From Pontiellaceae bacterium B12227 (GTDB lineage: Bacteria; Verrucomicrobiota; Kiritimatiellia; Kiritimatiellales; Pontiellaceae), in contig JAROAZ010000001.1 in NCBI GenBank assembly GCA_029432775.1, positions 620,001 to 684,000 of the forward strand: a stretch of 64,000 nucleotides of DNA, given 5' to 3'. The notes under the pieces are model-generated. The model was not told the origin of the DNA, did no database searches, and was given only the letters and a program-made list of their open reading frames with translations. A program made the translations under genes and the position numbers. Below are positions 1 through 64,000 of the stretch, piece by piece; position 1 is the first letter of the stretch, and every line of letters starts with the position of its first letter.

Positions 1-921
1 TCCGTGGTATTCCCCGCCCTGGGCATCCCTGACCCAGACATCGTTCTTCGTACCACTCTGATAGACGCTGTAATCGGCATCCACCTTCACACCGGGATCA
101 ATCATCCAAACGGTTTTGAATCCGTTTCCATGCAAATAGTTATTCAACCCGGTCGGATCCGGAAAGCGCTTCTGATCAAAGGTAAAAACGCGATACCCAT
201 CCATATAGTGAATATCCAACCAAATGACATCACACGGAATCTCTCTCGAACGAAAGCCGTCCGCAATCTCCCGCACGCGGGCATCCGGATAATAGGACCA
301 GCGACACTGCTGATATCCAAGCGCCCACATCGGCGGCATTTCAATGGTGCCCGTCAATTCCCCCAGTGCTTTCATCACGTCCTGTGGAGAATCTTTCTCG
401 ATCACCAACACCCGAAAAGGAGCCTTGTCGGAATAAATTTTTATCCCGTCAGTCAGATCAAAAACAGAAAAACAGCTCGTATCTGCAATCACCCCGAAGG
501 CCGTTCCATCGGCCCGCACGCCCAGTACAAACGGATGCGTCTGATAGAGCCGTTTTCCTCCGGCGGAGCGATACGCATAGTTATCCGTATTATACAGTTC
601 AACCACAGTGCCTGACCGCTCCAAAGCTCCGGTCACCTCGCCCGTTCCATAGAGACTCGTTCCCTCATCAACCGTCAGCGTCCATTGATAGGTTGCGCCT
701 ACTTTAGACCAAACAGGAACCATCTTCCAATCGGCAGCCACTTCCCCTGTAACCTTGGGTTCCTGAATGAGCGCAAAGGATGGAGGCAATAAAGAGCGCT
801 CGCCCCCTTCCGGATAGAAGATCGCCAGATCGTCCCCCGCCTGTTCCGCATCAGCATATACACCACGCGGCAAAACAAGACTCAGACTAGACAGGATTAG
901 AAATACAGTCCTCTTTCCCAT
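1..921 (-). CDS. GH31-family glycoside hydrolase, N-terminal part (cut by window edge)
   Basis: The reading frame is open from an ATG at 921 to the window edge, giving 307 codons of an incomplete gene. A signal peptide is visible (MGKRTVFLILSSLSLVLPRG followed by VYADAEQ). GH31 hallmarks follow: the N-terminal beta-sandwich motif LYGTGEVTGALERSG, the barrel entry PPMWALGYQQCRWSYYP, and DVIWLDIHYMDGYRVFTFD before FPDP. GH31 enzymes are retaining alpha-glycosidases (alpha-glucosidase, alpha-xylosidase and others) acting on oligosaccharides, here probably in the periplasm. The catalytic nucleophile and acid/base lie beyond the window, so the specificity cannot be read. It is the first of several minus-strand carbohydrate-active genes. 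Confidence 0.85.
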   Translation of the reverse strand, partial: MGKRTVFLILSSLSLVLPRGVYADAEQAGDDLAIFYPEGGERSLLPPSFALIQEPKVTGEVAADWKMVPVWSKVGATYQWTLTVDEGTSLYGTGEVTGALERSGTVVELYNTDNYAYRSAGGKRLYQTHPFVLGVRADGTAFGVIADTSCFSVFDLTDGIKIYSDKAPFRVLVIEKDSPQDVMKALGELTGTIEMPPMWALGYQQCRWSYYPDARVREIADGFRSREIPCDVIWLDIHYMDGYRVFTFDQKRFPDPTGLNNYLHGNGFKTVWMIDPGVKVDADYSVYQSGTKNDVWVRDAQGGEYHG

Positions 922-986
922 AGGTTTTCCTTATTTTTATAATGTCATACCGCTATTCAGATCTACGCCTCCGGCACTCGATTAGA

Positions 987-3900
987 TTACCGATCCTGAA
1001 TATCAACCACGTAGGTGCTGTTCGTTCCAAGCGCCGCATTGGAGGGGGTTGTCAGGTGTAATTTAAAGCTTTCTGAGCCTTCAGGAATATCATCTCGAAG
1101 CAGCAGGATATTAATGACCTGCCTGCGCTGCAACGGGTGGAATGTAATGCTTCGACTTCCGAGCACGCGGAAATCGATGCCCTCTTGCGCAGTCCCCTCT
1201 TCGGTCGTCAGGTTCACCGTGATCGTATCATCAACGGGTTCTGATACGGTGACGGGCACCTGAAGCACCATGCGGGATTCGCGCGCGGTGGCCCATGTGC
1301 CATCGAATTCGACTGTCACCTGGCCCTGATTTACAAACGGCGGCGAATTCACCGGCAGTAACGTCGAGGTTGAATCGTTGTAGAAGGTGTTAAGTTCGTC
1401 GATCGACATATAGCTTCCATTTCCTGCGACCGTGCCGAAATGCGGCGTTTGGGTCGAGTGCGCATAGGGCGCGTAGTAGGTGTTGTTGTCCGATGTAATC
1501 GTATCGGCGACCAGTTGGGAATCGCGCGTATTAAATCCAATAAGCCGCCCGGAAGCCGCCCCGAACGAGGAGACCATGTTGTTGCGAATGACGGCATCTT
1601 TGGCCATGTATATGGGCCCCATGTGAGGTTGTTCATCCCGACTTGTATATCCGAGGGTCGTAAAGAGTCCCCACGCACCAGAGGTTCGTTTTTGCTGGAC
1701 CATGTTGTTGATGACCCGCACGTTTTCGCCGGAAAAATGGACACTGGAGTTTACGTTGTCATAGAGCGCGCTGTTGATTAGCTCCTGATTCAATGTGCCG
1801 ATTTCGAACCACAGGCAGGAGCGATTATCGCGCAGATAACAGTTATTCACCGTTATATCCCAGTTTTGAATATCCGCCCATAAGCCGATTCGGTTGTGGT
1901 GCGCAATATGCACCCGGTCGAAATAGACGCGGCTGGCTCGTCCTATTTTGGCAAATCCAGCCAGGTCGGCGCCGGTATAATTTCCAACATCCACTCGCCA
2001 TAGATTGTTGGTTGTAATGCAATCCTCCACCAGCATGTTGCTGCAGCCTTGCGAAAACTTAAATCCATTGCGGCCGTTGCGATGCCCTTCACTACGCCGA
2101 ACCACACCGTTGTGGGTGCCGTGTTGAATCAATAGACCCTCTGATCCATTGTCGGAAAACTCGCAATCCTCTACCAGCAAATAACTCCCGCGCCCCAGAT
2201 CAAGGGCCGCCTTATAGGGGGGAAATGAGGCGGCATGTTGAAATTTCAAGCCGCGCACCACAATGAAATTTTCATGTCTGGAATAGAGAATTTCTTCAGT
2301 AATTCCGATTTCAACAAGGGCGGTATTCGGGTTTTTGGTGGTGCGTAGATAAATGGTATCCGTTGCTTCGTCCACCATGAAGGCATGCTCGTCGGTTATG
2401 TGCGGGTGGCCCCGTGCATCGCTTTCCCCGGGGCGAGGATCGCTTCCGGCTTCAAGATGCGAGAGCAAGGTGTAGGGTCGGGCCATTTCGCCATCCAAAA
2501 CCAGAATCTCCCGTCGGAACTGCACTTCGGTGTCATGATTAACCGTTTCCGTTGTTGAGCGCCCAAAATCATAGGGCCAGGCATGCGTCCAGATTGATCC
2601 GGAGTCGGGGATGAGGGTTCCGTCGCAGCGGAATAGGGATCCGTCGCCGGGATCTTCCGGATGAATCCAGGCGGTTCCTCCGTCGGGATCGTAGCCGAAG
2701 CCCGGTAAGGAATTGGGGCCGCTACCGCCGCCGGCATTGCTGATGCGCAGTTCGAAGGTATGCCAGCCTGGTTGCAGGTTCAGGTTGCCCGTGGAGGTGC
2801 GATCCCACCAGTCGTCGCTACTCAGCACCAGTACGCCGTCGATATAAAGACGGGTCATGTCGTCGATGTCTTCGGTAAAGGAGATGTTCCCGTCGGCATC
2901 GTAGATTTCGCCCGTGTAGATTTCGGTGGTGTAGGGCGAAATCCCGTCCTCGGTTTCGCTGAGGTCAGTGGTAATACCGGAGTTCGGGTTCGGATCGCTT
3001 GTATTGATGTTGCCGGGCACCTCTCCGTACAGCAGCCCGGGCTGCTCCTCTCCGTACTCGGGCGGGACGGTTTGTTGTATCCAGGCATCGTCATCCCAAA
3101 CCTCGGATCCACTGAGGGTAACGGTTCCGGGGATGCGCGCCTCGATAACAATCGGTTGGAATCGGGTTCCACTGCGTTCCAAAATCACACCTTCTTCACG
3201 ATATAGTCCCGGTTCCATGACAATCCGGCTTCCGGGCGCCAGTGTGTTGCCTAGATTATTCACCGCCTGGATGGCCGCCTTTAGGGTTTTAAAGGGTTGA
3301 CCTTCCGAGCCATCGTTTCCGTCGTCACCGGTGGAGGCCACGTGGAAGGTGCGAACGGTGTCCCAGTCATCAATATCCCGAACCGCCCAAAGGTCCTGCC
3401 GAAAGTCGCCCAGCGCTCGCAGCGTATTTTCGGAAAGAATCGAGGAATACAGGTTTACGTTGCTGATTCGGGCAATTAGCGGATCGGCCCCGGAAAGTTT
3501 GGCCCCAATTCGGGCGCTGTTGATTACGGGTTTTTCGGACGAGGTGAAGTATTGAGTGCTGTCGTGTTTTCCGTTGATGTAAAAGTCGGCCCGGTGGCTG
3601 GCGGGATCGTAGGTGACGGCAAAGTGAAGCCAAAGTTGATTTTTGCGGCGTTCGTGCCCCGTGTCGTCGATAAAATCAACCGAGTGCTCTCCGATCCTGC
3701 GATACCGAGTTTCAACGCTTCCATCGACACGTCCGTTTCCGCCGGTGTTTCCGCCCACCTTAAACACCAGCCCCACATCGCGGCCGATGCCGGTATATGT
3801 TCCGTTTTGACTGTCGCGTAGATAGAGCTGAATGTTGCCGTTGCCCGTTCCGGAATCAAACAGGGTCGGCGTGGCGCCCTGAAGGTCTTCCAGATAAACA

Positions 3901-4439
3901 TGCATGGAGAGCGAAAGCGTTTCCGTTTCGCCCGGACCGGTAAAGTTGAGCGTATTCGCTCCGTCCAGCAAGTAGGCTTGGTCAAATCCCGTCCGCCCCG
4001 TACTCCAACCCGCCGTGCCTCCACTGGAAACCGACAGGTTTCGAGCGTGACTGCTGCCGTCGTTCAGCGAACCGTCCAGGGCAAAACGGGCTTCGGGCGG
4101 ATTTTTCCTTATTAACCGAAAAAACGAATGACCCTGATCCGCAGCCACAATGTTCTGCCACGATTGATTCCGGCCCATTACGGCTTCGCCAACATCCACC
4201 CAGCTTTCTGACGAAAGATTCGTGTTCGACTGCAACTGAAACGTCTCGTCCGAGCCCAGCGGCCATGCGCGCAGGTCAACATGTTCGGCCGCCGTTTTTA
4301 TATCTAAAACATTGGTGGAAGCCTCTCCCTGAAGAAGGGTCCCGGCCATCACCAACACCCATACGATGCTGGGAGAAAAAATGTTTTTCAATAGACCGGA
4401 GCAGAACCCCCTGGAGATGGTTTTAAAGTACTGTTTCAT
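987..4439 (-). CDS. Secreted LamG / PA14 / right-handed beta-helix / Calx-beta protein
   Basis: This 1150-residue protein has an N-terminal hydrophobic signal-like segment. Rough domain order: LamG-like concanavalin A fold at 116-346; start of a right-handed parallel beta-helix at about 363 (FHVASTGDDGNDGSEGQPFK, typical of DUF1565/pectate-lyase-like proteins); a PA14-like carbohydrate-binding module at 463-600, inserted into the helix (FTEDIDD, LYIDGVLVL, GWHTFELRISN); helix coils with repeated N-rich turns from 700 to 1000; and a Calx-beta domain at 1050-1150. Beta-helix proteins of this type are often polysaccharide lyases or hydrolases, but I see no motif that fixes a reaction. It is a clear paralogue of the plus-strand gene at 27.3 kb. 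It lies 17 bp beyond the GH95-like gene's stop, so the two may be co-transcribed. Confidence 0.85.
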   Translation of the reverse strand: MKQYFKTISRGFCSGLLKNIFSPSIVWVLVMAGTLLQGEASTNVLDIKTAAEHVDLRAWPLGSDETFQLQSNTNLSSESWVDVGEAVMGRNQSWQNIVAADQGHSFFRLIRKNPPEARFALDGSLNDGSSHARNLSVSSGGTAGWSTGRTGFDQAYLLDGANTLNFTGPGETETLSLSMHVYLEDLQGATPTLFDSGTGNGNIQLYLRDSQNGTYTGIGRDVGLVFKVGGNTGGNGRVDGSVETRYRRIGEHSVDFIDDTGHERRKNQLWLHFAVTYDPASHRADFYINGKHDSTQYFTSSEKPVINSARIGAKLSGADPLIARISNVNLYSSILSENTLRALGDFRQDLWAVRDIDDWDTVRTFHVASTGDDGNDGSEGQPFKTLKAAIQAVNNLGNTLAPGSRIVMEPGLYREEGVILERSGTRFQPIVIEARIPGTVTLSGSEVWDDDAWIQQTVPPEYGEEQPGLLYGEVPGNINTSDPNPNSGITTDLSETEDGISPYTTEIYTGEIYDADGNISFTEDIDDMTRLYIDGVLVLSSDDWWDRTSTGNLNLQPGWHTFELRISNAGGGSGPNSLPGFGYDPDGGTAWIHPEDPGDGSLFRCDGTLIPDSGSIWTHAWPYDFGRSTTETVNHDTEVQFRREILVLDGEMARPYTLLSHLEAGSDPRPGESDARGHPHITDEHAFMVDEATDTIYLRTTKNPNTALVEIGITEEILYSRHENFIVVRGLKFQHAASFPPYKAALDLGRGSYLLVEDCEFSDNGSEGLLIQHGTHNGVVRRSEGHRNGRNGFKFSQGCSNMLVEDCITTNNLWRVDVGNYTGADLAGFAKIGRASRVYFDRVHIAHHNRIGLWADIQNWDITVNNCYLRDNRSCLWFEIGTLNQELINSALYDNVNSSVHFSGENVRVINNMVQQKRTSGAWGLFTTLGYTSRDEQPHMGPIYMAKDAVIRNNMVSSFGAASGRLIGFNTRDSQLVADTITSDNNTYYAPYAHSTQTPHFGTVAGNGSYMSIDELNTFYNDSTSTLLPVNSPPFVNQGQVTVEFDGTWATARESRMVLQVPVTVSEPVDDTITVNLTTEEGTAQEGIDFRVLGSRSITFHPLQRRQVINILLLRDDIPEGSESFKLHLTTPSNAALGTNSTYVVDIQDR

Positions 4440-4456
4440 AGCCCCTCGCTGGTGGA

Positions 4457-6781
4457 TTAGTCCTCCCGAACTTTCAGCAAAACGGTTTCGCCTTTTTTCA
4501 GATTAATCTTCCAGCGCTTTTGTCCCTGCGGACCTTCCAAGGATTGGAAGTCCGGTTGCACCTTTCCGACCGCTTTAAATTCCGGCATGTCGGTCTCCAG
4601 GATGAGCGGCTCGCCTGCGAGGCTTTCAATCCGGATCCATTGGGTCATTCCCCGGGCGTATTCCGCGGAGACGAGGAAGGCCCCTTCGGTGCGCAGCTGG
4701 TGGAACACGGTCTCATCCGACCAGCGTTCCGGCATGGCCGGGAAGACGCGAATGACATCGCCCCAGCTCTGGAGCATCATATAGCCCATGGTATCGACCA
4801 CCGCCAGCGGGGTTTCAATCACGGGACCGCCGTCCTCGGCATACATGGAGTTGGGTTTGACGGCCCGCACGCCCGGAGCCATCCCGAGCCCTTGGGCGGT
4901 AACCATGCCGTCGAGCTGCTTCAGCGCCCGTTCACCGTCGCCCAACGTGGCAAACATGGCGGACGACCCGGTATAGGAATAGGCTGCCAGCACATCGGGC
5001 AGGCTCAACCAGCGCTCGACCGATTTGCGGAACAGGGCTTCGGCCTCGGCGCCCTGCTCGGGATGGATCGTGTGCAGCGGATAGAGCGCCATCAGATGCG
5101 AATAATGGCGGTGCGAAATATCAAATCCATGCGTTTCGCTGACCATCAACCCGTTTTCATTGACCGGGAAGGGGCGCAGCCGCTTCTTAGCATCCGCCCA
5201 CTTCGCAGCCATCGGATCGTCCAGGCCCAAGCGTTCGTTGAGATCGATTAGCGCCTGGAGCCCCCAATCGAAGAGCTGGAGCGAATAGTTGGTATCGGCC
5301 AGCAGGCCGGGGCGGTTCATCGCCCAACCGCGCTCCTCAGGTTCGGTCTTGAAATTATATTCAGGCGAAACCTGCGGCGGTAGATGAATGGTGCCGTCGG
5401 CATCGGTGGTCATGACATCGAAATAATAGTTAATGTTTTTCTTGAGCAGCGCAAACAGCTTACGACCGGTCGCCTCATCCATGCTGTATTTCCAGAAGCG
5501 CCAATAGTTGTGCAGCGCCCAGGTAAAGTTGCCCAGCTCATAGGTGTCGCCCCCCTCGCGGCGGATCATGTTATAGGTGGAGGTGCGCGGCCAGGTGATC
5601 GCATCCGGGTTCGTTGCGGAATTGAACGTGCCCTTCGCATCATAGAGGTCGATCATATGGGTGAAGTAGCTCCCCTGCTCCAGCTGGTTCGCGATAAAGC
5701 TCGGCAGATTGGAGAGCTGAATATTGAGGTTCCACCAGGTGCCCGGCCAGCCACACTGCGTGAACCACGGCCCCATGTTGTCGATCATGATCGGCAGCTC
5801 CGGGCGTGCCGCGCCGCCGAACTTATAGATCTGCAGCCAGTAAAACTGCTCCCAGAAATCGTCGCCCTCGATCTCCACGAAGGAGCGCTGCATATAATTG
5901 TGCCACCATTCACGGTGCCGTTTTTCCAAGGTCTGGCCCCCTTCGCTACGGGCCCGCTCGACCGAATCGACCGCCTCTTTAATGGCCAACTCAATATTCT
6001 CGGTTTGTGATTTTTCCGGTTCGTAGGCTTTGCCGACCGCCAGCAGGAAGGTGTTGCGGCCTTTTTTACCGCGAATGTTCACGAAGGCCGTTACGTGTGC
6101 CCCGTGTTTCGTAAGCGGTTGGATGACGAGCGTCAGGTCGCCCCGCTGCTCGCGGGTTGGCTTGGGCGGAAGCTCATCCGGCGACAGCGTGGCCGGATCG
6201 GTTTTTGTGGTGATGATGCGCGGGCTGATGGACCACTGTTCGGCCATGCCCAACGCCAGCCCTTTCTCGCCGCCGGTACTGCGCGACTCGACGACCACCA
6301 CATTGGATTCACGTTCAACAAACGAACGCCAGTCAATACGCCCCTGATCAGACTCAATCCGTCCACGGGCCTCGGCATTCCAGATATCGAGCCGCATGTC
6401 GGCCTTTTCCACCGCCCCCGCGGGGTTCAGCTGAATGCTGCCGATCGGCACGCGCGGGATCGACCAGTCGATGCTCGGAATATGGAACTCGGCGGCCACG
6501 TCGGTACGGCCCAGCTCCCATTGCAGCACCCATTCATCACCGGGCTTGCGGTAGATCGAGGCGCCGGTCAGGCCATTGGCAATAAATGCTGCATCGCCCC
6601 AGGTGTCACCAATCTCCCCCTCCCAGATCAGATCCTGCTCGGCCATAAACAACGGCCACTTGATGTCCGGGTTCTGCGGTTCCTTGAAGTCCGCTACGTT
6701 CTCCGGAATAAAATTACCGATTGCAAAAACAGAGCCGCACAACATGGATCCTACTAAAAACAAACTCACTCGACTTTTCAT
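4457..6781 (-). CDS. GH95-like glycosidase (alpha-L-fucosidase/galactosidase family)
   Basis: The protein has 774 residues with a signal peptide (MKSRVSLFLVGSMLCGSVFA). The N-terminal beta-sandwich carries ANGLTGASIYRKPGDEWVLQ. The alpha/alpha-barrel carries GWPGTWWNLNIQLS, corresponding to the GH95 WNxN pair of water-activating asparagines. It also has VSPEYN, positioned like the general-acid glutamate, and HRHYSHLMALYPLHTI, a GH95 hallmark. The usual FQxDGNFG motif appears as YAEDGGPVIE, keeping the Asp but diverging afterwards. GH95 enzymes are inverting and remove alpha-1,2-fucose or L-galactose. The divergence suggests a different subfamily or substrate, perhaps fucose-containing sulfated polysaccharide. 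It is a paralogue of the gene at 10,493-12,790. Confidence 0.85.
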   Translation of the reverse strand: MKSRVSLFLVGSMLCGSVFAIGNFIPENVADFKEPQNPDIKWPLFMAEQDLIWEGEIGDTWGDAAFIANGLTGASIYRKPGDEWVLQWELGRTDVAAEFHIPSIDWSIPRVPIGSIQLNPAGAVEKADMRLDIWNAEARGRIESDQGRIDWRSFVERESNVVVVESRSTGGEKGLALGMAEQWSISPRIITTKTDPATLSPDELPPKPTREQRGDLTLVIQPLTKHGAHVTAFVNIRGKKGRNTFLLAVGKAYEPEKSQTENIELAIKEAVDSVERARSEGGQTLEKRHREWWHNYMQRSFVEIEGDDFWEQFYWLQIYKFGGAARPELPIMIDNMGPWFTQCGWPGTWWNLNIQLSNLPSFIANQLEQGSYFTHMIDLYDAKGTFNSATNPDAITWPRTSTYNMIRREGGDTYELGNFTWALHNYWRFWKYSMDEATGRKLFALLKKNINYYFDVMTTDADGTIHLPPQVSPEYNFKTEPEERGWAMNRPGLLADTNYSLQLFDWGLQALIDLNERLGLDDPMAAKWADAKKRLRPFPVNENGLMVSETHGFDISHRHYSHLMALYPLHTIHPEQGAEAEALFRKSVERWLSLPDVLAAYSYTGSSAMFATLGDGERALKQLDGMVTAQGLGMAPGVRAVKPNSMYAEDGGPVIETPLAVVDTMGYMMLQSWGDVIRVFPAMPERWSDETVFHQLRTEGAFLVSAEYARGMTQWIRIESLAGEPLILETDMPEFKAVGKVQPDFQSLEGPQGQKRWKINLKKGETVLLKVRED

Positions 6782-6811
6782 TCTGATGCTCCGTTTCCAA
6801 GGACTGGAAAA

Positions 6812-7933
6812 TTATTTTTCTACCGGGGTCCAGTTATTGACCGGCCAAATGATGATGTTCGCGCCTTCCGTCGGAGCGGACTGCGAGTCTTCGCGTGGGT
6901 TGCACGCCAGCAGGAACGCCTCCACCTTGCCCGTCTCCTGGTTCACATAGACCTGCGGCCGCTCCATGCGATAATAGACCTCCGAGTTGCCCTCCATAAA
7001 TTCAACAGGAACACCGGCGTGGGCGAGCGGCACATCAGAATAGAGCCGATAATTGGTGCCGGACTTGGCATCGGTGAACCAATGCATCGACGCTTTCTTT
7101 TTTCCGTCGGTGGCGCGGCCGCTCATATCCGTCATGATGGCATGGTACTGGCCGTTGACTTCCCAAATACAGGCGTCCTCATGATCCACATCGCCGGGAA
7201 GCTGGTTGATGGAGCCCCGGTTGTTCGGCAGCGGAGCACCCCAGCGCTTTTCCGGCTCGCCGGGATAGGCGGAGACGTCTTTCGCCCGATACGCCAGCAA
7301 ATGACGCTGCGTGCCGGGATAGGCAGGATCGGTTTCTTTCGAAAGCCCGTAGGCGCTGCCGTCGGGGTAAAACAAGAGCGCAGGATTGTTGAACTTCGCC
7401 TCCTTTACCAGTTCGGTGTGATGCCCGTACCAGCTGCCTGGCGTCAGATCATCGGAATAGAGCCAGCTCGTTCCAGCAATGGCCCCTTTTCGCACATTGA
7501 TATAATAGAGCACATAGCGCTTGATACTGCCGTCAGGATTGTACTGTGGCGTTACCTTGCTGTTGCAGACGTTCCAGCCATGGTTGTTCTCCGCGGAGAG
7601 CAGCGGCTCTTCTACGAGGGTGTACGGCCCAAGGAGGTTTTTTGATACCGAGTGTACAATCTCGCTCGTGGTCATCCAGTGTTTCAGGTTATTAACCTGC
7701 CCCGCCTCCATTATCCAACGGGTGTAGATCAGATGATAGGTGTCGCCCACCTTGGTCAGCGAGGGACACCAGGAATGATAACCATGCTGAAATACACGGT
7801 TGGCATAGACCGGCTTTCCCATCGCCTCGCCGAGAGGATTGATCCCTTTGTACAAAGCGTTATCGGTTGACTCGGTCGCTAGGCCGGGCAAAGCCAGAAG
7901 CAATGAGGCGGCCTGAATAAGAATTTTTTTCAT
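6812..7933 (-). CDS. Secreted five-bladed beta-propeller glycoside hydrolase (GH43/GH117-like), copy 1
   Basis: The protein has 373 residues with signal peptide MKKILIQAASLLLALPGLA. The fold is recognisable as a GH43/GH117-type five-bladed propeller from blade-like repeats: HSWCPSLTKVGDTYHLIYTR, SWLYSDDLTPGSWYG, HEDACIWEVNGQYHAIMTDM and MERPQVYVNQETGKVEAFLL. The HEDACIW motif resembles the EDPxxW acidic motif of GH43-like enzymes. Exact family and substrate cannot be assigned from sequence alone. It lies 30 bp from the GH95-like gene downstream and 19 bp from its own near-identical copy upstream, so an operon is likely. Co-location with GH95 suggests that it works on the same glycan. Confidence 0.8.
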   Translation of the reverse strand: MKKILIQAASLLLALPGLATESTDNALYKGINPLGEAMGKPVYANRVFQHGYHSWCPSLTKVGDTYHLIYTRWIMEAGQVNNLKHWMTTSEIVHSVSKNLLGPYTLVEEPLLSAENNHGWNVCNSKVTPQYNPDGSIKRYVLYYINVRKGAIAGTSWLYSDDLTPGSWYGHHTELVKEAKFNNPALLFYPDGSAYGLSKETDPAYPGTQRHLLAYRAKDVSAYPGEPEKRWGAPLPNNRGSINQLPGDVDHEDACIWEVNGQYHAIMTDMSGRATDGKKKASMHWFTDAKSGTNYRLYSDVPLAHAGVPVEFMEGNSEVYYRMERPQVYVNQETGKVEAFLLACNPREDSQSAPTEGANIIIWPVNNWTPVEK

Positions 7934-7952
7934 CGGCTAGCCCTGTTTAGGG

Positions 7953-9080
7953 TTACTTGGTTTCCGGCTTCCAGCCGTTGACCGGCCAGATGATAATATT
8001 CGCGCCTTCCGTCGGAGCGGACTGCGAGCCTTCGCGCGGAATGCAGCTCAACAAAAAAGCCTCCACTTCACCGGATTCCGGATTCACATAGACGTTGGGG
8101 CGTTCCATCCGGTAGTAGACCTCGGAGTTGCCCTCCTGAAATTCAACCGGCGTACCGGCATGGGCAAGCGGCACGTCGGAATAGAGCCGGTAATTGGTGC
8201 CGGACTTGGCATCGGTGAACCAATGCATCGACGCTTTCTTTTTGCCGTCGGTGGCGCGGCCGCTCATATCGGTCATGATGGTGTGGTACTGGCCGTTGAC
8301 CTCCCAGATACAGGCATCCTCATGATCCACATCGCCGGGAAGCTGGTTGATGGAGCCGCGGTTGTTCGGCAGCGGAGCGCCCCAGCGCTTTTCCGGTTCG
8401 CCGGGATAGGCGGAGACGTCTTTCGCCCGATAAGCCAGCAAATGACGCTGCGTGCCGGGATAGGCGGGATCGTTGCCTTTCGAAAGCCCATACGCGCTTC
8501 CGTCGGGGTAAAAAAGGATGGCCGGATTATTGAATTTAGCCTCTTTCACACGTTCCGTATGGTGCCCGTACCAGCTGCCGGGTGTGAGGTCATCGGAATA
8601 GAGCCAACTGGTTCCGGCGACGGCCCCCTTCCGCACGTTGATGAAATAAAGGACATAGCGCTTGATACTGCCATCCGGATTATATTGCGGTGTTATTTTC
8701 GGGTTATGCAGCCACCAGTCGTGATTATCTTTGGCGGAAAGCGCCGGGTTTTCCACGTTGGTGTATGGGCCGAGGAGGTTCTTCGAGGTGGCATGAACAA
8801 TCTCGCTCGTCGTCATCCAATGCGCTACATTATTTACTTTGCCTTCCACCATTTTCCAACGGCTGTAAAACAGGTGGTAGGTATTGCCCTTTTTAATCAG
8901 AGACGGATCCCAACAGTGGTAGCCGTGCTGGAAAACACGGTTCGCAAAGACCGGTTTACCCATCGCTTCACCCAGCGGATTGATTCCCTTAAACAGGGCA
9001 TTGTCCGTCGATTCAGTTGCGAATAACGGCGCAGCAAGCACCATAAGTACAATCATTAAAACTTTGGTCGATTTATTCAT
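7953..9080 (-). CDS. Secreted five-bladed beta-propeller glycoside hydrolase (GH43/GH117-like), copy 2
   Basis: This is a tandem duplicate of the gene at 6812-7933. Long stretches are identical, for example EPEKRWGAPLPNNRGSINQL and HWFTDAKSGTNYRLYSDVPL. The differences concentrate in the first blade (HCWDPSLIKKGNTYHLFYSR against HSWCPSLTKVGDTYHLIYTR) and around DNHDWWLHNPKITPQYN. I place the start at ATG 9080 (MNKSTKVLMIVLM) because an AGGA sequence lies 6-7 bp upstream; an in-frame ATG 18 bp further up has no ribosome-binding site. A signal peptide follows. Divergence in the blade lining the presumed active site suggests altered substrate preference rather than simple redundancy (inference). 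Confidence 0.8.
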   Translation of the reverse strand: MNKSTKVLMIVLMVLAAPLFATESTDNALFKGINPLGEAMGKPVFANRVFQHGYHCWDPSLIKKGNTYHLFYSRWKMVEGKVNNVAHWMTTSEIVHATSKNLLGPYTNVENPALSAKDNHDWWLHNPKITPQYNPDGSIKRYVLYFINVRKGAVAGTSWLYSDDLTPGSWYGHHTERVKEAKFNNPAILFYPDGSAYGLSKGNDPAYPGTQRHLLAYRAKDVSAYPGEPEKRWGAPLPNNRGSINQLPGDVDHEDACIWEVNGQYHTIMTDMSGRATDGKKKASMHWFTDAKSGTNYRLYSDVPLAHAGTPVEFQEGNSEVYYRMERPNVYVNPESGEVEAFLLSCIPREGSQSAPTEGANIIIWPVNGWKPETK

Positions 9081-9130
9081 CCTATTTCCTGCTATCATTT
9101 TTACTTCATGAACAAGCTGCCGGGTCTCGA

Positions 9131-10462
9131 TTATTGCCCTGATGTGCGGGCTTGAACCGAACTTTCGATGGCTTCCATACCTTGGATTCTTATATATTCA
9201 CCTTTGGTCAGACTGGTTATTTTTTTGAAGCGGGCATCCTCTCCTTTTTCATCATCCGTTCGCACAAAATGAATAACATTGATCGAATATTTGTCCTTTT
9301 TCTGACTGCGCTTCCCCAGGCCGCTCGTGGTTGGAACCTTCGGTTTAAATTTCTTACGTGTATTATCGTACGCTTCCAGCACCTCTTTCGGTGTATAGAC
9401 ATAAAATTTGGGATGAGGCGGTTGCGGTTCGTTCGGAAAGTAGATTCTCACACGATGCCGATCCTGATTACTATTCGGCAGCACCCTTGGCGCTTCCCCC
9501 TTTTGTCGCCGGAGATCATTATCTTCTTTGAATCTTATTTTGGACTCCGCAACTTTCTCCTTCCAGCGAACCCACTTGGATTCGCTCCATTGATCAGCAT
9601 CGTCTATCTTTTGAGCAAGAAATCCCCACGAGCAGGAAAGTACAAAAATCGAATCCGCCTGTTGCTCCATGGCCCGCATCATGGGGCGCGCCCAATATCC
9701 GACATTACTTTTCAAAGGCTCTATTTCGTTATTCCCCGAAATGCTGATCCCCCCCGCCCCTAGTGTCTTCGGGCCATAGTCTTTATCCCCCATATTCTTC
9801 GTGACCGCATTCAGCGGTTCAAGCCATCGTTCCACCTTGGCAACGTTCCCTCGACTGGCGGGAACCAGATCCGGAAACAGGGTGTAGTCGCCGCCGCCAT
9901 ACACTGCAATATTGAATAGAACCGTCGGATTCAATCCTCCCAGAATCCGTACCAACTCGGATTTAATAATGGTATAGGCTGGAATCCCGCCGATTTCGTC
10001 AACCATCATATCGCCGGATGCATCGAGGATGATAAATACTTTTTCGCCCTTGCCCTTGATGCCAAACAGCTCGATCTCCGGCATGGAGAAACCGAGACCG
10101 CCCGCGCCCCCGAGCCCATCACCGGCCGCCGAACCTAGACCACCCTTCACGCCGGTAATTTCCGGCATCTTGATATCGGGCATGTTCTGGTTCATTTTGG
10201 GCTGCACCACAATCCGTTTTCGAAGCTTCGGCTTCTGCGTCTTCTTCTTTTTGATATTAACCGGCACCTGCAACTTTTTCAGTTGCATCTTCGGTCGATT
10301 CACCGGCTTGGCCTCAAACTTATTGTCTTCCTTTTGGATCACAGTCACCGCCACAAAGGATAAGGCAACAACAATCAATATCGCGTGAATCCCCAGACTC
10401 ACCAGCGCTGCGCTGGATTTTGCGTGGTTTGCAAAAAAACGTTTCTTAGGTTTAGCGCTCAT
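9131..10462 (-). CDS. Inner-membrane protein with TonB-like N-terminus and VWA-like domain
   Basis: The protein has 443 residues. A positively charged N-terminus precedes one membrane segment (residues about 21-43, ALVSLGIHAILIVVALSFVA). A Lys/Pro-rich periplasmic stretch (NIKKKKTQKPKLRKRIVVQP) resembles TonB or energy-transducer linkers, followed by a Gly-rich hinge. The VWA-like core starts at VFIILDASGDMM; the usual MIDAS DxSxS reads DASGD, so metal binding may be altered. The rest is charged and ends in a beta-rich segment (KITSLTKGEYIRIQG). The function is unknown. It sits between the propeller hydrolases and the second GH95 gene, which suggests a role in surface handling of the same polysaccharide. 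Confidence 0.65.
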   Translation of the reverse strand: MSAKPKKRFFANHAKSSAALVSLGIHAILIVVALSFVAVTVIQKEDNKFEAKPVNRPKMQLKKLQVPVNIKKKKTQKPKLRKRIVVQPKMNQNMPDIKMPEITGVKGGLGSAAGDGLGGAGGLGFSMPEIELFGIKGKGEKVFIILDASGDMMVDEIGGIPAYTIIKSELVRILGGLNPTVLFNIAVYGGGDYTLFPDLVPASRGNVAKVERWLEPLNAVTKNMGDKDYGPKTLGAGGISISGNNEIEPLKSNVGYWARPMMRAMEQQADSIFVLSCSWGFLAQKIDDADQWSESKWVRWKEKVAESKIRFKEDNDLRRQKGEAPRVLPNSNQDRHRVRIYFPNEPQPPHPKFYVYTPKEVLEAYDNTRKKFKPKVPTTSGLGKRSQKKDKYSINVIHFVRTDDEKGEDARFKKITSLTKGEYIRIQGMEAIESSVQARTSGQ

Positions 10463-10492
10463 AATTTCGTTTCCCCTTTCAAATGCATTGCG

Positions 10493-12790
10493 CTACATGG
10501 TTTGTAACAAAATGGATTCCCCTTTTTTCAGATCGATTATCCAACGTTTCTGAGCGCGCGGACCTTCGACCAACTTCATGCCGATCGTGCGGTCGGCCTT
10601 GAACTTGGCCATATCCGTCTGCAGCACCAGGGGTTCACCGGCCAAACTTGTAATGCGGATCCACTGCGTCTCTCCGCCTTTGCGTTCGGCGGAAACCAGA
10701 AAGGCGCCTTCGGTACGCAGGTGGTGGTAGGTTGCATCGGCCCAGCGGTCGGGCATGGCCGGGAACACGCGCACGACGCCGTCCCAGCTTTGGATCAGCA
10801 TATAGCCGATGCTTTCAACGGAGGAGAGCGGGGTTTCAATCACCGGCCCGCCGCCTTCGGCATACATCGAATTCCACATGATGCCCACCTTCTTATTGCC
10901 CCACCCTTCGGCGGTGTCTCCGATGCCCTGCAGGCCGGCACCCAGCACGGAATCGAGCATGCCGTCGAGCTGCTTCACCGCACGGTTGCCATCGCCCAGC
11001 GTGGCAAACATGGCCGCCGAACCTGTGTAGGAATAGGAGGCGAGCGCACTCGGCATACTCAGCCATCGCTCAACTGACGTGCGGAACAGCGCTTCGGCCT
11101 CCGGCCCCTGGTCGGGGTTGATGGTATGCAACGGATAGAGCGCAAGCAGATGGGAATAGTGACGGTGCGAAAAGTTGTACTCTTCCTGGTCACTGATTTT
11201 CAGCCCATATTCACCGACCGGCAACGGCAGTAGATTATCAAGGATCTTATCCCAGGTGTCGATATCAGGATCATCGATATCCAGCTCATGGCTGAGTTCA
11301 ATGAGCGTCTGAAGCCCCCAACGGAAAAGCTGATGTGCATAGTTGGTGTCGCGCAACAGGCCCGGTTTATTCTCCTTGGGTTTATGGTCGTTGTATTCGG
11401 GAGAAATCATTAGCGGAAGACGGATGGTGCCGTCTTCATCCATCTCCATCACCTGAAGATAATAGTTCATGTTGCGCTTAAGGATGGGGAAAAGATTGCG
11501 GGCAACCTGCTCATCCATGCTGTAGCGGTAGTAACGCCAATAGTTCTGCAGTACCCAGGTGAGATTGCCCAGTTCCTTTGTGGTGCCGTCGCAACGCTGC
11601 AAGTTATAGGTCGAGGTGCGGCTCTTGCTGTAGGCATCGGGATTATCCGGCGAACCCAGCTTCCCCGTTTTATGAAAATGGTCGATGGCCGTGAGCATCG
11701 AACGGCCGACATCCAACCGGTTCCCGCTGAATGTGGGAAAATAGGAAAGCTGCACATTGAGGTTCCACCAGGTGCCCGGCCAGCCGCACTGCGTGAACCA
11801 TGGCCCCATGTTGTCGGTAATGATTGGAACATCGGCACGTGATGCCCCGCCGAATTTGTAAATCTGCAGCCAGTAAAACTGCTCCCAACGCGGATCATTC
11901 GGCAGTGCAACATAAGCCTGCGCCATATAGTCGTGCCACCACTGGCGATGCCGCTGTTCGAGCTTTTCCATGCCATCGGCACGTGCACTGTTCACGGCAT
12001 CGACCGCCTGTTTGACGGCCTGAGAAATATTGTCGTCCTGGCTCAGACCGGGGTTAAACACCTTGCCAACCGATAACAGAAACAGGTTTTCCCCCTTTGC
12101 GGCAGGAAGGTTCACGAAGGCGGTAGCATGTGCTCCGTGTTTCGTGAGCGGCTGGATCACCACGGTGATGTCGCCGACTTGTTCACGATACGGTTTCGGT
12201 GGTAGATGTTTTGGTTCAATGGTGGCCACGTCGGTTTGAGAATGAAAAATACGGCCGCTAATGGCCCACTGCTCGGCCAGGTCGAACGCAAGGCCGGCCT
12301 CTCCGCCGGTACTGCTGGATTCAATGACCACCACGTTGGAGTCGCGTTCGATGAAGGAACGCCATTCGATGGAACCCAGATCCGTTTCAATGGCGCCGCG
12401 TGCCTCGGCATTCCAGATATCGAGACGCATCGCTTCCTTTGTCACGCCTCCGGCCGGCTTAAGCACAATGTTGCCGATCGGAACGCGCGGGATGGACCAG
12501 TCGATACCGGGAATATGATATTCAGCAGCGACATCGGTGCGGCCCAGTTCCCAACGCAGAACCCAGTCATCGCCCGGCATGCGGTAAACCGATGCCCCCG
12601 TAAGGCCGTTGGCAATAAAGGCACTCTCGCCCCAGAGTTCCCCGATGCCGTTCGTCCATACCAGGTCGCTTTTGGCCAAATGGTGTTGCCAATCGATTTT
12701 CGGCTCCGACGGATTTGAAAAGTCTGCATTTCCAAACATCGGAAAAACCGATGCCGCCAAGATCAAACTGTTCAGTCCCATACGTTTCAT
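10493..12790 (-). CDS. GH95-like glycosidase, second copy
   Basis: The protein has 765 residues and is a paralogue of the 4457-6781 product over its whole length. Shared motifs include ANGLTGASVYRMPGDDWVLR, GWPGTWWNLNVQLSYFPTF, MISPEYNDHKP, HRHYSHLLALYPLHTI and YAEGGGPVIETPLSSVESIG. A notable difference is that the motif YAEDGG of the first copy reads YAEGGG here. The Asp that aligns best with the GH95 catalytic base is therefore replaced by Gly, or the acid has shifted to the preceding Glu. It may have lost activity or changed specificity. A signal peptide precedes NADFSNPSEPKIDWQ. A palindromic operator-like site lies about 90 bp upstream of the start. Confidence 0.82.
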   Translation of the reverse strand: MKRMGLNSLILAASVFPMFGNADFSNPSEPKIDWQHHLAKSDLVWTNGIGELWGESAFIANGLTGASVYRMPGDDWVLRWELGRTDVAAEYHIPGIDWSIPRVPIGNIVLKPAGGVTKEAMRLDIWNAEARGAIETDLGSIEWRSFIERDSNVVVIESSSTGGEAGLAFDLAEQWAISGRIFHSQTDVATIEPKHLPPKPYREQVGDITVVIQPLTKHGAHATAFVNLPAAKGENLFLLSVGKVFNPGLSQDDNISQAVKQAVDAVNSARADGMEKLEQRHRQWWHDYMAQAYVALPNDPRWEQFYWLQIYKFGGASRADVPIITDNMGPWFTQCGWPGTWWNLNVQLSYFPTFSGNRLDVGRSMLTAIDHFHKTGKLGSPDNPDAYSKSRTSTYNLQRCDGTTKELGNLTWVLQNYWRYYRYSMDEQVARNLFPILKRNMNYYLQVMEMDEDGTIRLPLMISPEYNDHKPKENKPGLLRDTNYAHQLFRWGLQTLIELSHELDIDDPDIDTWDKILDNLLPLPVGEYGLKISDQEEYNFSHRHYSHLLALYPLHTINPDQGPEAEALFRTSVERWLSMPSALASYSYTGSAAMFATLGDGNRAVKQLDGMLDSVLGAGLQGIGDTAEGWGNKKVGIMWNSMYAEGGGPVIETPLSSVESIGYMLIQSWDGVVRVFPAMPDRWADATYHHLRTEGAFLVSAERKGGETQWIRITSLAGEPLVLQTDMAKFKADRTIGMKLVEGPRAQKRWIIDLKKGESILLQTM

Positions 12791-12881
12791 AAAAATCCTT
12801 CTTCATTTCATCAGCTGACGGAAAACCTATAGATTCCCGCAGTCAAAAGCGAGACCCGAATAAATCGTATTATTTTATTAG

Positions 12882-12895
12882 TATACGGTCGTATA
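12882..12895. promoter_or_regulatory. Perfect 14-bp palindrome, possible operator
   Basis: TATACG-GT-CGTATA is a perfect inverted repeat in the 177-bp AT-rich gap upstream of the second GH95-like gene, about 90 bp before its ATG. Its length and position fit a dimeric repressor or activator site controlling the glycosidase block. No regulator gene is adjacent, and the assignment is an inference from position and symmetry only. Confidence 0.3.
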
Positions 12896-12967
12896 TTCGA
12901 TTACTGGACATGGAAACTGCAGATAACCTAATACGGTTCCATTTTTATTACCGTCAACATGAGCTAT

Positions 12968-15900
12968 CTACTGAATTTCCGCCTCGACCGTGAAGAAACC
13001 GTTGGATGGGGTCAGATCGACCTCAAGTGTATCCAGCGGCGGGGTCAATGCATTCGTCCAATTGCGGGCAACGGTCCAGTTGACCAGATCCTGACTTTTC
13101 CAAACCTTGTAAAGAACGCCGGTGGCGCTCGGCCACGCGATCTGGATTTTTCCAGAAGTTGGAAGCGTACCGTCGATGCCGAACCTGGATTCCGGATCGT
13201 CGGGATCGGTGCCTAATGCAATTTCCTGCGCATCGGTCAGTCCGTCGCCGTCGCTATCGGTATGATTCACACGGCCCGGAGAGCCGCCGGTTGTGGCCGA
13301 CGCGCTCCAGTTTGCTGGATCATTGCCATAGTGATGCAGCACAATGCGTTCGAGGGAGTGCCCCTGCCCATCCAAAATCAGCGGCCATGGGGCTTTCTTT
13401 TTATACGTTACCCGATCCGTCAGAATGAAAGGAACAAAGCCAGTCGGCTCAATGGTGCCCGGACGGTACAACTTTACGGACTCGCCCTGGTTATCCAGCA
13501 ATCCCGTCCATGGACCAAATACCTGAACCTTGGCGGGAAGTGCCGGGAGTGCCGCGCGAAGCGCGGTTTCGCTCATTCCTGAAAGCAGCACGATTCCATG
13601 AGGAGGAACCACCTGATTTTCGGGAAACTCATACTCAACCGCAGAACTTATTTTCCAGGTACTGGTTGGATTTGTTGCATCATAAAGCTTCACCGGCTGA
13701 TCGGTAATATTCACGAGCTCCACGTATTCCGGACCGTTCGTGGGATTCACCATGATTTCACTAATGACCATAGGACCGACCAGCGGATAGGTATTTTCCT
13801 CCGCCGGGGTCTGAGATCGGAGTGAGGGAAAATCCACTCCACCATCTGAACGCTCATAGCGGCCAAACGGCACCTCTTGCGCCGCTGCACCAAAGTCAAC
13901 CGAGTCGATATAGGAAAGCAGGTTGGTGCCGGAAATCACGGAGAGTGTTGCGTCGTCCCCGAGTTCGCTAAAGGCAAATCCAAGTTGCGTCTCGGTAAAG
14001 GTCAGATAACTATTTCCCGGGATCTGGGTTCCGCCGGGAATGGTGTATCGGGTCAGGTTCGTGGCGGAATCACTGAGATGCCATCCGCCGATATTCACCG
14101 CCGATGCGCCGGCATTGTAGAGCTCGATCCAATCTTCCCCGAGATCGCTATGGGAAAGAATCTCATTAATCACAACGGCGGCAGACATTCCATCGCGCCC
14201 CGGTGAACCATGATATTCCCGACTCGATCTCCAGGAGGATTCATTTCCAAGATAGTCATTTTTTTCAGGTTGGGTTCCGGGAGCCGCGAGCGGGGTGTTC
14301 AATTCAAGACTACTCCCCCCTCCATCCGCCCGGCTCGGCCAGAACCCTCCATCATCATATGAAAAATCCATGATCTGAACATTGTTCGAGGCAAATAACA
14401 TAAGCGACTCGCCACCGTTGTCCAGCTTTTCAGATGGAATCCACTGTCCCAGCACATGGATCTCCGGAAAGTACCAGGGTGAAACAGGATCCTGATACCG
14501 ACTTTCGAACCGGTCGGCATTGCGAACCACCACTCCATATCCATTAGGAGCAATGGATGTTCCGGGAGCAAAGGTGTGATGAATGCCGGCGGTAATGCTG
14601 ACACCCGAAAGATCTACCCGCTTATTCGACGGGTTATGAAACTCGATAAATTCATAATCATCCGACCCGTCCGGATTATAGTGAATCTCACTCATCACCA
14701 GATTATCTATTGCTGCAGCCTCGCGACCCTCAATCACAAAAGCGGCTTCGGTGAGTGCGGACCAGGTGGCGCCATCCCACGAACGGGCCTTAACGACCGT
14801 GTCCTCATCCAAAATAATATCTGAACCGCCCCCTCCCCCTCCACTACCAAACCGATGGGCGAACAACTCCATATCAAAGCTCATATCCGAACTGGTTCCG
14901 CTGTACTGATGAACCTCTACGGCAATCACATTATCGCCATTGACCAGCGGGGACGGATTAATATCAAAGGGATAATAGGTGGTTTCCCCCGCTCCGCCAG
15001 CAACCGAATCCGCCGGACTCAGATAAGAGACCGAGCCCGGAAGTATGCGTGTCCGGGCGGCTTCACTTCCATTTATGTAAACCACCGCACCATCATCGAC
15101 TCTGAGATTCAGTGTCAGACTGCTGATGGCAGCAGCATCCTTCACAGCGGGAATCGTGTGGCGAAAATACGTGGTAATATATTTGTTCTCGGAGTCGGGG
15201 CCATACCCGACCACCGTGGCCTCGCCGCCATCGCCATAACCCAGCTCACCCGGCCCGGATGCCCAGCCACTATCATTAAACCCGCTTTCCGACCACGCCG
15301 TTCCCTGATCGGAGCCGTCATCGAGATAGTTCCAGACGGCCCCTTTTTGAATCAGCGTTTCACCGGAAGCCGTGCTCAGCGTCAACGCAGCGGGAGAAAT
15401 GCCACCACCCGGCAGACGCGGGTCCGACCCATCGAGCGTGTAATAAACCGTTGCCGGCTCATTCATCGCCAACTGAAATCCTTCCGGAACCTCGCCGCCA
15501 TGCTGACTGAATACGGGGGCGGCCAGCGAAGGATATAGGCCGGCTTGTCGACAGCGTTCAACCACCTGATCCGTAATCTGAGGAATTTGACTCGAAATAT
15601 AGTTATTCTTTTTTATCGTCCACACATCCGGAGTCGACAGATTGTACCCACTCGGGCTCTCGCCGATCTTCATGTTTTTCCATCGTGCAATTTCCGCAAT
15701 GATCGAGGTCTCGAGCACATCGCCCCACTCATTCAGCCGAGCCGTGTTCCGCGCGGGCGTAAACGCCCCTCCATTAAAGAAATTTTTGTGAATACGATCC
15801 GCAATCAGCATTTTAAAGTCCGGATGATTCTCTTCGAGCAGTTGTGCATACGTGCCATCCACCCCATCCAAAACATCCTCATTATCATGCGAGACCGCAT

Positions 15901-18493
15901 TGCGCAGAAATCCGTCCGCATCGTTCATCTGAAACTTGAATCCGCTACCGGCCGCCACGGGACCGACCGTTCGTGTTTCCAACTCGGCGGCGCCGCCAAA
16001 GGTCACGAGCAGGAAATCGGTGTAGTTGGTCACGTTGAGAAATGGGCTGACCGCATAAAAATCAGACGCCAGGGCTTTTACATTTTCCCAGGCCGAACCA
16101 TCTCCATCATAGACCGTCCCCGGAGAATAGGCTCCTCCTCCGCGGTTCGCAGCAATACTCTCATAGTCCTCTTTTTCACCACCAAGATACTCAGCGCTCA
16201 TTGCGGCATCCCACCGCTCGCGCAAATGATACTGTCCCCAGTAGGTTCCGTTTAAATAGACATGCACATATCGTCCATGTGTACAAAGATGCCCCATCTC
16301 CAGCAAGGTGTCGTCGACAAACCGGTTGGCCATATAGAATCCGCGCTGCCACATATCATGCCCGCCCGTGCGCAAATCGAGGCGGTCAAATTTCTGTACC
16401 GGTTGCACGCCGTGCTCATATCCGGCAAACAGCGGGTAGTTCAGCTTGGAAGCACCATAGTCACTACGAAAATAAAGGCGCATATTCCGTTTCTCAAAAT
16501 TCGTCACATAATTTCCGAAACGCGCCATCCCGCAATCTTCCTGCGTATTGCCGGACTCAAAACCAATCAGCTCCACCGAGCAGGGCTGTTCGCTGCGCAT
16601 AATATCCCCCTGGGAAACCAGCGAGATCGTCGGGATGGCCACCAGGGAGTCCGCCATCTTCGGGCCATAAACCGGATCCTGGGTAATGCTGGAATCCATC
16701 ACCTCCGAGGCGATCACATCGCTTCGAAAAATATAGGTGTGCGTATCCACATCCGTCGGAGCATAGTTCGGTTTAAACGCTGCGGCCCGTAAGATGGTCG
16801 TCCTATCGATTGGAATGGGACTGTTCCAGACATACCCCGAACTCGCTGTCGGCTCCGTTCCATCGAGGGTATAACGAACCTGCGCTCCATCGGTGGGCGT
16901 GGTGATGGTCACAGAGATGGGCGCGTCGTAGAATCCGCGATCCACATCAAACGAGGTATCCTTTACAAAGCCCAGATAGCTCTCTTCATTTTCTGATCCG
17001 GGCGTAGGAACCAGCAGATAGCCCAGCTCAGTCAGTCCGGAACCGTATCCGTAGGAGATCCCGTTTTTTTGACCGACAAACTCCGAGCCAAATTCGGAAA
17101 CCACCGTGGTGCCATCCGGTTTCACCAGCGCCAGATACTCGCCCCCGGCCTTTAGGCTGTAATTGGCGTGCAGCACCGACCCCGCAACGGCGCGGTCTTT
17201 TCCCGAAGCAAAAACAATCAGAAACGAACCGGGGTTTAACGTCACGTCAGGCAGCTGCCACTTCATGAGGTTCAGCGGATCATCCGTCAAATAATAGCCA
17301 TTCAGATTGGCCGCAACCGCCGTCGGATTATTCAGTTCGATCCAATCTGAAGCATCGAGATCTTCATCGAGATAAGATCCATCATTATCGGCCATGAATT
17401 CGGAAATAATCGCTTCGCCCGGCGCAACAACGGTTACACTGCGCACGGCATTCACACTGCCATTCAGGTTGACGGCCGTCAGCGTATACTGCGTGCTGGT
17501 TTGGGGGTTGACCGTTACACTCGTGGTTCCGCTCACATCGGTTCCGTTCAGATCCACCGAAACGACATTGGCCACATCCCAGCTCAATTGCACCGGACTG
17601 CCTGGTTCCACAAGCGAATGGCTACTGTTGAATGCACGAATAAGAGGTTGATCGGACACGCTAATCAGCCGCGGGGCCTGTTTGGTTTCCGAGGGTCGGA
17701 CCACCGTCATCGTATAGGTTGTATTTGCTGTCGGGCCGGGCGTAAGCGTGTAGCTTCCGAGTCCGTTGCCCGCAGTTTGAGCGGTCACATCGCCGATCCC
17801 GTTATCCATCGAAACACTCGTGAAGGCCGGGTTCACCTTCCACGAAAAGGTTACGGACTCGGCGGGGGCAATCGTTTCATGGTCGGCATGAAAATAATCA
17901 AGCGTCGGGGAGACCACCGCAAGGCTCAGTTCAACCGGCCCATCAGCCGAGGCCGGCGCAACGGAACGATAGCGCACGGTGGAAACCACCTCGCCCGGTT
18001 GACCGAACCCGTTATCCGCATAAAGCGTAACACTGAAATCCTCCAGTCGCTCAAAACAGCATTGATCCAACCGACCCCAGACCCGAACCAGATCCAGATC
18101 GTACGACGCTCCGAGATCCAGCATAAAGCGGGATTCTGTCGAAAGTCCGGCCCTGGTGGTCCAAACATCCCCATAGATCTCCAGATCGCCGTCGTAAACC
18201 GAGCTCTCTGCACCATGCTGCCTCTGCTGTGTGGTAGGAGGAACCTGCGCGGAAGCCGAGCCGGCCTGAACGAGATCATTCTGACTGGTTCCATCCGCAT
18301 CCAGTTCGTCGGGAACCGTCCCAAAGGAAAATACCTCGATTTCTCCAATGTGCAGCATGGTATTCGACAGGTCATGCTTCATCACCTCGACGAACCGCGC
18401 ATTGGACGGCAAGAGATCTCCAGCCTCCACCCGTGGAGCAAACAGACTCAAAACAACAATCGATTGTAATGCCAAAAATAATTTTGCTTTCAT
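12968..18493 (-). CDS. Giant secreted CotH / lamin-tail-domain / HEX-C protein
   Basis: The protein has 1841 residues with signal peptide MKAKLFLALQSIVVLSLFAP. Rough domain order: discoidin-like region at 27-185; Ig-like repeats at about 200-355; lamin-tail domain at 360-470 (IISEFMADNDGSYLDEDLDA); chitobiase/HEX-C beta-sandwich at 515-580 (VRYTLDGTEPTASSG); and a CotH kinase-like domain at about 640-1000 (RSDYGASKLNYPLF, FDRLDLRTGGHDMWQRGFYM). These are followed by a second HEX-C motif (VYYTLDGSDPRLPGGG), three more lamin-tail domains near 1268, 1440 and 1575, a calcium-binding DSDGDGLTDAQE motif, and an about 75-residue terminal module. CotH proteins phosphorylate spore-coat proteins in Bacillus; in PVC and Bacteroidetes-type giants they accompany surface display. 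That a kinase reaction occurs here is inference. Confidence 0.8.
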   Translation of the reverse strand: MKAKLFLALQSIVVLSLFAPRVEAGDLLPSNARFVEVMKHDLSNTMLHIGEIEVFSFGTVPDELDADGTSQNDLVQAGSASAQVPPTTQQRQHGAESSVYDGDLEIYGDVWTTRAGLSTESRFMLDLGASYDLDLVRVWGRLDQCCFERLEDFSVTLYADNGFGQPGEVVSTVRYRSVAPASADGPVELSLAVVSPTLDYFHADHETIAPAESVTFSWKVNPAFTSVSMDNGIGDVTAQTAGNGLGSYTLTPGPTANTTYTMTVVRPSETKQAPRLISVSDQPLIRAFNSSHSLVEPGSPVQLSWDVANVVSVDLNGTDVSGTTSVTVNPQTSTQYTLTAVNLNGSVNAVRSVTVVAPGEAIISEFMADNDGSYLDEDLDASDWIELNNPTAVAANLNGYYLTDDPLNLMKWQLPDVTLNPGSFLIVFASGKDRAVAGSVLHANYSLKAGGEYLALVKPDGTTVVSEFGSEFVGQKNGISYGYGSGLTELGYLLVPTPGSENEESYLGFVKDTSFDVDRGFYDAPISVTITTPTDGAQVRYTLDGTEPTASSGYVWNSPIPIDRTTILRAAAFKPNYAPTDVDTHTYIFRSDVIASEVMDSSITQDPVYGPKMADSLVAIPTISLVSQGDIMRSEQPCSVELIGFESGNTQEDCGMARFGNYVTNFEKRNMRLYFRSDYGASKLNYPLFAGYEHGVQPVQKFDRLDLRTGGHDMWQRGFYMANRFVDDTLLEMGHLCTHGRYVHVYLNGTYWGQYHLRERWDAAMSAEYLGGEKEDYESIAANRGGGAYSPGTVYDGDGSAWENVKALASDFYAVSPFLNVTNYTDFLLVTFGGAAELETRTVGPVAAGSGFKFQMNDADGFLRNAVSHDNEDVLDGVDGTYAQLLEENHPDFKMLIADRIHKNFFNGGAFTPARNTARLNEWGDVLETSIIAEIARWKNMKIGESPSGYNLSTPDVWTIKKNNYISSQIPQITDQVVERCRQAGLYPSLAAPVFSQHGGEVPEGFQLAMNEPATVYYTLDGSDPRLPGGGISPAALTLSTASGETLIQKGAVWNYLDDGSDQGTAWSESGFNDSGWASGPGELGYGDGGEATVVGYGPDSENKYITTYFRHTIPAVKDAAAISSLTLNLRVDDGAVVYINGSEAARTRILPGSVSYLSPADSVAGGAGETTYYPFDINPSPLVNGDNVIAVEVHQYSGTSSDMSFDMELFAHRFGSGGGGGGSDIILDEDTVVKARSWDGATWSALTEAAFVIEGREAAAIDNLVMSEIHYNPDGSDDYEFIEFHNPSNKRVDLSGVSITAGIHHTFAPGTSIAPNGYGVVVRNADRFESRYQDPVSPWYFPEIHVLGQWIPSEKLDNGGESLMLFASNNVQIMDFSYDDGGFWPSRADGGGSSLELNTPLAAPGTQPEKNDYLGNESSWRSSREYHGSPGRDGMSAAVVINEILSHSDLGEDWIELYNAGASAVNIGGWHLSDSATNLTRYTIPGGTQIPGNSYLTFTETQLGFAFSELGDDATLSVISGTNLLSYIDSVDFGAAAQEVPFGRYERSDGGVDFPSLRSQTPAEENTYPLVGPMVISEIMVNPTNGPEYVELVNITDQPVKLYDATNPTSTWKISSAVEYEFPENQVVPPHGIVLLSGMSETALRAALPALPAKVQVFGPWTGLLDNQGESVKLYRPGTIEPTGFVPFILTDRVTYKKKAPWPLILDGQGHSLERIVLHHYGNDPANWSASATTGGSPGRVNHTDSDGDGLTDAQEIALGTDPDDPESRFGIDGTLPTSGKIQIAWPSATGVLYKVWKSQDLVNWTVARNWTNALTPPLDTLEVDLTPSNGFFTVEAEIQ

Positions 18494-18532
18494 ATGAAAG
18501 TTTCCTGCATCAGATCGAATGAACAGAATTTT

Positions 18533-21500
18533 TTACTGAATCTGAGCCTCAACTTTGAAGTAGCCGTTGGACGGGGTCAGATCGACCTCAAGCGTATCTA
18601 TCGGCGGGGTCAGAGCACTGCTCCAGCCGCGGGCGACGGACCAGCTGGTCAGATCCGGACTTTTCCAAACCTTGTACAGTACGCCGGTGGCGCTCGGCCA
18701 GCTGAGCTGGATTTTTCCATACATTGGAAGCGAACCGTCTATGCCGAATCCAGAATCCGGATCGTTGGGGTTGGTGCCTAATGCAATTTCCTGGGCATCG
18801 GTCAGTCCATCCCCATCGGTATCCGGATCACTCACCTGCGAAAGAGCGGCACGGATTTCCATCAACGTAAAGGCGTTTCCGGAAGCGGACGTCGCATCGT
18901 GCCCGATCACCACGAGTGTATCGAAGGCCGCGGCCGGAGAGAGCGTGGCCCGGGCGTAATAGGGAGCGCTGTCCGGAATAGCGAGACCAGTCACCTGCTC
19001 CACCAGAGTTCCCCCAAGGCCGCCGCTGTAGAGCTTGATATCGATGTTGTTATCCCGCTCGACCGCACCCGCAAGATTGCGGCCGTAGAGATCCACGACC
19101 AGATCTCCGGCCGTGCCCGCCAGCTGATAGACCAGCACCGCATCGATCCCCTCACCCAAGGAAGCATGGTATCCCGCACTGGAATCCCAAGTCTGTTCGG
19201 GCAGCGCGGATACCGGGGCATCCGAGTCGTAGGCAAATGGATCGTTCACCGTATTCGCCACCGAACCGCTGTAGCCGCTCGGCGAAGAATTGGCCACATC
19301 GGCCGTCAGCGTGAGTTCGGAAGCAACGGCATGGCGAAACAGCGAGGCATCGCCGGGATCTTCCGGATGGATCCAGTTGCTGCCGCCATCGGGATCATAT
19401 CCGAATCCCGGCGAGCTGTACGGCCCGCTTCCGCCACCGCCGTTACTGATGCGCAACTCAAATGTATGCCATCCAGGGCTTAGGTTCAGGTTGCCCGTCG
19501 AAGTGCGATCCCAATAGTTATCGCTGTTCAGCACCAGTACGCCATCGATATAAAGACGAACTTTGTCGTCGATGTCTTCGGTGAAGGAGATATTTCCGTC
19601 AGCATCGTAGACCTCCCCGCTATAAATCTCGGTCGTATTGGCCCCAATGCTATCCTCGGTTTCTCCCAGGTTCATAGTGACCCCCGTTTGCGGGTTTGGG
19701 TCCGTTATATTGATATCGCCAGAAACCGTTCCGTACCACAGCCCCGCAGCCGCCGTTGAGAAGGTTGCAGAGACTGAAAGATCCCCCGTCACCAACAAGT
19801 CGGTACGGGGATTATCCGTCCGCCCATCGCTCCATTCGGCAAAAACGTATCCACTGTCTGGAACAGCCTCAACCGCCGAACCGTTGCCGGCATAGCTCAC
19901 GGTCTGCGTGGTCATGCCGGTGAGCATACCGTTGGCTCCGGCGGTGTAAACCAGGGTCACCGGCTCATGCACAGACAGCGCACTGTACACCGCGACAACC
20001 TCGGCGGCATCGAGGGCTTTATCATAGATTTGGATTTCATCAATCGTCCCGCGGTAATTGCCGCCGCCGAACTTGAAGCTGGTAATATCATTCATGGAGA
20101 ACGTCTTTGAGTTCGCACTCACCAGTAAAACACCGTTCGTGTACATGGCCATCGAACCGGTGTTGGCATTCTTGGTCAAAACCCAGTGATTCCACTCGCC
20201 CGCCGCCGGAATCGGAGCGGATGATTGAACTCGGTTGAAACTGCTTCCAACATTTCCGGCATCCCAAATATACGACCCGCCCTCTCCGCCCCACGGCATA
20301 TGGGCGCTCAGCACCCGGTTTCCGCTACTATCGCTCGCCCTTAAGAAGGTGTTGTAGGGATGAAAGTCCGCATCGCCCCGCAGAAAGAAGCTAATGGTAA
20401 TTTCATCACTCAACGCCGAATAGACGGCTGAAGGAATCGTCAGAACCTCGTCCCTCAGCTCAAAACCCGTAGCGACCGGCGCATCGGCATCGTAGGCATC
20501 GCCGCTCAGCGCCGCATGATTCGAATTCCCGGAACTATCGATGGCTGTTGTGCCGGAGCCCTCAGAAAAACGATAGTGGGCCAGCAAGCCATCCGGAATG
20601 GTTCCGCCCGCCCCCGATGCGACCACCTGAAGCGTCTTCCGATCAATTTCACCGCGCGCATCCCGGATAAGCGCATGGATCGTATACGTTCCCGCCATCG
20701 TGTAGGTGTGGCTTGCGCTCGGCGCTAAGGCCGAGCCGCCGTCGGCAAAATCCCACGCAGTGGAAACCACTGTTCCGCTATCGTGTGTGCTGTTGAAATT
20801 CACGGAAAACGGAACGGTTCCCGACGAAACAGAGGCCGTGGCATTACCAAACGAAGCCTCGCACGTAATCTCCACCGTCTGCCGCGTGGTTAAAGGCAGT
20901 GCAGAGGTTTCCATCACACCGATTTGCAGGGTATACGTATTTCCCACAGGACTGGATGCCGCCACCGCGCTGTCCTTGATGCGAATAATTCCTGTATCCG
21001 AATCAATGCTAAACAGCGTGGTTCCGGTCTCGATAAAGAACCTCAGATCACTCGCGTCGGTTGCGTTCACCGTCATCACGGGGTCGCCTTTGATCAGGTT
21101 CTTCGTAAAGCGTCCCGTCTGCCCCGCCGGAACAAGCGGCGATGCATTCGTGTCATCCAATGAAATATGTACGGTGGTGGTGGCCATTTTCATGGGAACG
21201 CCATCATCTATCACGGTGATTTCCAACGGCGTTGATGCGCCCTCTTCATCATTCAGCGCATAATAGTTATTCACACGGATTGTTCCGTTGGTGGGATTGA
21301 TTTTAAAGCGGTTGCCGATATTGCCGCCGCTGATCCAATAATGCAGGGTTTGCCCGGCATCGACATCGGTGGCGGTCACGGAGCCAATGACCGTTCCCAA
21401 CGGCGTACTCTCCGACACGCTGAATGAAGACGAGGGAGAAACGGACTGAATAACGGGAGCATTCGATCCTCCAGTCGGCGTTAAACCGCGCGCCTGCCGC

Positions 21501-23014
21501 GCCATTTTAAGATCATAGAGCTGGAACGGCCCCATCATAGTTCGACTGCGGCGCGTATCATCACGACCGAGGTATTGCTCCCTGAAACTCAGATCGACCG
21601 ACGCACGACGCATCCGCTCGCGGAACACTTCCAGTGATTTCATGGCATAGCCCTGCATCTGGGCCGGAGTCGCCGATTCTCCCATCCAGTCGGAACGACC
21701 GAGGCCCCACCACCAGTAAAAGTTATTCGGCAGACCGGTTACCGCATGCGTGCCTACATAGCGGCCCTGATGATTATAATATACATGCGACTCATGGTCG
21801 AACCAGCGGGAATAGATCGATCCGGTGACTCCGGTCAGATCGTTGCTCGACAGAAGGCCGGCCTCTTTGAGGGAACTCAGCGGGTCGATATCCATTTCAA
21901 AATGCACGGTATCTTCATAAGCGGGTTGATTCTGATTGCCGCCATAGGGCCAGGTGACCGACGTTCCATTCGGTTCCGCTTCCACATGGGTGAGGCGGTG
22001 ATGACGCCAGTAGTTGAGACATTTTTCATTAATCTCATATGCTCGATTAATGAAGGCGGTATGAACGGAAGTCCCTTCATGAGCATCAATCAACGCAAGC
22101 CCTTTTGCGGTTTCCATGTGAGCGGCAATAAAAAACAGAGTGCGGTTGTACGGGTGCAGCGAGATTCCTTCCGAGTTAGAAACCGAGAGAATATTCGCAA
22201 CGGGAATACCGCCGGGATACAAAGCAGCCAGGTCGGAACCGGACAGCGCACCATCCCCCTGAAAAATCCAACCCGATTGAGTTGTCGTGTCAAACTCCCA
22301 GAAGAAACCGGCATTATGCTCTTCGTTGATGGTTTTCTTCATTTCCGTCAAATAAAACTTGGCCCGCTCATAATAGATGGTTGGAACCGTCAGCGGAATC
22401 ACGCTGTTTGAAGGGGCCGTCTGGGCATATAACTCCGGATGCTCCAGAATCCAGTTCGCGAACCGGGCCACATACGTTCCATTGTGCCCCGAGTTCAGCG
22501 GAGAAATTCGGCCGGTTTCCCAGTCATGCGGAGAGAGCCAGATCGGCTCCAACAGGTTTCTGCCGAGGTTGAGCGAATAGGTTCCTGCCGGATCGCGCAG
22601 CGCCAGCATTTCGTCGGTATGATCCAGAGCGGAGGGCAGCCAGGCGAGATCTTTTGCCAGTTCAATTCGGGTTCGACAGTTTTCAATCGTACTCGCCGAC
22701 CCCCAAATGTACATCCCATCATTGGCCCATTTGTTGTTAAAATCAAACGAGGTAACCCGGCTGATGCTTCTTTCACCCTTTACAAGCTCTTGATAAATTT
22801 CGGTTTCGCGGGCCGAAGGCAGCACATCCAGATTGGGATCAATCAATCCCATCCATTCATCCAGCAAGGCATACGCCCCATCCGCATTATAATTCGGAAG
22901 CGATCCGGTATTCGTGTAGCCCGTTAATGTTTGCCCCTGCGCAATGCCAAGACAGGACAAGATGCCAATCAACCCGAACCGGATCATATATTTCTGTAAG
23001 CCATGCGATTTCAT
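18533..23014 (-). CDS. Giant secreted multidomain protein (cadherin, PKD, LamG, InlB-like, PA14)
   Basis: The protein has 1493 residues from ATG 23014, chosen because GGAG lies about 6 bp upstream and a signal peptide follows (MIRFGLIGILSCLGIAQG). Upstream in-frame codons fall in a palindromic repeat element. The first roughly 515 residues form a helical, Trp-rich domain I do not recognise (NNFYWWWGLGRSDWMGES). Cadherin-like repeats follow at 520-715, PKD at 720-800 (TAWDFADGGSALAPSASHTY), LamG at 808-985, an InlB-type repeat near 1018-1088 (YVFAEWSDGRTDNPRTD), PA14 at 1091-1225, a variable beta domain, DTDGDGLTDAQE, and the same terminal module as the 1841-residue neighbour. It is probably an extracellular polysaccharide-binding or -cleaving enzyme. 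Confidence 0.78.
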   Translation of the reverse strand: MKSHGLQKYMIRFGLIGILSCLGIAQGQTLTGYTNTGSLPNYNADGAYALLDEWMGLIDPNLDVLPSARETEIYQELVKGERSISRVTSFDFNNKWANDGMYIWGSASTIENCRTRIELAKDLAWLPSALDHTDEMLALRDPAGTYSLNLGRNLLEPIWLSPHDWETGRISPLNSGHNGTYVARFANWILEHPELYAQTAPSNSVIPLTVPTIYYERAKFYLTEMKKTINEEHNAGFFWEFDTTTQSGWIFQGDGALSGSDLAALYPGGIPVANILSVSNSEGISLHPYNRTLFFIAAHMETAKGLALIDAHEGTSVHTAFINRAYEINEKCLNYWRHHRLTHVEAEPNGTSVTWPYGGNQNQPAYEDTVHFEMDIDPLSSLKEAGLLSSNDLTGVTGSIYSRWFDHESHVYYNHQGRYVGTHAVTGLPNNFYWWWGLGRSDWMGESATPAQMQGYAMKSLEVFRERMRRASVDLSFREQYLGRDDTRRSRTMMGPFQLYDLKMARQARGLTPTGGSNAPVIQSVSPSSSFSVSESTPLGTVIGSVTATDVDAGQTLHYWISGGNIGNRFKINPTNGTIRVNNYYALNDEEGASTPLEITVIDDGVPMKMATTTVHISLDDTNASPLVPAGQTGRFTKNLIKGDPVMTVNATDASDLRFFIETGTTLFSIDSDTGIIRIKDSAVAASSPVGNTYTLQIGVMETSALPLTTRQTVEITCEASFGNATASVSSGTVPFSVNFNSTHDSGTVVSTAWDFADGGSALAPSASHTYTMAGTYTIHALIRDARGEIDRKTLQVVASGAGGTIPDGLLAHYRFSEGSGTTAIDSSGNSNHAALSGDAYDADAPVATGFELRDEVLTIPSAVYSALSDEITISFFLRGDADFHPYNTFLRASDSSGNRVLSAHMPWGGEGGSYIWDAGNVGSSFNRVQSSAPIPAAGEWNHWVLTKNANTGSMAMYTNGVLLVSANSKTFSMNDITSFKFGGGNYRGTIDEIQIYDKALDAAEVVAVYSALSVHEPVTLVYTAGANGMLTGMTTQTVSYAGNGSAVEAVPDSGYVFAEWSDGRTDNPRTDLLVTGDLSVSATFSTAAAGLWYGTVSGDINITDPNPQTGVTMNLGETEDSIGANTTEIYSGEVYDADGNISFTEDIDDKVRLYIDGVLVLNSDNYWDRTSTGNLNLSPGWHTFELRISNGGGGSGPYSSPGFGYDPDGGSNWIHPEDPGDASLFRHAVASELTLTADVANSSPSGYSGSVANTVNDPFAYDSDAPVSALPEQTWDSSAGYHASLGEGIDAVLVYQLAGTAGDLVVDLYGRNLAGAVERDNNIDIKLYSGGLGGTLVEQVTGLAIPDSAPYYARATLSPAAAFDTLVVIGHDATSASGNAFTLMEIRAALSQVSDPDTDGDGLTDAQEIALGTNPNDPDSGFGIDGSLPMYGKIQLSWPSATGVLYKVWKSPDLTSWSVARGWSSALTPPIDTLEVDLTPSNGYFKVEAQIQ

Positions 23015-23098
23015 ATGTACTCCAAAATGGTTTAAGTAACTTGTGTTCCGGCCTGTCGCCTGAATCAATCTTGCGAAATTTTGCGGCGCCGCCGCTCT

Positions 23099-23170
23099 GG
23101 AGTGCGCCGACCCCGTCGGCGCTTTCCATACGAATGCCCATCTAAAGCGGAGACAGGGTCTCCGCACTCC
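23099..23170. repeat. REP-like element: two covarying hairpins in inverted orientation
   Basis: Two 27-nt arms (23099-23125 and 23144-23170) are inverted copies of one another with 5 differences. Each arm is itself a palindrome: GCGCCGACCCCGTCGGCGC on the left, and GCGGAGACCCTGTCTCCGC when the right arm is read on the minus strand. Four of the five differences are paired (CC/GG against GA/TC) so that both hairpins stay intact; the fifth lies in the loop. GC-rich flanks add GCGGCGCCGCCGC at 23084 and GGCGCTTCGCGC after the right arm. Organisation and position, in the leader region of the giant protein gene, resemble REP/BIME elements. Confidence 0.6.
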
Positions 23171-23235
23171 AAGGCGCTTCGCGCAGCTTTCCAACGGTCT
23201 GATAAGAATCAAGCACACGGTATGCCGTTGTGTGC

Positions 23236-23270
23236 AAAAACCGCCCGGTACTCACCTCCCCCGAGCGGTT
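23236..23270 (-). terminator. Rho-independent terminator of the PEP-CTERM gene
   Basis: On the minus strand, AACCGCTCGG pairs with CCGGGCGGTT and is followed by TTTTTG. It starts 26 bp after the stop of the 23,297-24,283 gene. The preceding octamer GAATGAAC also precedes other terminators in this window. Confidence 0.65.
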
Positions 23271-23296
23271 CATTCTTGAATCAAACGTGTTTCAGC

Positions 23297-24283
23297 CTAG
23301 ATCATGAAACGGCGGCGGATGAAGAGAATTCCACCTCCAAAGGCCGCAACCAAACCGAGCGTAGCCGGTTCCGGAATCACGGTGACCGTGTAAATGCCGG
23401 GGGTGTTCTCTTCAGCCAGCAGATTTCCAACACCGAGGGTCGAGCTCGTGAATACAGTTCCGAGGTCAGCCTGCACAGCGGCCAGACTCGCATACCCGTC
23501 AACAGCATCTTGAGCAATGCTGACCGTACTGCCTGTATCCAAAATATCGAATATCATGGCCGCATTACCGTCATCCCACTTTGTTCTACCCAACCGTGCG
23601 GTGCCAAAGTTAGATCCATTATCGAGGGTGATCAGACTCGCGCCGGTCGAAGTACCGCCGAGACTTCCTGCTCCCCAAACCTGCATATAGGGAGCGGTTG
23701 TGGTATTGCCATACTTGTGATTAAACACAACATCTCCATTGTCCAGATTGAAAGCGGACGTGCGGGTAACATTGAATCCAAGGTCTAACCGACCCCCATT
23801 ATTAAACACCAACTGACCTCCATTGACGTCAAACGTCTGCAAAGGAACAGCCACGGGATCACGAGCCAGCCCGAAGTAGCCAACATGGTTATTCAGGTCG
23901 TAGGTCAGCGTTGCGCCGGTTCCAACCGTCGCCATGGTGCCAACCCCTTTCATTCCTGTCCAAGTACCACTTGCTCCCGGTTTCATCGTGAGTGTCGCAT
24001 TCGCACCCAGCGTTACTTTCGGGGACTCCCCCAAACCGCCATGCACCATGTCAGGAATATTGACGGAAGGTTGCACCCCCCCCCCATTAATGACGATGTT
24101 GTTGTTCGCTCCACCCACATAGTTACTGGCAGATGTGGTGGCCGGAACCCCGTTTGCATCCCAGTTGCCCGCATCGGTCCAATCATTGTTGGTCCCGGTC
24201 CAGGTGTATGTGGCCGCCATCGAAAGGCCGGCCATCGAAAGCGCAGCCACTGCGACTGCGCCGATTTTTATGTTTTGTCGCAT
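23297..24283 (-). CDS. PEP-CTERM-anchored autotransporter-repeat protein
   Basis: The protein has 328 residues from ATG 24283, which has AGGAG 6 bp upstream and starts the signal peptide MRQNIKIGAVAVAALSMAGL; upstream in-frame starts lack a ribosome-binding site. The first motif is YTWTGTNNDWTDAGNWDANG, typical of autotransporter-like beta-helix surface proteins. The C-terminus is a textbook PEP-CTERM signal: IPEPATLGLVAAFGGGI, one membrane helix, then RRRF. Such proteins are sorted by exosortase to the cell surface or matrix. No exosortase gene is in this window. The next gene encodes a related protein with two repeat copies and a different C-terminus. Confidence 0.85.
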   Translation of the reverse strand: MRQNIKIGAVAVAALSMAGLSMAATYTWTGTNNDWTDAGNWDANGVPATTSASNYVGGANNNIVINGGGVQPSVNIPDMVHGGLGESPKVTLGANATLTMKPGASGTWTGMKGVGTMATVGTGATLTYDLNNHVGYFGLARDPVAVPLQTFDVNGGQLVFNNGGRLDLGFNVTRTSAFNLDNGDVVFNHKYGNTTTAPYMQVWGAGSLGGTSTGASLITLDNGSNFGTARLGRTKWDDGNAAMIFDILDTGSTVSIAQDAVDGYASLAAVQADLGTVFTSSTLGVGNLLAEENTPGIYTVTVIPEPATLGLVAAFGGGILFIRRRFMI

Positions 24284-24307
24284 TTTTTTCTCCTTTATGT
24301 GCATCAG

Positions 24308-24333
24308 AAGTCCCCGCACCCTGCGGGGGACTT
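24308..24333. other. Intergenic hairpin between the two repeat-protein genes
   Basis: AAGTCCCC pairs with GGGGACTT around a GC-rich loop in the 64-bp gap between the two genes. No T-run follows on the minus strand. An RNA-processing or stability hairpin within a shared transcript is therefore as likely as a terminator. Confidence 0.5.
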
Positions 24334-24347
24334 CCACACAAAATTAC

Positions 24348-26525
24348 TTAATCGCTGAGTTCCATTTTCAGCTGCATGAACTGTTGGCCTTGCGTCGCCG
24401 TTGAAACTTCATTGGTTACAGTTTCGAAACCGTCAACCGCTGCAGAAACGGTTTCAGTCGTGTTGGTGTTGACCAAGCCACCATTCACCAGATCGGTTCC
24501 GTCCAGTACCGTATAAGTCAGGTTGGCATCTTTCGGGTTTTGGCGCTGATAGATGTACTTCAACGTTGCGCCATCCACTACGGATTTCGGCAATACATCG
24601 GCGGGAACATCCACCACATCCGGCGCACTGCCCAGAGCGTATTCGGTCAGGTTGTTAAGGCCGTCGCCGATGCCACCGTTCTCGGCATCGTCCAGCATAT
24701 TCGTGAACGCACCCAGGTTATATCCCGATAGCCATGCTTCGTACGGGGTCGGGACCGGTGCGCCCGACATCACGCTGACCGTGATCACGCCGTTGACCAG
24801 ATTAGCCTGCAGATACGCATCACCGAACGTCGAACTGGTGAACACAGATCCGAAATCAGCTTCCACCGCGGCCACCGATGTATAATCGCCACCTGTCGTC
24901 GAAATATTAACCGTGCTGTTTGTATCCTGAATATCGAATACCATGGATGGGTAACCCGAGGACCACTTGGTATTGACCAATCGTGCGATGCCAAAGGAGG
25001 ATCCGTTATTGAGGGTTATGGTATTCTCGTTGGTCTCAGCACCGGAATCATTTCCGTAGCCCAAAACCTCAAAGAAAGGAGCGCTCGTGGTTGAACCATA
25101 ACGGTGATCAAAGACCACGTCGCCGCCGTTCAGATTAAATGCGGACGTACGGGTATCGTTGAAGGCGAGATCTAACCGCCCCCCATGATTAAACACCAGT
25201 TGACCGCCATTGACATTAAACGTCTGCAGCGGAATGCCCATGGGATCACGAGACAACGAGGCGTAACTCACATAATGATCCAGATTATAAGTAAGTACCG
25301 CATTCGTTGCTACTGTCGCCATGGTGCCGGCCCCCTTCATTCCGTTCCAACCCGCGCCCGGTGCCCACGTCAATGCAAGTGCTGTATTCGCTTGAAGGGT
25401 CACTTTCGGGGAGAATCCCAAACTTCCATGCGCCATGTCAGGAATATTGCTGGCAGGCTGCACGCCACCGCTTGTAATGGTAAAATCGCAGACGCCTCCG
25501 CCTAAATAATTACTTGAACCCGTGGTCGCCGGAACGCCCGCGGCTCCCCAGTTTGCTGGGTCAGACCAGTCGTCGTTTACTCCAGTCCAGACATAGGTGG
25601 TGGTTGGCGTTCCACTCAAACTCACGCTGACCGTGACCACGCCGCCATCTTCTACCGCCAGCAGATTCGCATCACCAAGGGTTGAGCTCTTGAAGATGGT
25701 TCCGAAATCAGCTTCCACATCGGCCGCCGACTGATAAACACTTCCACCACCTGTAGCAACTTTAACCTTGCTGCCTTCATCCAGAATATCGAATACAATG
25801 GCCGCATTTCCATCGCTCCACTTGATGTTCCAGAACCGTGCGGTGCCAAACGTGGAATTATTATCCAGCGTGATCAGGCTCGCGCTGGTCGAAGCAGAAG
25901 CAACGCTTCCGCATCCCCAGACCTGCATATACGGCGTGCTTGATGGAGAACCATACCGGTGATCAAAGACCACGTCTCCACCGTCCAGATTAAACGCAGA
26001 TGTACGACTCGAACTGGACGCAAAGTCCAGACGGCCTCCGTTGATAAAATGTAATTCACCTCCGTTGACGTTAAACGTCTGCGCGGGAAGACCATTAGGT
26101 TCACGAGCCAGCGTGGTGTTGCTGATATAATTAATCAGATCGTATTTGAGCGTTGCCCCCGATCCGACCGTCGCCATAACACCTGAGCCTGTCATTCCAT
26201 GCCAGGTGCCCGTGTTTCCCCATTTCAACGTGAGTTCCGCATTCGCACCCAGCGTCACCTTTGGGGATTCCCCCGCTCCTCCATGCACCATGTCAGGAAT
26301 ATTCGCGGCAGGTTGCACGCCTCCCCCGTTAATGACGATGTCGTTGTTCGCTCCGCCCACATAATTACTGGCTCCTGTAACGGCCGGAATCCCGTTGGCA
26401 TCCCAGTTGCCCGCATCGGCCCAGTCATCATTCACCCCGGTCCACGTATAGGTGGTCGCCATCGTAAGACTTACCATTGAAAACGCAGCCACCGCGACCG
26501 CGCCGATCATACTTTTTTTATTCAT
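24348..26525 (-). CDS. Secreted protein with two tandem autotransporter-type repeats
   Basis: The protein has 725 residues with a signal peptide (MNKKSMIGAVAVAAFSMVSL). Two tandem units of about 290 residues each begin with TYTWTGVNDDWADAGNWDAN and TYVWTGVNDDWSDPANWGAA and continue in parallel (SNYVGGANNDIVINGGGVQP; SNYLGGGVCDFTITSGGVQP). Each unit matches the whole passenger region of the adjacent PEP-CTERM protein. The C-terminal 135 residues are different and carry no PEP-CTERM: YEAWLSGYNLGAFTNMLDDA, a DGLNNLTEYALGS motif, and a beta-sandwich ending in QFMQLKMELSD. The two genes probably arose by duplication with C-terminal domain exchange. Surface adhesion or matrix function is inferred. 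Confidence 0.8.
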   Translation of the reverse strand: MNKKSMIGAVAVAAFSMVSLTMATTYTWTGVNDDWADAGNWDANGIPAVTGASNYVGGANNDIVINGGGVQPAANIPDMVHGGAGESPKVTLGANAELTLKWGNTGTWHGMTGSGVMATVGSGATLKYDLINYISNTTLAREPNGLPAQTFNVNGGELHFINGGRLDFASSSSRTSAFNLDGGDVVFDHRYGSPSSTPYMQVWGCGSVASASTSASLITLDNNSTFGTARFWNIKWSDGNAAIVFDILDEGSKVKVATGGGSVYQSAADVEADFGTIFKSSTLGDANLLAVEDGGVVTVSVSLSGTPTTTYVWTGVNDDWSDPANWGAAGVPATTGSSNYLGGGVCDFTITSGGVQPASNIPDMAHGSLGFSPKVTLQANTALALTWAPGAGWNGMKGAGTMATVATNAVLTYNLDHYVSYASLSRDPMGIPLQTFNVNGGQLVFNHGGRLDLAFNDTRTSAFNLNGGDVVFDHRYGSTTSAPFFEVLGYGNDSGAETNENTITLNNGSSFGIARLVNTKWSSGYPSMVFDIQDTNSTVNISTTGGDYTSVAAVEADFGSVFTSSTFGDAYLQANLVNGVITVSVMSGAPVPTPYEAWLSGYNLGAFTNMLDDAENGGIGDGLNNLTEYALGSAPDVVDVPADVLPKSVVDGATLKYIYQRQNPKDANLTYTVLDGTDLVNGGLVNTNTTETVSAAVDGFETVTNEVSTATQGQQFMQLKMELSD

Positions 26526-26585
26526 GTGTCATCTCCTTTTGTTCCCATTGCACTCCAGGCCATTTATTGCGCCCTATATTGAATC

Positions 26586-26606
26586 TTTCAGCTGTTTCAG
26601 CTGAAA
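26586..26606. promoter_or_regulatory. Perfect hairpin/palindrome upstream of the two-repeat protein gene
   Basis: TTTCAGCTG and CAGCTGAAA flank a 3-base TTT spacer, 60 bp upstream of the minus-strand start at 26525. No poly-T tract follows, so an operator or a 5'-leader stem is more likely than a terminator. Confidence 0.35.
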
Positions 26607-27285
26607 CTATGAATGTCATACAATAAGGATACTCAGCTATTCCGTCATTATGGACAGATAAACTAATTTATTTCAATCACTCCATGTACTGGATGAAAGA
26701 TTAAGCGCTTTACCCTTTAATTATAGGGATGAAACAGTTGTCAGAGGGCGCCTAACATGCGCAATATCAGCCCTTCTCCGGCGGTCAGGTCTCGTACCTC
26801 AACCATGCCTCGCCCTGCAACCTATAGGTATAATGTTTTATTTATTACCTATTATACGGAATTAGGCCGAGTTGTAGTGAAACGGGCCGGAAAAGTGGTT
26901 TTGATGAGGGTTAAGATTCGCTAATTCCATCCAACTTCTCGCAAGTCACCCTCAACCTTTGCTCTTTTCCTGTGTTTTTGTGCTCTTTGTGGCTAAACGC
27001 CGTTACAAGAAATTGCTTTGCGCCTTAAGAGAGCGCAGCGAACGGACGAGGAACAATCCGATTTAAGTTAATCGGGCATCAACCACCCATTCATTGAGGA
27101 TTTCCCTTCGATTTGCCTGAAAATAAAAATCTTATCTGTCCAGTAAGTGGAGTTAGATCAGTATCCTCTTCATGAAGGCAGCATCGTGTGCCTACGTTAC
27201 TAATTATAAGACCGAGAGCTGACCTCAAAAACCAGTGCCCCGCCTTGGTGAGGCGTTCTTACTGCCGGTTCGCAGAGGTGCAAAA
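26607..27285. other. Non-coding gap between divergent genes
   Basis: I see no credible coding sequence here. The gap separates the divergent genes starting at 26525 and 27286, so promoters for both should lie in it. An AT-rich inverted repeat (ATAGGTA at 26824, TACCTAT at 26846, spacer 15 bp) could be an operator. The stretch near 26980, TGTGCTCTTTGTGGCTAAA, resembles half of the dispersed inverted repeats seen at 45.7 kb. Confidence 0.4.
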
Positions 27286-30200
27286 ATGATCCCTATGAAA
27301 AAAGAATACCGAACCGTTGGCTTCCGAAGAGAGGGCTATCGTCTTATTGCATTGTTTCTTGCCGCGCTGGGTTTCGCCGGGACGGTCGGCGCATCCGATA
27401 TGTCCATGGAAATATCCGGAAACCAGGTGGATCTCTGGCTGGATCAGACTGAACAGGGAAAAACCTATCTTTTTCAAACGTCCACCAACTTGACCACCGA
27501 CTGGCAGGATCTCGGAGATCCCGTCATCGGCGACGGCCGTTTCCTGGCTGAACGGGATCAGATCGATAACCCGTCTGGTTTCTACCGGTTGCTCAGGACC
27601 GATAACCCGGTGCTCCAACTCGGTTTGCAGACCGATCTGCAGGATCATTCCGGCTCCGGCCACGTGGTTACTCCTGTCGGCGGGACGGTCGTTTTTGGCG
27701 AAGGGCGGACCGACCATTACAGTGCCTACATCTTCGATGGAGGCAACGCACTCGATGTTCCAACCCTTGGAAGTATGGAGGCTCTGACGCTGTCCACCTA
27801 TGTCTATCTCGATGATATCGTCGGAGCCACCACCATGCTGTATGACTCGGGGACGCAACCCGGTGGTATTCAGCTCTACCTGCGCGATAACCATGCAGGC
27901 ACTCACACCGGAGACGGCAAGGATCGGGATGTCGGGTTGGTATTCAAGGTACACGGCAATGCGGGCGGCAACGGCGTGACGGGTGAAAGCGTGGAAAGCA
28001 ACTACCGCCGCTTTGCGGAACATTCGCTCGACTTCATTACCACCGTCAATCACGAGCGGATGAACGGAAAGCTTAACCACCTCTGGCTGCATCTCGCGGT
28101 GAGCTACGATCCGGCACAAAACTCCGTTGATCTATACGTCAACGGTCGCCACGACTCCACGCACACTTTTTCAACCGCGCAACCGCCGGTTTTGAATGCC
28201 TCACGTATCGGTTCAGATTTGGCGAATGCCCAGCCGTTGATTGGAAGAGTCAGCGATTTTACGGTGTACGATACAGCCCTTTCTTCGGAGCAGATCCGGG
28301 CGCTCTCCGATTTCCGGCCCGAGTTGTGGGCGATTCGCGATATTGAGCAATGGACGACCGATCGGACGTATTACGTTGATGCGACCGCTGGAAACGATTC
28401 CTCCGACGGATCAGCCGGTTCTCCCCTGAAGACGCTTACGGAAGCGATTGATCGAATCAACGCGCTCTCCGCCGCCGAAGCTCCCGGCAGTCGTGTCGTG
28501 CTTAAGCCGGGCATGTATCGTGAAGGCGGTATTCATCTTAAGGAAAACGGCACCCGCTTTAAACCCATCATCATCGAGGCCGAAACGCCCGGAACCGTTA
28601 CCCTCAGCGGATCCGAGGTGTGGGATGATGACGCCTGGACGCAACAACCCGCCCAGCCCGGCCTATGGTACGGGGAGGTGCCCGGCAACATTAATACGAC
28701 CGATCCGAACCCGAGCACCGGAACGACCACCGACCTAAGCGAAACCGAGGACGGGATTGCGCCCGACACCACCGAAATCTACACGGGCGAAATCTACGAT
28801 GCCGACGGGAACATCTCCTTCACTGAAGATATTGACGATAAGGTGCGCCTCTACATCGACGGCACGCTGGTTCTCAATGACGATGATTGGAGCACCCGCA
28901 CCTCTACGGGCAATCTGAACCTGCAGCCCGGCTGGCATACCTTCGAACTGCGTATCAGCAACGGCAGCGGCGGCAGCGGCCCCTATTCCTTGCCGGGTAT
29001 CGGATACGATCCGGACGGTGGAACGGACTGGATCCATCCGGAAGACCCCGGCGACGGATCGCTGTTCCGCCGCTATACCCCGCTTTGGACGCACGACTGG
29101 CCCTACGCATTTGGTCGTAGTACAACCGCCCCGGTTGACCACGAAACGGAGGCCCGTTTTCGGCGGGAGCTTGTTGCGTTGGACGGCACGCTGCTGCGGC
29201 CCTACACCTCGCTTGCACGCCTGCAGGATTCCACGCTCGATCCGGATGTGTATCTGAGTGCCGACCACGCGTTCTACGTGGATGAACTCAATGATGTCAT
29301 CTATGTGCGGACGACCAAGGATCCCAATACGAGTCTGGTCGAAGTGGGCATCCATGAAAAACTGTTGCGCCTGAACGTGTGGTTCAACAACTGCGACTAT
29401 GTGGCCATCCGCGGTATCCGCTTTCAGCACACCGCCTCTTTCATCGGTGACGAAGCCCTTGATATTGTCGGCAGCGACCATGTGCTGGTCGAAGACTGCG
29501 AGATGGTGGATAACGGCTCCGTGGGGCTGGGATCGATCGATAAAGGAAATGGCACGGTGATCCGCCGGTGTACATTCAGCCGTAACGGACGGGAGGGCTT
29601 TTCGTTGACACGGGGCTACAGCCGCGCCTGGGTTCAGGATTGCGTGGTGGAGCAGAATCATTGGCGCAACGATTTAGGGAACTATTCGGGGCCGGACCTG
29701 GCCGGTATCGGGAAAATCATGTTTTCCAGTCGAATCTATCTGGAGCGCGTGCACGTGAACGATCATAGTTGCCCCGGAATATGGGCCGATGCGCAAAACT
29801 GGGATATCACCGTCGATAACTGCTACCTGGCCGGAAACGGAGTCGGCTTTTTTACCGAGATCAATACGTTGAACTCCGAAATCATCAACAGCGCCTGCTA
29901 TTACAATCGGCAGGGTGGTGCCGTTATCATGGATTCAGAGAGCGTCCGGGTTGAAAACAATATGTTCAAGCAGTCGGAGATCGCCTCATATCGGGGTATG
30001 CTCTCTTCAGCGCATGAGTTCCGGGACGAACAGGCCCATATTCCGGACATCTATGCCGCGAAAAATTCGGTGGTGCGCAACAACATCATTGCAACAGCCG
30101 GCACGTCGGGCAACCTGCATCATTTCGACAGTTTCAACGGGGTTTCAAGTGCCATGGTTTCATCGGGGAATACCTACTATGCACCCTATACCTCAAATCT

Positions 30201-30651
30201 GTTTAATATTGAAAACACGGCGGTTTCCTTCGCGGATTGGCATGCTGCTCTGAACGATACCACATCGCAACTGCTTCCGGTGAGCTCGCCACCTTTCGTT
30301 AACGATGGCTCTTTGACGGTTGGCTTTGAAAGCGATTGGGCGCTGGCGCCCGAGTTGCTCTCCGCTCTGAACGTTCCTATCATCTTGTCGAAGGCGGTAG
30401 ACGACACCATCACGTTGGATGTGACGGTGGAGAGTTTGACGGCCATCGAGGGCGACGACTTCCGCGTGATCGGAGCCGGAACGGTTACGTTCCAACCCCT
30501 GGAACGCTCGCGCGTTGTCCATGTCGTCATTCTCCGCGACGGTGTGGCTGAGGGCGAGGAACGTTTCCGCCTGACGCTCAGCAATCCAACCAACGCGTCG
30601 CTGGGAACCGAAACCGTTTTCACGGTTCGCATTCCCGCCAACGATGTCTGA
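27286..30651 (+). CDS. Secreted LamG / PA14 / right-handed beta-helix / Calx-beta protein, second copy
   Basis: The protein has 1121 residues from ATG 27286, which follows AGAGGTG by 5 bp; the in-frame start at 27235 has no ribosome-binding site. A signal sequence (LIALFLAALGFAGTVGA) precedes LamG at about 105-335. Beta-helix opening (YYVDATAGNDSSDGSAGSPL) is near 361, PA14 at 458-595, beta-helix coils at 700-970, and Calx-beta at 1008-1121 (VSLTAIEGDDF-like core reads VESLTAIEGDDFRVIG). It is a full-length paralogue of the 987-4439 product, with the PA14 cassette inserted at the same point after LSGSEVWDDDAW. Likely an extracellular polysaccharide-active protein; no catalytic residues can be named with confidence. 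Confidence 0.83.
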   Translation: MIPMKKEYRTVGFRREGYRLIALFLAALGFAGTVGASDMSMEISGNQVDLWLDQTEQGKTYLFQTSTNLTTDWQDLGDPVIGDGRFLAERDQIDNPSGFYRLLRTDNPVLQLGLQTDLQDHSGSGHVVTPVGGTVVFGEGRTDHYSAYIFDGGNALDVPTLGSMEALTLSTYVYLDDIVGATTMLYDSGTQPGGIQLYLRDNHAGTHTGDGKDRDVGLVFKVHGNAGGNGVTGESVESNYRRFAEHSLDFITTVNHERMNGKLNHLWLHLAVSYDPAQNSVDLYVNGRHDSTHTFSTAQPPVLNASRIGSDLANAQPLIGRVSDFTVYDTALSSEQIRALSDFRPELWAIRDIEQWTTDRTYYVDATAGNDSSDGSAGSPLKTLTEAIDRINALSAAEAPGSRVVLKPGMYREGGIHLKENGTRFKPIIIEAETPGTVTLSGSEVWDDDAWTQQPAQPGLWYGEVPGNINTTDPNPSTGTTTDLSETEDGIAPDTTEIYTGEIYDADGNISFTEDIDDKVRLYIDGTLVLNDDDWSTRTSTGNLNLQPGWHTFELRISNGSGGSGPYSLPGIGYDPDGGTDWIHPEDPGDGSLFRRYTPLWTHDWPYAFGRSTTAPVDHETEARFRRELVALDGTLLRPYTSLARLQDSTLDPDVYLSADHAFYVDELNDVIYVRTTKDPNTSLVEVGIHEKLLRLNVWFNNCDYVAIRGIRFQHTASFIGDEALDIVGSDHVLVEDCEMVDNGSVGLGSIDKGNGTVIRRCTFSRNGREGFSLTRGYSRAWVQDCVVEQNHWRNDLGNYSGPDLAGIGKIMFSSRIYLERVHVNDHSCPGIWADAQNWDITVDNCYLAGNGVGFFTEINTLNSEIINSACYYNRQGGAVIMDSESVRVENNMFKQSEIASYRGMLSSAHEFRDEQAHIPDIYAAKNSVVRNNIIATAGTSGNLHHFDSFNGVSSAMVSSGNTYYAPYTSNLFNIENTAVSFADWHAALNDTTSQLLPVSSPPFVNDGSLTVGFESDWALAPELLSALNVPIILSKAVDDTITLDVTVESLTAIEGDDFRVIGAGTVTFQPLERSRVVHVVILRDGVAEGEERFRLTLSNPTNASLGTETVFTVRIPANDV

Positions 30652-30669
30652 GCCGGACAACGCATCGCA

Positions 30670-30945
30670 CTACTGGATTTTTGCTTCTACCCGGAAGTAG
30701 CCGTTTGACGGGGTAAGATCGATTTCGAGTGCATCCACCGGCGGGGTCAGCGCGCTGGCCCAATCACGGGCGATGGACCAGTTGGCCAACTCCGGACTTT
30801 TCCAAACCTTGTAAAGCACGCCGGTCGCACTTGGCCAGGTGATCTGGAATATTCCAGACATTGGAAGCGTCAAGCTGTCGATGCCAAACCCGGAGCCCGG
30901 ATCATTGGGTCCGTGCCCAAAGCTGTTTCCTGCGCAAAGAACCCT
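30670..30945 (-). pseudogene. Orphan frameshifted copy of the shared C-terminal module
   Basis: An intact 67-codon stretch (GIFQITWPSATGVLYKVWKS to YFRVEAKIQ) matches the last 67 residues of both giant proteins at 12,968 and 18,533. Upstream on the minus strand the match continues through the AQE, ALGTDP and DPGSGFGID segments, but in a different frame; one base appears to be missing between them near 30900. Homology stops near 30940, and no secreted protein precedes it. It lies just beyond the stop of the plus-strand beta-helix gene. I read it as the debris of a deleted or recombined giant protein gene. Confidence 0.65.
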
Positions 30946-31047
30946 GTTCTACATATTACTCGCTGTAAGCAACGGGGCATTAGACCCTCGCTTCGCAATA
31001 AAATAATCCTTGCCAACACAATCGCTTGATTTATCGTCTCGCTTGAT

Positions 31048-33108
31048 ATGGATCGTGATATTGAGCAGGACGACAGTCAGAAAAAGAGGGAGCTTCTGTA
31101 TGGCTTCTTTTCGACCTGTGACGCCCCTTTATCAGAGGAAGAGGAGAGGTCGTTAAACCCGATCCTGAATGCGCTTAATCATGCCGAAACGCGCTACGAT
31201 ACCCCGATCCTGATTGCAGAAGGGGGCGAGAAACGGATTTATAAGGTCTATGATCAGCACCTGAACCGGTTTGTGGCCATGGCACAGTCGTCCACGGCTC
31301 AAACGCCCAGTGAGCAGGAGCAGTTTCTGCGCGAGGGCCAACTGACGGCCAACCTGACCCACCCGAATATTGTGCCGATCCATAATATGGGACTTGATTC
31401 CGAAGGCGTACCGTTTTTCTCCATGGAACTGGTGCCGGGGGACAGCCTGAAAGATATTATCAAAAAACTGAAGGCAGATGACCCTGCCTATGCGGCTCAA
31501 TACACGCAGGAAGTTTTGCTGGGCATTTTTAACAAGGTGTGTGATGCCGTCGCCTATGCGCATTCCCGCGGCGTTCTGCATCTGGATATTAAACCGGACA
31601 ATATCCGGGTGGGACAATTTGGTGAGGTACTCCTGTGTGATTGGGGCTTGGCGCGGGTTCTCGATCATAATGGAGGCTTGGGAGAGGTGGAACCGGGGCA
31701 ACTCGATGCGAATATGCTGAACGATATGACCCTTACGGGCACCGTGAAAGGCACGCCGGGGTTTATGGCACCCGAGCAGGTGAATAATCAGAGGAAAACA
31801 GAGAAGACAGACCTCTATGCCCTGGGTTCTCTCCTCTATTACATTCTGACACACGAACTTCCTGTCGCGGGGGAGAGCGCCAGCGAAGTGGTGGAAAATA
31901 CTCGAAAAGGGAACATCATCCATCCCCGGAAATACAGACCTAGGCGTTCTGTCCCGACCGGCCTTGCCGCTGTGGTCATGAAAGCCCTGGCCCTCGCTCC
32001 AGCCGATCGCTACGAGAGTGTTCAGGCTCTGCAAAAGGAGGTTCACCGATTTCAAGCCGGCTTCCCGACTGAAGCAGAACATGCCGACTTGCTCACCCGG
32101 GCGGGGCTGCTGGCTCAGCGTCACCGGAAACTGACCTTTTGGTCGCTGGTGTTTGCCTGCCTGCTGATTGTTGTCATGAGCATTAACCTGACCATTATCC
32201 GCAAGGAGAAACAGGTTGCCGAAGCCAATTTCAAGCTCTACAAAGAAGAAGAAAAGGAAACCAGTCGGATCAGCGGGGAGCTGGCGAGCTATTCGCTGTT
32301 GTCGCAAAATATGCCCAATTTTATTTATGCAGAGCGAATGATTCCGCTGATCGACCTCCTGCTGGCCCAAAACACCGTCGATTCAGAAACGCTGCAGGAT
32401 ATTTTATCCAATCAGGCGTACGCTTTTCTCATCACACAACAATTTAATGCGGCACTGCAAACGTATGAAAAGCTGAAAGCCCCGAATGCCGGCGAACGTA
32501 GATTGATTAAAGTATGCCGCGAATACGGGACGCTTAAGCCCGATGATTCAGCGGTTCTTGCAGACCGTGATTTAGCCCGGTTACTGTCCAGTAACTACGC
32601 CATTATATCGCCCTCTACCGCCCGCTTAATCTATTATCAGGACTGCAGGTTCTCCCACAAAAAGAAGAGAACTGCTGAAGAGTATCTGGAAGTGATCCGG
32701 GCGATCCTGGTAAAGCATAATACCATGGGAACGGTCTATAACCCCGTTTTGAAACTGAGCCGGCGCCCCGAAGGCTACCACCTGGATCTTGCCGGCACCC
32801 TGTATAGCGCATATGTGTTGGATATGCCGCATCCTGGCCAGGACTTCAACATTCTTCAGCCACTGAACCTGTACTCGTTAGACATCAGCGACACGCCGGT
32901 TTCGTTGGTTAAGGAGCTGGCAGGCCTTAAGCTTAAAGAGTTGCGTATGGTCGGCGTCTTGCTGGCTCCGGATTCCTCATTGCCCGGGGCCCTCAGCAGG
33001 ATGGGGACCGAGCGGATTATCCTGGGCAAGGGCGACTACCGACCATGGGTGCTCGACCAAATCCGGGAACGAGGCATCGAGCTGATTGAAGAGGAATATG
33101 AACGCTGA
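31048..33108 (+). CDS. Membrane Ser/Thr protein kinase-like protein, possibly a pseudokinase
   Basis: The protein has 686 residues. A PknB-type kinase fold spans about 55-345, with the catalytic loop LHLDIKPDN near 177-185, DWGLA instead of DFG near 196, and the P+1 region GTVKGTPGFMAPEQV. The glycine loop is degenerate (EGGEKRIYKVYD), and the usual VAxK lysine is Ala79 (VAMAQ). ATP binding may therefore be weak or use another lysine. A single membrane helix follows (about 363-385), then a helical juxtamembrane stretch and a C-terminal domain of about 280 residues without known repeats. No ribosome-binding site is evident before the ATG. The target is unknown. Confidence 0.8.
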   Translation: MDRDIEQDDSQKKRELLYGFFSTCDAPLSEEEERSLNPILNALNHAETRYDTPILIAEGGEKRIYKVYDQHLNRFVAMAQSSTAQTPSEQEQFLREGQLTANLTHPNIVPIHNMGLDSEGVPFFSMELVPGDSLKDIIKKLKADDPAYAAQYTQEVLLGIFNKVCDAVAYAHSRGVLHLDIKPDNIRVGQFGEVLLCDWGLARVLDHNGGLGEVEPGQLDANMLNDMTLTGTVKGTPGFMAPEQVNNQRKTEKTDLYALGSLLYYILTHELPVAGESASEVVENTRKGNIIHPRKYRPRRSVPTGLAAVVMKALALAPADRYESVQALQKEVHRFQAGFPTEAEHADLLTRAGLLAQRHRKLTFWSLVFACLLIVVMSINLTIIRKEKQVAEANFKLYKEEEKETSRISGELASYSLLSQNMPNFIYAERMIPLIDLLLAQNTVDSETLQDILSNQAYAFLITQQFNAALQTYEKLKAPNAGERRLIKVCREYGTLKPDDSAVLADRDLARLLSSNYAIISPSTARLIYYQDCRFSHKKKRTAEEYLEVIRAILVKHNTMGTVYNPVLKLSRRPEGYHLDLAGTLYSAYVLDMPHPGQDFNILQPLNLYSLDISDTPVSLVKELAGLKLKELRMVGVLLAPDSSLPGALSRMGTERIILGKGDYRPWVLDQIRERGIELIEEEYER

Positions 33109-33253
33109 ATAATGAAGTGTTCATATTATTCTCTCATACACATTCCGGCATCAAATTAACTCGCGCGGAGAACGAATCCTGTAACGAACTCTCAGCGAGC
33201 TCAGCGCCTATGCGAGGAATATTTCAATTGTCTAGCCAGGAAAGTTTTTTACA

Positions 33254-33439
33254 TTATAAATAAGGGCACCGGACAGGTGCCCTAATCGGAAATTCAGTTA
33301 TCTCGATTTCATACAATAGCTTTTCCATTGCTGAGGAGGTGCAGTCGGGAGTCAGAACCACCTCTGCCCCCTTTCGAACCGGCGATCTAAAGCTGTCTCG
33401 ATAATCGCAGCCCCCATTGTGGAAAATGTAATCACCCAT
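33254..33439 (-). pseudogene. Short fragment resembling the N-terminus of a GH13 amylase-type protein
   Basis: The 61-codon frame starts MGDYIFHNGGCDYRDSFRSP and continues VRKGAEVVLT. This resembles the beta-sandwich opening of neopullulanase/alpha-amylase-like GH13 proteins, where a FHDSxxPxYRSPxGAVxxGxxVxLRL pattern is common. The frame ends after about 60 codons inside a hairpin, and nothing in the flanks continues the homology. It is either a decayed remnant or a chance resemblance. Confidence 0.3.
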
Positions 33440-33484
33440 ATCATTTTTTAACCATGCATCGGGCGGTTCTGAACATTCTTACAC

Positions 33485-33515
33485 AAAAAAGCGTCCCACT
33501 GAGCGGGACGCTTTT
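33485..33515 (-). terminator. Terminator (works in both directions) after the HAD-like gene
   Basis: AAAAAAGCGTCCC and GGGACGCTTTTT form a strong A/T-flanked stem, 28 bp beyond the stop of the minus-strand HAD-like gene. Confidence 0.8.
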
Positions 33516-33542
33516 TCACAAACTGATATCCAACGGCAATCG

Positions 33543-34235
33543 TTACATACGGAGCGTGAGATCCAGGATTGCATTCGGCTTTTCGTCAGCCACGGAATCG
33601 AGCACCATCTTGGCGCCACTGAAATCCTGGAAAGCCGTGTATTCATCCGGGACAACAATACAGGCCGCACCGGCCGTCAGCGCGCCTTTACATGCAACCT
33701 GGGAAGAAACAACCGCAACCAGTGTGGCATGCTCTTTGTTGCACTGCTTGAGCATTTTCAGCCAGTCATCAGCACGCGGGAAAGAATCTTTCACTTCTTC
33801 AGGAATCAGCAGCTCAACCCCCATGGCATCCAGACCGAGTTTGGTCATCAGCTTTTGAGCGATGGCTTCCGGCAGTGCCGTGAAAGCAATAACCGGAATG
33901 CCGCGATCCTGCGTTGCTTTGATCAGCTTGGCCAGACCGGCATCCAGTTCGGCTTCGTTTTCACAGTAGTTTGCAACGGTCTTATCCACTTCCCCGACCG
34001 CTTTTTCAATGGCATCCGTCTTTTTGCCTGCCTGCTTCAGCACGGCCGTAACCGCGGCGCGATGCAACGGCGACATGCCCGAACGGGAAAATGCGATAGG
34101 AGAAACTTCAACCCCTTTGGTTTTTGCAGCGCTCTTAATCGACGCAAACTCAACGGCACGCGTCTTTGCGGCAACGTATTCAAGTTCGAAGATCAGGGCG
34201 TGGGTCGTGCTGGTTTGTTTTGCTTCAGCGCTCAT
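33543..34235 (-). CDS. HAD-fold protein lacking the catalytic aspartates
   Basis: The protein has 230 residues and the overall order of beta-phosphoglucomutase-like HAD proteins: N-terminal strand ALIFELEYV, cap helices, motif II strand VIAFTA, and a motif III/IV-like segment (DDWLKMLKQCN then LVAVVSSQVACKGALTAGAA). The catalytic DxD of motif I reads E17-L-E19, and the motif IV acidic pair reads Ser-Ser. Both changes should remove normal phosphohydrolase chemistry. It may be a binding or regulatory protein, or the assignment to HAD may be only structural. It is a single gene with its own terminator, divergent from carA. Confidence 0.65.
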   Translation of the reverse strand: MSAEAKQTSTTHALIFELEYVAAKTRAVEFASIKSAAKTKGVEVSPIAFSRSGMSPLHRAAVTAVLKQAGKKTDAIEKAVGEVDKTVANYCENEAELDAGLAKLIKATQDRGIPVIAFTALPEAIAQKLMTKLGLDAMGVELLIPEEVKDSFPRADDWLKMLKQCNKEHATLVAVVSSQVACKGALTAGAACIVVPDEYTAFQDFSGAKMVLDSVADEKPNAILDLTLRM

Positions 34236-34465
34236 GTAATACTTTCTCCTTGGTAAACTGCTGACTTTTTCAAAAAATGAGCGCGTAGTGTATGGAGCTT
34301 AACCGCTTAGGTCAACCCCCTATTTCAGGCCGAAAACCGCCACTTCCAGGCATAGGAAAGCATTTCCCTCATATAAAGGGTTGCAAGCGGCGCACCGGAC
34401 ATGGATGATATTCCGAATTTTGCAAAACCTATGCCTTTAAACAGAGCATTTTTACTGGGAAAAAG

Positions 34466-35563
34466 ATGAAAAAAGCAATTATAGCACTCGAAGACGGAAC
34501 TTGTTTTGAAGGTCGCGCATTTGCCGGAGCCGGCGAATTTTACGGCGAATTGGTCTTCAACACCTCCATGACCGGTTATCAGGAGATCCTCACGGACCCC
34601 TCGTACCATGGACAAATTGTCACCATGACCTATCCGCTGATCGGTAACTACGGCATCAACGACGAGGATGTGGAATCCCGGGGAATCTTCGCCCAGGGGC
34701 TGGTCGTGAGCGAATGCTCCCGTATCCACAGCAACTGGCGGGCAACCAAATCGTTGGCTGAATATCTGGAGGAAAACGGCAAAATCGGCATCGATGATGT
34801 TGATACGCGCGCCATAACGCTCCACATCCGCGATAAAGGCGCCATGAAATGCATCGTTTCCACTGAAGACTTCGATGAAGCAAGTCTCGTGGCCAAAGCG
34901 AAAGCATCCGAAGGACTCGTTGGCAGAGACCTCGCTTCTGAAGTTTCGATCGACGAGAAATACGTTTGGCCGGAAGGCGGCAAATCCGATGCCTCCCATA
35001 AGGTTGCGGTCATCGACTGCGGCATTAAACTCAACCAGCTGCGTATTCTCGAAGATCTAGGTTGTGAATGCACCGTCTACCCGAACAACTCGAATGCCGA
35101 CGAAATCCTTGCCACGAGCCCGGACGGTATTTTTGTCTCCAACGGCCCGGGCGACCCCGCCGGCGCGCCGGAAACCACCAAACTGGTCGGCAAGCTGATC
35201 GAATCCAAAATTCCAATGTTTGGAATCTGCTTCGGCCATCAGATGCTGGGCCGTGCGCTGGGTGCCGACACCTTTAAGCTGAAATTCGGTCATCGCGGCG
35301 GTAACCAGCCGATTCAGGATCTGCGCACCACCAAAGTGGAAATTGCCTCGCACAACCATGGCTTCTGCATCGATGCAGACACTGTAAATGCAGATATTGC
35401 CGAAGTAACCCACCTCAACCTTAATGACAATACGGTCGCCGGTCTGAAGCATAAGCAGCAGCCGCTATTCTGCGTCCAATACCATCCGGAAGCTGCACCC
35501 GGCCCACACGATCCGTTCTACCTCTTTGAGGAGTTCATCGACTTAATGAAGGAAAATAAATAA
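34466..35563 (+). CDS. carA: Carbamoyl-phosphate synthase small (glutaminase) subunit
   Basis: The protein has 365 residues, the normal CarA length. The N-terminal domain carries [20 protein letters not shown], and the class I amidotransferase domain carries the nucleophile motif [16 protein letters not shown] and the His/Glu motif [13 protein letters not shown]. It hydrolyses glutamine and channels ammonia to CarB for pyrimidine and arginine synthesis. The stop overlaps the guaA start by one base (TAATG), so the two are translationally coupled. An exact TTCCA-N5-TGGAA word overlaps the Cys motif. Confidence 0.97.
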
Positions 35564-37110
35564 TGAATCATCCCGAATGGATCGCCATCCTTGATTACGG
35601 CTCCCAGGTCACGCAGCTGATTGCCCGTCGACTGCGCGAGCAGAAAGTGTATTGCGAAATTATACGCTTCGACACCTCTGCTGAAGAGCTGATGAAACGC
35701 GCTCCGAAAGGAATCATCCTTTCCGGCGGCCCGTGCAGTGTTCCGGATGAAGACTCGCCGAAATGCGATCCCGCTCTCTTTGACCTCGGGCTTCCAATCC
35801 TTGGAATCTGCTATGGCATGCAGCTGACGTCACAGACCCTGGGCGGATCCGTGCATCGCGGCAACAAGGCCGAATACGGTAAAGCCATGATGACCATCAC
35901 CAAGGACTCGCCTCTTTTCAAAGGACTCGCCCCCGACCTGCAGGTCTGGATGAGCCATGGCGACAAGGTGGAGTCCATGCCGGAAGGCTTTGAATCCGTT
36001 GCAGAGTCCGATAACTGTCCGCTCGCCGCCATTCAGAATCTCGACCGCAACATCTACGGAGTGCAGTTCCATCCGGAAGTGGTACACACCCCGCAGGGCA
36101 AAGAAATGCTCTGGAACTTTGCCTTCAGCATTTGCAAATGCTCGGGCGACTGGGAAATGTCCAAATTTATTGAAAGCACCGTGAAGCAGATTCAGGAACA
36201 GGTCGGCAGCGACCACGTTCTGCTCGGCCTTTCCGGCGGGGTTGACTCCTCGGTAGTGGCCGCCCTGCTCCACAAAGCCATCGGCGACCAGCTGCACTGT
36301 GTGTATGTCGACAACGGTCTAATGCGTTACAAAGAGACCGAAGAGATTGAAGATCTGTTCGGTCGCGCCTTTGGTATCGACCTGATCGTTGCCCACTCCG
36401 GCGACCTCTTCCTCGGAGAGCTGGCAGGCATTTCCGATCCCGAAGAAAAACGCAAAATCATCGGTGGCACGTTCATCGATGTGTTCTCAGAAAAAGCGCG
36501 CGGACTGAAGGATAAGGTTAAATTTCTCGCTCAGGGAACACTCTACCCCGACGTCATTGAATCGGTCTCCCCGATTGGCGGCCCATCAGCCACCATCAAG
36601 AGTCACCACAACGTGGGCGGCCTTCCGGAAGATCTGCAGTTCGACCTCGTTGAACCGCTGCGCGAACTCTTTAAAGATGAAGTGCGTGAAGTCGGTCGCG
36701 AACTCGGCCTACCGAGCTACGTGGTGGACCGCCAGCCCTTCCCGGGCCCGGGTCTTGCCGTACGAATTATCGGCGACATCACCCCCGAGCGCATCGAAGT
36801 CCTCCAGCAGGCCGATCTGCGTGTTCGTGAAGAGATCATGAAAATGCCGAACCACCTCGATGTATGGCAATACTTCGCCGTACTGCTGCCGATTCAGACG
36901 GTCGGCGTGATGGGCGACGACCGCACCTACGAAAGTGTGGTAGCCGTTCGTGCAGTTGAAAGCCGCGATGGAATGACGGCCGACTGGTACAAACTGCCTT
37001 ACGAAGTAATGGACTCGATCTCCAACCGGATCATTAACGAAGTACCCGGCGTGAACCGCGTCTGCTACGACATCAGCTCCAAGCCGCCGTCCACGATTGA
37101 ATGGGAGTAA
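35563..37110 (+). CDS. guaA: GMP synthase (glutamine-hydrolysing)
   Basis: The protein has 515 residues. The amidotransferase domain has [20 protein letters not shown] with the catalytic Cys, and [15 protein letters not shown] with His/Glu. The ATP-pyrophosphatase domain has the P-loop [17 protein letters not shown], followed by the dimerisation domain ending in [11 protein letters not shown]. It converts XMP to GMP using glutamine and ATP. Its placement between carA and carB is unusual and joins purine and pyrimidine steps in one transcript. Its stop is followed within 4 bp by the nucleotidyltransferase gene. Confidence 0.97.
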
Positions 37111-37114
37111 TTCC

Positions 37115-37408
37115 GTGATTACACAACAACAGGCAATCAGCTCTCTTAAAAAATTCAAAGCCGAAGCCGGTTCCGAATATGGAATCATTTCGCTTGGCAT
37201 TTTTGGATCACTTGCCCGGAATCAGGCAACTGAATTGAGTGACATTGACGTTGTTGTGGAAACAGAAGTGGTGAACCCATTCCAGATGGTTCACCTCAAG
37301 GAACAACTCGAACTCATACTTGATATGCCCGTCGATATTGTCCGCATGCGCAAAACAATGAATGCTTTTCTCAAGAAGCGTATTGAAAATGAAGCCGTTT
37401 ATGTTTGA
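37115..37408 (+). CDS. mntA: MntA-type minimal nucleotidyltransferase antitoxin
   Basis: The protein has about 97 residues from GTG 37115, which has GGGAG 8 bp upstream; an in-frame ATG at 37097 lies inside guaA. The motif GSLARNQATELSDIDVVVE fits GSx10DxD of minimal nucleotidyltransferases. In the MntA-HepT pairs studied in Shewanella, MntA transfers AMP to a tyrosine of HepT and so neutralises the toxin. The hepT-like gene starts within the 3' end of this gene, as is usual for the pair. The reported partners match this arrangement; the activity here is inferred. Confidence 0.85.
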   Translation: MITQQQAISSLKKFKAEAGSEYGIISLGIFGSLARNQATELSDIDVVVETEVVNPFQMVHLKEQLELILDMPVDIVRMRKTMNAFLKKRIENEAVYV

Positions 37409-37781
37409 TACGGAACTGACAACTGAAATTCTGATGCAGATCGACCAGGCGATTGAGGTCGTACGCATTCGTTTTTCCGTAATAGCCTCCCCCGACGACT
37501 TTCTTGCAACGCCGGAAGGTTTGGAAAAGCTAGACAGCATCTGCATGAAGCTCATCGCCATTGGAGAAAGCGTAAAGAACATCGACAAACATACGGACTT
37601 TAAACTGCTGCCCAACTACCCGGAAATCGACTGGAAGGGCGTGAAAGGTGTCAGAGATATTATCTCACACCATTACTTTGATTTAGACGCGGAGGAAATT
37701 TTTGAGATTTGCAACAAGCATATCCCCCCGCTGCACAACACTATTAAAACCATGATCACTGATTTGAAAAACAGAGGTTAA
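37401..37781 (+). CDS. hepT: HepT-type HEPN ribonuclease toxin
   Basis: The protein has about 126 residues from ATG 37401, 8 bp inside the mntA end; an alternative ATG at 37389 would add 4 residues. The HEPN active-site motif Rx4HxY is present ([12 protein letters not shown]), and [20 protein letters not shown] matches the helical core of HepT (DUF86) proteins. HepT proteins are RNases that are silenced by AMPylation of the Tyr in this motif. Only 4 bp separate its stop from carB, so the pair is embedded in the nucleotide-biosynthesis unit. Confidence 0.88.
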
Positions 37782-37785
37782 CGCT

Positions 37786-40700
37786 ATGCCAAAACGCGAA
37801 GATATTCACCACATCCTAATCATTGGTTCCGGCCCGATTGTGATCGGCCAGGCCTGCGAGTTCGACTATTCCGGCACCCAGGCGTGTAAAGCGCTGCGGG
37901 AAGAGGGATACACCGTCTCGCTGATCAACTCCAACCCGGCCACCATCATGACCGACCCGGCTACGGCCGACCGGACGTATATCGAGCCGATCACGCCGGA
38001 AGCAGTGGAAAAGATTATTATCAAAGAAAAGCCGGATGCCATCCTGCCGACACTCGGAGGTCAGACTGCGCTTAACACAGCGATGAAACTGGTCGAACAA
38101 GGCATTCTGGAAAAATACGGCGTTGAGATGATCGGTGCTGAATACGACGCCATCATGCGCGGCGAAGAACGCGACCTGTTTAAAAAGGCGATGGCAGAAA
38201 TCGGCGTGGAAACGCTTCGCAGTTATGAATGCCACGATCTGGAAGAAGCCAGGCGCATTGCTGACGAAGAGCTGGATTTTCCGATTATCGTTCGCCCGTC
38301 CTTCACCCTCGGCGGAACCGGCGGTGGCATTGCGGACAACATGGAAGAGCTGATGGAAATTGCAGAAGGCGGCCTTAAAGCCTCTCTTTCAACGGAAGTG
38401 CTGCTCGAAGAATCCGTATTCGGCTGGAAAGAATTTGAGATGGAAGTGATGCGCGACCGCAAAGACAACTGCGTCATCATCTGCGCCATTGAAAACATGG
38501 ACCCGATGGGCATTCATACCGGGGACTCTATCACCGTGGCTCCGGCCCAGACACTGACTGACCGCGAATATCAGATTATGCGCGATGCCTCTTTGGCCGT
38601 CCTTCGTGTGGTCGGTGTTGAAACGGGCGGATCCAATGTTCAGTTCTGCATCCACCCGAAGACCGGACGGCTGGCGGTTATTGAAATGAACCCGCGTGTA
38701 TCGCGCTCCTCCGCCCTCGCCTCCAAAGCCACCGGATTCCCGATTGCCAAACTGGCCGCCAAACTGGCGGCGGGATACTCGCTGGACGAACTTCCGAATG
38801 ACATTACCAAAGAAACGCCGGCTTGCTTTGAGCCGTCGATCGACTATGTGGTCACCAAGCTCCCGCGTTTCACCTTCGAAAAATTCCCGTCTGCCAGCCC
38901 CAAACTGGGCGTCAGTATGAAGTCGGTCGGTGAAACCATGGCGATTGGACGCAACTTTAAAGAGTCGCTCCAGAAAGCTTTCCGATCCCTGGAAATCGGA
39001 GTCGATGGACTTGACCTTAAGGCGGAGGCTTTAATCGATGCATCCCGGCTTGATCATTATCTTTTAACGACGTGCACCGAAGGAACCATCGCCATCAAGG
39101 TTGCACTGAAGAAGGGCTACAGCCCTGAGAAGATTCATGAAATGACCCATATGGATCCATGGTTTATCGATCAGATTCTGCAGATTGTTGAAATCGAACA
39201 GCAGTTGATTGATGCAGCAGAACTCGATTATGACCTGCTGAAATATGCCAAGAAAAACGGATTCTCCGATGAACAGATCGGCGTGCTGCGGGGCTGCACC
39301 GGAAACGATATCCGGGCCCTCCGTAAAGAGCTCGACCTGATCCCGGTTTACAGTCTGGTTGATACCTGCGCCGGAGAGTTTGCGGCCTCCACCCCTTATT
39401 TCTATTCGACCTACGGCGGGCAGCTGGATGAAACCCGCCAGACCGAAAAACAGAGCGTCATCGTTCTCGGCTCCGGACCGAACCGGATCGGCCAGGGAAT
39501 CGAATTCGACTATTCCTGCGTGCACACGGTGAAAGCACTGCGCGAAATGGGATATGAGGCCATCATGGTAAATTCGAACCCGGAAACGGTTTCGACCGAC
39601 TATGATACGTCGGACAAACTCTATTTCGAGCCGCTCACCTTCGAAGATGTAATGAACATCTATGAAACTGAAAAGCCGTTGGGCATGATTGTTCAGATGG
39701 GTGGCCAGACTCCGCTCAATCTCGCCGACCGCCTGCTGGAAGCCGGAGTTCCAATCCTTGGAACATCGCCAAAATCCATTGCCGCCGCCGAAGACCGCGA
39801 GCAGTTCCGTCAACTGCTCGAAAAAGTCGAACTTCAATCCCCGCAGTCCGCCACCGCGCTGACCATGGACGAAGCCAAAGCCGCTGCCGAAACCATCGGC
39901 CTGCCGGTCATGATCCGCCCTTCGTTTGTTCTTGGCGGACGCGCCATGATGGTGGCCTATGAAGAAGAAGAGTTGGAACCGTTTGTACAGGCTGCTTTCA
40001 ATGCCAGCCCGGATCATCCGGTATTGATCGACCGTTTCCTGGAGCATGCTATCGAAGTGGACGTTGACCTGGTCTGCGATGGAACTGACGTTTATGTCGG
40101 CGGTGTGATGGAACACGTTGAAGAAGCCGGCATTCACTCCGGCGACTCCGCCTGCTCGATTCCGCCATACACCCTCTCCGACGATATGGTTGCCCGAATC
40201 AAAGTGGCCTGTACGGCCATGGCCATGGAGATTGGTGTGATGGGGCTGATGAACGCTCAGATTGCGGTTAAAGACGACGAGTTCTACATTATCGAAGTCA
40301 ACCCGCGCGCCTCCCGTACAGTTCCTTATGTTTCCAAAGCAACCAATGTCCCGATGGCCAACCTGGCCACGCAGATCGCCATGGGCAAAACGCTGAAAGA
40401 GCTCGGCATGGTCGGGTTCGAGCCGAAGGTTGAATGGTTTGCGGTGAAAGAAGCCGTATTCCCGTTCAACCGGTTTGCCGGCGTTGACCCGATCCTCGGC
40501 CCGGAAATGAAATCTACCGGCGAAGTGATGGGCATCGATAAAAACTTCGAGCTCGCCTTCTGGAAAGCCGAAGTAGCGGCTGGTCAGGTGCTGCCGACCG
40601 AAGGTGCCGTTTTCCTCAGTGCTAAAGATCGGGACAAAGACTGGATCGTGGCAGTCGGGAAAAAATTCGTGGAAGCCGGCTTCAGCCTGATTGCGACGGA

Positions 40701-40995
40701 AGGCACTGCACAAGCACTGCACAACGCAGGACTTGAAGTGCTGCTGACGCATAAACTTTCGGACGATGGAAAGAACGTGATCGACCTCATGAAGGAAAAC
40801 GGCGTCCAGCTGCTGGTCAACACCCCCAGCGGCCCGGTTGCCCGTGTGGACGAAATCAAGATCCGCTCGGAAGCCATTTTGCGCGGCCTGCCGATTGTCA
40901 CCACGCAGTCCGGAGCCGAAGCTTCAGTGAAAGCGATCAAATATATCCAGGAGAACGATTGGGACGTTAAGCCCATCCAGGAATACCACGCCTAA
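37786..40995 (+). CDS. carB: Carbamoyl-phosphate synthase large subunit
   Basis: The protein has 1069 residues, the normal CarB length. Two homologous ATP-grasp halves are visible: [20 protein letters not shown] and [17 protein letters not shown], with paired RPSFTLGG and RPSFVLGG motifs and the [16 protein letters not shown] and [15 protein letters not shown] motifs. The C-terminal MGS-like allosteric domain starts near 930 ([20 protein letters not shown]). It makes carbamoyl phosphate from bicarbonate, ammonia and two ATP. It ends the carA-guaA-mntA-hepT-carB unit and is followed by a strong terminator. Confidence 0.97.
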
Positions 40996-41016
40996 CAGAA
41001 CTCCTCCAATGGTTGG

Positions 41017-41052
41017 AAAAAAAATACCCGGAAGCTTCCGGGTATTTTTTTT
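41017..41052 (+). terminator. Strong rho-independent terminator after carB
   Basis: AAAAAAAATACCCGGAAG pairs perfectly with CTTCCGGGTATTTTTTTT, 22 bp after the carB stop. The flanking runs make it bidirectional. Confidence 0.9.
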
Positions 41053-41170
41053 GAACAGATCGGGGTACTGAGGGTCAGATAGTATCAATTGAGATAAATT
41101 AGAGGGTTTTTTCTTTCTCCTTTTCCCTCTAATGGAACCAGGCGACCGCTAGTAACGGTCGCCTTTCTCT

Positions 41171-42136
41171 TTAGGCCAATAAGGATTTCGCTGCCTTGAA
41201 AACCTGATCCGGAGTAATCGAAGTAAGTGCTTCAACAGCCAGCTCTGAGCTCCGTGCAATATCGCGCGATTTCACCGAGCTGTTCTGGACCACCTTAAAT
41301 CGGCGGGCCAGCGGGCCGGTTTTATCCGGATCCGTAATTCCATAGATGCCAACCACCGGAACATCAACGGCGCCGGCCAAATGCATGCCGCCGCTATCGT
41401 TTGCAACGGCCAGTCGGCCATTTTTTAATAGTGCCGCCCATTCCTGCAGACTGGTCTTTCCTGCCACGCTTGTTACACGGTCACCCAGCATGGCAGTCAG
41501 ATCTTTACAGGCCGGCGCATCGCCGCCACCGCCGGCAAAAACAAGCTGAAGATCAGTCTGATCCAACAGCATGCGCGCCAGTTTCTCAAAATGATCCAGT
41601 GGCCACATTTTTGAAGCACCGCGGGCGGCACCGGGCATCAGCACCGCATAGTTTCCAAGGTTTGGAAACTTGGCTTCCAGGGTTTGGAATGCGGCATCGG
41701 GAATCTGAAGCGCGGGCAGTTCTTTCACAAGGTCGGCCGATCCGGGGGCCATAATCGGATAGTATTCGTTCGATTGGTGCCCACCGGCCAAAGGAATCAC
41801 TTTCGTGAGCATCAGAAAGCGATGATCCCCTCTCAGTCCAATGCGATGATGTATGCCGGCCATCGCCGGAATCAGAGCCGAGCGGAAGGAATTCGGCAGA
41901 ATGTATGCGGTATCGAACCCATACTGTTTAACTTCGGAAATGGTGGTACCCATTTTGTCCAGCGTCAGAATCTGATCCGGAACCGCATGCATTTCCCAAA
42001 AGGGTTTTAAATAGGGTTTCACGAGCATGGCAATATGCGCATCCGGATGTTCCGCCCGGCAGGCCTGAAGAGCCGGCATGCTCATGATGGCATCCCCAAT
42101 CCAGTTGAGTCCGACAATTAGAATACGCTTCGGCAT
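41171..42136 (-). CDS. waaF: ADP-heptose:LPS heptosyltransferase II
   Basis: The protein has 321 residues and belongs to glycosyltransferase family 9. It starts [20 protein letters not shown], the WaaF signature. The C-terminal half has VLMPGAARGASKMWPLDHFE and VANDSGGMHLAGAVDVPVVGIYG, the conserved ADP-heptose site. It adds the second heptose to the LPS inner core at the inner face of the inner membrane. It overlaps lpxK by one base, so the two are co-translated. Two palindromic TTCCA-N5-TGGAA words lie 7 bp apart inside the gene. Confidence 0.92.
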   Translation of the reverse strand: MPKRILIVGLNWIGDAIMSMPALQACRAEHPDAHIAMLVKPYLKPFWEMHAVPDQILTLDKMGTTISEVKQYGFDTAYILPNSFRSALIPAMAGIHHRIGLRGDHRFLMLTKVIPLAGGHQSNEYYPIMAPGSADLVKELPALQIPDAAFQTLEAKFPNLGNYAVLMPGAARGASKMWPLDHFEKLARMLLDQTDLQLVFAGGGGDAPACKDLTAMLGDRVTSVAGKTSLQEWAALLKNGRLAVANDSGGMHLAGAVDVPVVGIYGITDPDKTGPLARRFKVVQNSSVKSRDIARSSELAVEALTSITPDQVFKAAKSLLA

Positions 42137-43317
42137 TAATCGTTCCGGGGTGTTTTAAAGCAGATGCGGGAAATCCAGTCCATGAATTCGTCTTCTCCAC
42201 TGAGCATCTCGATTTCAACGCGCATATAGATGACCGGAATATCACGCCGATCCACAAATGGAAAGCGGACCGCATCTTTTTCAGTGGTCAGAATGGCTTC
42301 GGCCCCGTGCTTGATGCTCCAGTTGATCGTATTAATGATCTCCTGCTGCGAGAAACGATGATGGTCGGCAAAGCGGCGCGTGTAGACCAGCTCGGCCCCG
42401 AACGCCTCCAGCGCCTTTTCGAAACTTTCCGGAACGGCAATGGCTGAAACGGCGGCAATTTTCATGCCCTTCAGCTTTTCCAGCGGGTAGGTTTCATCGC
42501 CGAACACTTCTTTCAGATATTTTGCTGCATGGCGGCATTCCGAAATCTCGGCCACCGGATTGAGCTGCCGGAGCTTCGCCTTCAGTTCCGGTTCGCCTTC
42601 ATCGCCGCACTTGGTAATGAAAATGAATCCGGCACGTTTAATATTGCGCATCGGTTCGCGCAGGAGGCCGCGTGGTAAAAGATGGCCGTAGCCAAACGGA
42701 TTGGTGCGGTCCACCAGCGCAATATCCAGACGATGCCCGACTTTCAGATACTGAAATCCATCGTCAAGAATCAGCGTGTCGCAGCCCAGTTCTTTAATGG
42801 CATATTTCCCGGCTTTCACACGGTCTTTGTCCACCACCACCGCCACCTTGGGCAGGTTGGAAGCCAGCATGTAGGGTTCATCGCCGGCCGTCCAGGAATC
42901 GAGCAGCAGCCGTTTACCATCGGAAACCACGCGCGGCGGGGTTTCAATTTTTCCGGTGGTGATCCGCTGGACCATTTTTTCGCGGAAGGACTTTTCTTTA
43001 CTCTTATAACCCCGGCTGAGAATGGCCACCTTACGGCCCTGTTGCTGCAGATTGCGCGCAAAGACCTCCACAACCGGCGTTTTGCCCGTTCCGCCAACGG
43101 TCAGGTTGCCCACACTGATCACCTGACAACCCAACGTGTTTCCACGAATGATCCGGTGTTTATACAATTGGATACGCACCTGAACGATAACGGAAAAAAG
43201 CCACGACAGCATTTTCATTAGAAAACGAAGGATGGCGGGCCATTTTCCTTTCAGCGTGCCGTCGATGACCGACAGCAGATAGGTTTCCAGTTGTTCAGAT
43301 TTGCGCTTATTGGCCAT
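42136..43317 (-). CDS. lpxK: Tetraacyldisaccharide 4'-kinase
   Basis: The protein has 393 residues. The Walker A site reads [16 protein letters not shown], followed by [11 protein letters not shown] and [20 protein letters not shown], all LpxK signatures. A hydrophobic N-terminal helix ([17 protein letters not shown]) anchors it at the inner membrane, where it adds the 4'-phosphate of lipid A. With waaF it shows that the cell has an outer membrane with LPS. The length is somewhat above the typical 330 residues because of an N-terminal extension. Confidence 0.93.
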
Positions 43318-43387
43318 AGAAGGTTTAAAGTGTTAAAAATATATGAGGCCACTATACCTGCCGCGGACCGTTCTTCAAGGCAGGACA

Positions 43388-43430
43388 TAAAAAACGCGTT
43401 GCCTGCACGACGGCAGGAAACGCGTTTTTC
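43388..43430 (-). terminator. Terminator after metK
   Basis: AAAAACGCGTT and CCTGC pair with GCAGG and AACGCGTTTTT around a short loop, 17 bp beyond the metK stop on the minus strand. Confidence 0.85.
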
Positions 43431-43446
43431 ATTGCCTTAAAACCTG

Positions 43447-44634
43447 CTAAAGATTCAGGGCTTTCTGCAGTGCTGCCACCTTGTCGGTCTTCTCCCACGG
43501 GAACTGCGAACGTCCGAAGTGGCCATAGGCCGCAGACTCACGGTAGCTCCAGCCATTCGGAGTCATAAGACCCAGGTCGGCAATGAGTGCACTGGGGCGG
43601 AAGTCGAAGATTTCGCCCGACTTGAGCACTTCCTCAATTTTAATGTCCTCCACCTTACCGCTTCCATAGGTATCCACATTAATACTGAGCGGCTTCGGCA
43701 CACCAATCGCATACGCCACCTGAATTTCACATTTGTCAGCCAAACCGGCCGCTACAATGTTTTTGGCCGCATAGCGGGAATAGTAAGCCGCCGAACGGTC
43801 CACTTTCGATGGGTCCTTACCGGAGAAAGCACCGCCGCCATGACTGCCGACACCGCCATAGGTGTCTACAATAATTTTACGGCCGGTCAGGCCCGCATCA
43901 CCGTGCGGTCCGCCGATAACAAATTTTCCGGTCGGGTTAATAAAATACTCTGTATCCGCCGTCAACAGACCGGTAGGGTCCAGTACGTCTTTGCAGACCT
44001 TGATCAGGTCTTCGCGGATCTGGTCGAGCGAAACATCATCGGTCTGGTGCGAAATGACCACTGTATCGATCGAAACCGGCTTACCGCCCACATGCTTGAT
44101 GGAAACCTGCGACTTGGAATCCGGACGAAGATAGGCAATGTCACCGGCTTTACGGATTTTCTGCAGTTCGTCCAGCAGACGGTGGCTGTAGGCAATCGGG
44201 GCGGGCATCAGCTCTTCCGTAGCATTGGAGGCATAACCGAACATCATGCCCTGGTCACCGGCACCCTGTTCCGCGAAAAGGCCTTCACCTTCAGTCACAC
44301 CCTGTGAGATATCCGGAGACTGGCCGTGCAAACGGTTGATGTATTCAAAGGTTTTATCACAGAACTCCAGCTCTTCACGGTCGTAACCGATGTCCCGAAC
44401 AACTTCACGGGCGATGGCTTCAGCATCAATATTGTCCCAGCCGGCGCAGGTAATTTCGCCGGCGTTTACCACTAGGTTGGTTGTGGTGAGGGTTTCACAT
44501 GCCACGCGGCTTTTGGAATCCTGCTCCAGGCAGGCATCAAGAATGGCATCGGAAATCTGGTCACATACTTTATCCGGGTGCCCTTCAGACACGGATTCGG
44601 ATGTAAAAACATGGTCTACGCGAATTTTACTCAT
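43447..44634 (-). CDS. metK: S-adenosylmethionine synthetase
   Basis: The protein has 395 residues, the normal length. Signatures include [32 protein letters not shown] and [19 protein letters not shown]. It makes SAM from methionine and ATP in the cytosol. It is monocistronic, with its own terminator. In the 165-bp leader I see no SAM-riboswitch-like fold that I can name; the gap instead holds an inverted repeat at 44685-44723. Confidence 0.97.
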
Positions 44635-44684
44635 TTTCTAAACCTCTATTCGTTTATTCGGATTTATGAATATATGTAAGGAAT

Positions 44685-44723
44685 TTAACGAACCGGCGGG
44701 GTCAGATCGACAAAATTCGTTAA
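44685..44723. repeat. Inverted repeat around a GGGTCAGAT core, upstream of metK
   Basis: TTAACGAA and TTCGTTAA enclose GGGGTCAGATCGAC. A related string, GGGTCAGATAGTATCAATT, occurs in the intergenic space at 41073. GGGTCAGAT-containing intergenic repeats occur in many bacteria near REP elements, but identity with any named family is not established here. Confidence 0.3.
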
Positions 44724-44802
44724 TAAATATGGCCTTTTTTAATTTATTCCCCGATTCTCTGCTGTTTACAAAAAGATAGCTTCCACTGATTGGAACTGAT
44801 TT

Positions 44803-45696
44803 ATGAGAGAATTTACTAAAGACGACCTGATTAACTTTCTTCCGAAGTTTGAAACTTTTGTCGGGATTGATTCCGACGGTTGCGTGTTTGACACCATGGA
44901 GATCAAACAGAAGGGACACTTTCACCCGGCTATTATCCGGCACTGGGGGCTCGAGGCCATCGAAACCCAGGTGCGGGCGGCGGCGGAATTCACCTATCTC
45001 TACTCCCCCTATCGCGGCCTGAATCGCTTCCTTGGCCTTTGCAAAACCATGGAGCTGCTCAATGACTGGCCTGAAGCGCGCGATAACGCCGCCCTGCCTG
45101 ACCCAACCGATCTGCATGTCTATTGCGACTCCGGCCTGCCGCTCAGTAATGCCACCATTCAATCCGAAGCGGAACGTACCGGGAGCACCCTCCTGGCCGA
45201 GGCCTATCAATGGAGCGTCGATCTCAACGAAGATATCGACCGGAACATGCCGGATCCCCCGGTTTTCCAAGGCGCGGAAGAAGCGCTCAAGCTGATTGCA
45301 GAAAAATCTGATGCCATCGTGGTTTCCCAGACGCAGGCGGTCGCATTGCTGAAAGATTGGTATCGCGATGATCTCGCTCAATATGTGTCCGTCATTGCCG
45401 GACCGGAGCTGGGAAGCAAGATCGACGATTTTAACATGGCAGCCGTCGACCGCTATCCCGCCGACCGAATCCTGATGATGGGCGATGCGCCCGGCGATAT
45501 GGCCGCCGCCCAGGCCATCGGCTGCAATTTTTTCCCGATCAATCCCGGGCAGGAAGTTCAAAGTTGGGAACGATTCCTCGACGAAGGGTACAGCACCTTT
45601 CTTGACGGCGGTTTTTCCGACGATTATCAAAAACAACTCATTAAAGAATTCAAAGCCCTGCTCCCCGGCACCCCGCCGTGGAAACAACAAAACTAA
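44803..45696 (+). CDS. HAD-family hydrolase
   Basis: The protein has 297 residues. Motif I is VGIDSDGCVFD with both aspartates, motif II is IVVSQT, and motif IV is RILMMGDAPGDMAAAQAIG. A helical cap of about 150 residues carries YSPYRGLNRFLGLCKTMELL. It is probably a phosphatase of the phosphoglycolate/beta-phosphoglucomutase group; the substrate cannot be read. Unlike the HAD-like protein at 33.5 kb, all catalytic acids are present. A TTCCA-N5-TGGAA word lies 9 bp upstream of the start codon. Confidence 0.85.
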   Translation: MREFTKDDLINFLPKFETFVGIDSDGCVFDTMEIKQKGHFHPAIIRHWGLEAIETQVRAAAEFTYLYSPYRGLNRFLGLCKTMELLNDWPEARDNAALPDPTDLHVYCDSGLPLSNATIQSEAERTGSTLLAEAYQWSVDLNEDIDRNMPDPPVFQGAEEALKLIAEKSDAIVVSQTQAVALLKDWYRDDLAQYVSVIAGPELGSKIDDFNMAAVDRYPADRILMMGDAPGDMAAAQAIGCNFFPINPGQEVQSWERFLDEGYSTFLDGGFSDDYQKQLIKEFKALLPGTPPWKQQN

Positions 45697-45749
45697 CCAC
45701 AGGATTCACAAAATACAGATTCTTGTGATTCTTGTGCATTTTGTGGTTA
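45694..45749. repeat. Imperfect inverted repeat between the HAD gene and larB
   Basis: TAACCACA and TGTGGTTA form the ends. Between them CACAAAATACAGA and TTGTGCATTTTGTG can fold back with mismatches. The left end supplies the TAA stop of the HAD gene. Its style (short words made of ACAC/TGTG) matches the element at 47151-47211. Confidence 0.45.
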
Positions 45750-45762
45750 AAAGGTCGAAATT

Positions 45763-46509
<747 letters not shown>

Positions 46510-46575
46510 TAAACGTTCTTGATTCTTCAGGAGGCTTCAGGGATATTCCGCCCTTTGCAAATAAGGAGCATTTTA

Positions 46576-47142
46576 ATGGTTAAAGCATCTGATCTGAAAA
46601 AATCGCACGTCATCGACCTCGACGGAGCGCCGCACGTTATTGAAAACATCGGCCAGCAGTCGCCCACAGCCCGCGGAGGCGGAACGATCTATAAGGTCCG
46701 CTTCCGTAACGTTTCCACCAAAGCGAAAGTCGACAAAACCTATCGGGCCGATGACGCCCTGCAGGAAACCTCTTTTGACACCCAGGAAGTATCCTACGAC
46801 TACAAAAACGGCGACCGCTATGCTTTTATGGATCTCGAAACCTACGAATCCTTTGAACTCGTCGAAGAAGACGTTGAAGATATTCTCCCCTTCCTGATCG
46901 AAGGTATGGAAGGCATCACCGCCCTGGTTTCAGATGGTAAAATTCTGACCCTCCGCATGCCCGACACGATGGAAATGGAAATTGTAGAATGTCCGCCGGC
47001 CATGAAAGGTGCTTCCGCCACTTCCCGCACGAAACCGGCAACTCTTACGACCGGCCTGATTGTTCAGGTTCCTGAATACATTGCACCGGGCGAAGTCGTT
47101 AAGGTTGATACCAAAGAGCGTAAGTTCCTCTCCCGCGCTTAA
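46576..47142 (+). CDS. efpL: Elongation factor P-like protein of the EfpL/YeiP type
   Basis: The protein has 188 residues from ATG 46576, which has AAGGAG 8 bp upstream; an in-frame extension to 46519 has no such site. Three beta-barrel domains are recognisable. The domain I tip reads SPTARGGGTIYKVRF, matching the YeiP/EfpL tip rather than the PGKG tip of canonical EF-P, and KGASATSRTKPATLTTGLIV is typical of YeiP. It binds stalled ribosomes between the P and E sites and relieves polyproline-type pauses. The tip has Arg33 and no lysine for EpmA-type modification. Confidence 0.88.
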   Translation: MVKASDLKKSHVIDLDGAPHVIENIGQQSPTARGGGTIYKVRFRNVSTKAKVDKTYRADDALQETSFDTQEVSYDYKNGDRYAFMDLETYESFELVEEDVEDILPFLIEGMEGITALVSDGKILTLRMPDTMEMEIVECPPAMKGASATSRTKPATLTTGLIVQVPEYIAPGEVVKVDTKERKFLSRA

Positions 47143-47150
47143 AAAGTAAG

Positions 47151-47211
47151 AGCCACAGATGAACACGGATTAACACAGTGAATCCGCGTTCATCCGTGTT
47201 CTTCAGTGGCT
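47151..47211. repeat. Nested inverted repeat between efpL and dus
   Basis: AGCCAC (47151) pairs with GTGGCT (47206), and GAACACGGAT (47161) pairs perfectly with ATCCGTGTTC (47192). The element fills the gap and ends immediately before the dus ATG. Similar CCACAGATGAACACGG words are widespread intergenic repeats in several bacterial groups. Confidence 0.6.
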
Positions 47212-48177
47212 ATGACTACTTCTGCTCCAACTCTGATCCTGGCGCCGATGCGCGGCATCACGACGATGCACTATCGTCAGGCGTTCGTGCGCCACTTCCA
47301 GGGGCTGGATGTTGAAATGGCTCCGTTCATTCCCACCGTCAACGCCGAACGGATCAATCCGAAGCTGCTCAAAGACGTTTTGCCGGAAAACAACTCCGGC
47401 CTTCCGCTTATCCCCCAGATCATCGGCAACAACGCCGATGATTTTGTGCAGATGAACATTGCCCTGCATGACCTAGGCTATAACGAGGTCAATTGGAATA
47501 TGGGCTGTCCGCATAAACCGATTCGCAGAAAAAGAAGAGGTTCCGGTTTGCTGCCCTATCCGGATACGGTTGATACCATTCTCGATCAGGTCTGCGAACG
47601 GAGCCCGGTGAAAATTTCGGTCAAAGTTCGGTTGGGCGTGGCGGATAAGTCGGAACTGATGAAGCTGATCCCCGTGCTGAACAAATACCCGCTCTCCGAA
47701 GTCATTGTTCATCCTCGCACTGCTGAGCAGATGTATGACGGCACCGTCGATCTCGATGCGTTCGAAGAGGCCTTCCAGGCCTTGGAACAAACCGTCTGCT
47801 ACAACGGCGACATCAATGACCTCGCATTTTTCCAATCCGTGGAAAAGCGGTTTCCAACCATTGGAAGATTTATGCTGGGTCGCGGTCTGCTCGCCAACCC
47901 GTTCCTTTGCGAAGAGATCAAAACACCGCACGTGCGCAAGTGTGACAGTTACATCCCGCGCATCCGGGACTTCCACGAAGATCTGGTTTCCCGCTATGAA
48001 GCAGTCCTGCACGGTGATCATCCCGTTCTTGGGAAAATGAAAGAGTTCTGGACCTATCAGACTCTTCACCTCTCCAATGGCCGGAAGATGTTTAAAAAGC
48101 TGAAAAAAGCGCAGCGCCTTGGAAACTATAAAGACATTGTTACCGAATTTCTTGCCGAGGCCGACTGGACTCCATAA
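47212..48177 (+). CDS. dus: tRNA-dihydrouridine synthase family protein
   Basis: The protein has about 321 residues. It has the FMN-barrel motifs LAPMRGITTMHYRQAF, NWNMGCPHKPIRRKRRGSGL with the catalytic Cys, SVKVRLGV, and HPRTAEQMYDG. Dus enzymes reduce uridine to dihydrouridine in the tRNA D or variable loop with NADPH. I choose ATG 47212; GTG 47206 is in frame but lies within the repeat arm, and neither has a good ribosome-binding site. Three TTCCA-N5-TGGAA words lie within about 95 bp of this gene. Confidence 0.9.
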   Translation: MTTSAPTLILAPMRGITTMHYRQAFVRHFQGLDVEMAPFIPTVNAERINPKLLKDVLPENNSGLPLIPQIIGNNADDFVQMNIALHDLGYNEVNWNMGCPHKPIRRKRRGSGLLPYPDTVDTILDQVCERSPVKISVKVRLGVADKSELMKLIPVLNKYPLSEVIVHPRTAEQMYDGTVDLDAFEEAFQALEQTVCYNGDINDLAFFQSVEKRFPTIGRFMLGRGLLANPFLCEEIKTPHVRKCDSYIPRIRDFHEDLVSRYEAVLHGDHPVLGKMKEFWTYQTLHLSNGRKMFKKLKKAQRLGNYKDIVTEFLAEADWTP

Positions 48178-48186
48178 CATGGTTCC

Positions 48187-49056
48187 ATGAAAAAAATCGG
48201 ACTGACATTAGGCGGCGGCGGAGCGAAGGGATTTGCTCACATTCCAATTCTGGAAGTTTTCGATGAGCTGGGCATCAAACCCTACTGCATAACGGGTACC
48301 AGCATCGGTGCCATCATAGGCGGCCTCTACGCCTCCGGCCACTCCGCCCGCGAGATCGCTGAAATGATTGAACAGCTGATCATTGCGCCCCAAAAGGCCT
48401 CGCTGAAAGACATGTTCAAGCACAAGGACCTCTTCAAATTCCTCGAACTTGTTGACCCACATATGGGGCTGAAACCGAAGGGGCTGATTAAAGGCGACAA
48501 ACTGCTGAACTTTCTTTACCAGGAAATGGAGGTCGATTCATTTGAAGGGTTGGAAATTCCATTAAAGGTGGTGGCGACCGACTTCTGGAGAAGAGAACAA
48601 GTGGTGTTTGACTCGGGCGATATCCTTCCGGCCATCCGGGCCAGCATGGCCATTCCCTATGTGTTCACACCGGTAATATTCGAAGATCGGGTTCTGGTGG
48701 ATGGCGGTCTGATGAACAATGTTCCGCACGACCTCTTGAGCCCGAAATGCGATATCCGCATCGCTGTTGACATCATGGGCAACCGGTCGACCCCCAAAAC
48801 AAAGATCCCTTCGCCCATGGATGCCATGTTTAACACCTACGATGTCATGATGGATGCCATGTCGAAGGAAAAACTGGCAAACCATCCAGTGGACATCTAT
48901 CTGCAGCCCCCACTCATGGACATTGAAATGCTGGACTTCCACAAAGCTGAAATAATCTACGCACAAGGTCTGGAAGCGAAAGATGATTTCAAGCGCAAAC
49001 TCGAACATCTGCTGGAAGGCCGCAAGCCGTTGACCGACTGGCTCAGGAGACGATAA
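48187..49056 (+). CDS. Patatin-like phospholipase
   Basis: The protein has 289 residues. The oxyanion hole GLTLGGGGAKGFAH, the nucleophile motif GTSIGA (GxSxG) and the catalytic Asp motif VLVDGGLMNN are all present, and the length fits the RssA/NTE-type bacterial patatins. It is a Ser-Asp dyad lipid acyl hydrolase; the natural lipid is unknown. No signal peptide is seen, so it is probably cytosolic or membrane-associated. Its stop overlaps the next ATG by one base. Confidence 0.9.
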   Translation: MKKIGLTLGGGGAKGFAHIPILEVFDELGIKPYCITGTSIGAIIGGLYASGHSAREIAEMIEQLIIAPQKASLKDMFKHKDLFKFLELVDPHMGLKPKGLIKGDKLLNFLYQEMEVDSFEGLEIPLKVVATDFWRREQVVFDSGDILPAIRASMAIPYVFTPVIFEDRVLVDGGLMNNVPHDLLSPKCDIRIAVDIMGNRSTPKTKIPSPMDAMFNTYDVMMDAMSKEKLANHPVDIYLQPPLMDIEMLDFHKAEIIYAQGLEAKDDFKRKLEHLLEGRKPLTDWLRRR

Positions 49057-49526
49057 TGCGTCCGGACTGGTTAATTATTGATGGCTATAATCTGCTGCAT
49101 GTGGTCGACGAGCTAAAAGCTATGCTGCGCTCTGACCAGGGACTCGCCCGGCACCGGCTGGTTCGTATGGTTGAGGGGACCGGGCATCGCATGGCCCTTC
49201 AAACCACCATCGTTTTTGACGGCAAAGAATCCGGACAGGATGCCGCGCTGACTTCGAAACATTTGGAAATCTATTTCTCGCCCGGCAAACATACCGCCGA
49301 CACCATCATCGAACGACTGGTAAGACGTTTTCCAACCCCTGGAAAAATCCTCGTTGTCACCTCCGACCGCGCGGAGGCCAATGCCGTACTTAGCGACGGG
49401 GCCCAGGTGATGTCTTCACAGGAATTCATGGATCAGTGTAAACTGGACGCTCGGAAAATCATCCCGAAAAGAACGCGGCCCGGCGAGGAGCCCAAACTGG
49501 GCGATCTATTCCCCGACGGGCTCTAG
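49056..49526 (+). CDS. NYN-domain (YacP/Rae1-like) putative endoribonuclease
   Basis: The protein has 156 residues. The PIN-like core starts WLIIDGYNLLHVVDELKAML with the conserved Asp, followed by TIVFDGKESGQ, the ADTIIERLV helix and LVVTSDRAEANAVLSDGA, matching YacP-family NYN proteins. Rae1 of Bacillus cleaves mRNA at the ribosome; whether this one does is inference. It is translationally coupled to the patatin gene. Confidence 0.85.
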   Translation: MRPDWLIIDGYNLLHVVDELKAMLRSDQGLARHRLVRMVEGTGHRMALQTTIVFDGKESGQDAALTSKHLEIYFSPGKHTADTIIERLVRRFPTPGKILVVTSDRAEANAVLSDGAQVMSSQEFMDQCKLDARKIIPKRTRPGEEPKLGDLFPDGL

Positions 49527-49530
49527 AATT

Positions 49531-50352
49531 CTATTTAAAATCGGCTTTAAACGCGTCTTCGATTTTTCCGGGAACCGTCATAATTTTCATAAACTCCGTC
49601 ATCGTCAGTTGCGGAAAACTCAGAGCCAGATAAAACTTAGCATGCAGAATATTGGCTTCTCCGCCCTCGATCAGAACCATATACGGAAGCAGATGTGATT
49701 GATCCATCGTCTTCAGTTTCTCGTTGAATGATTCAATTCCATCCGGCAGGCCTACCCCGTAGAGCATCGAAGATCCATCGCCACGGATATCCAATTTGAA
49801 AGCAATACGATCCTTGGCTTTTGATTCCAGCTTAGAACTCAGCTCTTCAGGAGTCCCCTTAGCAACCCGTGCGAAATCGTCATACTTGGGCATGCTCATC
49901 ATAAAGTTATATTTTGATAAGTCCTTTGCCGAAAGACCATCATCCGTTGGGGTCAGAGCCCCCAAGGCCGCCTTCAACGATTTCATGACAGGATCTGCCA
50001 TGCCGTCCTTATATTTCTTCTGGTAGAACGCACGCACGTAATATTCAGGATTAGAAGCCACCAGCTCCTTCTTCTCCGCATTATGGAGAATCCGCAGTAC
50101 AGAAATAAATCCGCGCTCCGGCTGCGATCCAAGCTTCTTTAAATCAGCAGAGCTATAAATGACTGCTGTATATTTTTCATTCCCTGCAACAGCATGCTTA
50201 CCGACAACTGTCAGTCCACTCTTTGTCAGCTTTTGCTCAAGTTCTTCTAACGGCATATACGCCGCCTTAAAATCAGTCGAAACCAAATCCGCCGCACTTG
50301 AAATTCTGCAAACACCACAGACTGCTACCACCATCCAGACCCAACGCTTCAT
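49531..50352 (-). CDS. Secreted protein of unknown function
   Basis: The protein has 273 residues from ATG 50352, preceded by GGAGGTGGGC. A signal peptide is clear (MKRWVWMVVAVCGVCRISSA). The mature part has two alternating alpha/beta halves, with SGLTVVGKHAVAGNEKYTAV in the first and LLPYMVLIEGGEANILHAKF in the second; the halves resemble the DUF302 fold (short, paired), but I cannot confirm this. It is not obviously linked to its neighbours and lies convergent with the NYN gene, with stops 4 bp apart. Confidence 0.6.
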   Translation of the reverse strand: MKRWVWMVVAVCGVCRISSAADLVSTDFKAAYMPLEELEQKLTKSGLTVVGKHAVAGNEKYTAVIYSSADLKKLGSQPERGFISVLRILHNAEKKELVASNPEYYVRAFYQKKYKDGMADPVMKSLKAALGALTPTDDGLSAKDLSKYNFMMSMPKYDDFARVAKGTPEELSSKLESKAKDRIAFKLDIRGDGSSMLYGVGLPDGIESFNEKLKTMDQSHLLPYMVLIEGGEANILHAKFYLALSFPQLTMTEFMKIMTVPGKIEDAFKADFK

Positions 50353-50468
50353 GCCCACCTCCTTAATTTTAGAGCTGACTGAAGGTCTCACAGAATTCTA
50401 TATTTATAAATAGGAATATTATGCAGTATTAATATTTAGATAAATATTCAATAGGGGCTTCAACACAA

Positions 50469-51401
50469 TTAAGCGGGTACAATCTCAACTTTGTTCTTTA
50501 ACCGTTCCACATCTTCCGGCTTAAGATAGCCCGAGATCAGGTTTAATGCATTGGACGCCCCGCAGGCCATCGCCAGCTTCAACGATTCCTCAATATTTAA
50601 TCCCTGATTCAGCGCGATCGCCATTCCTGCCGTCACGGCATCGCCACTGCCGATCGGATTAACAGCTTCGATTTTCAGGGGAGAAATTTCAAGCGCGTGG
50701 GAACTATCCACAAAAAAGGCACTGCGCGGGCCTCGGGTAATCAGAACCGACTGCGCACCCAGCTCAATCAAGCGGCGGCATCCCTTTAAGAGGTCATCAA
50801 CCCCTGTCGCCGCCCTCAGCTCATGATCATTAATCTTCACCAAAGCCGGTCGATGCTCCAGCGAAAGCATCAGCGGTTCCACCTGCGTATCAAGAATCAC
50901 CCGACCGCCGGCAGACTGCACCATTTGGCAAATCTGAGCATAGCCATCCACCGGAGCCCCCGCCGGCAGCTTTCCAGAGATTGGAACAACGGCCCCCGAA
51001 AGTTCCAAAGATTGGAACAAGTCCTGCATCCGTTTCCAATCATTGGAAGAAATCGGCGGCATCTCCTCCACCAGCTCCGTCGTATCCGGGTTTCCCGCCT
51101 CAACCAGGGTCTGGCAAATCCGCGTCTCACCCTCCACCTCCAAATGCCGGAAGCCAATCCCTTCTTCCTTCAGCATCTCCTCCAAAAGTCTTCCGTTGGC
51201 TCCCCCGACAAACTCAACCAGTTCTGACGGATTTCCTAGTTGATGAACCATCCGGGCCGTGTTCGCCCCCTTCCCTCCAATACAAATATTTACTCTTGAG
51301 GCACGGTTAACGGCCCCTTTTTCAACTTTTTCAAATTCAACAATGCGCTGTACACATGGTGTAAATCCGCAACAGATAATGGGTTTCGTAGATGTCTTCA
51401 T
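50469..51401 (-). CDS. PfkB-family sugar-phosphate kinase (1-phosphofructokinase-like)
   Basis: The protein has 310 residues. The ribokinase-fold signatures are GKGANTARMVHQLG near the N-terminus and NPIGSGDAVTAGMAIAL with the catalytic Asp. The opening ICCGFTPCVQRIVEFEKVEK is like the FruK/LacC group (usual TPNPAxD pattern altered to TPCVQR). It likely phosphorylates a sugar phosphate such as fructose-1-phosphate or tagatose-6-phosphate, but the altered opening makes the substrate uncertain. Three TTCCA-N5-TGGAA words fall within 77 bp of this gene, each in a different reading frame. Confidence 0.82.
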   Translation of the reverse strand: MKTSTKPIICCGFTPCVQRIVEFEKVEKGAVNRASRVNICIGGKGANTARMVHQLGNPSELVEFVGGANGRLLEEMLKEEGIGFRHLEVEGETRICQTLVEAGNPDTTELVEEMPPISSNDWKRMQDLFQSLELSGAVVPISGKLPAGAPVDGYAQICQMVQSAGGRVILDTQVEPLMLSLEHRPALVKINDHELRAATGVDDLLKGCRRLIELGAQSVLITRGPRSAFFVDSSHALEISPLKIEAVNPIGSGDAVTAGMAIALNQGLNIEESLKLAMACGASNALNLISGYLKPEDVERLKNKVEIVPA

Positions 51402-51490
51402 ATGAAAAACATAATAACGTTATTTTTTTCCAAATTCACAGTAGACAAACCATAAAATTCAGGTACCTTATTCGCTCCTTCAACGGAAAC

Positions 51491-51575
51491 GGTGGGATAG
51501 CGAAGCGGTCAAACGCAGCAGACTGTAAATCTGCCCTCTTAGAGTTCGATGGTTCGAATCCATCTCCCACCACCA
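51491..51575 (+). tRNA. tRNA-Tyr (GTA)
   Basis: The acceptor stem GGTGGGA pairs with TCCCACC (51565-51571), followed by A and an encoded CCA. The anticodon GTA is at 51535-51537 in GACTGTAAATC. A long variable arm (CCCTCTTAGAG) is typical of bacterial tRNA-Tyr. The T arm is GATGGTTCGAATCCATC. The foreign-looking region begins directly downstream, so this is a plausible integration site. Confidence 0.95.
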
Positions 51576-51816
51576 TCTTGAAAACCTCAGTAAAAAAGCG
51601 ATTTTACTGTGGTTTTTTATTATCCACACAAAATTACCTGCTCTAAACTGATAAAACAAGTTTGCTTCTGACTCCTCTGTACTATGCCAGAATAACCCCA
51701 CAATAAACCCACAATGGACTGGCCGCCTGGTTGTACCGGGGAAAGTTCCCATTCTTTTATACAGCCTCTCATAAAATCGAAACCGGGACGAATCCCCTCT
51801 TTCAGGAGGTGTTGAG

Positions 51817-52536
51817 ATGTGGTTTGAGGATGACCTTCTGGATGAATGGGACGCTGAAAGTGATCGTTATGACGAGCCAAGCGCGAAAGGTTCAGAGGAA
51901 ATAATCGAAAAAGCCCGGGAGATTGTCGCCGACTTTTATTCTTCCGGCGAAGCCGATGAGCATGAGGAAAACAAGCGATATGACGAATATTGCGAATACC
52001 GCACCTCCAGCGAAAATCGAATTGCAGAACAAATCCTGCAATTGGAAAAGGTTCTCGAGGGCTACGATCAGGCCTACCATGATCCCTATAAGGACTTTGT
52101 AGAACTGGACGTATATATCGGCCGCATCAAGTTGATTGTTGAGTCCCTCGATGACTACCGCTCCAAACTGGATTACTACGAAAACAAGGAACGTAAAATC
52201 CACGACCTCTACGATAGCGGAAAGATATCCGCCCAGGAAATGGATGATCGTTTGACGGAGACCGGATTCAGGAAGCAACGAGCCGGCACCAGAACCGAAA
52301 TGGCGGGAATGGGAATGACCTATGATGATCTGGGCGAAATCAGCGACCGATTCAACCATCTGGCAGTAGACTTTCAGCTCCAGGATGGCGGCGACACCCG
52401 CCACGAGATTTTCCTGCTACTGCGATCCATGGATCGGGAAAAAGCCATCTACCTACTGGAGCAGGCGGTTAATGATGGCGTTATTTCGCAAGCTACTGCC
52501 GAATACTTGATCTCTCATGCACTCCGCAGCCACTAA
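51817..52536 (+). CDS. Acidic coiled-coil protein of unknown function
   Basis: The protein has 239 residues, starting at ATG with GGAGG 8 bp upstream. It is highly acidic at the N-terminus and mostly helical, with heptad-like segments (AEQILQLEKVLEGYDQAYHD; KLIVESLDDYRSKLDYYENK). HDLYDSGKISAQEMDDRLTE resembles the short SHOCT segment. The C-terminal helices are EKAIYLLEQAVNDGVISQAT and AEYLISHALRS. It contains no catalytic motif. It is on the strand opposite to the chaperone/protease genes and first after the tRNA. Confidence 0.6.
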   Translation: MWFEDDLLDEWDAESDRYDEPSAKGSEEIIEKAREIVADFYSSGEADEHEENKRYDEYCEYRTSSENRIAEQILQLEKVLEGYDQAYHDPYKDFVELDVYIGRIKLIVESLDDYRSKLDYYENKERKIHDLYDSGKISAQEMDDRLTETGFRKQRAGTRTEMAGMGMTYDDLGEISDRFNHLAVDFQLQDGGDTRHEIFLLLRSMDREKAIYLLEQAVNDGVISQATAEYLISHALRSH

Positions 52537-52543
52537 CAGGCAC

Positions 52544-52747
52544 TCAAAGACGACGCACAATGGAAAATAGCAGGGAAAGCAGAAGGCTAAGCAACACACA
52601 ACTCGCCAAAGGAAAACTCATATGAAAATTCTCCTTCTGGATCTCAATATCCCCCGGCAGGTTGCCGAACCAGGGAATAAATCGTTTGCAGAGTAAAAAT
52701 GCAGCGACGAATACGACCCAGATTGCCATGGATTTGTAACTCATCAT
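52544..52747 (-). CDS. DUF2905-type small membrane protein
   Basis: The protein has 67 residues with two membrane helices around FGNLPGDIEIQKENFHMSFP, the characteristic GxLPGDI signature of DUF2905. The start is preceded by AGGAGTGAA. The function is unknown in any organism. It is the last gene of the minus-strand VWA/Hsp70 cluster. Confidence 0.75.
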   Translation of the reverse strand: MMSYKSMAIWVVFVAAFLLCKRFIPWFGNLPGDIEIQKENFHMSFPLASCVLLSLLLSLLFSIVRRL

Positions 52748-52763
52748 TTCACTCCTTCTGAAT

Positions 52764-52961
52764 TCAATATGTTAGATACCACGCACCGGCAATGACCAAG
52801 AGCACACCGAGCCATGGTGAAAGAAAAACGGTTATAGCTAAAAGAATCAGCGTGTAAATTGCGATCCGTCGGTACTCTGGTTCGGCTTTCGATTTTTGAA
52901 TCAACACACCCATTCCTGTCCTAATCTTTGATAAATGCCCTTTAAAATCCCTAATCATCAT
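52764..52961 (-). CDS. Small membrane protein
   Basis: The protein has 65 residues. A basic N-terminal half (DFKGHLSKIRTGMGVLIQKS) is followed by two closely spaced hydrophobic helices (IAIYTLILLAITVFLSPWLG and VLLVIAGAWYLTY). The GGGAGGTGAACC leader gives a strong ribosome-binding site. No family is recognised. Position suggests co-transcription with the VWA protein 18 bp upstream. Confidence 0.6.
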   Translation of the reverse strand: MMIRDFKGHLSKIRTGMGVLIQKSKAEPEYRRIAIYTLILLAITVFLSPWLGVLLVIAGAWYLTY

Positions 52962-52979
52962 GGTTCACCTCCCAATCAT

Positions 52980-53705
52980 TTATGCCTTGCGCAAATAGCC
53001 GGCCTTTGCCATTTCATGAAACTCCATCAGCAGAGCATCGCGGTCATCGATAAAACGATAACGCGGGCGCCCAGACTCATCGGGCGATGCAATGTCCCTG
53101 AGCAAGCATTCATTAACCTCTGAAGGACTCCCCCCTATGCCGATACAATCAATAACAACACCGGCGTCCTTCAACCGTTTTCCCCAATCACGTGGGAATC
53201 CTGGACAGTTGTGATCGCCGTCCGTCAGCAAAATAACATGCCCTTGAATGCCGGACTTCAGCTCGGAAGCATAACTCGGTGCCGCGCCCTGATCGGGGCC
53301 AAGAAAGAATTCCTTTATGGCTCCCCCTTTTCGGGCAGGGACGGGGCAATGATCGCTCAAAGCTTCTGCCGCACACTTCAATCCTGCTGCAATGTTGGTG
53401 TACCCGCTGACAGTCAGTCCATTAAGAGCCGCATGCTTCAGAACCTCGAATTGAGAGCCGACCGGGAGTGGCGACTGCACTATGCTTGCTGAGCCACTGA
53501 ATTTAACAATACCCACATAATCATCGGGGTGGCGTTCGAGCTTTATTCCCAACAGATCAATAATCGCCGCAATCGCAGCCATAAGCCTACTTGGAGGATA
53601 ATCCGGGGTCTCCATGGAGGGCGACACATCAACAACGAGTAGAGTACAAACCTGCCTTACGAGTTTCTGAGCCACAGTTGCGAAATTATAAAATGATTTT
53701 GCCAT
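52980..53705 (-). CDS. VWA-domain protein (TerY/CoxE-like)
   Basis: The protein has 241 residues. A complete MIDAS is visible: LLVVDVSPSMETPDYPP (DxSxS), SGYTNIAAGLKCAAEAL (Thr) and ILLTDGDHNCPG (Asp). It therefore probably binds a metal and a partner protein. It is soluble, with no signal peptide or membrane helix. The downstream position to the Hsp70 and GrpE-like genes (65 bp gap) suggests it acts as a scaffold or client adaptor in that complex. Start ATG has AGGAG 7 bp upstream. Confidence 0.82.
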   Translation of the reverse strand: MAKSFYNFATVAQKLVRQVCTLLVVDVSPSMETPDYPPSRLMAAIAAIIDLLGIKLERHPDDYVGIVKFSGSASIVQSPLPVGSQFEVLKHAALNGLTVSGYTNIAAGLKCAAEALSDHCPVPARKGGAIKEFFLGPDQGAAPSYASELKSGIQGHVILLTDGDHNCPGFPRDWGKRLKDAGVVIDCIGIGGSPSEVNECLLRDIASPDESGRPRYRFIDDRDALLMEFHEMAKAGYLRKA

Positions 53706-53770
53706 GATTCTTCTCCTAAAAGTAAATTAACCGACCCGGTGCAAATGCACCGGGCCACATATGGACTTGA

Positions 53771-55249
53771 TTAGATAGCCTCGATCTGGAGATCCGCCTC
53801 AATACCATCAATGCTGTCCCTGGCGCGCGCCGTAAGAACCCCATCGCCATCCAGCTTGAATGTAATCATTATGAGGTGTTCGTGATTGGGATCCGAAAGA
53901 CGGCTCAGGCCATTGAGTTCAAATTTCCCAAGCAAATGGCAATCATCGCGCCGGGCACCGTGATCACCTTGAAGAATTTCAATGTAGACATCGGTCTGGT
54001 CTCGTTCGGCCAACTTGAATGGTTCAGTAAATTCGTTGCACGGAAAGGCAAGACCTTTACGCAGGATCACGGAGTTATAGAGCTCCTGATCCGATTCCTT
54101 CAATACAGTAACACCGAAGGCATGCGCGGTAACGTCGCGAGTCATCAAGCGAAGAGGAGGCAGTACGGTATTTCCCAATACAACACTCCCTCCCCTCTTC
54201 TCTATTGCCAGCCTGCATGCAATCGCCGCACCATGTGCCACAGCGTGATGGACATCGGTTCTACTGGTAGGGCTCTGCCCAAAACGCTCCTGGAGAGCAT
54301 CACCGACTCCAGGAACTAACGACCCTCCCCCTACCGGTATAATCTCATTAAGCTGATTCGGGCTTGTCGAGGTTTCCTTCAGGGCATAATCCACGCAATC
54401 AACAATCTGTAAAATCAGATCTTTACAGATTTCATTAAACTTATCGCGTGTAACTTTTACCGACAGGGCATTCCCTTCGGCAACTATCACAATCGAAGCC
54501 GATTCCTGAGTCGACAACGCGCATTTCGCCTTTTCCACCCGCTGATAAAGCTCTTCATGTTCCTGCGGATGGGTGTCGGTCGTAATTTCGATGGCATACT
54601 TTTCTTTGAACTCACCGAGAACGTACTCCAATAACCTGTTGGTAAAATCGAGTCCACCAAGCTGTTCAATACCGCGCGTCCCTTTGATGGTGATATTATC
54701 CCCACTAACCTCGCCAATGGAGACATCTGTAGTACCTCCACCGACATCAACGATTACATACAATCCCGGAGCCCGATTGTTTTCATAGTTAGCAAAAAGA
54801 GCAGCAGTCGGTTCATGAGCAACCTGCAAAACCTCGAGCCCGCACTCCTCGGCAACACTACGAATTTCACGCTTCACAAGATCCGATACATTTGCAGGAG
54901 CGGTCATAACAACCTCCTTAAGCAGACGTCCAGTCTGCTTTTCGAAGGTTTCCTTAATATGCTCAATGAACATCCTGAGGATGTCCCGGGCAGTATATTC
55001 CCGCCCATCTACAATGAGGATCGGTTCATTGGTCCCCAGCTTTCGCTTCCAATGCAAAACCCCTCTTCGGGGATTTAGGCACATCATGCGAAAGGCCTCC
55101 TCCCCGATAAAGACCGTCCCATCATCGTCTATATAAACACAAGTCAGGAAACTGTTTTCACCATTGAATTTTACAGGTTTAGCAGCCCCCGTATCATCGT
55201 AAATAACAGACTTTCCACGAGTCGTTCCGACATCCATTCCCATTGCCAT
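53771..55249 (-). CDS. Hsp70 (DnaK)-like chaperone without the helical lid
   Basis: The protein has 492 residues against about 600-640 in DnaK. The nucleotide-binding domain is intact: MDVGTTRGKSVIYDD, VVMTAPANVSDLVKREI, EPTAALFANYENNR, VDVGGGTTDVSIGEVS, GGLDFTNRLLEYVL and PVGGGSLVPGVGDALQERFG. The beta substrate-binding domain follows (DVTAHAFGVTVLKE to GDGVLTARARDS), but the C-terminal alpha lid is absent. Lidless Hsp70s bind clients weakly or dedicated partners. It is 2 bp from the GrpE-like gene and is not the housekeeping DnaK. Confidence 0.9.
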   Translation of the reverse strand: MAMGMDVGTTRGKSVIYDDTGAAKPVKFNGENSFLTCVYIDDDGTVFIGEEAFRMMCLNPRRGVLHWKRKLGTNEPILIVDGREYTARDILRMFIEHIKETFEKQTGRLLKEVVMTAPANVSDLVKREIRSVAEECGLEVLQVAHEPTAALFANYENNRAPGLYVIVDVGGGTTDVSIGEVSGDNITIKGTRGIEQLGGLDFTNRLLEYVLGEFKEKYAIEITTDTHPQEHEELYQRVEKAKCALSTQESASIVIVAEGNALSVKVTRDKFNEICKDLILQIVDCVDYALKETSTSPNQLNEIIPVGGGSLVPGVGDALQERFGQSPTSRTDVHHAVAHGAAIACRLAIEKRGGSVVLGNTVLPPLRLMTRDVTAHAFGVTVLKESDQELYNSVILRKGLAFPCNEFTEPFKLAERDQTDVYIEILQGDHGARRDDCHLLGKFELNGLSRLSDPNHEHLIMITFKLDGDGVLTARARDSIDGIEADLQIEAI

Positions 55250-55251
55250 AA

Positions 55252-55857
55252 CTATTCTCCTTTGGTTTTATTTTTTTTAATTTGCTTCACCACAACCTTC
55301 GCTGGCCGAATCACTTTCTCATCGGAAACGAAGAAAAAACCTGTTTGTACGATTTCAGAGAGCGTGCCATGTTCTGCCTCGGTCTTGGCCGGCACAGATC
55401 TAAAGGGCATACATGATGATGGATTAAACTTCTGCCCGGGTTTAACCGGGATCGGTGAAACCCCAAAACAATCCAACTCCTCAAGAATCTGCTCCCTGAA
55501 AACCCTCATAGCGGACATGACAGCAATGTCTCCCTGGGAAAGCTGATTGCAGATGTCATACATGCTAATCAGCCGCTGCATAACCGGGGTTACAATGTTG
55601 GCCCGATAATAATCGGGCGTAAGCATTGCCAACTTTCGTAAAGCCGCATCCTGGGTTCCCATGCGCAGCTCTAACACATGAATCTTTTCCTCCAACCCGG
55701 TGAGGGCATTCCTCAAGGCATTGCTTTCTTTATGAGAAAGTTCCCGACCTTCCCTGAGCAACTCTTCCACCGCTTCCAATTGGCTCGGAATTTGAACAGT
55801 GCGATACAACTCTTTCACCACCGCACGCTGAAGCTGCGTCTCCCTTTGTTTTTTCAT
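55252..55857 (-). CDS. GrpE-like nucleotide exchange factor
   Basis: The protein has 201 residues from ATG 55857, chosen because AGGAG lies 6 bp upstream; two other ATGs just upstream (55863, 55881) are possible. A long N-terminal coiled coil (EEKIHVLELRMGTQDAALRK) precedes a beta domain FNPSSCMPFRSVPAKTEAEH ending KVIRPAKVVVKQ, matching the GrpE ending RPAKVVV. GrpE proteins release ADP from Hsp70. It is adjacent to the lidless Hsp70 and is presumably dedicated to it. Confidence 0.75.
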   Translation of the reverse strand: MKKQRETQLQRAVVKELYRTVQIPSQLEAVEELLREGRELSHKESNALRNALTGLEEKIHVLELRMGTQDAALRKLAMLTPDYYRANIVTPVMQRLISMYDICNQLSQGDIAVMSAMRVFREQILEELDCFGVSPIPVKPGQKFNPSSCMPFRSVPAKTEAEHGTLSEIVQTGFFFVSDEKVIRPAKVVVKQIKKNKTKGE

Positions 55858-56382
55858 CTTCATCTCCTGTGTTTGATCCATACTCTCTTGAAAACTCCGC
55901 CAAGAATTCCTGAACGGCAGCAAGCGTTCGACAATGATTCTGTAGACTCAGAATCTGTCTCACTTTCGGGACAAGGAGATGGAAGCAGGCACAGTTCCGC
56001 TGTAGGTCACGAAAAACCAATGCACGTTCGGATCTTTCAAGAACATTAACAAAAGCCCGCGTCCCCAACGCCTCGGACAGCCGCATCTGAACGGCTCTGT
56101 ACTGAAAAAAAAGAAAGGCGCGATTCACGCGCCTTATCAACAACAAAACAGGTTTCCGGGCTCACGCACCGGCCGCATCCCATTCTATCAGCAAGCAACA
56201 CACATATCGCCTCCGCTCCCCTGCGGTTCTTCATAATCATTATACATTGGGGCTACCGGCTTCGGGAAGGTTCAGAACATTACCACATTCACAAGAAAGA
56301 ATGTACACTTTCGCATGCATAGCGCCCCTCAGGGGCGCGCGCCGCGCCACCCTCGTGCCATACAACTAAATTAAAGTTACTC
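55858..56382. other. Gap between the GrpE-like and first caspase genes
   Basis: The gap holds the minus-strand terminator at 56105-56135 and, between it and the GrpE-like start, a 250-bp leader that should contain the Hsp70-operon promoter. An open frame of 138 codons (55730-56146, minus) crosses it but lacks a ribosome-binding site and spans the terminator. Bases 56241-56382 contain a GC-rich string GGGGCGCGCGCCGCGCC, which could form a hairpin; I assign nothing else. Confidence 0.4.
56105..56135 (-). terminator. Terminator between the caspase gene and the Hsp70 operon
   Basis: On the minus strand AAGGCGCG pairs with CGCGCCTT around a 5-base loop, followed by TCTTTTTTTT. It separates transcription of the first caspase gene from the GrpE-Hsp70-VWA block, implying separate promoters. 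Confidence 0.75.
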
Positions 56383-57972
56383 CTAAAGCACCGGATATGA
56401 AGCATCTAAATCTTTCATGCGAGAAATAGGTTCCAGTTTATGGATTTTCTTAAGAAAACCTTCGCGGTCATCTTCGCTCATACCTACTTGACTCAGGCAT
56501 TCGACCGCCAGCTCCTTGTATTCATCTCTGTAGATAAAGCGGCTTCTATAGAAATAGATAGCCAATGAAATCCATTCTTCCCTCGTGGACGCATTGTTAC
56601 GGGCATAGGCAGTTGTTATCTTCCTTAAGAAATCTTTTGTTTCACATGCCATGCACGTGAGCAAGGTATCCCATTTTTCCAAACTATCGATTGCCCACCC
56701 TTCTTCATCCCATCCGGAAATATCATGCTCGGGAAACTCATTTCTTAAATATTCTATGAAGCATGTCTCATAAATTTCACCAAAGAACATCGACTTCTTG
56801 CTTACAATAGCCAGATTATAAATTACATTTGGATTTCGCTCATTTCTCGCCATCAACGTCAGCAAAATTCTCCCTGCCTCAACAGACTTTCCATGCAACC
56901 GATAGGCTACGGCCTGATAATATAAGGATTGAAAATCCTCCGAATCCGAGCACGAAAGCGCATTATCGAACGCTTCGATGGCTTCTTCATATTGCTCTAG
57001 CCCAGTCTGGGCACGGCCTAGCCCAATAAACGCCTCATATTTTTCCCGTGGGGTTTTTGCCAGCAACAAAGCCTCCCTGAACCAGGTTGTTGCCCCACCG
57101 TAATCGCTTCGGTCAAGGCAAGATTCCCCCTTAATAACATGCAGGTGTACAGGACTTTCATAATGGTTTTTCTGCCACGTTGCATTATCTTGAAAAAACA
57201 CAAAACTCCCGCAATGTTCGTGACCAGCGTGTGGCATGGCAGCATATAATGGGCGGCATGAACGCCCAACACTTTCCTTCAGCCGCGGAATAAGTTGTTC
57301 GGCAGTTAATTCAGGACGATCATTCAGCCGGAGCGACTGGATAATTTCAGAAGCAAACCGACTATACTTTCCAAAATCAGCATCCGGCGTTTTTTCGTTA
57401 AGGCACGAGGAAATCAGCTCCCTAGATTTCTTGCGCTTAGCAACATCTAGGTAATTCTCCATCTGCCTTCCAAATCTCGGAGTGTTAATAATCACATCAT
57501 CATTGCCTTTGTATTTCTCCGCAATGTACCCAGAAAAACATGCATCGCTTATTAATAGAATGTGTTTACAAGGAATGTTATCGAATGCATCTATTACATC
57601 GGAAGCTTCCACCCATCCATTCAGGCTGTTTTCACCCTCAGGCAACGGGGCTCCGTCGTGGGCAATCCAATAGTGTTTCTTCCGCCATCCTAAGGCATGC
57701 CCATGGCATGATAGATAAATTAGCAACTGGCTGTTCTCATCCTCGATGAATTGGTCTTTTGCCAGCTTCTTTATCCATGACCGAATGGACTTAGCAGTAG
57801 CCTTTTCATCTGAAAGATAATCCAGCGGCATGAAACCGTAATTCTCCTCCAACAATTTAGCCAAAGCCCCCAGATCATTGTTGGGACTTTCTAAAATATC
57901 CCACCCTTGCTCTCCTTCCTTTCGCTCATACTTATATCGTCCAATGCCAACAAATAGATAATAGCTCTTCAT
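56383..57972 (-). CDS. Caspase-fold (C14) protease with TPR-like C-terminus
   Basis: The protein has 529 residues. The caspase-like domain is at about 1-260: strand YYLFVGIGRYKY, catalytic His90 in YLSCHGHALG, and catalytic Cys145 in ISDACFSGYIAEKY. TPR-like helices span about 275-400 (DYGGATTWFREALLLAKTPR; YEEAIEAFDNALSCSDSEDF), then a helical tail. No signal peptide is found. Bacterial caspase-type proteins cleave after basic residues, often as effectors of conflict or stress systems. It starts 101 bp from the next caspase gene; a TPR region suggests protein recognition. Confidence 0.88.
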   Translation of the reverse strand: MKSYYLFVGIGRYKYERKEGEQGWDILESPNNDLGALAKLLEENYGFMPLDYLSDEKATAKSIRSWIKKLAKDQFIEDENSQLLIYLSCHGHALGWRKKHYWIAHDGAPLPEGENSLNGWVEASDVIDAFDNIPCKHILLISDACFSGYIAEKYKGNDDVIINTPRFGRQMENYLDVAKRKKSRELISSCLNEKTPDADFGKYSRFASEIIQSLRLNDRPELTAEQLIPRLKESVGRSCRPLYAAMPHAGHEHCGSFVFFQDNATWQKNHYESPVHLHVIKGESCLDRSDYGGATTWFREALLLAKTPREKYEAFIGLGRAQTGLEQYEEAIEAFDNALSCSDSEDFQSLYYQAVAYRLHGKSVEAGRILLTLMARNERNPNVIYNLAIVSKKSMFFGEIYETCFIEYLRNEFPEHDISGWDEEGWAIDSLEKWDTLLTCMACETKDFLRKITTAYARNNASTREEWISLAIYFYRSRFIYRDEYKELAVECLSQVGMSEDDREGFLKKIHKLEPISRMKDLDASYPVL

Positions 57973-58073
57973 CCAACCTCCAAATAGAGTGCCCGGTGCT
58001 TTCTAAAACCAAGTATCATCATACTGCTTAATCACAACACTACATCTCGTTTCCGGAACCGCCACCTCATCCC

Positions 58074-59474
58074 CTAGTTCAGTAAGAATTTATCATCAAG
58101 CCCAGGGTCATAGTGCTTGCCTGCAGAAGACAGAGGCTTATCAGGCTGGACGCTCCTAATTATTCCCTTGTGGCGTTCGGGATTTTTGCCCATGTTCTTT
58201 TGTGGGCGAGCTGATTGAACAAAGAAAAATTCCCCTCCATTTTCATGCCCTCCGAAGGGCAGGGCTCCATGCTGAGGATTAAGGCCCGGGACTCGATCCC
58301 GAAGGTCGGAGAATAATGTACTGGAACCTAAGTTCCTTCGTTCGTTGTCACGTAACGAACTCAGGAATGCCTGAGCAAAAGAACTGGTGTTCTCTCCTCC
58401 TGATACATCGGGAGTTTTTTCTTCATTACACGAGGTAATAACTTCCCGTGAACGGATTTTTATAGCTTTATCGAAATACTGAGAACTATAGGCGGGTATT
58501 CCACGATATGATAATTTCAATTTGCCGGAGAAGCATGCATCACAAACAAATAATATATGCCTGCAGGGGATCTTATCTAACGAACATATGATACTGCTTT
58601 GTTCAATCCAGCGATCACGAATCAGCCCTTGGTGTAGATCTGAAGAGGCACCATCATAGGCAATTAAATAGTAGTTATCATCGTACTCAACATGATGCCC
58701 GTGCCCCGAATAATAAATCAGCAAGTTGGAGTCTTCCTCCAAATCCTGAAGATCCCAAAGAGTCTGCCGAATCTTCAACTCAGTTGCAGTATCATCCATT
58801 AGCTCTGCCACCGTTTCAAATCCGTACGACCCCGAACACAACACATCTTTCACCTTCTCCAACTCTTCCAGGGGGCCTTTGAGCTCAGTCCATTCCAGAT
58901 ATTTCCCAATACCAATCAATACCAAATAGTTTTTCATATTATCCTTCTCCCTTTGTTTGAGGATTTCAGCAATGCCAGGAACTCGTTCTGGCTCGGGCGG
59001 CGAAAAAAAACTCTGAAGTTCTGCCCACTCAGAGGCTGCTGCATCATGAGAGGGATACAATAGTAGCCGGTAGGCTATAGAGTCTCTAACCAGGGACGGG
59101 CTAATTACAAGCCGGCCCAGTGTTGCAGGATAGGCCTTGAACCTCTCCCCCATAGCAGAGAAACGAGCAGAAGTGTCAGAAACAGACTCATGTTTAAATA
59201 AAGCATCAGAGAAAAATAAGACATCTGCGGTTTTATAGTTCGTCAGCACATATTTCCATAAGAGGTCTATAAACGCTCGCATGACCAATGCCTCGATCGA
59301 GGGCTTTATGCGCGGGATCTCATTTGATGTGAATTTCTGAAAGCCCTCTTCTTTGATCAACATACGTTGCTCAAGGCGGAATTCTCGTGAGAACTCCTCA
59401 CACAAATCCCTTTGGACCTCTTCAGACTCCAAAAAAGTGACCACATCTTCTGCTGTGCAAACCTCAATTTTCAT
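58074..59474 (-). CDS. Caspase-fold protease with an N-terminal extension and internal start
   Basis: The protein has 466 residues. An unrecognised helical domain occupies 1-179 (VVTFLESEEVQRDLCEEFSR). The caspase-like domain begins at Met180 (MKNYLVLIGIGKYLEWTELK), with catalytic His258 in IYYSGHGHHVE and Cys314 in VCDACFSGKLKL. ATG 58937 for Met180 is preceded by GGGAGAAGGATAAT, a strong ribosome-binding site, so a shorter protease-only product may be made from the same message. The extension could be an adaptor or inhibitory domain. The tail after about 420 is basic and low in structure. Confidence 0.85.
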   Translation of the reverse strand: MKIEVCTAEDVVTFLESEEVQRDLCEEFSREFRLEQRMLIKEEGFQKFTSNEIPRIKPSIEALVMRAFIDLLWKYVLTNYKTADVLFFSDALFKHESVSDTSARFSAMGERFKAYPATLGRLVISPSLVRDSIAYRLLLYPSHDAAASEWAELQSFFSPPEPERVPGIAEILKQREKDNMKNYLVLIGIGKYLEWTELKGPLEELEKVKDVLCSGSYGFETVAELMDDTATELKIRQTLWDLQDLEEDSNLLIYYSGHGHHVEYDDNYYLIAYDGASSDLHQGLIRDRWIEQSSIICSLDKIPCRHILFVCDACFSGKLKLSYRGIPAYSSQYFDKAIKIRSREVITSCNEEKTPDVSGGENTSSFAQAFLSSLRDNERRNLGSSTLFSDLRDRVPGLNPQHGALPFGGHENGGEFFFVQSARPQKNMGKNPERHKGIIRSVQPDKPLSSAGKHYDPGLDDKFLLN

Positions 59475-59524
59475 TGCATCCCTACGCGTTGCTGAATAGA
59501 GCTCTCGCTACACCTTAGAACAAG

Positions 59525-59550
59525 AAAACCCGAAATCGAAATTCCGGGTT
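59525..59550 (-). terminator. Terminator after the zinc-ribbon protein gene
   Basis: On the minus strand AACCCGG and CGGGTT form the stem, followed by TTCTTGTTC, 15 bp beyond the stop of the 59,565-60,221 gene. Confidence 0.65.
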
Positions 59551-59564
59551 AAAGGATAAGAGAA

Positions 59565-60221
59565 TCAGGATGCAGGCTCAAGAACCTTGATGCATTTTGA
59601 AACCGAAATTTCAGCATCAACCACGTCATAGTTTTCGCAGAACGAAACGAACGCCATTACGATCTGATCGCACAGTTGGTCAAATTCCTGAACGAGTTTT
59701 ACCCGTTCTCGCAAGGTTTCTATGTCCCACTCACTGAAATCTTCATCCTGGTCAACAGGTTTGCCTGGCTGGCTGAAGATCTGCGGCACCGGTTTTTCCA
59801 ATACCTGCAAGGTTCCGTTGCAGTAATCGGATGTGCACGGTGTCGCCTTTTTATGCCAGGTCAGTTTTCCGCAATGGTCACATTTGGCCGTCCGGGCATT
59901 TTTCCAGTCGAGACCTCCATGGTAGAGCACGAGATATCCCCCGCTCCGTCCGTTGAATCCGGCCTGCCATTCCCAGTCATGTGCATCCGCCCAGTCCCGC
60001 AGCAAGCGGCTGAACACATCATAGATTTCGGAGCAATCAAGCATTTCAAATGCCTTGTCCATGATTTCACTCGGCAGATCGAGTCGATGCACCTTTACGC
60101 AGTTGGCGTAGGATGTACTTCGGTTCCAGCTATTCATGGTGTTGTACCGGAAATGACCTGCCAGAAAACCCACCATTGCCTTCCGGCTTCTCATGTCAAC
60201 TTTTTCATAATAACGCTTCAT
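59565..60221 (-). CDS. Zinc-ribbon-containing protein of unknown function (mobile-element type)
   Basis: The protein has 218 residues from ATG 60221, which has GGAGGTGAAAC directly before it. Residues in the middle (CDHCGKLTWHKKATPC followed by TSDYC) form a treble-clef or zinc-ribbon-like cluster. The C-terminal region has an acidic coiled stretch (DEDFSEWDIETLRERVKLVQ). No known family is recognised. Its leader is shared with the ArdC and small genes upstream, which supports co-acquisition. Confidence 0.55.
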   Translation of the reverse strand: MKRYYEKVDMRSRKAMVGFLAGHFRYNTMNSWNRSTSYANCVKVHRLDLPSEIMDKAFEMLDCSEIYDVFSRLLRDWADAHDWEWQAGFNGRSGGYLVLYHGGLDWKNARTAKCDHCGKLTWHKKATPCTSDYCNGTLQVLEKPVPQIFSQPGKPVDQDEDFSEWDIETLRERVKLVQEFDQLCDQIVMAFVSFCENYDVVDAEISVSKCIKVLEPAS

Positions 60222-60241
60222 TGTTTCACCTCCATAACGCT

Positions 60242-60280
60242 TCAGGGGCATCCCCCGGAATGAGGGATGTCCCTATGTTT
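60242..60280 (-). other. Leader hairpin before the zinc-ribbon gene
   Basis: On the minus strand GGGACATCCC pairs with GGGGATGCCC, followed after a short spacer by the leader TTATGGAGGTGAAACA and the start codon. It corresponds in position to the hairpins at 61183 and 61889. Confidence 0.5.
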
Positions 60281-60282
60281 AT

Positions 60283-61167
60283 TTACGCCGCCACCGGCTC
60301 CGGCTTTTCGGCCACGATGTAGTCGTAGGCCTTCTGCGCCTGCTGCCCGGCGGATACCAGCATGGACGGATCGGCCTTGAGCCGCTCCAACCAGCTGTTC
60401 AGGTAGGCCGCGGAATTTTCCTCGACCTCCGGCAGGATGCCGCAATGTCCGCAAAGGAACGCCGCGCCCATTTCGGCCACAAGTTCCTCCTTGGAATATT
60501 CATGCGACCCAAACTTCACCGGATCTGCGACTCCCTTCCGCGCAAGGCGCGAACTGTGGCCAGTTGAATGGAGAAGTTCGTGAAAGCAGGTACTGAAAAA
60601 TCCGGCATCGCTCATGAACATTTCCTGGGGCGGTACGCGGACGGTGTCTGTCAACGGGTTGTACGCCGCATAGCTGCGGTTGTATTCGACCACCGGTTTG
60701 TTTGGCATATCAGCGATCAACCGTTCCGCTTCCTCTATCGGGCAGATCTCCCGATCCGGCAGAACCAGCTTCGGGATTTTCCGTTCGGGTATGCCCTCGC
60801 ATTGCGCCACATTGAAGACGTGGTAGTAGCGAAGCATGGCATATCCCTTCTGCTTGTCCGGATCCTCATTGGTTTCATCCGGCTCGAAGAATTTCCAGAA
60901 GATCACCGGTATCGACTTTTCACCCTTCCGTATTTTTCCACCGAGCTGGTTGGCCTGCCTGATGGTCAGGAAATACGGCTGTGCATAGCCCATCATGTGC
61001 AACAGGAACGCGTTGACGCCCCGATACGGCTTTCGGCTGACCAGGTTCTGCGGCCGCGCGTCCCGCGATACCCACGGTTTGCGCCAAGGCAGCGTTCCGG
61101 TCGCGCTGATGCGTTCGATCATTTTCTGCGTGATCATCTCGTTGATTTTGTTTCTTCCGTTTTTCAT
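60283..61167 (-). CDS. ardC: ArdC-type antirestriction protein (zincin-like)
   Basis: The protein has 294 residues. The N-terminal ssDNA-binding ArdC domain has LPWRKPWVSRDARPQNLVSR and YRGVNAFLLHMMGY; the C-terminal zinc-metallopeptidase-like domain has FHELLHSTGHSSRLARKG with HExxH (HELLH) plus a downstream glutamate (EELVAEMGAAFL). ArdC proteins protect incoming single-stranded DNA of plasmids and ICEs from restriction. Its presence is the best single sign that this region is part of a conjugative or integrated element. Confidence 0.92.
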   Translation of the reverse strand: MKNGRNKINEMITQKMIERISATGTLPWRKPWVSRDARPQNLVSRKPYRGVNAFLLHMMGYAQPYFLTIRQANQLGGKIRKGEKSIPVIFWKFFEPDETNEDPDKQKGYAMLRYYHVFNVAQCEGIPERKIPKLVLPDREICPIEEAERLIADMPNKPVVEYNRSYAAYNPLTDTVRVPPQEMFMSDAGFFSTCFHELLHSTGHSSRLARKGVADPVKFGSHEYSKEELVAEMGAAFLCGHCGILPEVEENSAAYLNSWLERLKADPSMLVSAGQQAQKAYDYIVAEKPEPVAA

Positions 61168-61182
61168 CGTTTTACCTCCAAT

Positions 61183-61209
61183 AAAAAAAAGCCGCCCCGA
61201 AGGACGGCT
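61183..61209 (-). terminator. Terminator hairpin in the ArdC leader
   Basis: On the minus strand AGCCGTCC pairs with GGGCGGCT, followed by TTTTTTTT and then ATTGGAGGTAAAACG before the ardC ATG. The upstream octamer is GAATGAAC. Confidence 0.65.
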
Positions 61210-61235
61210 GGTTCATTCAATAAAAAGCGAAGCCA

Positions 61236-61583
61236 CTACGACTCCGCCCCGTTCATTATCTCTTCGTATTCTTCCTCCTCCATCGGATAGGCCTCATAGG
61301 GAAGCTCTTCCAGATAGAGGGTATTGACCACCACGCGGCAATAACCGCCGTTCGCCGTCCAGATGGCCGTGGCCATCCGCGCCGCAAACTCGTCCTCGGT
61401 TTCACCGCCGCACAGACGATCCTGGGCAACGGCCTCGATTCCCTTCGCGCCATTGCCGCGTTCAAAGTCCTGGAAGGACTCCTTGTCGAACGCCCATTCT
61501 TCGCAGCAGGCATTGATGATCTGCTCCTGCCGTGATTTTTCGGGCTCTTCGATTTCGACGCTAGCTTCGTAATACCGGCTCAT
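61236..61583 (-). CDS. Small acidic protein of unknown function
   Basis: The protein has 115 residues starting ATG 61583, with GGAGGA 6-7 bp upstream. It is acidic and helical (VEIEEPEKSRQEQIINACCE; YPMEEEEYEEIMNG). The start overlaps the stop of the upstream small gene (TGATG), so they are coupled. Family not recognised. Confidence 0.55.
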   Translation of the reverse strand: MSRYYEASVEIEEPEKSRQEQIINACCEEWAFDKESFQDFERGNGAKGIEAVAQDRLCGGETEDEFAARMATAIWTANGGYCRVVVNTLYLEELPYEAYPMEEEEYEEIMNGAES

Positions 61584-61870
61584 CAGTATTCCTCCGGCAG
61601 TAAGATTGTGGTCAGGTTCCTATCTGCTTCGGTGATCACCCAAAGCTTCACCTGCTTCTTCGTCCGATATGCACTCAGTAGCCGAAGGTTGGCATCAACC
61701 GCCTCCTCATTGGCTTGCTGGTCTTCCGCACACACCTCGCCCCAGTCGCCCGTGACATGCCTTCCGATGAATTCCACCGGGGATTGACCGGCGTTGTTCA
61801 TCGCTTCGAGCGCACCGGGGGTTGCACAAACCTGCCCGGCTTTGAATCTTGCTTTCTTTTCCATGATCAT
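61583..61870 (-). CDS. Small protein of unknown function
   Basis: The protein has 96 residues from ATG 61870, which follows GGAGGTAAAACC; an in-frame start at 61906 lies within the hairpin. ATPGALEAMNNAGQSPVEFI is followed by GRHVTGDWGEVCAED, a pattern frequent in short plasmid and ICE proteins. The C-terminus has KKQVKLWVITEADRNLTTIL. Function unknown. Confidence 0.55.
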   Translation of the reverse strand: MIMEKKARFKAGQVCATPGALEAMNNAGQSPVEFIGRHVTGDWGEVCAEDQQANEEAVDANLRLLSAYRTKKQVKLWVITEADRNLTTILLPEEY

Positions 61871-61888
61871 GGTTTTACCTCCATAGTT

Positions 61889-61915
61889 AAAAAGGCGCCC
61901 CGCCATGGGACGCCT
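61889..61915 (-). terminator. Terminator hairpin in the leader of the 96-residue gene
   Basis: On the minus strand AGGCGTCCC pairs with GGGGCGCCT, followed by TTTT and then CTATGGAGGTAAAACC. The upstream octamer is AAATGAAC, one base from GAATGAAC. Confidence 0.6.
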
Positions 61916-61956
61916 CGTTCATTTGCAGCCGAATGCACGGCTGTTTTACTGTTTAT

Positions 61957-61985
61957 AAAAACAGACCGGGCACACCCCGGCCTGC
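61957..61985 (-). terminator. Terminator after the 82-residue gene
   Basis: On the minus strand CAGGCCGGG pairs with CCCGGTCTG around GTGTG, followed by TTTTTAT. GAATGAAC lies just upstream, as before the other two hairpins in this block. Confidence 0.7.
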
Positions 61986-62007
61986 GTTGTTCATTCTGGG
62001 TTTCGCA

Positions 62008-62256
62008 TCAACAATAGATGTTGATGTCATCCGGTTGTTCCTCGCCGACCTTCAGGGCAACCGCCCCGGCGATACGGCAAAGCTCCGGCGGTTCGTTGAA
62101 CTGGCCTTCCTTCAGGCCGATCTCGAAGCACTCGGCATCGATCACCACCTGCCGCTCGCCCGACAATTGGCAATAGGGAGCCTTCGCCTCGAACGCATCC
62201 ACGATGGCGACGGATTCAACATTCACGTATAGCGTCTTCCCAACCGTGATCTTCAT
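62008..62256 (-). CDS. Small protein of unknown function
   Basis: The protein has 82 residues from ATG 62256, with GGAGGGAC upstream; it overlaps the preceding gene by 4 bp (ATGA). It has an Ile/Val-rich first half (KITVGKTLYVNVESVAIVDA) and ends in DDINIYC. No family is recognised. Confidence 0.5.
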   Translation of the reverse strand: MKITVGKTLYVNVESVAIVDAFEAKAPYCQLSGERQVVIDAECFEIGLKEGQFNEPPELCRIAGAVALKVGEEQPDDINIYC

Positions 62257-62558
62257 TGCCCGTCCCTCCGTTTCAACCAGTCCGACACCGTGATATCCTC
62301 CCACTTCAACGCGATGGCGCCATCGGGCACTACCACTTCGGCAATGCTGCCGTCATCGTTGAACCGGATGCTGACCGCCGATTCGGTCTCCTGGTCGATC
62401 CCGGCAGGATAGACCAGTAACTGTATTTGCTCCTCGGCCTCGCCAAATACATCCTGTGCAACCAGCACGGGATGGGGACTGCCGGGAACATGGATATCCA
62501 ACTCCACGCCAAAGGCGGATCGGGTTTCGTGGACAGCTACTGCATAGTTTTTCTTCAT
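62253..62558 (-). CDS. Small protein of unknown function
   Basis: The protein has 101 residues from ATG 62558, with AGGAGTGAAACC before it; the frame extends to 62576 without a better start. It is a beta-rich acidic protein (AVSIRFNDDGSIAEVVVPDG). The ATGA overlap with the next gene indicates translational coupling. Family not recognised. Confidence 0.5.
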   Translation of the reverse strand: MKKNYAVAVHETRSAFGVELDIHVPGSPHPVLVAQDVFGEAEEQIQLLVYPAGIDQETESAVSIRFNDDGSIAEVVVPDGAIALKWEDITVSDWLKRRDGQ

Positions 62559-62577
62559 GGTTTCACTCCTTTCCATT

Positions 62578-63957
62578 TCACACTTTCAGGAAGCAGCCCT
62601 TCAGTTCCGTCTTGCCGATGAGCAGCGCTTCGGCCATGTCCTCCGGTCTGACGGACTGGTTTTCGTGGTTGGTGTCCACCACCGTATTGCCCCGCAGATG
62701 TCGCATCAGGAACATGCTCAGGAGCAGGTTCTGTAACGGTTCATCCTCCAGCAAAGGGAACGGCGTCGGAAACCGCTGTGCATTCGGGACACGCACATAG
62801 CGCTGATCCGAAAACCAGTCGCCTAAGACGGGCGCAACCTCGGCATACCGCTCGGCGGCTAGCTTGGCCGTGCGTTTGATCAGCTCGGATTTGCGACCGG
62901 ATATTTTCCATCCGTGCGTCCGCAAGGCGTCGCGGAACTGGTCGAGCGTCTCCATCTTGCGCCACGAGATTCCAAACCTCGGAATCTGCTCCTTGCGCAG
63001 GCGTGCCGTTGAGTGCAGCGGATTAATCCGTTGCAGGTAGCGGACATTGTTGAACCGCACTGCCACCTCCTCGTGCTCCAGGATTTCCTGTACCTGCGGC
63101 ACCGGCATGGCGAAGCAATAATCCCCGCCGGTCGTACGGTATTCCCGCGCGATCGCCCGCGCACACTTGCGCTGGGCTGCGGAGGCCACCAGCTCCGGCT
63201 CGAATTGAACCGTATTGCCATGTACCCCGCAGGAATACTTCACCTGCCCGCAGTCGTGCAGACGGTTGGGGTTGACGACCAGCTCGAACCAGTCAATCCG
63301 GTCGCGGAATCGCAACCGGTGCCGGTCATCGGTCAGGCCGCGAAGCGCCGATACCCTTCGGAAGTTGCGGCAGCTAAGCGCTTCGAGCACCAGGCTCTGC
63401 TCCTCGTCCATGAAGTCCCCGACCGACAACAGGTTCTCCAGGTCAAGGTCGTTCATGTCGTCGTAGCTTCCGATTTTCAGCTTCGGGTGCTTCTGCTTCA
63501 CAAACGCCCGCAGTTCCGAAAAGCCCGACCGGCTGCTGCGCAGCAGGTTCCAGGCTCGCTCGTGCGACCAATGCGTGCTGACATATTTTCTGGCCAGCTT
63601 GACGATCCGGTCATAGGAAACCTCGTCCGCGAAATAGACGCCGTGCCCCACCTGCTCCAATGTCCGCGCCAACGCGGTGCGCCGGTCATGGTAGGAGCCC
63701 TGCTGCGACACGATGATTTCCGCATTGAGGTGCTGAACGGACAGCGCATCAAAACGATGCTCCGCATCGTTCAACCGACGGGAAAACAGTTCTGCCGCCT
63801 GGCAGAAGTCGCCCGACACACCCATGGCCGATTCCGGATGGATGCCCTTGAGCAGCACATCCTCGATCGGCACTTCGATACGGTCGTATCCCAAGCGCAA
63901 AAAAGCCGGAATCCTATGATCCGGCACCAACCATACCTTCAGTCCATATAGTTTCAT
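62578..63957 (-). CDS. Mobile-element protein with a SAP-like motif
   Basis: The protein has 459 residues from ATG 63957. Residues about 340-372 (LDQFRDALRTHGWKISGRKS then ELIKRTAKLAAERY) fit a SAP-type DNA-binding motif. Upstream is a beta-rich region with YSCGVHGNTVQFEPEL and MPVPQVQEILEHEEVAVRFN, which I cannot assign. No transposase, recombinase or relaxase signature is visible. It is the first gene of the block toward the window edge and may be an element-encoded regulator or replication accessory. Confidence 0.55.
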   Translation of the reverse strand: MKLYGLKVWLVPDHRIPAFLRLGYDRIEVPIEDVLLKGIHPESAMGVSGDFCQAAELFSRRLNDAEHRFDALSVQHLNAEIIVSQQGSYHDRRTALARTLEQVGHGVYFADEVSYDRIVKLARKYVSTHWSHERAWNLLRSSRSGFSELRAFVKQKHPKLKIGSYDDMNDLDLENLLSVGDFMDEEQSLVLEALSCRNFRRVSALRGLTDDRHRLRFRDRIDWFELVVNPNRLHDCGQVKYSCGVHGNTVQFEPELVASAAQRKCARAIAREYRTTGGDYCFAMPVPQVQEILEHEEVAVRFNNVRYLQRINPLHSTARLRKEQIPRFGISWRKMETLDQFRDALRTHGWKISGRKSELIKRTAKLAAERYAEVAPVLGDWFSDQRYVRVPNAQRFPTPFPLLEDEPLQNLLLSMFLMRHLRGNTVVDTNHENQSVRPEDMAEALLIGKTELKGCFLKV

Positions 63958-64000
63958 GGTACTATCCTCTCTCCAGTAGCGACTCGATCCGGATTGCGGT

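What the first reader, a model, noticed from the sequence alone, without database searches (positions are those of the whole stretch)
4535..51048. A genome-wide-style 15-bp palindromic word, TTCCA-N5-TGGAA
I count 22 exact copies by eye where about 0.06 are expected by random composition. The word sits in coding DNA in three reading frames (FQxLE, xPxxG and SNDWK), so it is a DNA-level signal and not a protein motif. It favours the resident chromosome: housekeeping genes carry clusters of two or three copies (waaF, larB, dus, the PfkB gene), and the 13 kb after tRNA-Tyr have none. It could be a DNA-uptake sequence, a nucleoid-protein or chromosome-organisation site, or a restriction-modification/epigenetic target. 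The spacer is variable, which argues for dimeric protein recognition.
Basis: partly seen in the sequence, partly recalled or inferred. Interest (0 to 1): 0.85.

Follow-up and report, generated by a model that had tools for sequence, protein, structure and literature searches.

The report
Genome-wide phased palindrome in Kiritimatiellia
Bacteria of the class Kiritimatiellia carry hundreds to thousands of copies of one short mirror-symmetric DNA word, often in rows that all face the same side of the DNA helix, which looks like the landing site of an unknown protein that organises the chromosome.

Summary
TTCCA-N5-TGGAA occurs 22 times in the window (shuffles 0.14), 138 times in 464 kb sampled (order-4 Markov 1.5) and 2297 times in the 6.3-Mb Pontiella-like genome (reversed control 6). 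Only spacer 5 is enriched. Most copies lie in genes, in all three frames, ten times above codon shuffling. A carB site keeps its third codon positions in every species that has the word and loses them in species that lack it. Enrichment is confined to one class, with repeated losses.

New here: in at least ten families neighbouring copies lie 21-22, 31-32, 53 or 62-64 bp apart, whole turns of the helix (128 pairs, R=0.90 at 10.5 bp), with mostly unconserved linkers. In two families pairs or arrays sit at gene boundaries about every 3-5 kb, more evenly than chance.

The best reading is a binding site for an unidentified dimeric protein that packs cooperatively on one DNA face and organises the chromosome. 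No tested methyltransferase, LysR, AsnC or NrdR family explains it. A DNA-uptake signal remains the main rival. I found no earlier description.

The parts
4535..4549 (.). site TTCCAAGGATTGGAA, within GH95-like gene 4457-6781(-)
6795..6809 (.). site TTCCAAGGACTGGAA, intergenic
13150..13164 (.). site TTCCAGAAGTTGGAA, C-terminal part of large secreted-type protein 12968-18493(-); flanks homologous to 18715 and 30852
18715..18729 (.). site TTCCATACATTGGAA, C-terminal part of large secreted-type protein 18533-23218(-)
27758..27772 (.). site TTCCAACCCTTGGAA, in gene 27235-30651(+)
30490..30504 (.). site TTCCAACCCCTGGAA, in gene 27235-30651(+)
30852..30866 (.). site TTCCAGACATTGGAA, edge of a gene fragment / intergenic
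35211..35225 (.). site TTCCAATGTTTGGAA in carA; reads IPMFGI, kept through codon choice in several relatives
35792..35806 (.). site TTCCAATCCTTGGAA in the GMP-synthase-like gene 35563-37110(+); conserved in relatives
39749..39763 (.). site TTCCAATCCTTGGAA in carB; kept in 7 of 7 motif-bearing orthologues, absent in the motif-free ones
41653..41689 (.). phased pair (22 bp apart: 41653, 41675) in waaF
44781..44795 (.). site TTCCACTGATTGGAA, intergenic
45964..46038 (.). pair (60 bp apart: 45964, 46024) in AIRC/LarB-like gene
47773..47866 (.). three sites (47773, 47830, 47852; the last two 22 bp apart) in the dus gene
49330..49344 (.). site TTCCAACCCCTGGAA in NYN/YacP-domain gene
50972..51048 (.). 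phased array of three sites (50972, 51003, 51034; 31 bp apart) in the PfkB-type 1-phosphofructokinase-like gene
51491..51575 (+). tRNA-Tyr; start of the site-free stretch
51576..64000 (.). site-free region with ArdC antirestriction, caspase-like and Hsp70/GrpE genes, probably a mobile island
   Evidence: island status inferred

Best explanation
The word is the recognition site (YTTCCA-RNSNY-TGGAAR) of a sequence-specific, dimeric DNA-binding protein present since early in the class Kiritimatiellia. Dimers on neighbouring sites pack against each other on one face of the helix, two or three turns apart, and so form short nucleoprotein stacks. In most families sampled the stacks sit at gene boundaries every few kilobases; in the order of the window, single sites have also spread through genes at about one per 1-4 kb, held by selection on codon choice. 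I infer that the protein organises the chromosome (compaction, domain boundaries or anchoring) and is not a promoter switch. Shown: the site, its copy number, exactness, spread, phasing, placement and conservation. Inferred: that a protein binds it, that binding is cooperative, and that the role is chromosome organisation. The protein is not identified.
For: Palindrome with fixed half-site distance and constrained centre. Exact copies (138) outnumber all one-mismatch variants together (126; control word 1 exact, 15 near). Neighbour spacings fall on whole helical turns: 128 nearest-neighbour pairs in f1 (without G000), f2, f8, f14, f17 and five further families have R=0.90 at 10.5 bp, p about 1e-45 (pairs in one genome are not fully independent), best period 10.4. 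Linkers are mostly unconserved in sequence. In f14 nearly every site has a partner 32-33 bp away. In f8 and f14 clusters avoid gene interiors (0.05 and 0.15 of expectation) and are enriched alike in convergent, divergent and tandem intergenic DNA, so they are neither promoters nor terminators as a class. They are more even than random intergenic picks (P=0.008, <0.0002, 0.0002). In carB, 35 of 35 third positions inside the site are kept in seven motif-bearing orthologues against 51-60% elsewhere in the gene, and 1 of 18 in four motif-free ones. Precedent for helical-phase-dependent binding of two dimers: NrdR boxes (PMC12051234).
Against: No cognate protein found; LysR, AsnC and NrdR do not track the motif. 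In the window's own genome most sites are single, close pairs are only weakly phased (R=0.30, with a non-phased 17-bp class) and spacing along the chromosome is no more even than random. No binding data exist. Gene placement rests on a home-made gene caller.
Confidence: 0.5

Rival explanations
1. It is a DNA-uptake sequence: a receptor of the natural-transformation machinery prefers DNA carrying the site, and copies accumulate by repeated uptake and recombination.
For: Genome-wide, exact, in all frames, with large differences between related species. All 37 motif-rich genomes tested encode ComEC, and three motif-poor ones (G016, G080, G175) lack a hit. Absent from the window's island. Haemophilus uptake sequences are also abundant and relatively evenly spread (PMC7811141).
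Against: ComEC is also present in 28 of 31 motif-poor genomes, including low relatives in the same genus. Phased arrays of two to seven copies have no counterpart that I know of in uptake-sequence systems. Phage contigs with terminase, portal or head genes carry phased arrays, where an uptake label has no evident use.
Confidence: 0.22
2. It is a methylation-linked iterated palindrome like cyanobacterial HIP1, produced or kept by an orphan methyltransferase and strand-directed repair.
For: Highly iterated palindrome in coding DNA; exact copies exceed near-misses, with a first/last-base excess among near-misses (48 of 126) as reported for HIP1 (PMC4390886). The inner part CCA-N5-TGG is the site of known enzymes such as PflMI (my knowledge).
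Against: PF01555 is absent from 10 of 37 motif-rich genomes. Motif-rich G063 (95% complete) and G053 (88%) have no hit to PF01555, PF02384, PF02086 or PF00145. Helical phasing is not predicted by this model.
Confidence: 0.08
3. It is the operator of a global transcription regulator, and the genic copies are spill-over.
For: Phased tandem dimer sites are typical of oligomeric regulators; boundary placement in f8 and f14 includes 5' gene ends.
Against: Convergent intergenic regions are enriched as strongly as divergent ones. About 81% of copies in the sampled part of the window's genome lie inside genes. LysR is missing from 13 of 37 motif-rich genomes; AsnC is retained nearly unchanged in the motif-poor relative G004.
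Confidence: 0.1
4. It is a dispersed repeat element (REP, MITE or terminator hairpin) and not a binding site.
For: Arrays at contig ends and in intergenic DNA; one or two intergenic copies in G000 extend into long hairpins.
Against: Orthologues mostly gain and lose the word by substitution without gaps (one site shows a nearby 3-base gap). Linkers and flanks are mostly not conserved. Arm extension averages 1.0 bp in intergenic and 0.5 bp in genic copies. Divergent intergenic regions carry it too.
Confidence: 0.05

Closest known systems
HIP1 and alternate HIPs of cyanobacteria (GCGATCGC)
   Same: Highly iterated palindrome, much of it in coding DNA; near-misses biased to the outer bases; lost in some lineages
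   Different: Gapped 15-17 bp site with helically phased arrays at gene boundaries; no conserved methyltransferase found
DNA uptake sequences of Neisseriaceae and Pasteurellaceae (DUS/USS)
   Same: Hundreds to thousands of exact copies, in genes and between them, species-dependent; ComEC present
   Different: Palindromic; tandem copies two or three helical turns apart; also found as arrays in phages; ComEC does not track copy number
NrdR boxes
   Same: Two palindromes with 15-16 bp between them, bound best when centres are a whole number of turns apart (PMC12051234)
   Different: Different sequence, a few promoters only; NrdR is single-copy in motif-rich and motif-poor genomes alike
LysR-type tetramers (OxyR) and Lrp/AsnC oligomers (from my own knowledge)
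   Same: About 15-bp sites repeated at about 22 or 31-32 bp on one face
   Different: LysR is absent from many motif-rich genomes; AsnC is near-ubiquitous and nearly unchanged in a motif-poor relative
Chromosome-organising sites: matS, Noc and SlmA sites (from my own knowledge)
   Same: Palindromic, spread over the chromosome, often inside genes
   Different: Those number tens per genome; no ori-ter gradient was evident here in 20 samples of a complete genome

Membership tests
HIP-type iterated palindrome with methyltransferase | Strong over-representation of an exact palindrome across the genome | tested here: met
   2297 against control 6; 138 against 1.5
HIP-type iterated palindrome with methyltransferase | Matching methyltransferase in the genomes that carry it | tested here: not met
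   No family of four is present in all motif-rich genomes; G063 and G053 have none; other methyltransferase families untested
HIP-type iterated palindrome with methyltransferase | Site is methylated | not testable with these tools
   No methylome data
DNA uptake sequence | Hundreds to thousands of exact copies, in genes too | tested here: met
DNA uptake sequence | Competence channel present where the word is abundant | tested here: met
   ComEC in 37 of 37 motif-rich genomes, but also 28 of 31 motif-poor ones, so not diagnostic
DNA uptake sequence | Uptake depends on the site | not testable with these tools
   Needs a transformation or uptake assay
LysR-type regulator site | A LysR protein in every genome that carries the word | tested here: not met
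   Missing from 13 of 37 motif-rich genomes, e.g. G044 with 1808 copies
Lrp/AsnC site | AsnC protein presence or specificity follows the word | tested here: not met
   Present in motif-rich and most motif-poor genomes; near-identical in motif-poor G004; 13 of 20 AsnC neighbourhoods (about 4 kb) hold no exact site
NrdR box | NrdR number or presence follows the word | tested here: not met
   Single copy in nearly all 74 genomes
Cooperative multi-dimer binding site | Sites separated by whole helical turns | tested here: met
   R=0.90 at 10.5 bp, 128 pairs; weak in the window's own genome (R=0.30)
Nucleoid or chromosome-organising protein site | Bound in the cell by a protein that shapes the chromosome | not testable with these tools
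   Protein unknown

The most novel reading that the evidence does not exclude
Kiritimatiellia have a site-specific chromatin system: an unknown protein stacks on one face of the DNA at regularly spaced, gene-boundary arrays and divides the chromosome into units of about 3-5 kb, with the code written over coding sequence in Pontiella and relatives, and borrowed by their phages.
Probability: 0.3. Interest if true: 0.9.

Novelty: new variant of a known kind. Interest (0 to 1): 0.76.

Why it matters
If a protein reads this word, it does so at hundreds to thousands of places per genome, strongly enough to fix synonymous codons across species. That would be a bacterial chromosome code with a fixed geometry, something between a nucleoid protein and an insulator. 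It also makes testable the old question why some bacteria carry thousands of copies of one short word: here there are motif-rich isolates (Pontiella), motif-poor sister species, and a geometric prediction that can be checked in a test tube.

Tried and rejected
Chance and composition: shuffles, Markov, codon shuffling and the reversed control all fail. Protein motif: three frames and synonymous evidence. Variable spacer length: only 5. LysR, AsnC and NrdR as cognate proteins: distributions do not fit. Four methyltransferase families: none universal. ComEC as discriminator: not informative. A dialect of the word in motif-poor genomes: none seen in G004, G018 or in samples of f3, f11, f26 and f31; the f13 and f19 samples were not usable in that scan because runs of N filled the list. 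Ori-ter gradient in the complete genome G028: none evident from 20 samples. Two searches failed on list length. Literature: no paper with the word and no related report in the searches run. The single-motif viral scan was mostly chance hits.

Full report
Where it is. The window is G000:C111:620001-684000 of a 6.29-Mb draft genome (206 contigs, 94.9% complete). Its CarA protein is 91% identical to that of Pontiella sulfatireligans F21 and 92% to that of Pontiellaceae bacterium B1224, so it belongs to Pontiella or a very near relative (Kiritimatiellales, class Kiritimatiellia).

The observation. All 22 copies are there; dinucleotide shuffles give 0.14 on average. Only a 5-base spacer is enriched. 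In 464 kb of the contig there are 138 copies, against 1.5 in order-4 Markov simulations. The genome has 2297, its reversed control 6. The spacer is constrained: purine first, C or G in the middle (134 of 138), pyrimidine last, and T or C just outside, so the full consensus is YTTCCA-RNSNY-TGGAAR. Exact copies (138) outnumber all one-mismatch copies (126), while the control word has 1 and 15. The site is therefore held close to perfect.

DNA signal, not protein motif. In the 464 kb, 112 of 138 copies are in genes, in frames 39/42/31. Shuffling synonymous codons leaves 10.7 +/- 2.9. At the carB site (39749) the peptide VPILGT is nearly the same everywhere. Seven motif-bearing orthologues keep all five third codon positions in the site (35 of 35), although only 51-60% of third positions elsewhere in the gene agree. 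Four motif-free orthologues keep 1 of 18 (codons). The species are related, so these are not 35 independent events, but the contrast is plain. Sites are mostly gained and lost by substitution without gaps; one site in a relative shows a 3-base gap beside it.

Who has it. In the class, counts run from 0 to 3209 per genome. Rich genomes are found in the window's family f1, the second family of the order f2, and f6 in part, f8, f9, f14, f17, f18, f22, f27 and f36. Many families are at chance (f3, f11, f19, f26, f31). Within the window's own genus it runs from 2297 down to about 5, so it has been lost or reduced several times. Outside the class, 257 genomes of the phylum have at most 30 copies. 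Near-complete genomes (G024 and G028 in one contig; G021 and G005 in a few) have 359-951 copies, so it is not an assembly artefact.

Geometry. Neighbouring copies lie 21-22, 31-32, 53, 62-64, 84 or 93-94 bp apart. For 128 nearest-neighbour pairs from ten families, the window's genome left out, coherence at 10.5 bp is R=0.90 (p about 1e-45, best period 10.4). Neighbouring sites therefore face the same side of the helix. Linkers are mostly unconserved in sequence. In f14 nearly every site has a partner at 32-33 bp. In the window's own genome phasing is weak: 22, 29, 31 and 33 bp are common, but so is 17, and R is 0.30. The window itself has a triplet at 31 bp (50972, 51003, 51034) and two pairs at 22 bp.

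Placement. In f8 and f14 clusters are nearly absent from gene interiors (0.05 and 0.15 of expectation) and enriched 5-12 fold in convergent, divergent and tandem intergenic DNA alike. They come about every 3-5 kb and are more even than random intergenic picks, with no two clusters within 1 kb. In f1 and f2 they are scattered through genes; in G000 spacing is no more even than random. Gene calls here come from a simple caller that I wrote, so 5'-end counts are approximate.

Mechanism. A palindrome with fixed half-site distance suggests a dimer. Whole-turn spacing with mostly unconserved linkers suggests that dimers touch. NrdR is a precedent: two boxes 15-16 bp apart, best binding at whole turns between centres (PMC12051234). 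Equal enrichment in convergent and divergent gaps argues against a promoter or terminator role. I infer a chromosome-organising protein (confidence 0.5). The binding protein, the cooperativity and the role are inference.

Tests of candidates. LysR is missing from 13 of 37 motif-rich genomes. AsnC is present in rich and most poor genomes, and that of motif-poor G004 is nearly the same as G000's. NrdR is single-copy almost everywhere. PF01555 is absent from 10 of 37 rich genomes; in a subset, PF02384, PF02086 and PF00145 are each missing from some rich genomes, and G063 and G053 have none of the four. ComEC is in 37 of 37 rich and 28 of 31 poor genomes: it permits the uptake model but does not support it specifically. 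The HIP1 model of Elhai (PMC4390886) predicts a methyltransferase and does not predict phasing.

Phages. A scan of viral contigs for close pairs found 29 stretches, also phased (R=0.62, 46 pairs). Some carry terminase, portal or head genes close by. The arrays are thus not restricted to host housekeeping DNA, which weakens a pure self-label model. Their hosts are unknown.

The site-free end of the window. After tRNA-Tyr (51491-51575) lie ArdC, two caspase-like genes and an Hsp70/GrpE pair, with no site in about 13 kb where roughly 4.7 would be expected at the genome's mean density. This fits recent acquisition, which is inferred.

Verdict. Real, class-specific, apparently under selection, and undescribed in the literature searched. 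It is like HIP1 and uptake sequences in abundance and unlike both in its phased arrays. I file it as a new variant of the known kind 'highly iterated short genomic word', with a categorically new system possible.

Noticed in passing
G329: A Verrucomicrobiota genome of 2.4 Mb has 55 copies of the control word AAGGT-N5-ACCTT and none of the motif; possibly another iterated palindrome.
   Followed up: no
G004, loci L176-L185: A motif-poor relative in the same genus is rich in CCGGCGCCGG-like words, mostly inside genes.
   Followed up: partly
several families (e.g. G101, G059, G113): A second, long (about 930-1200 aa) ComEC-domain protein besides the usual one.
   Followed up: no
L219:3034-3164, L220:2786-2946, L242:10589-10634: Phased arrays in phage contigs lie 0.6-0.8 kb before the terminase large subunit (two contigs) or directly after a terminase small subunit gene.
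   Followed up: partly
window 51576-64000: Probable mobile island after tRNA-Tyr with ArdC, two caspase-like genes and an Hsp70/GrpE pair.
   Followed up: partly
L166 (f9, G061): Arrays in f9 use the centre TTGAG/TTGAA, which breaks the R-N-S-N-Y rule of the other families.
   Followed up: no
window 13150, 18715, 30852: These three sites share homologous flanks; two lie in the C-terminal region of large secreted-type proteins and one in a nearby fragment.
   Followed up: partly
G000 pairs: A class of pairs 17 bp apart (linker of two bases, often AT) is common in the window's genome and does not fit helical phasing.
   Followed up: no
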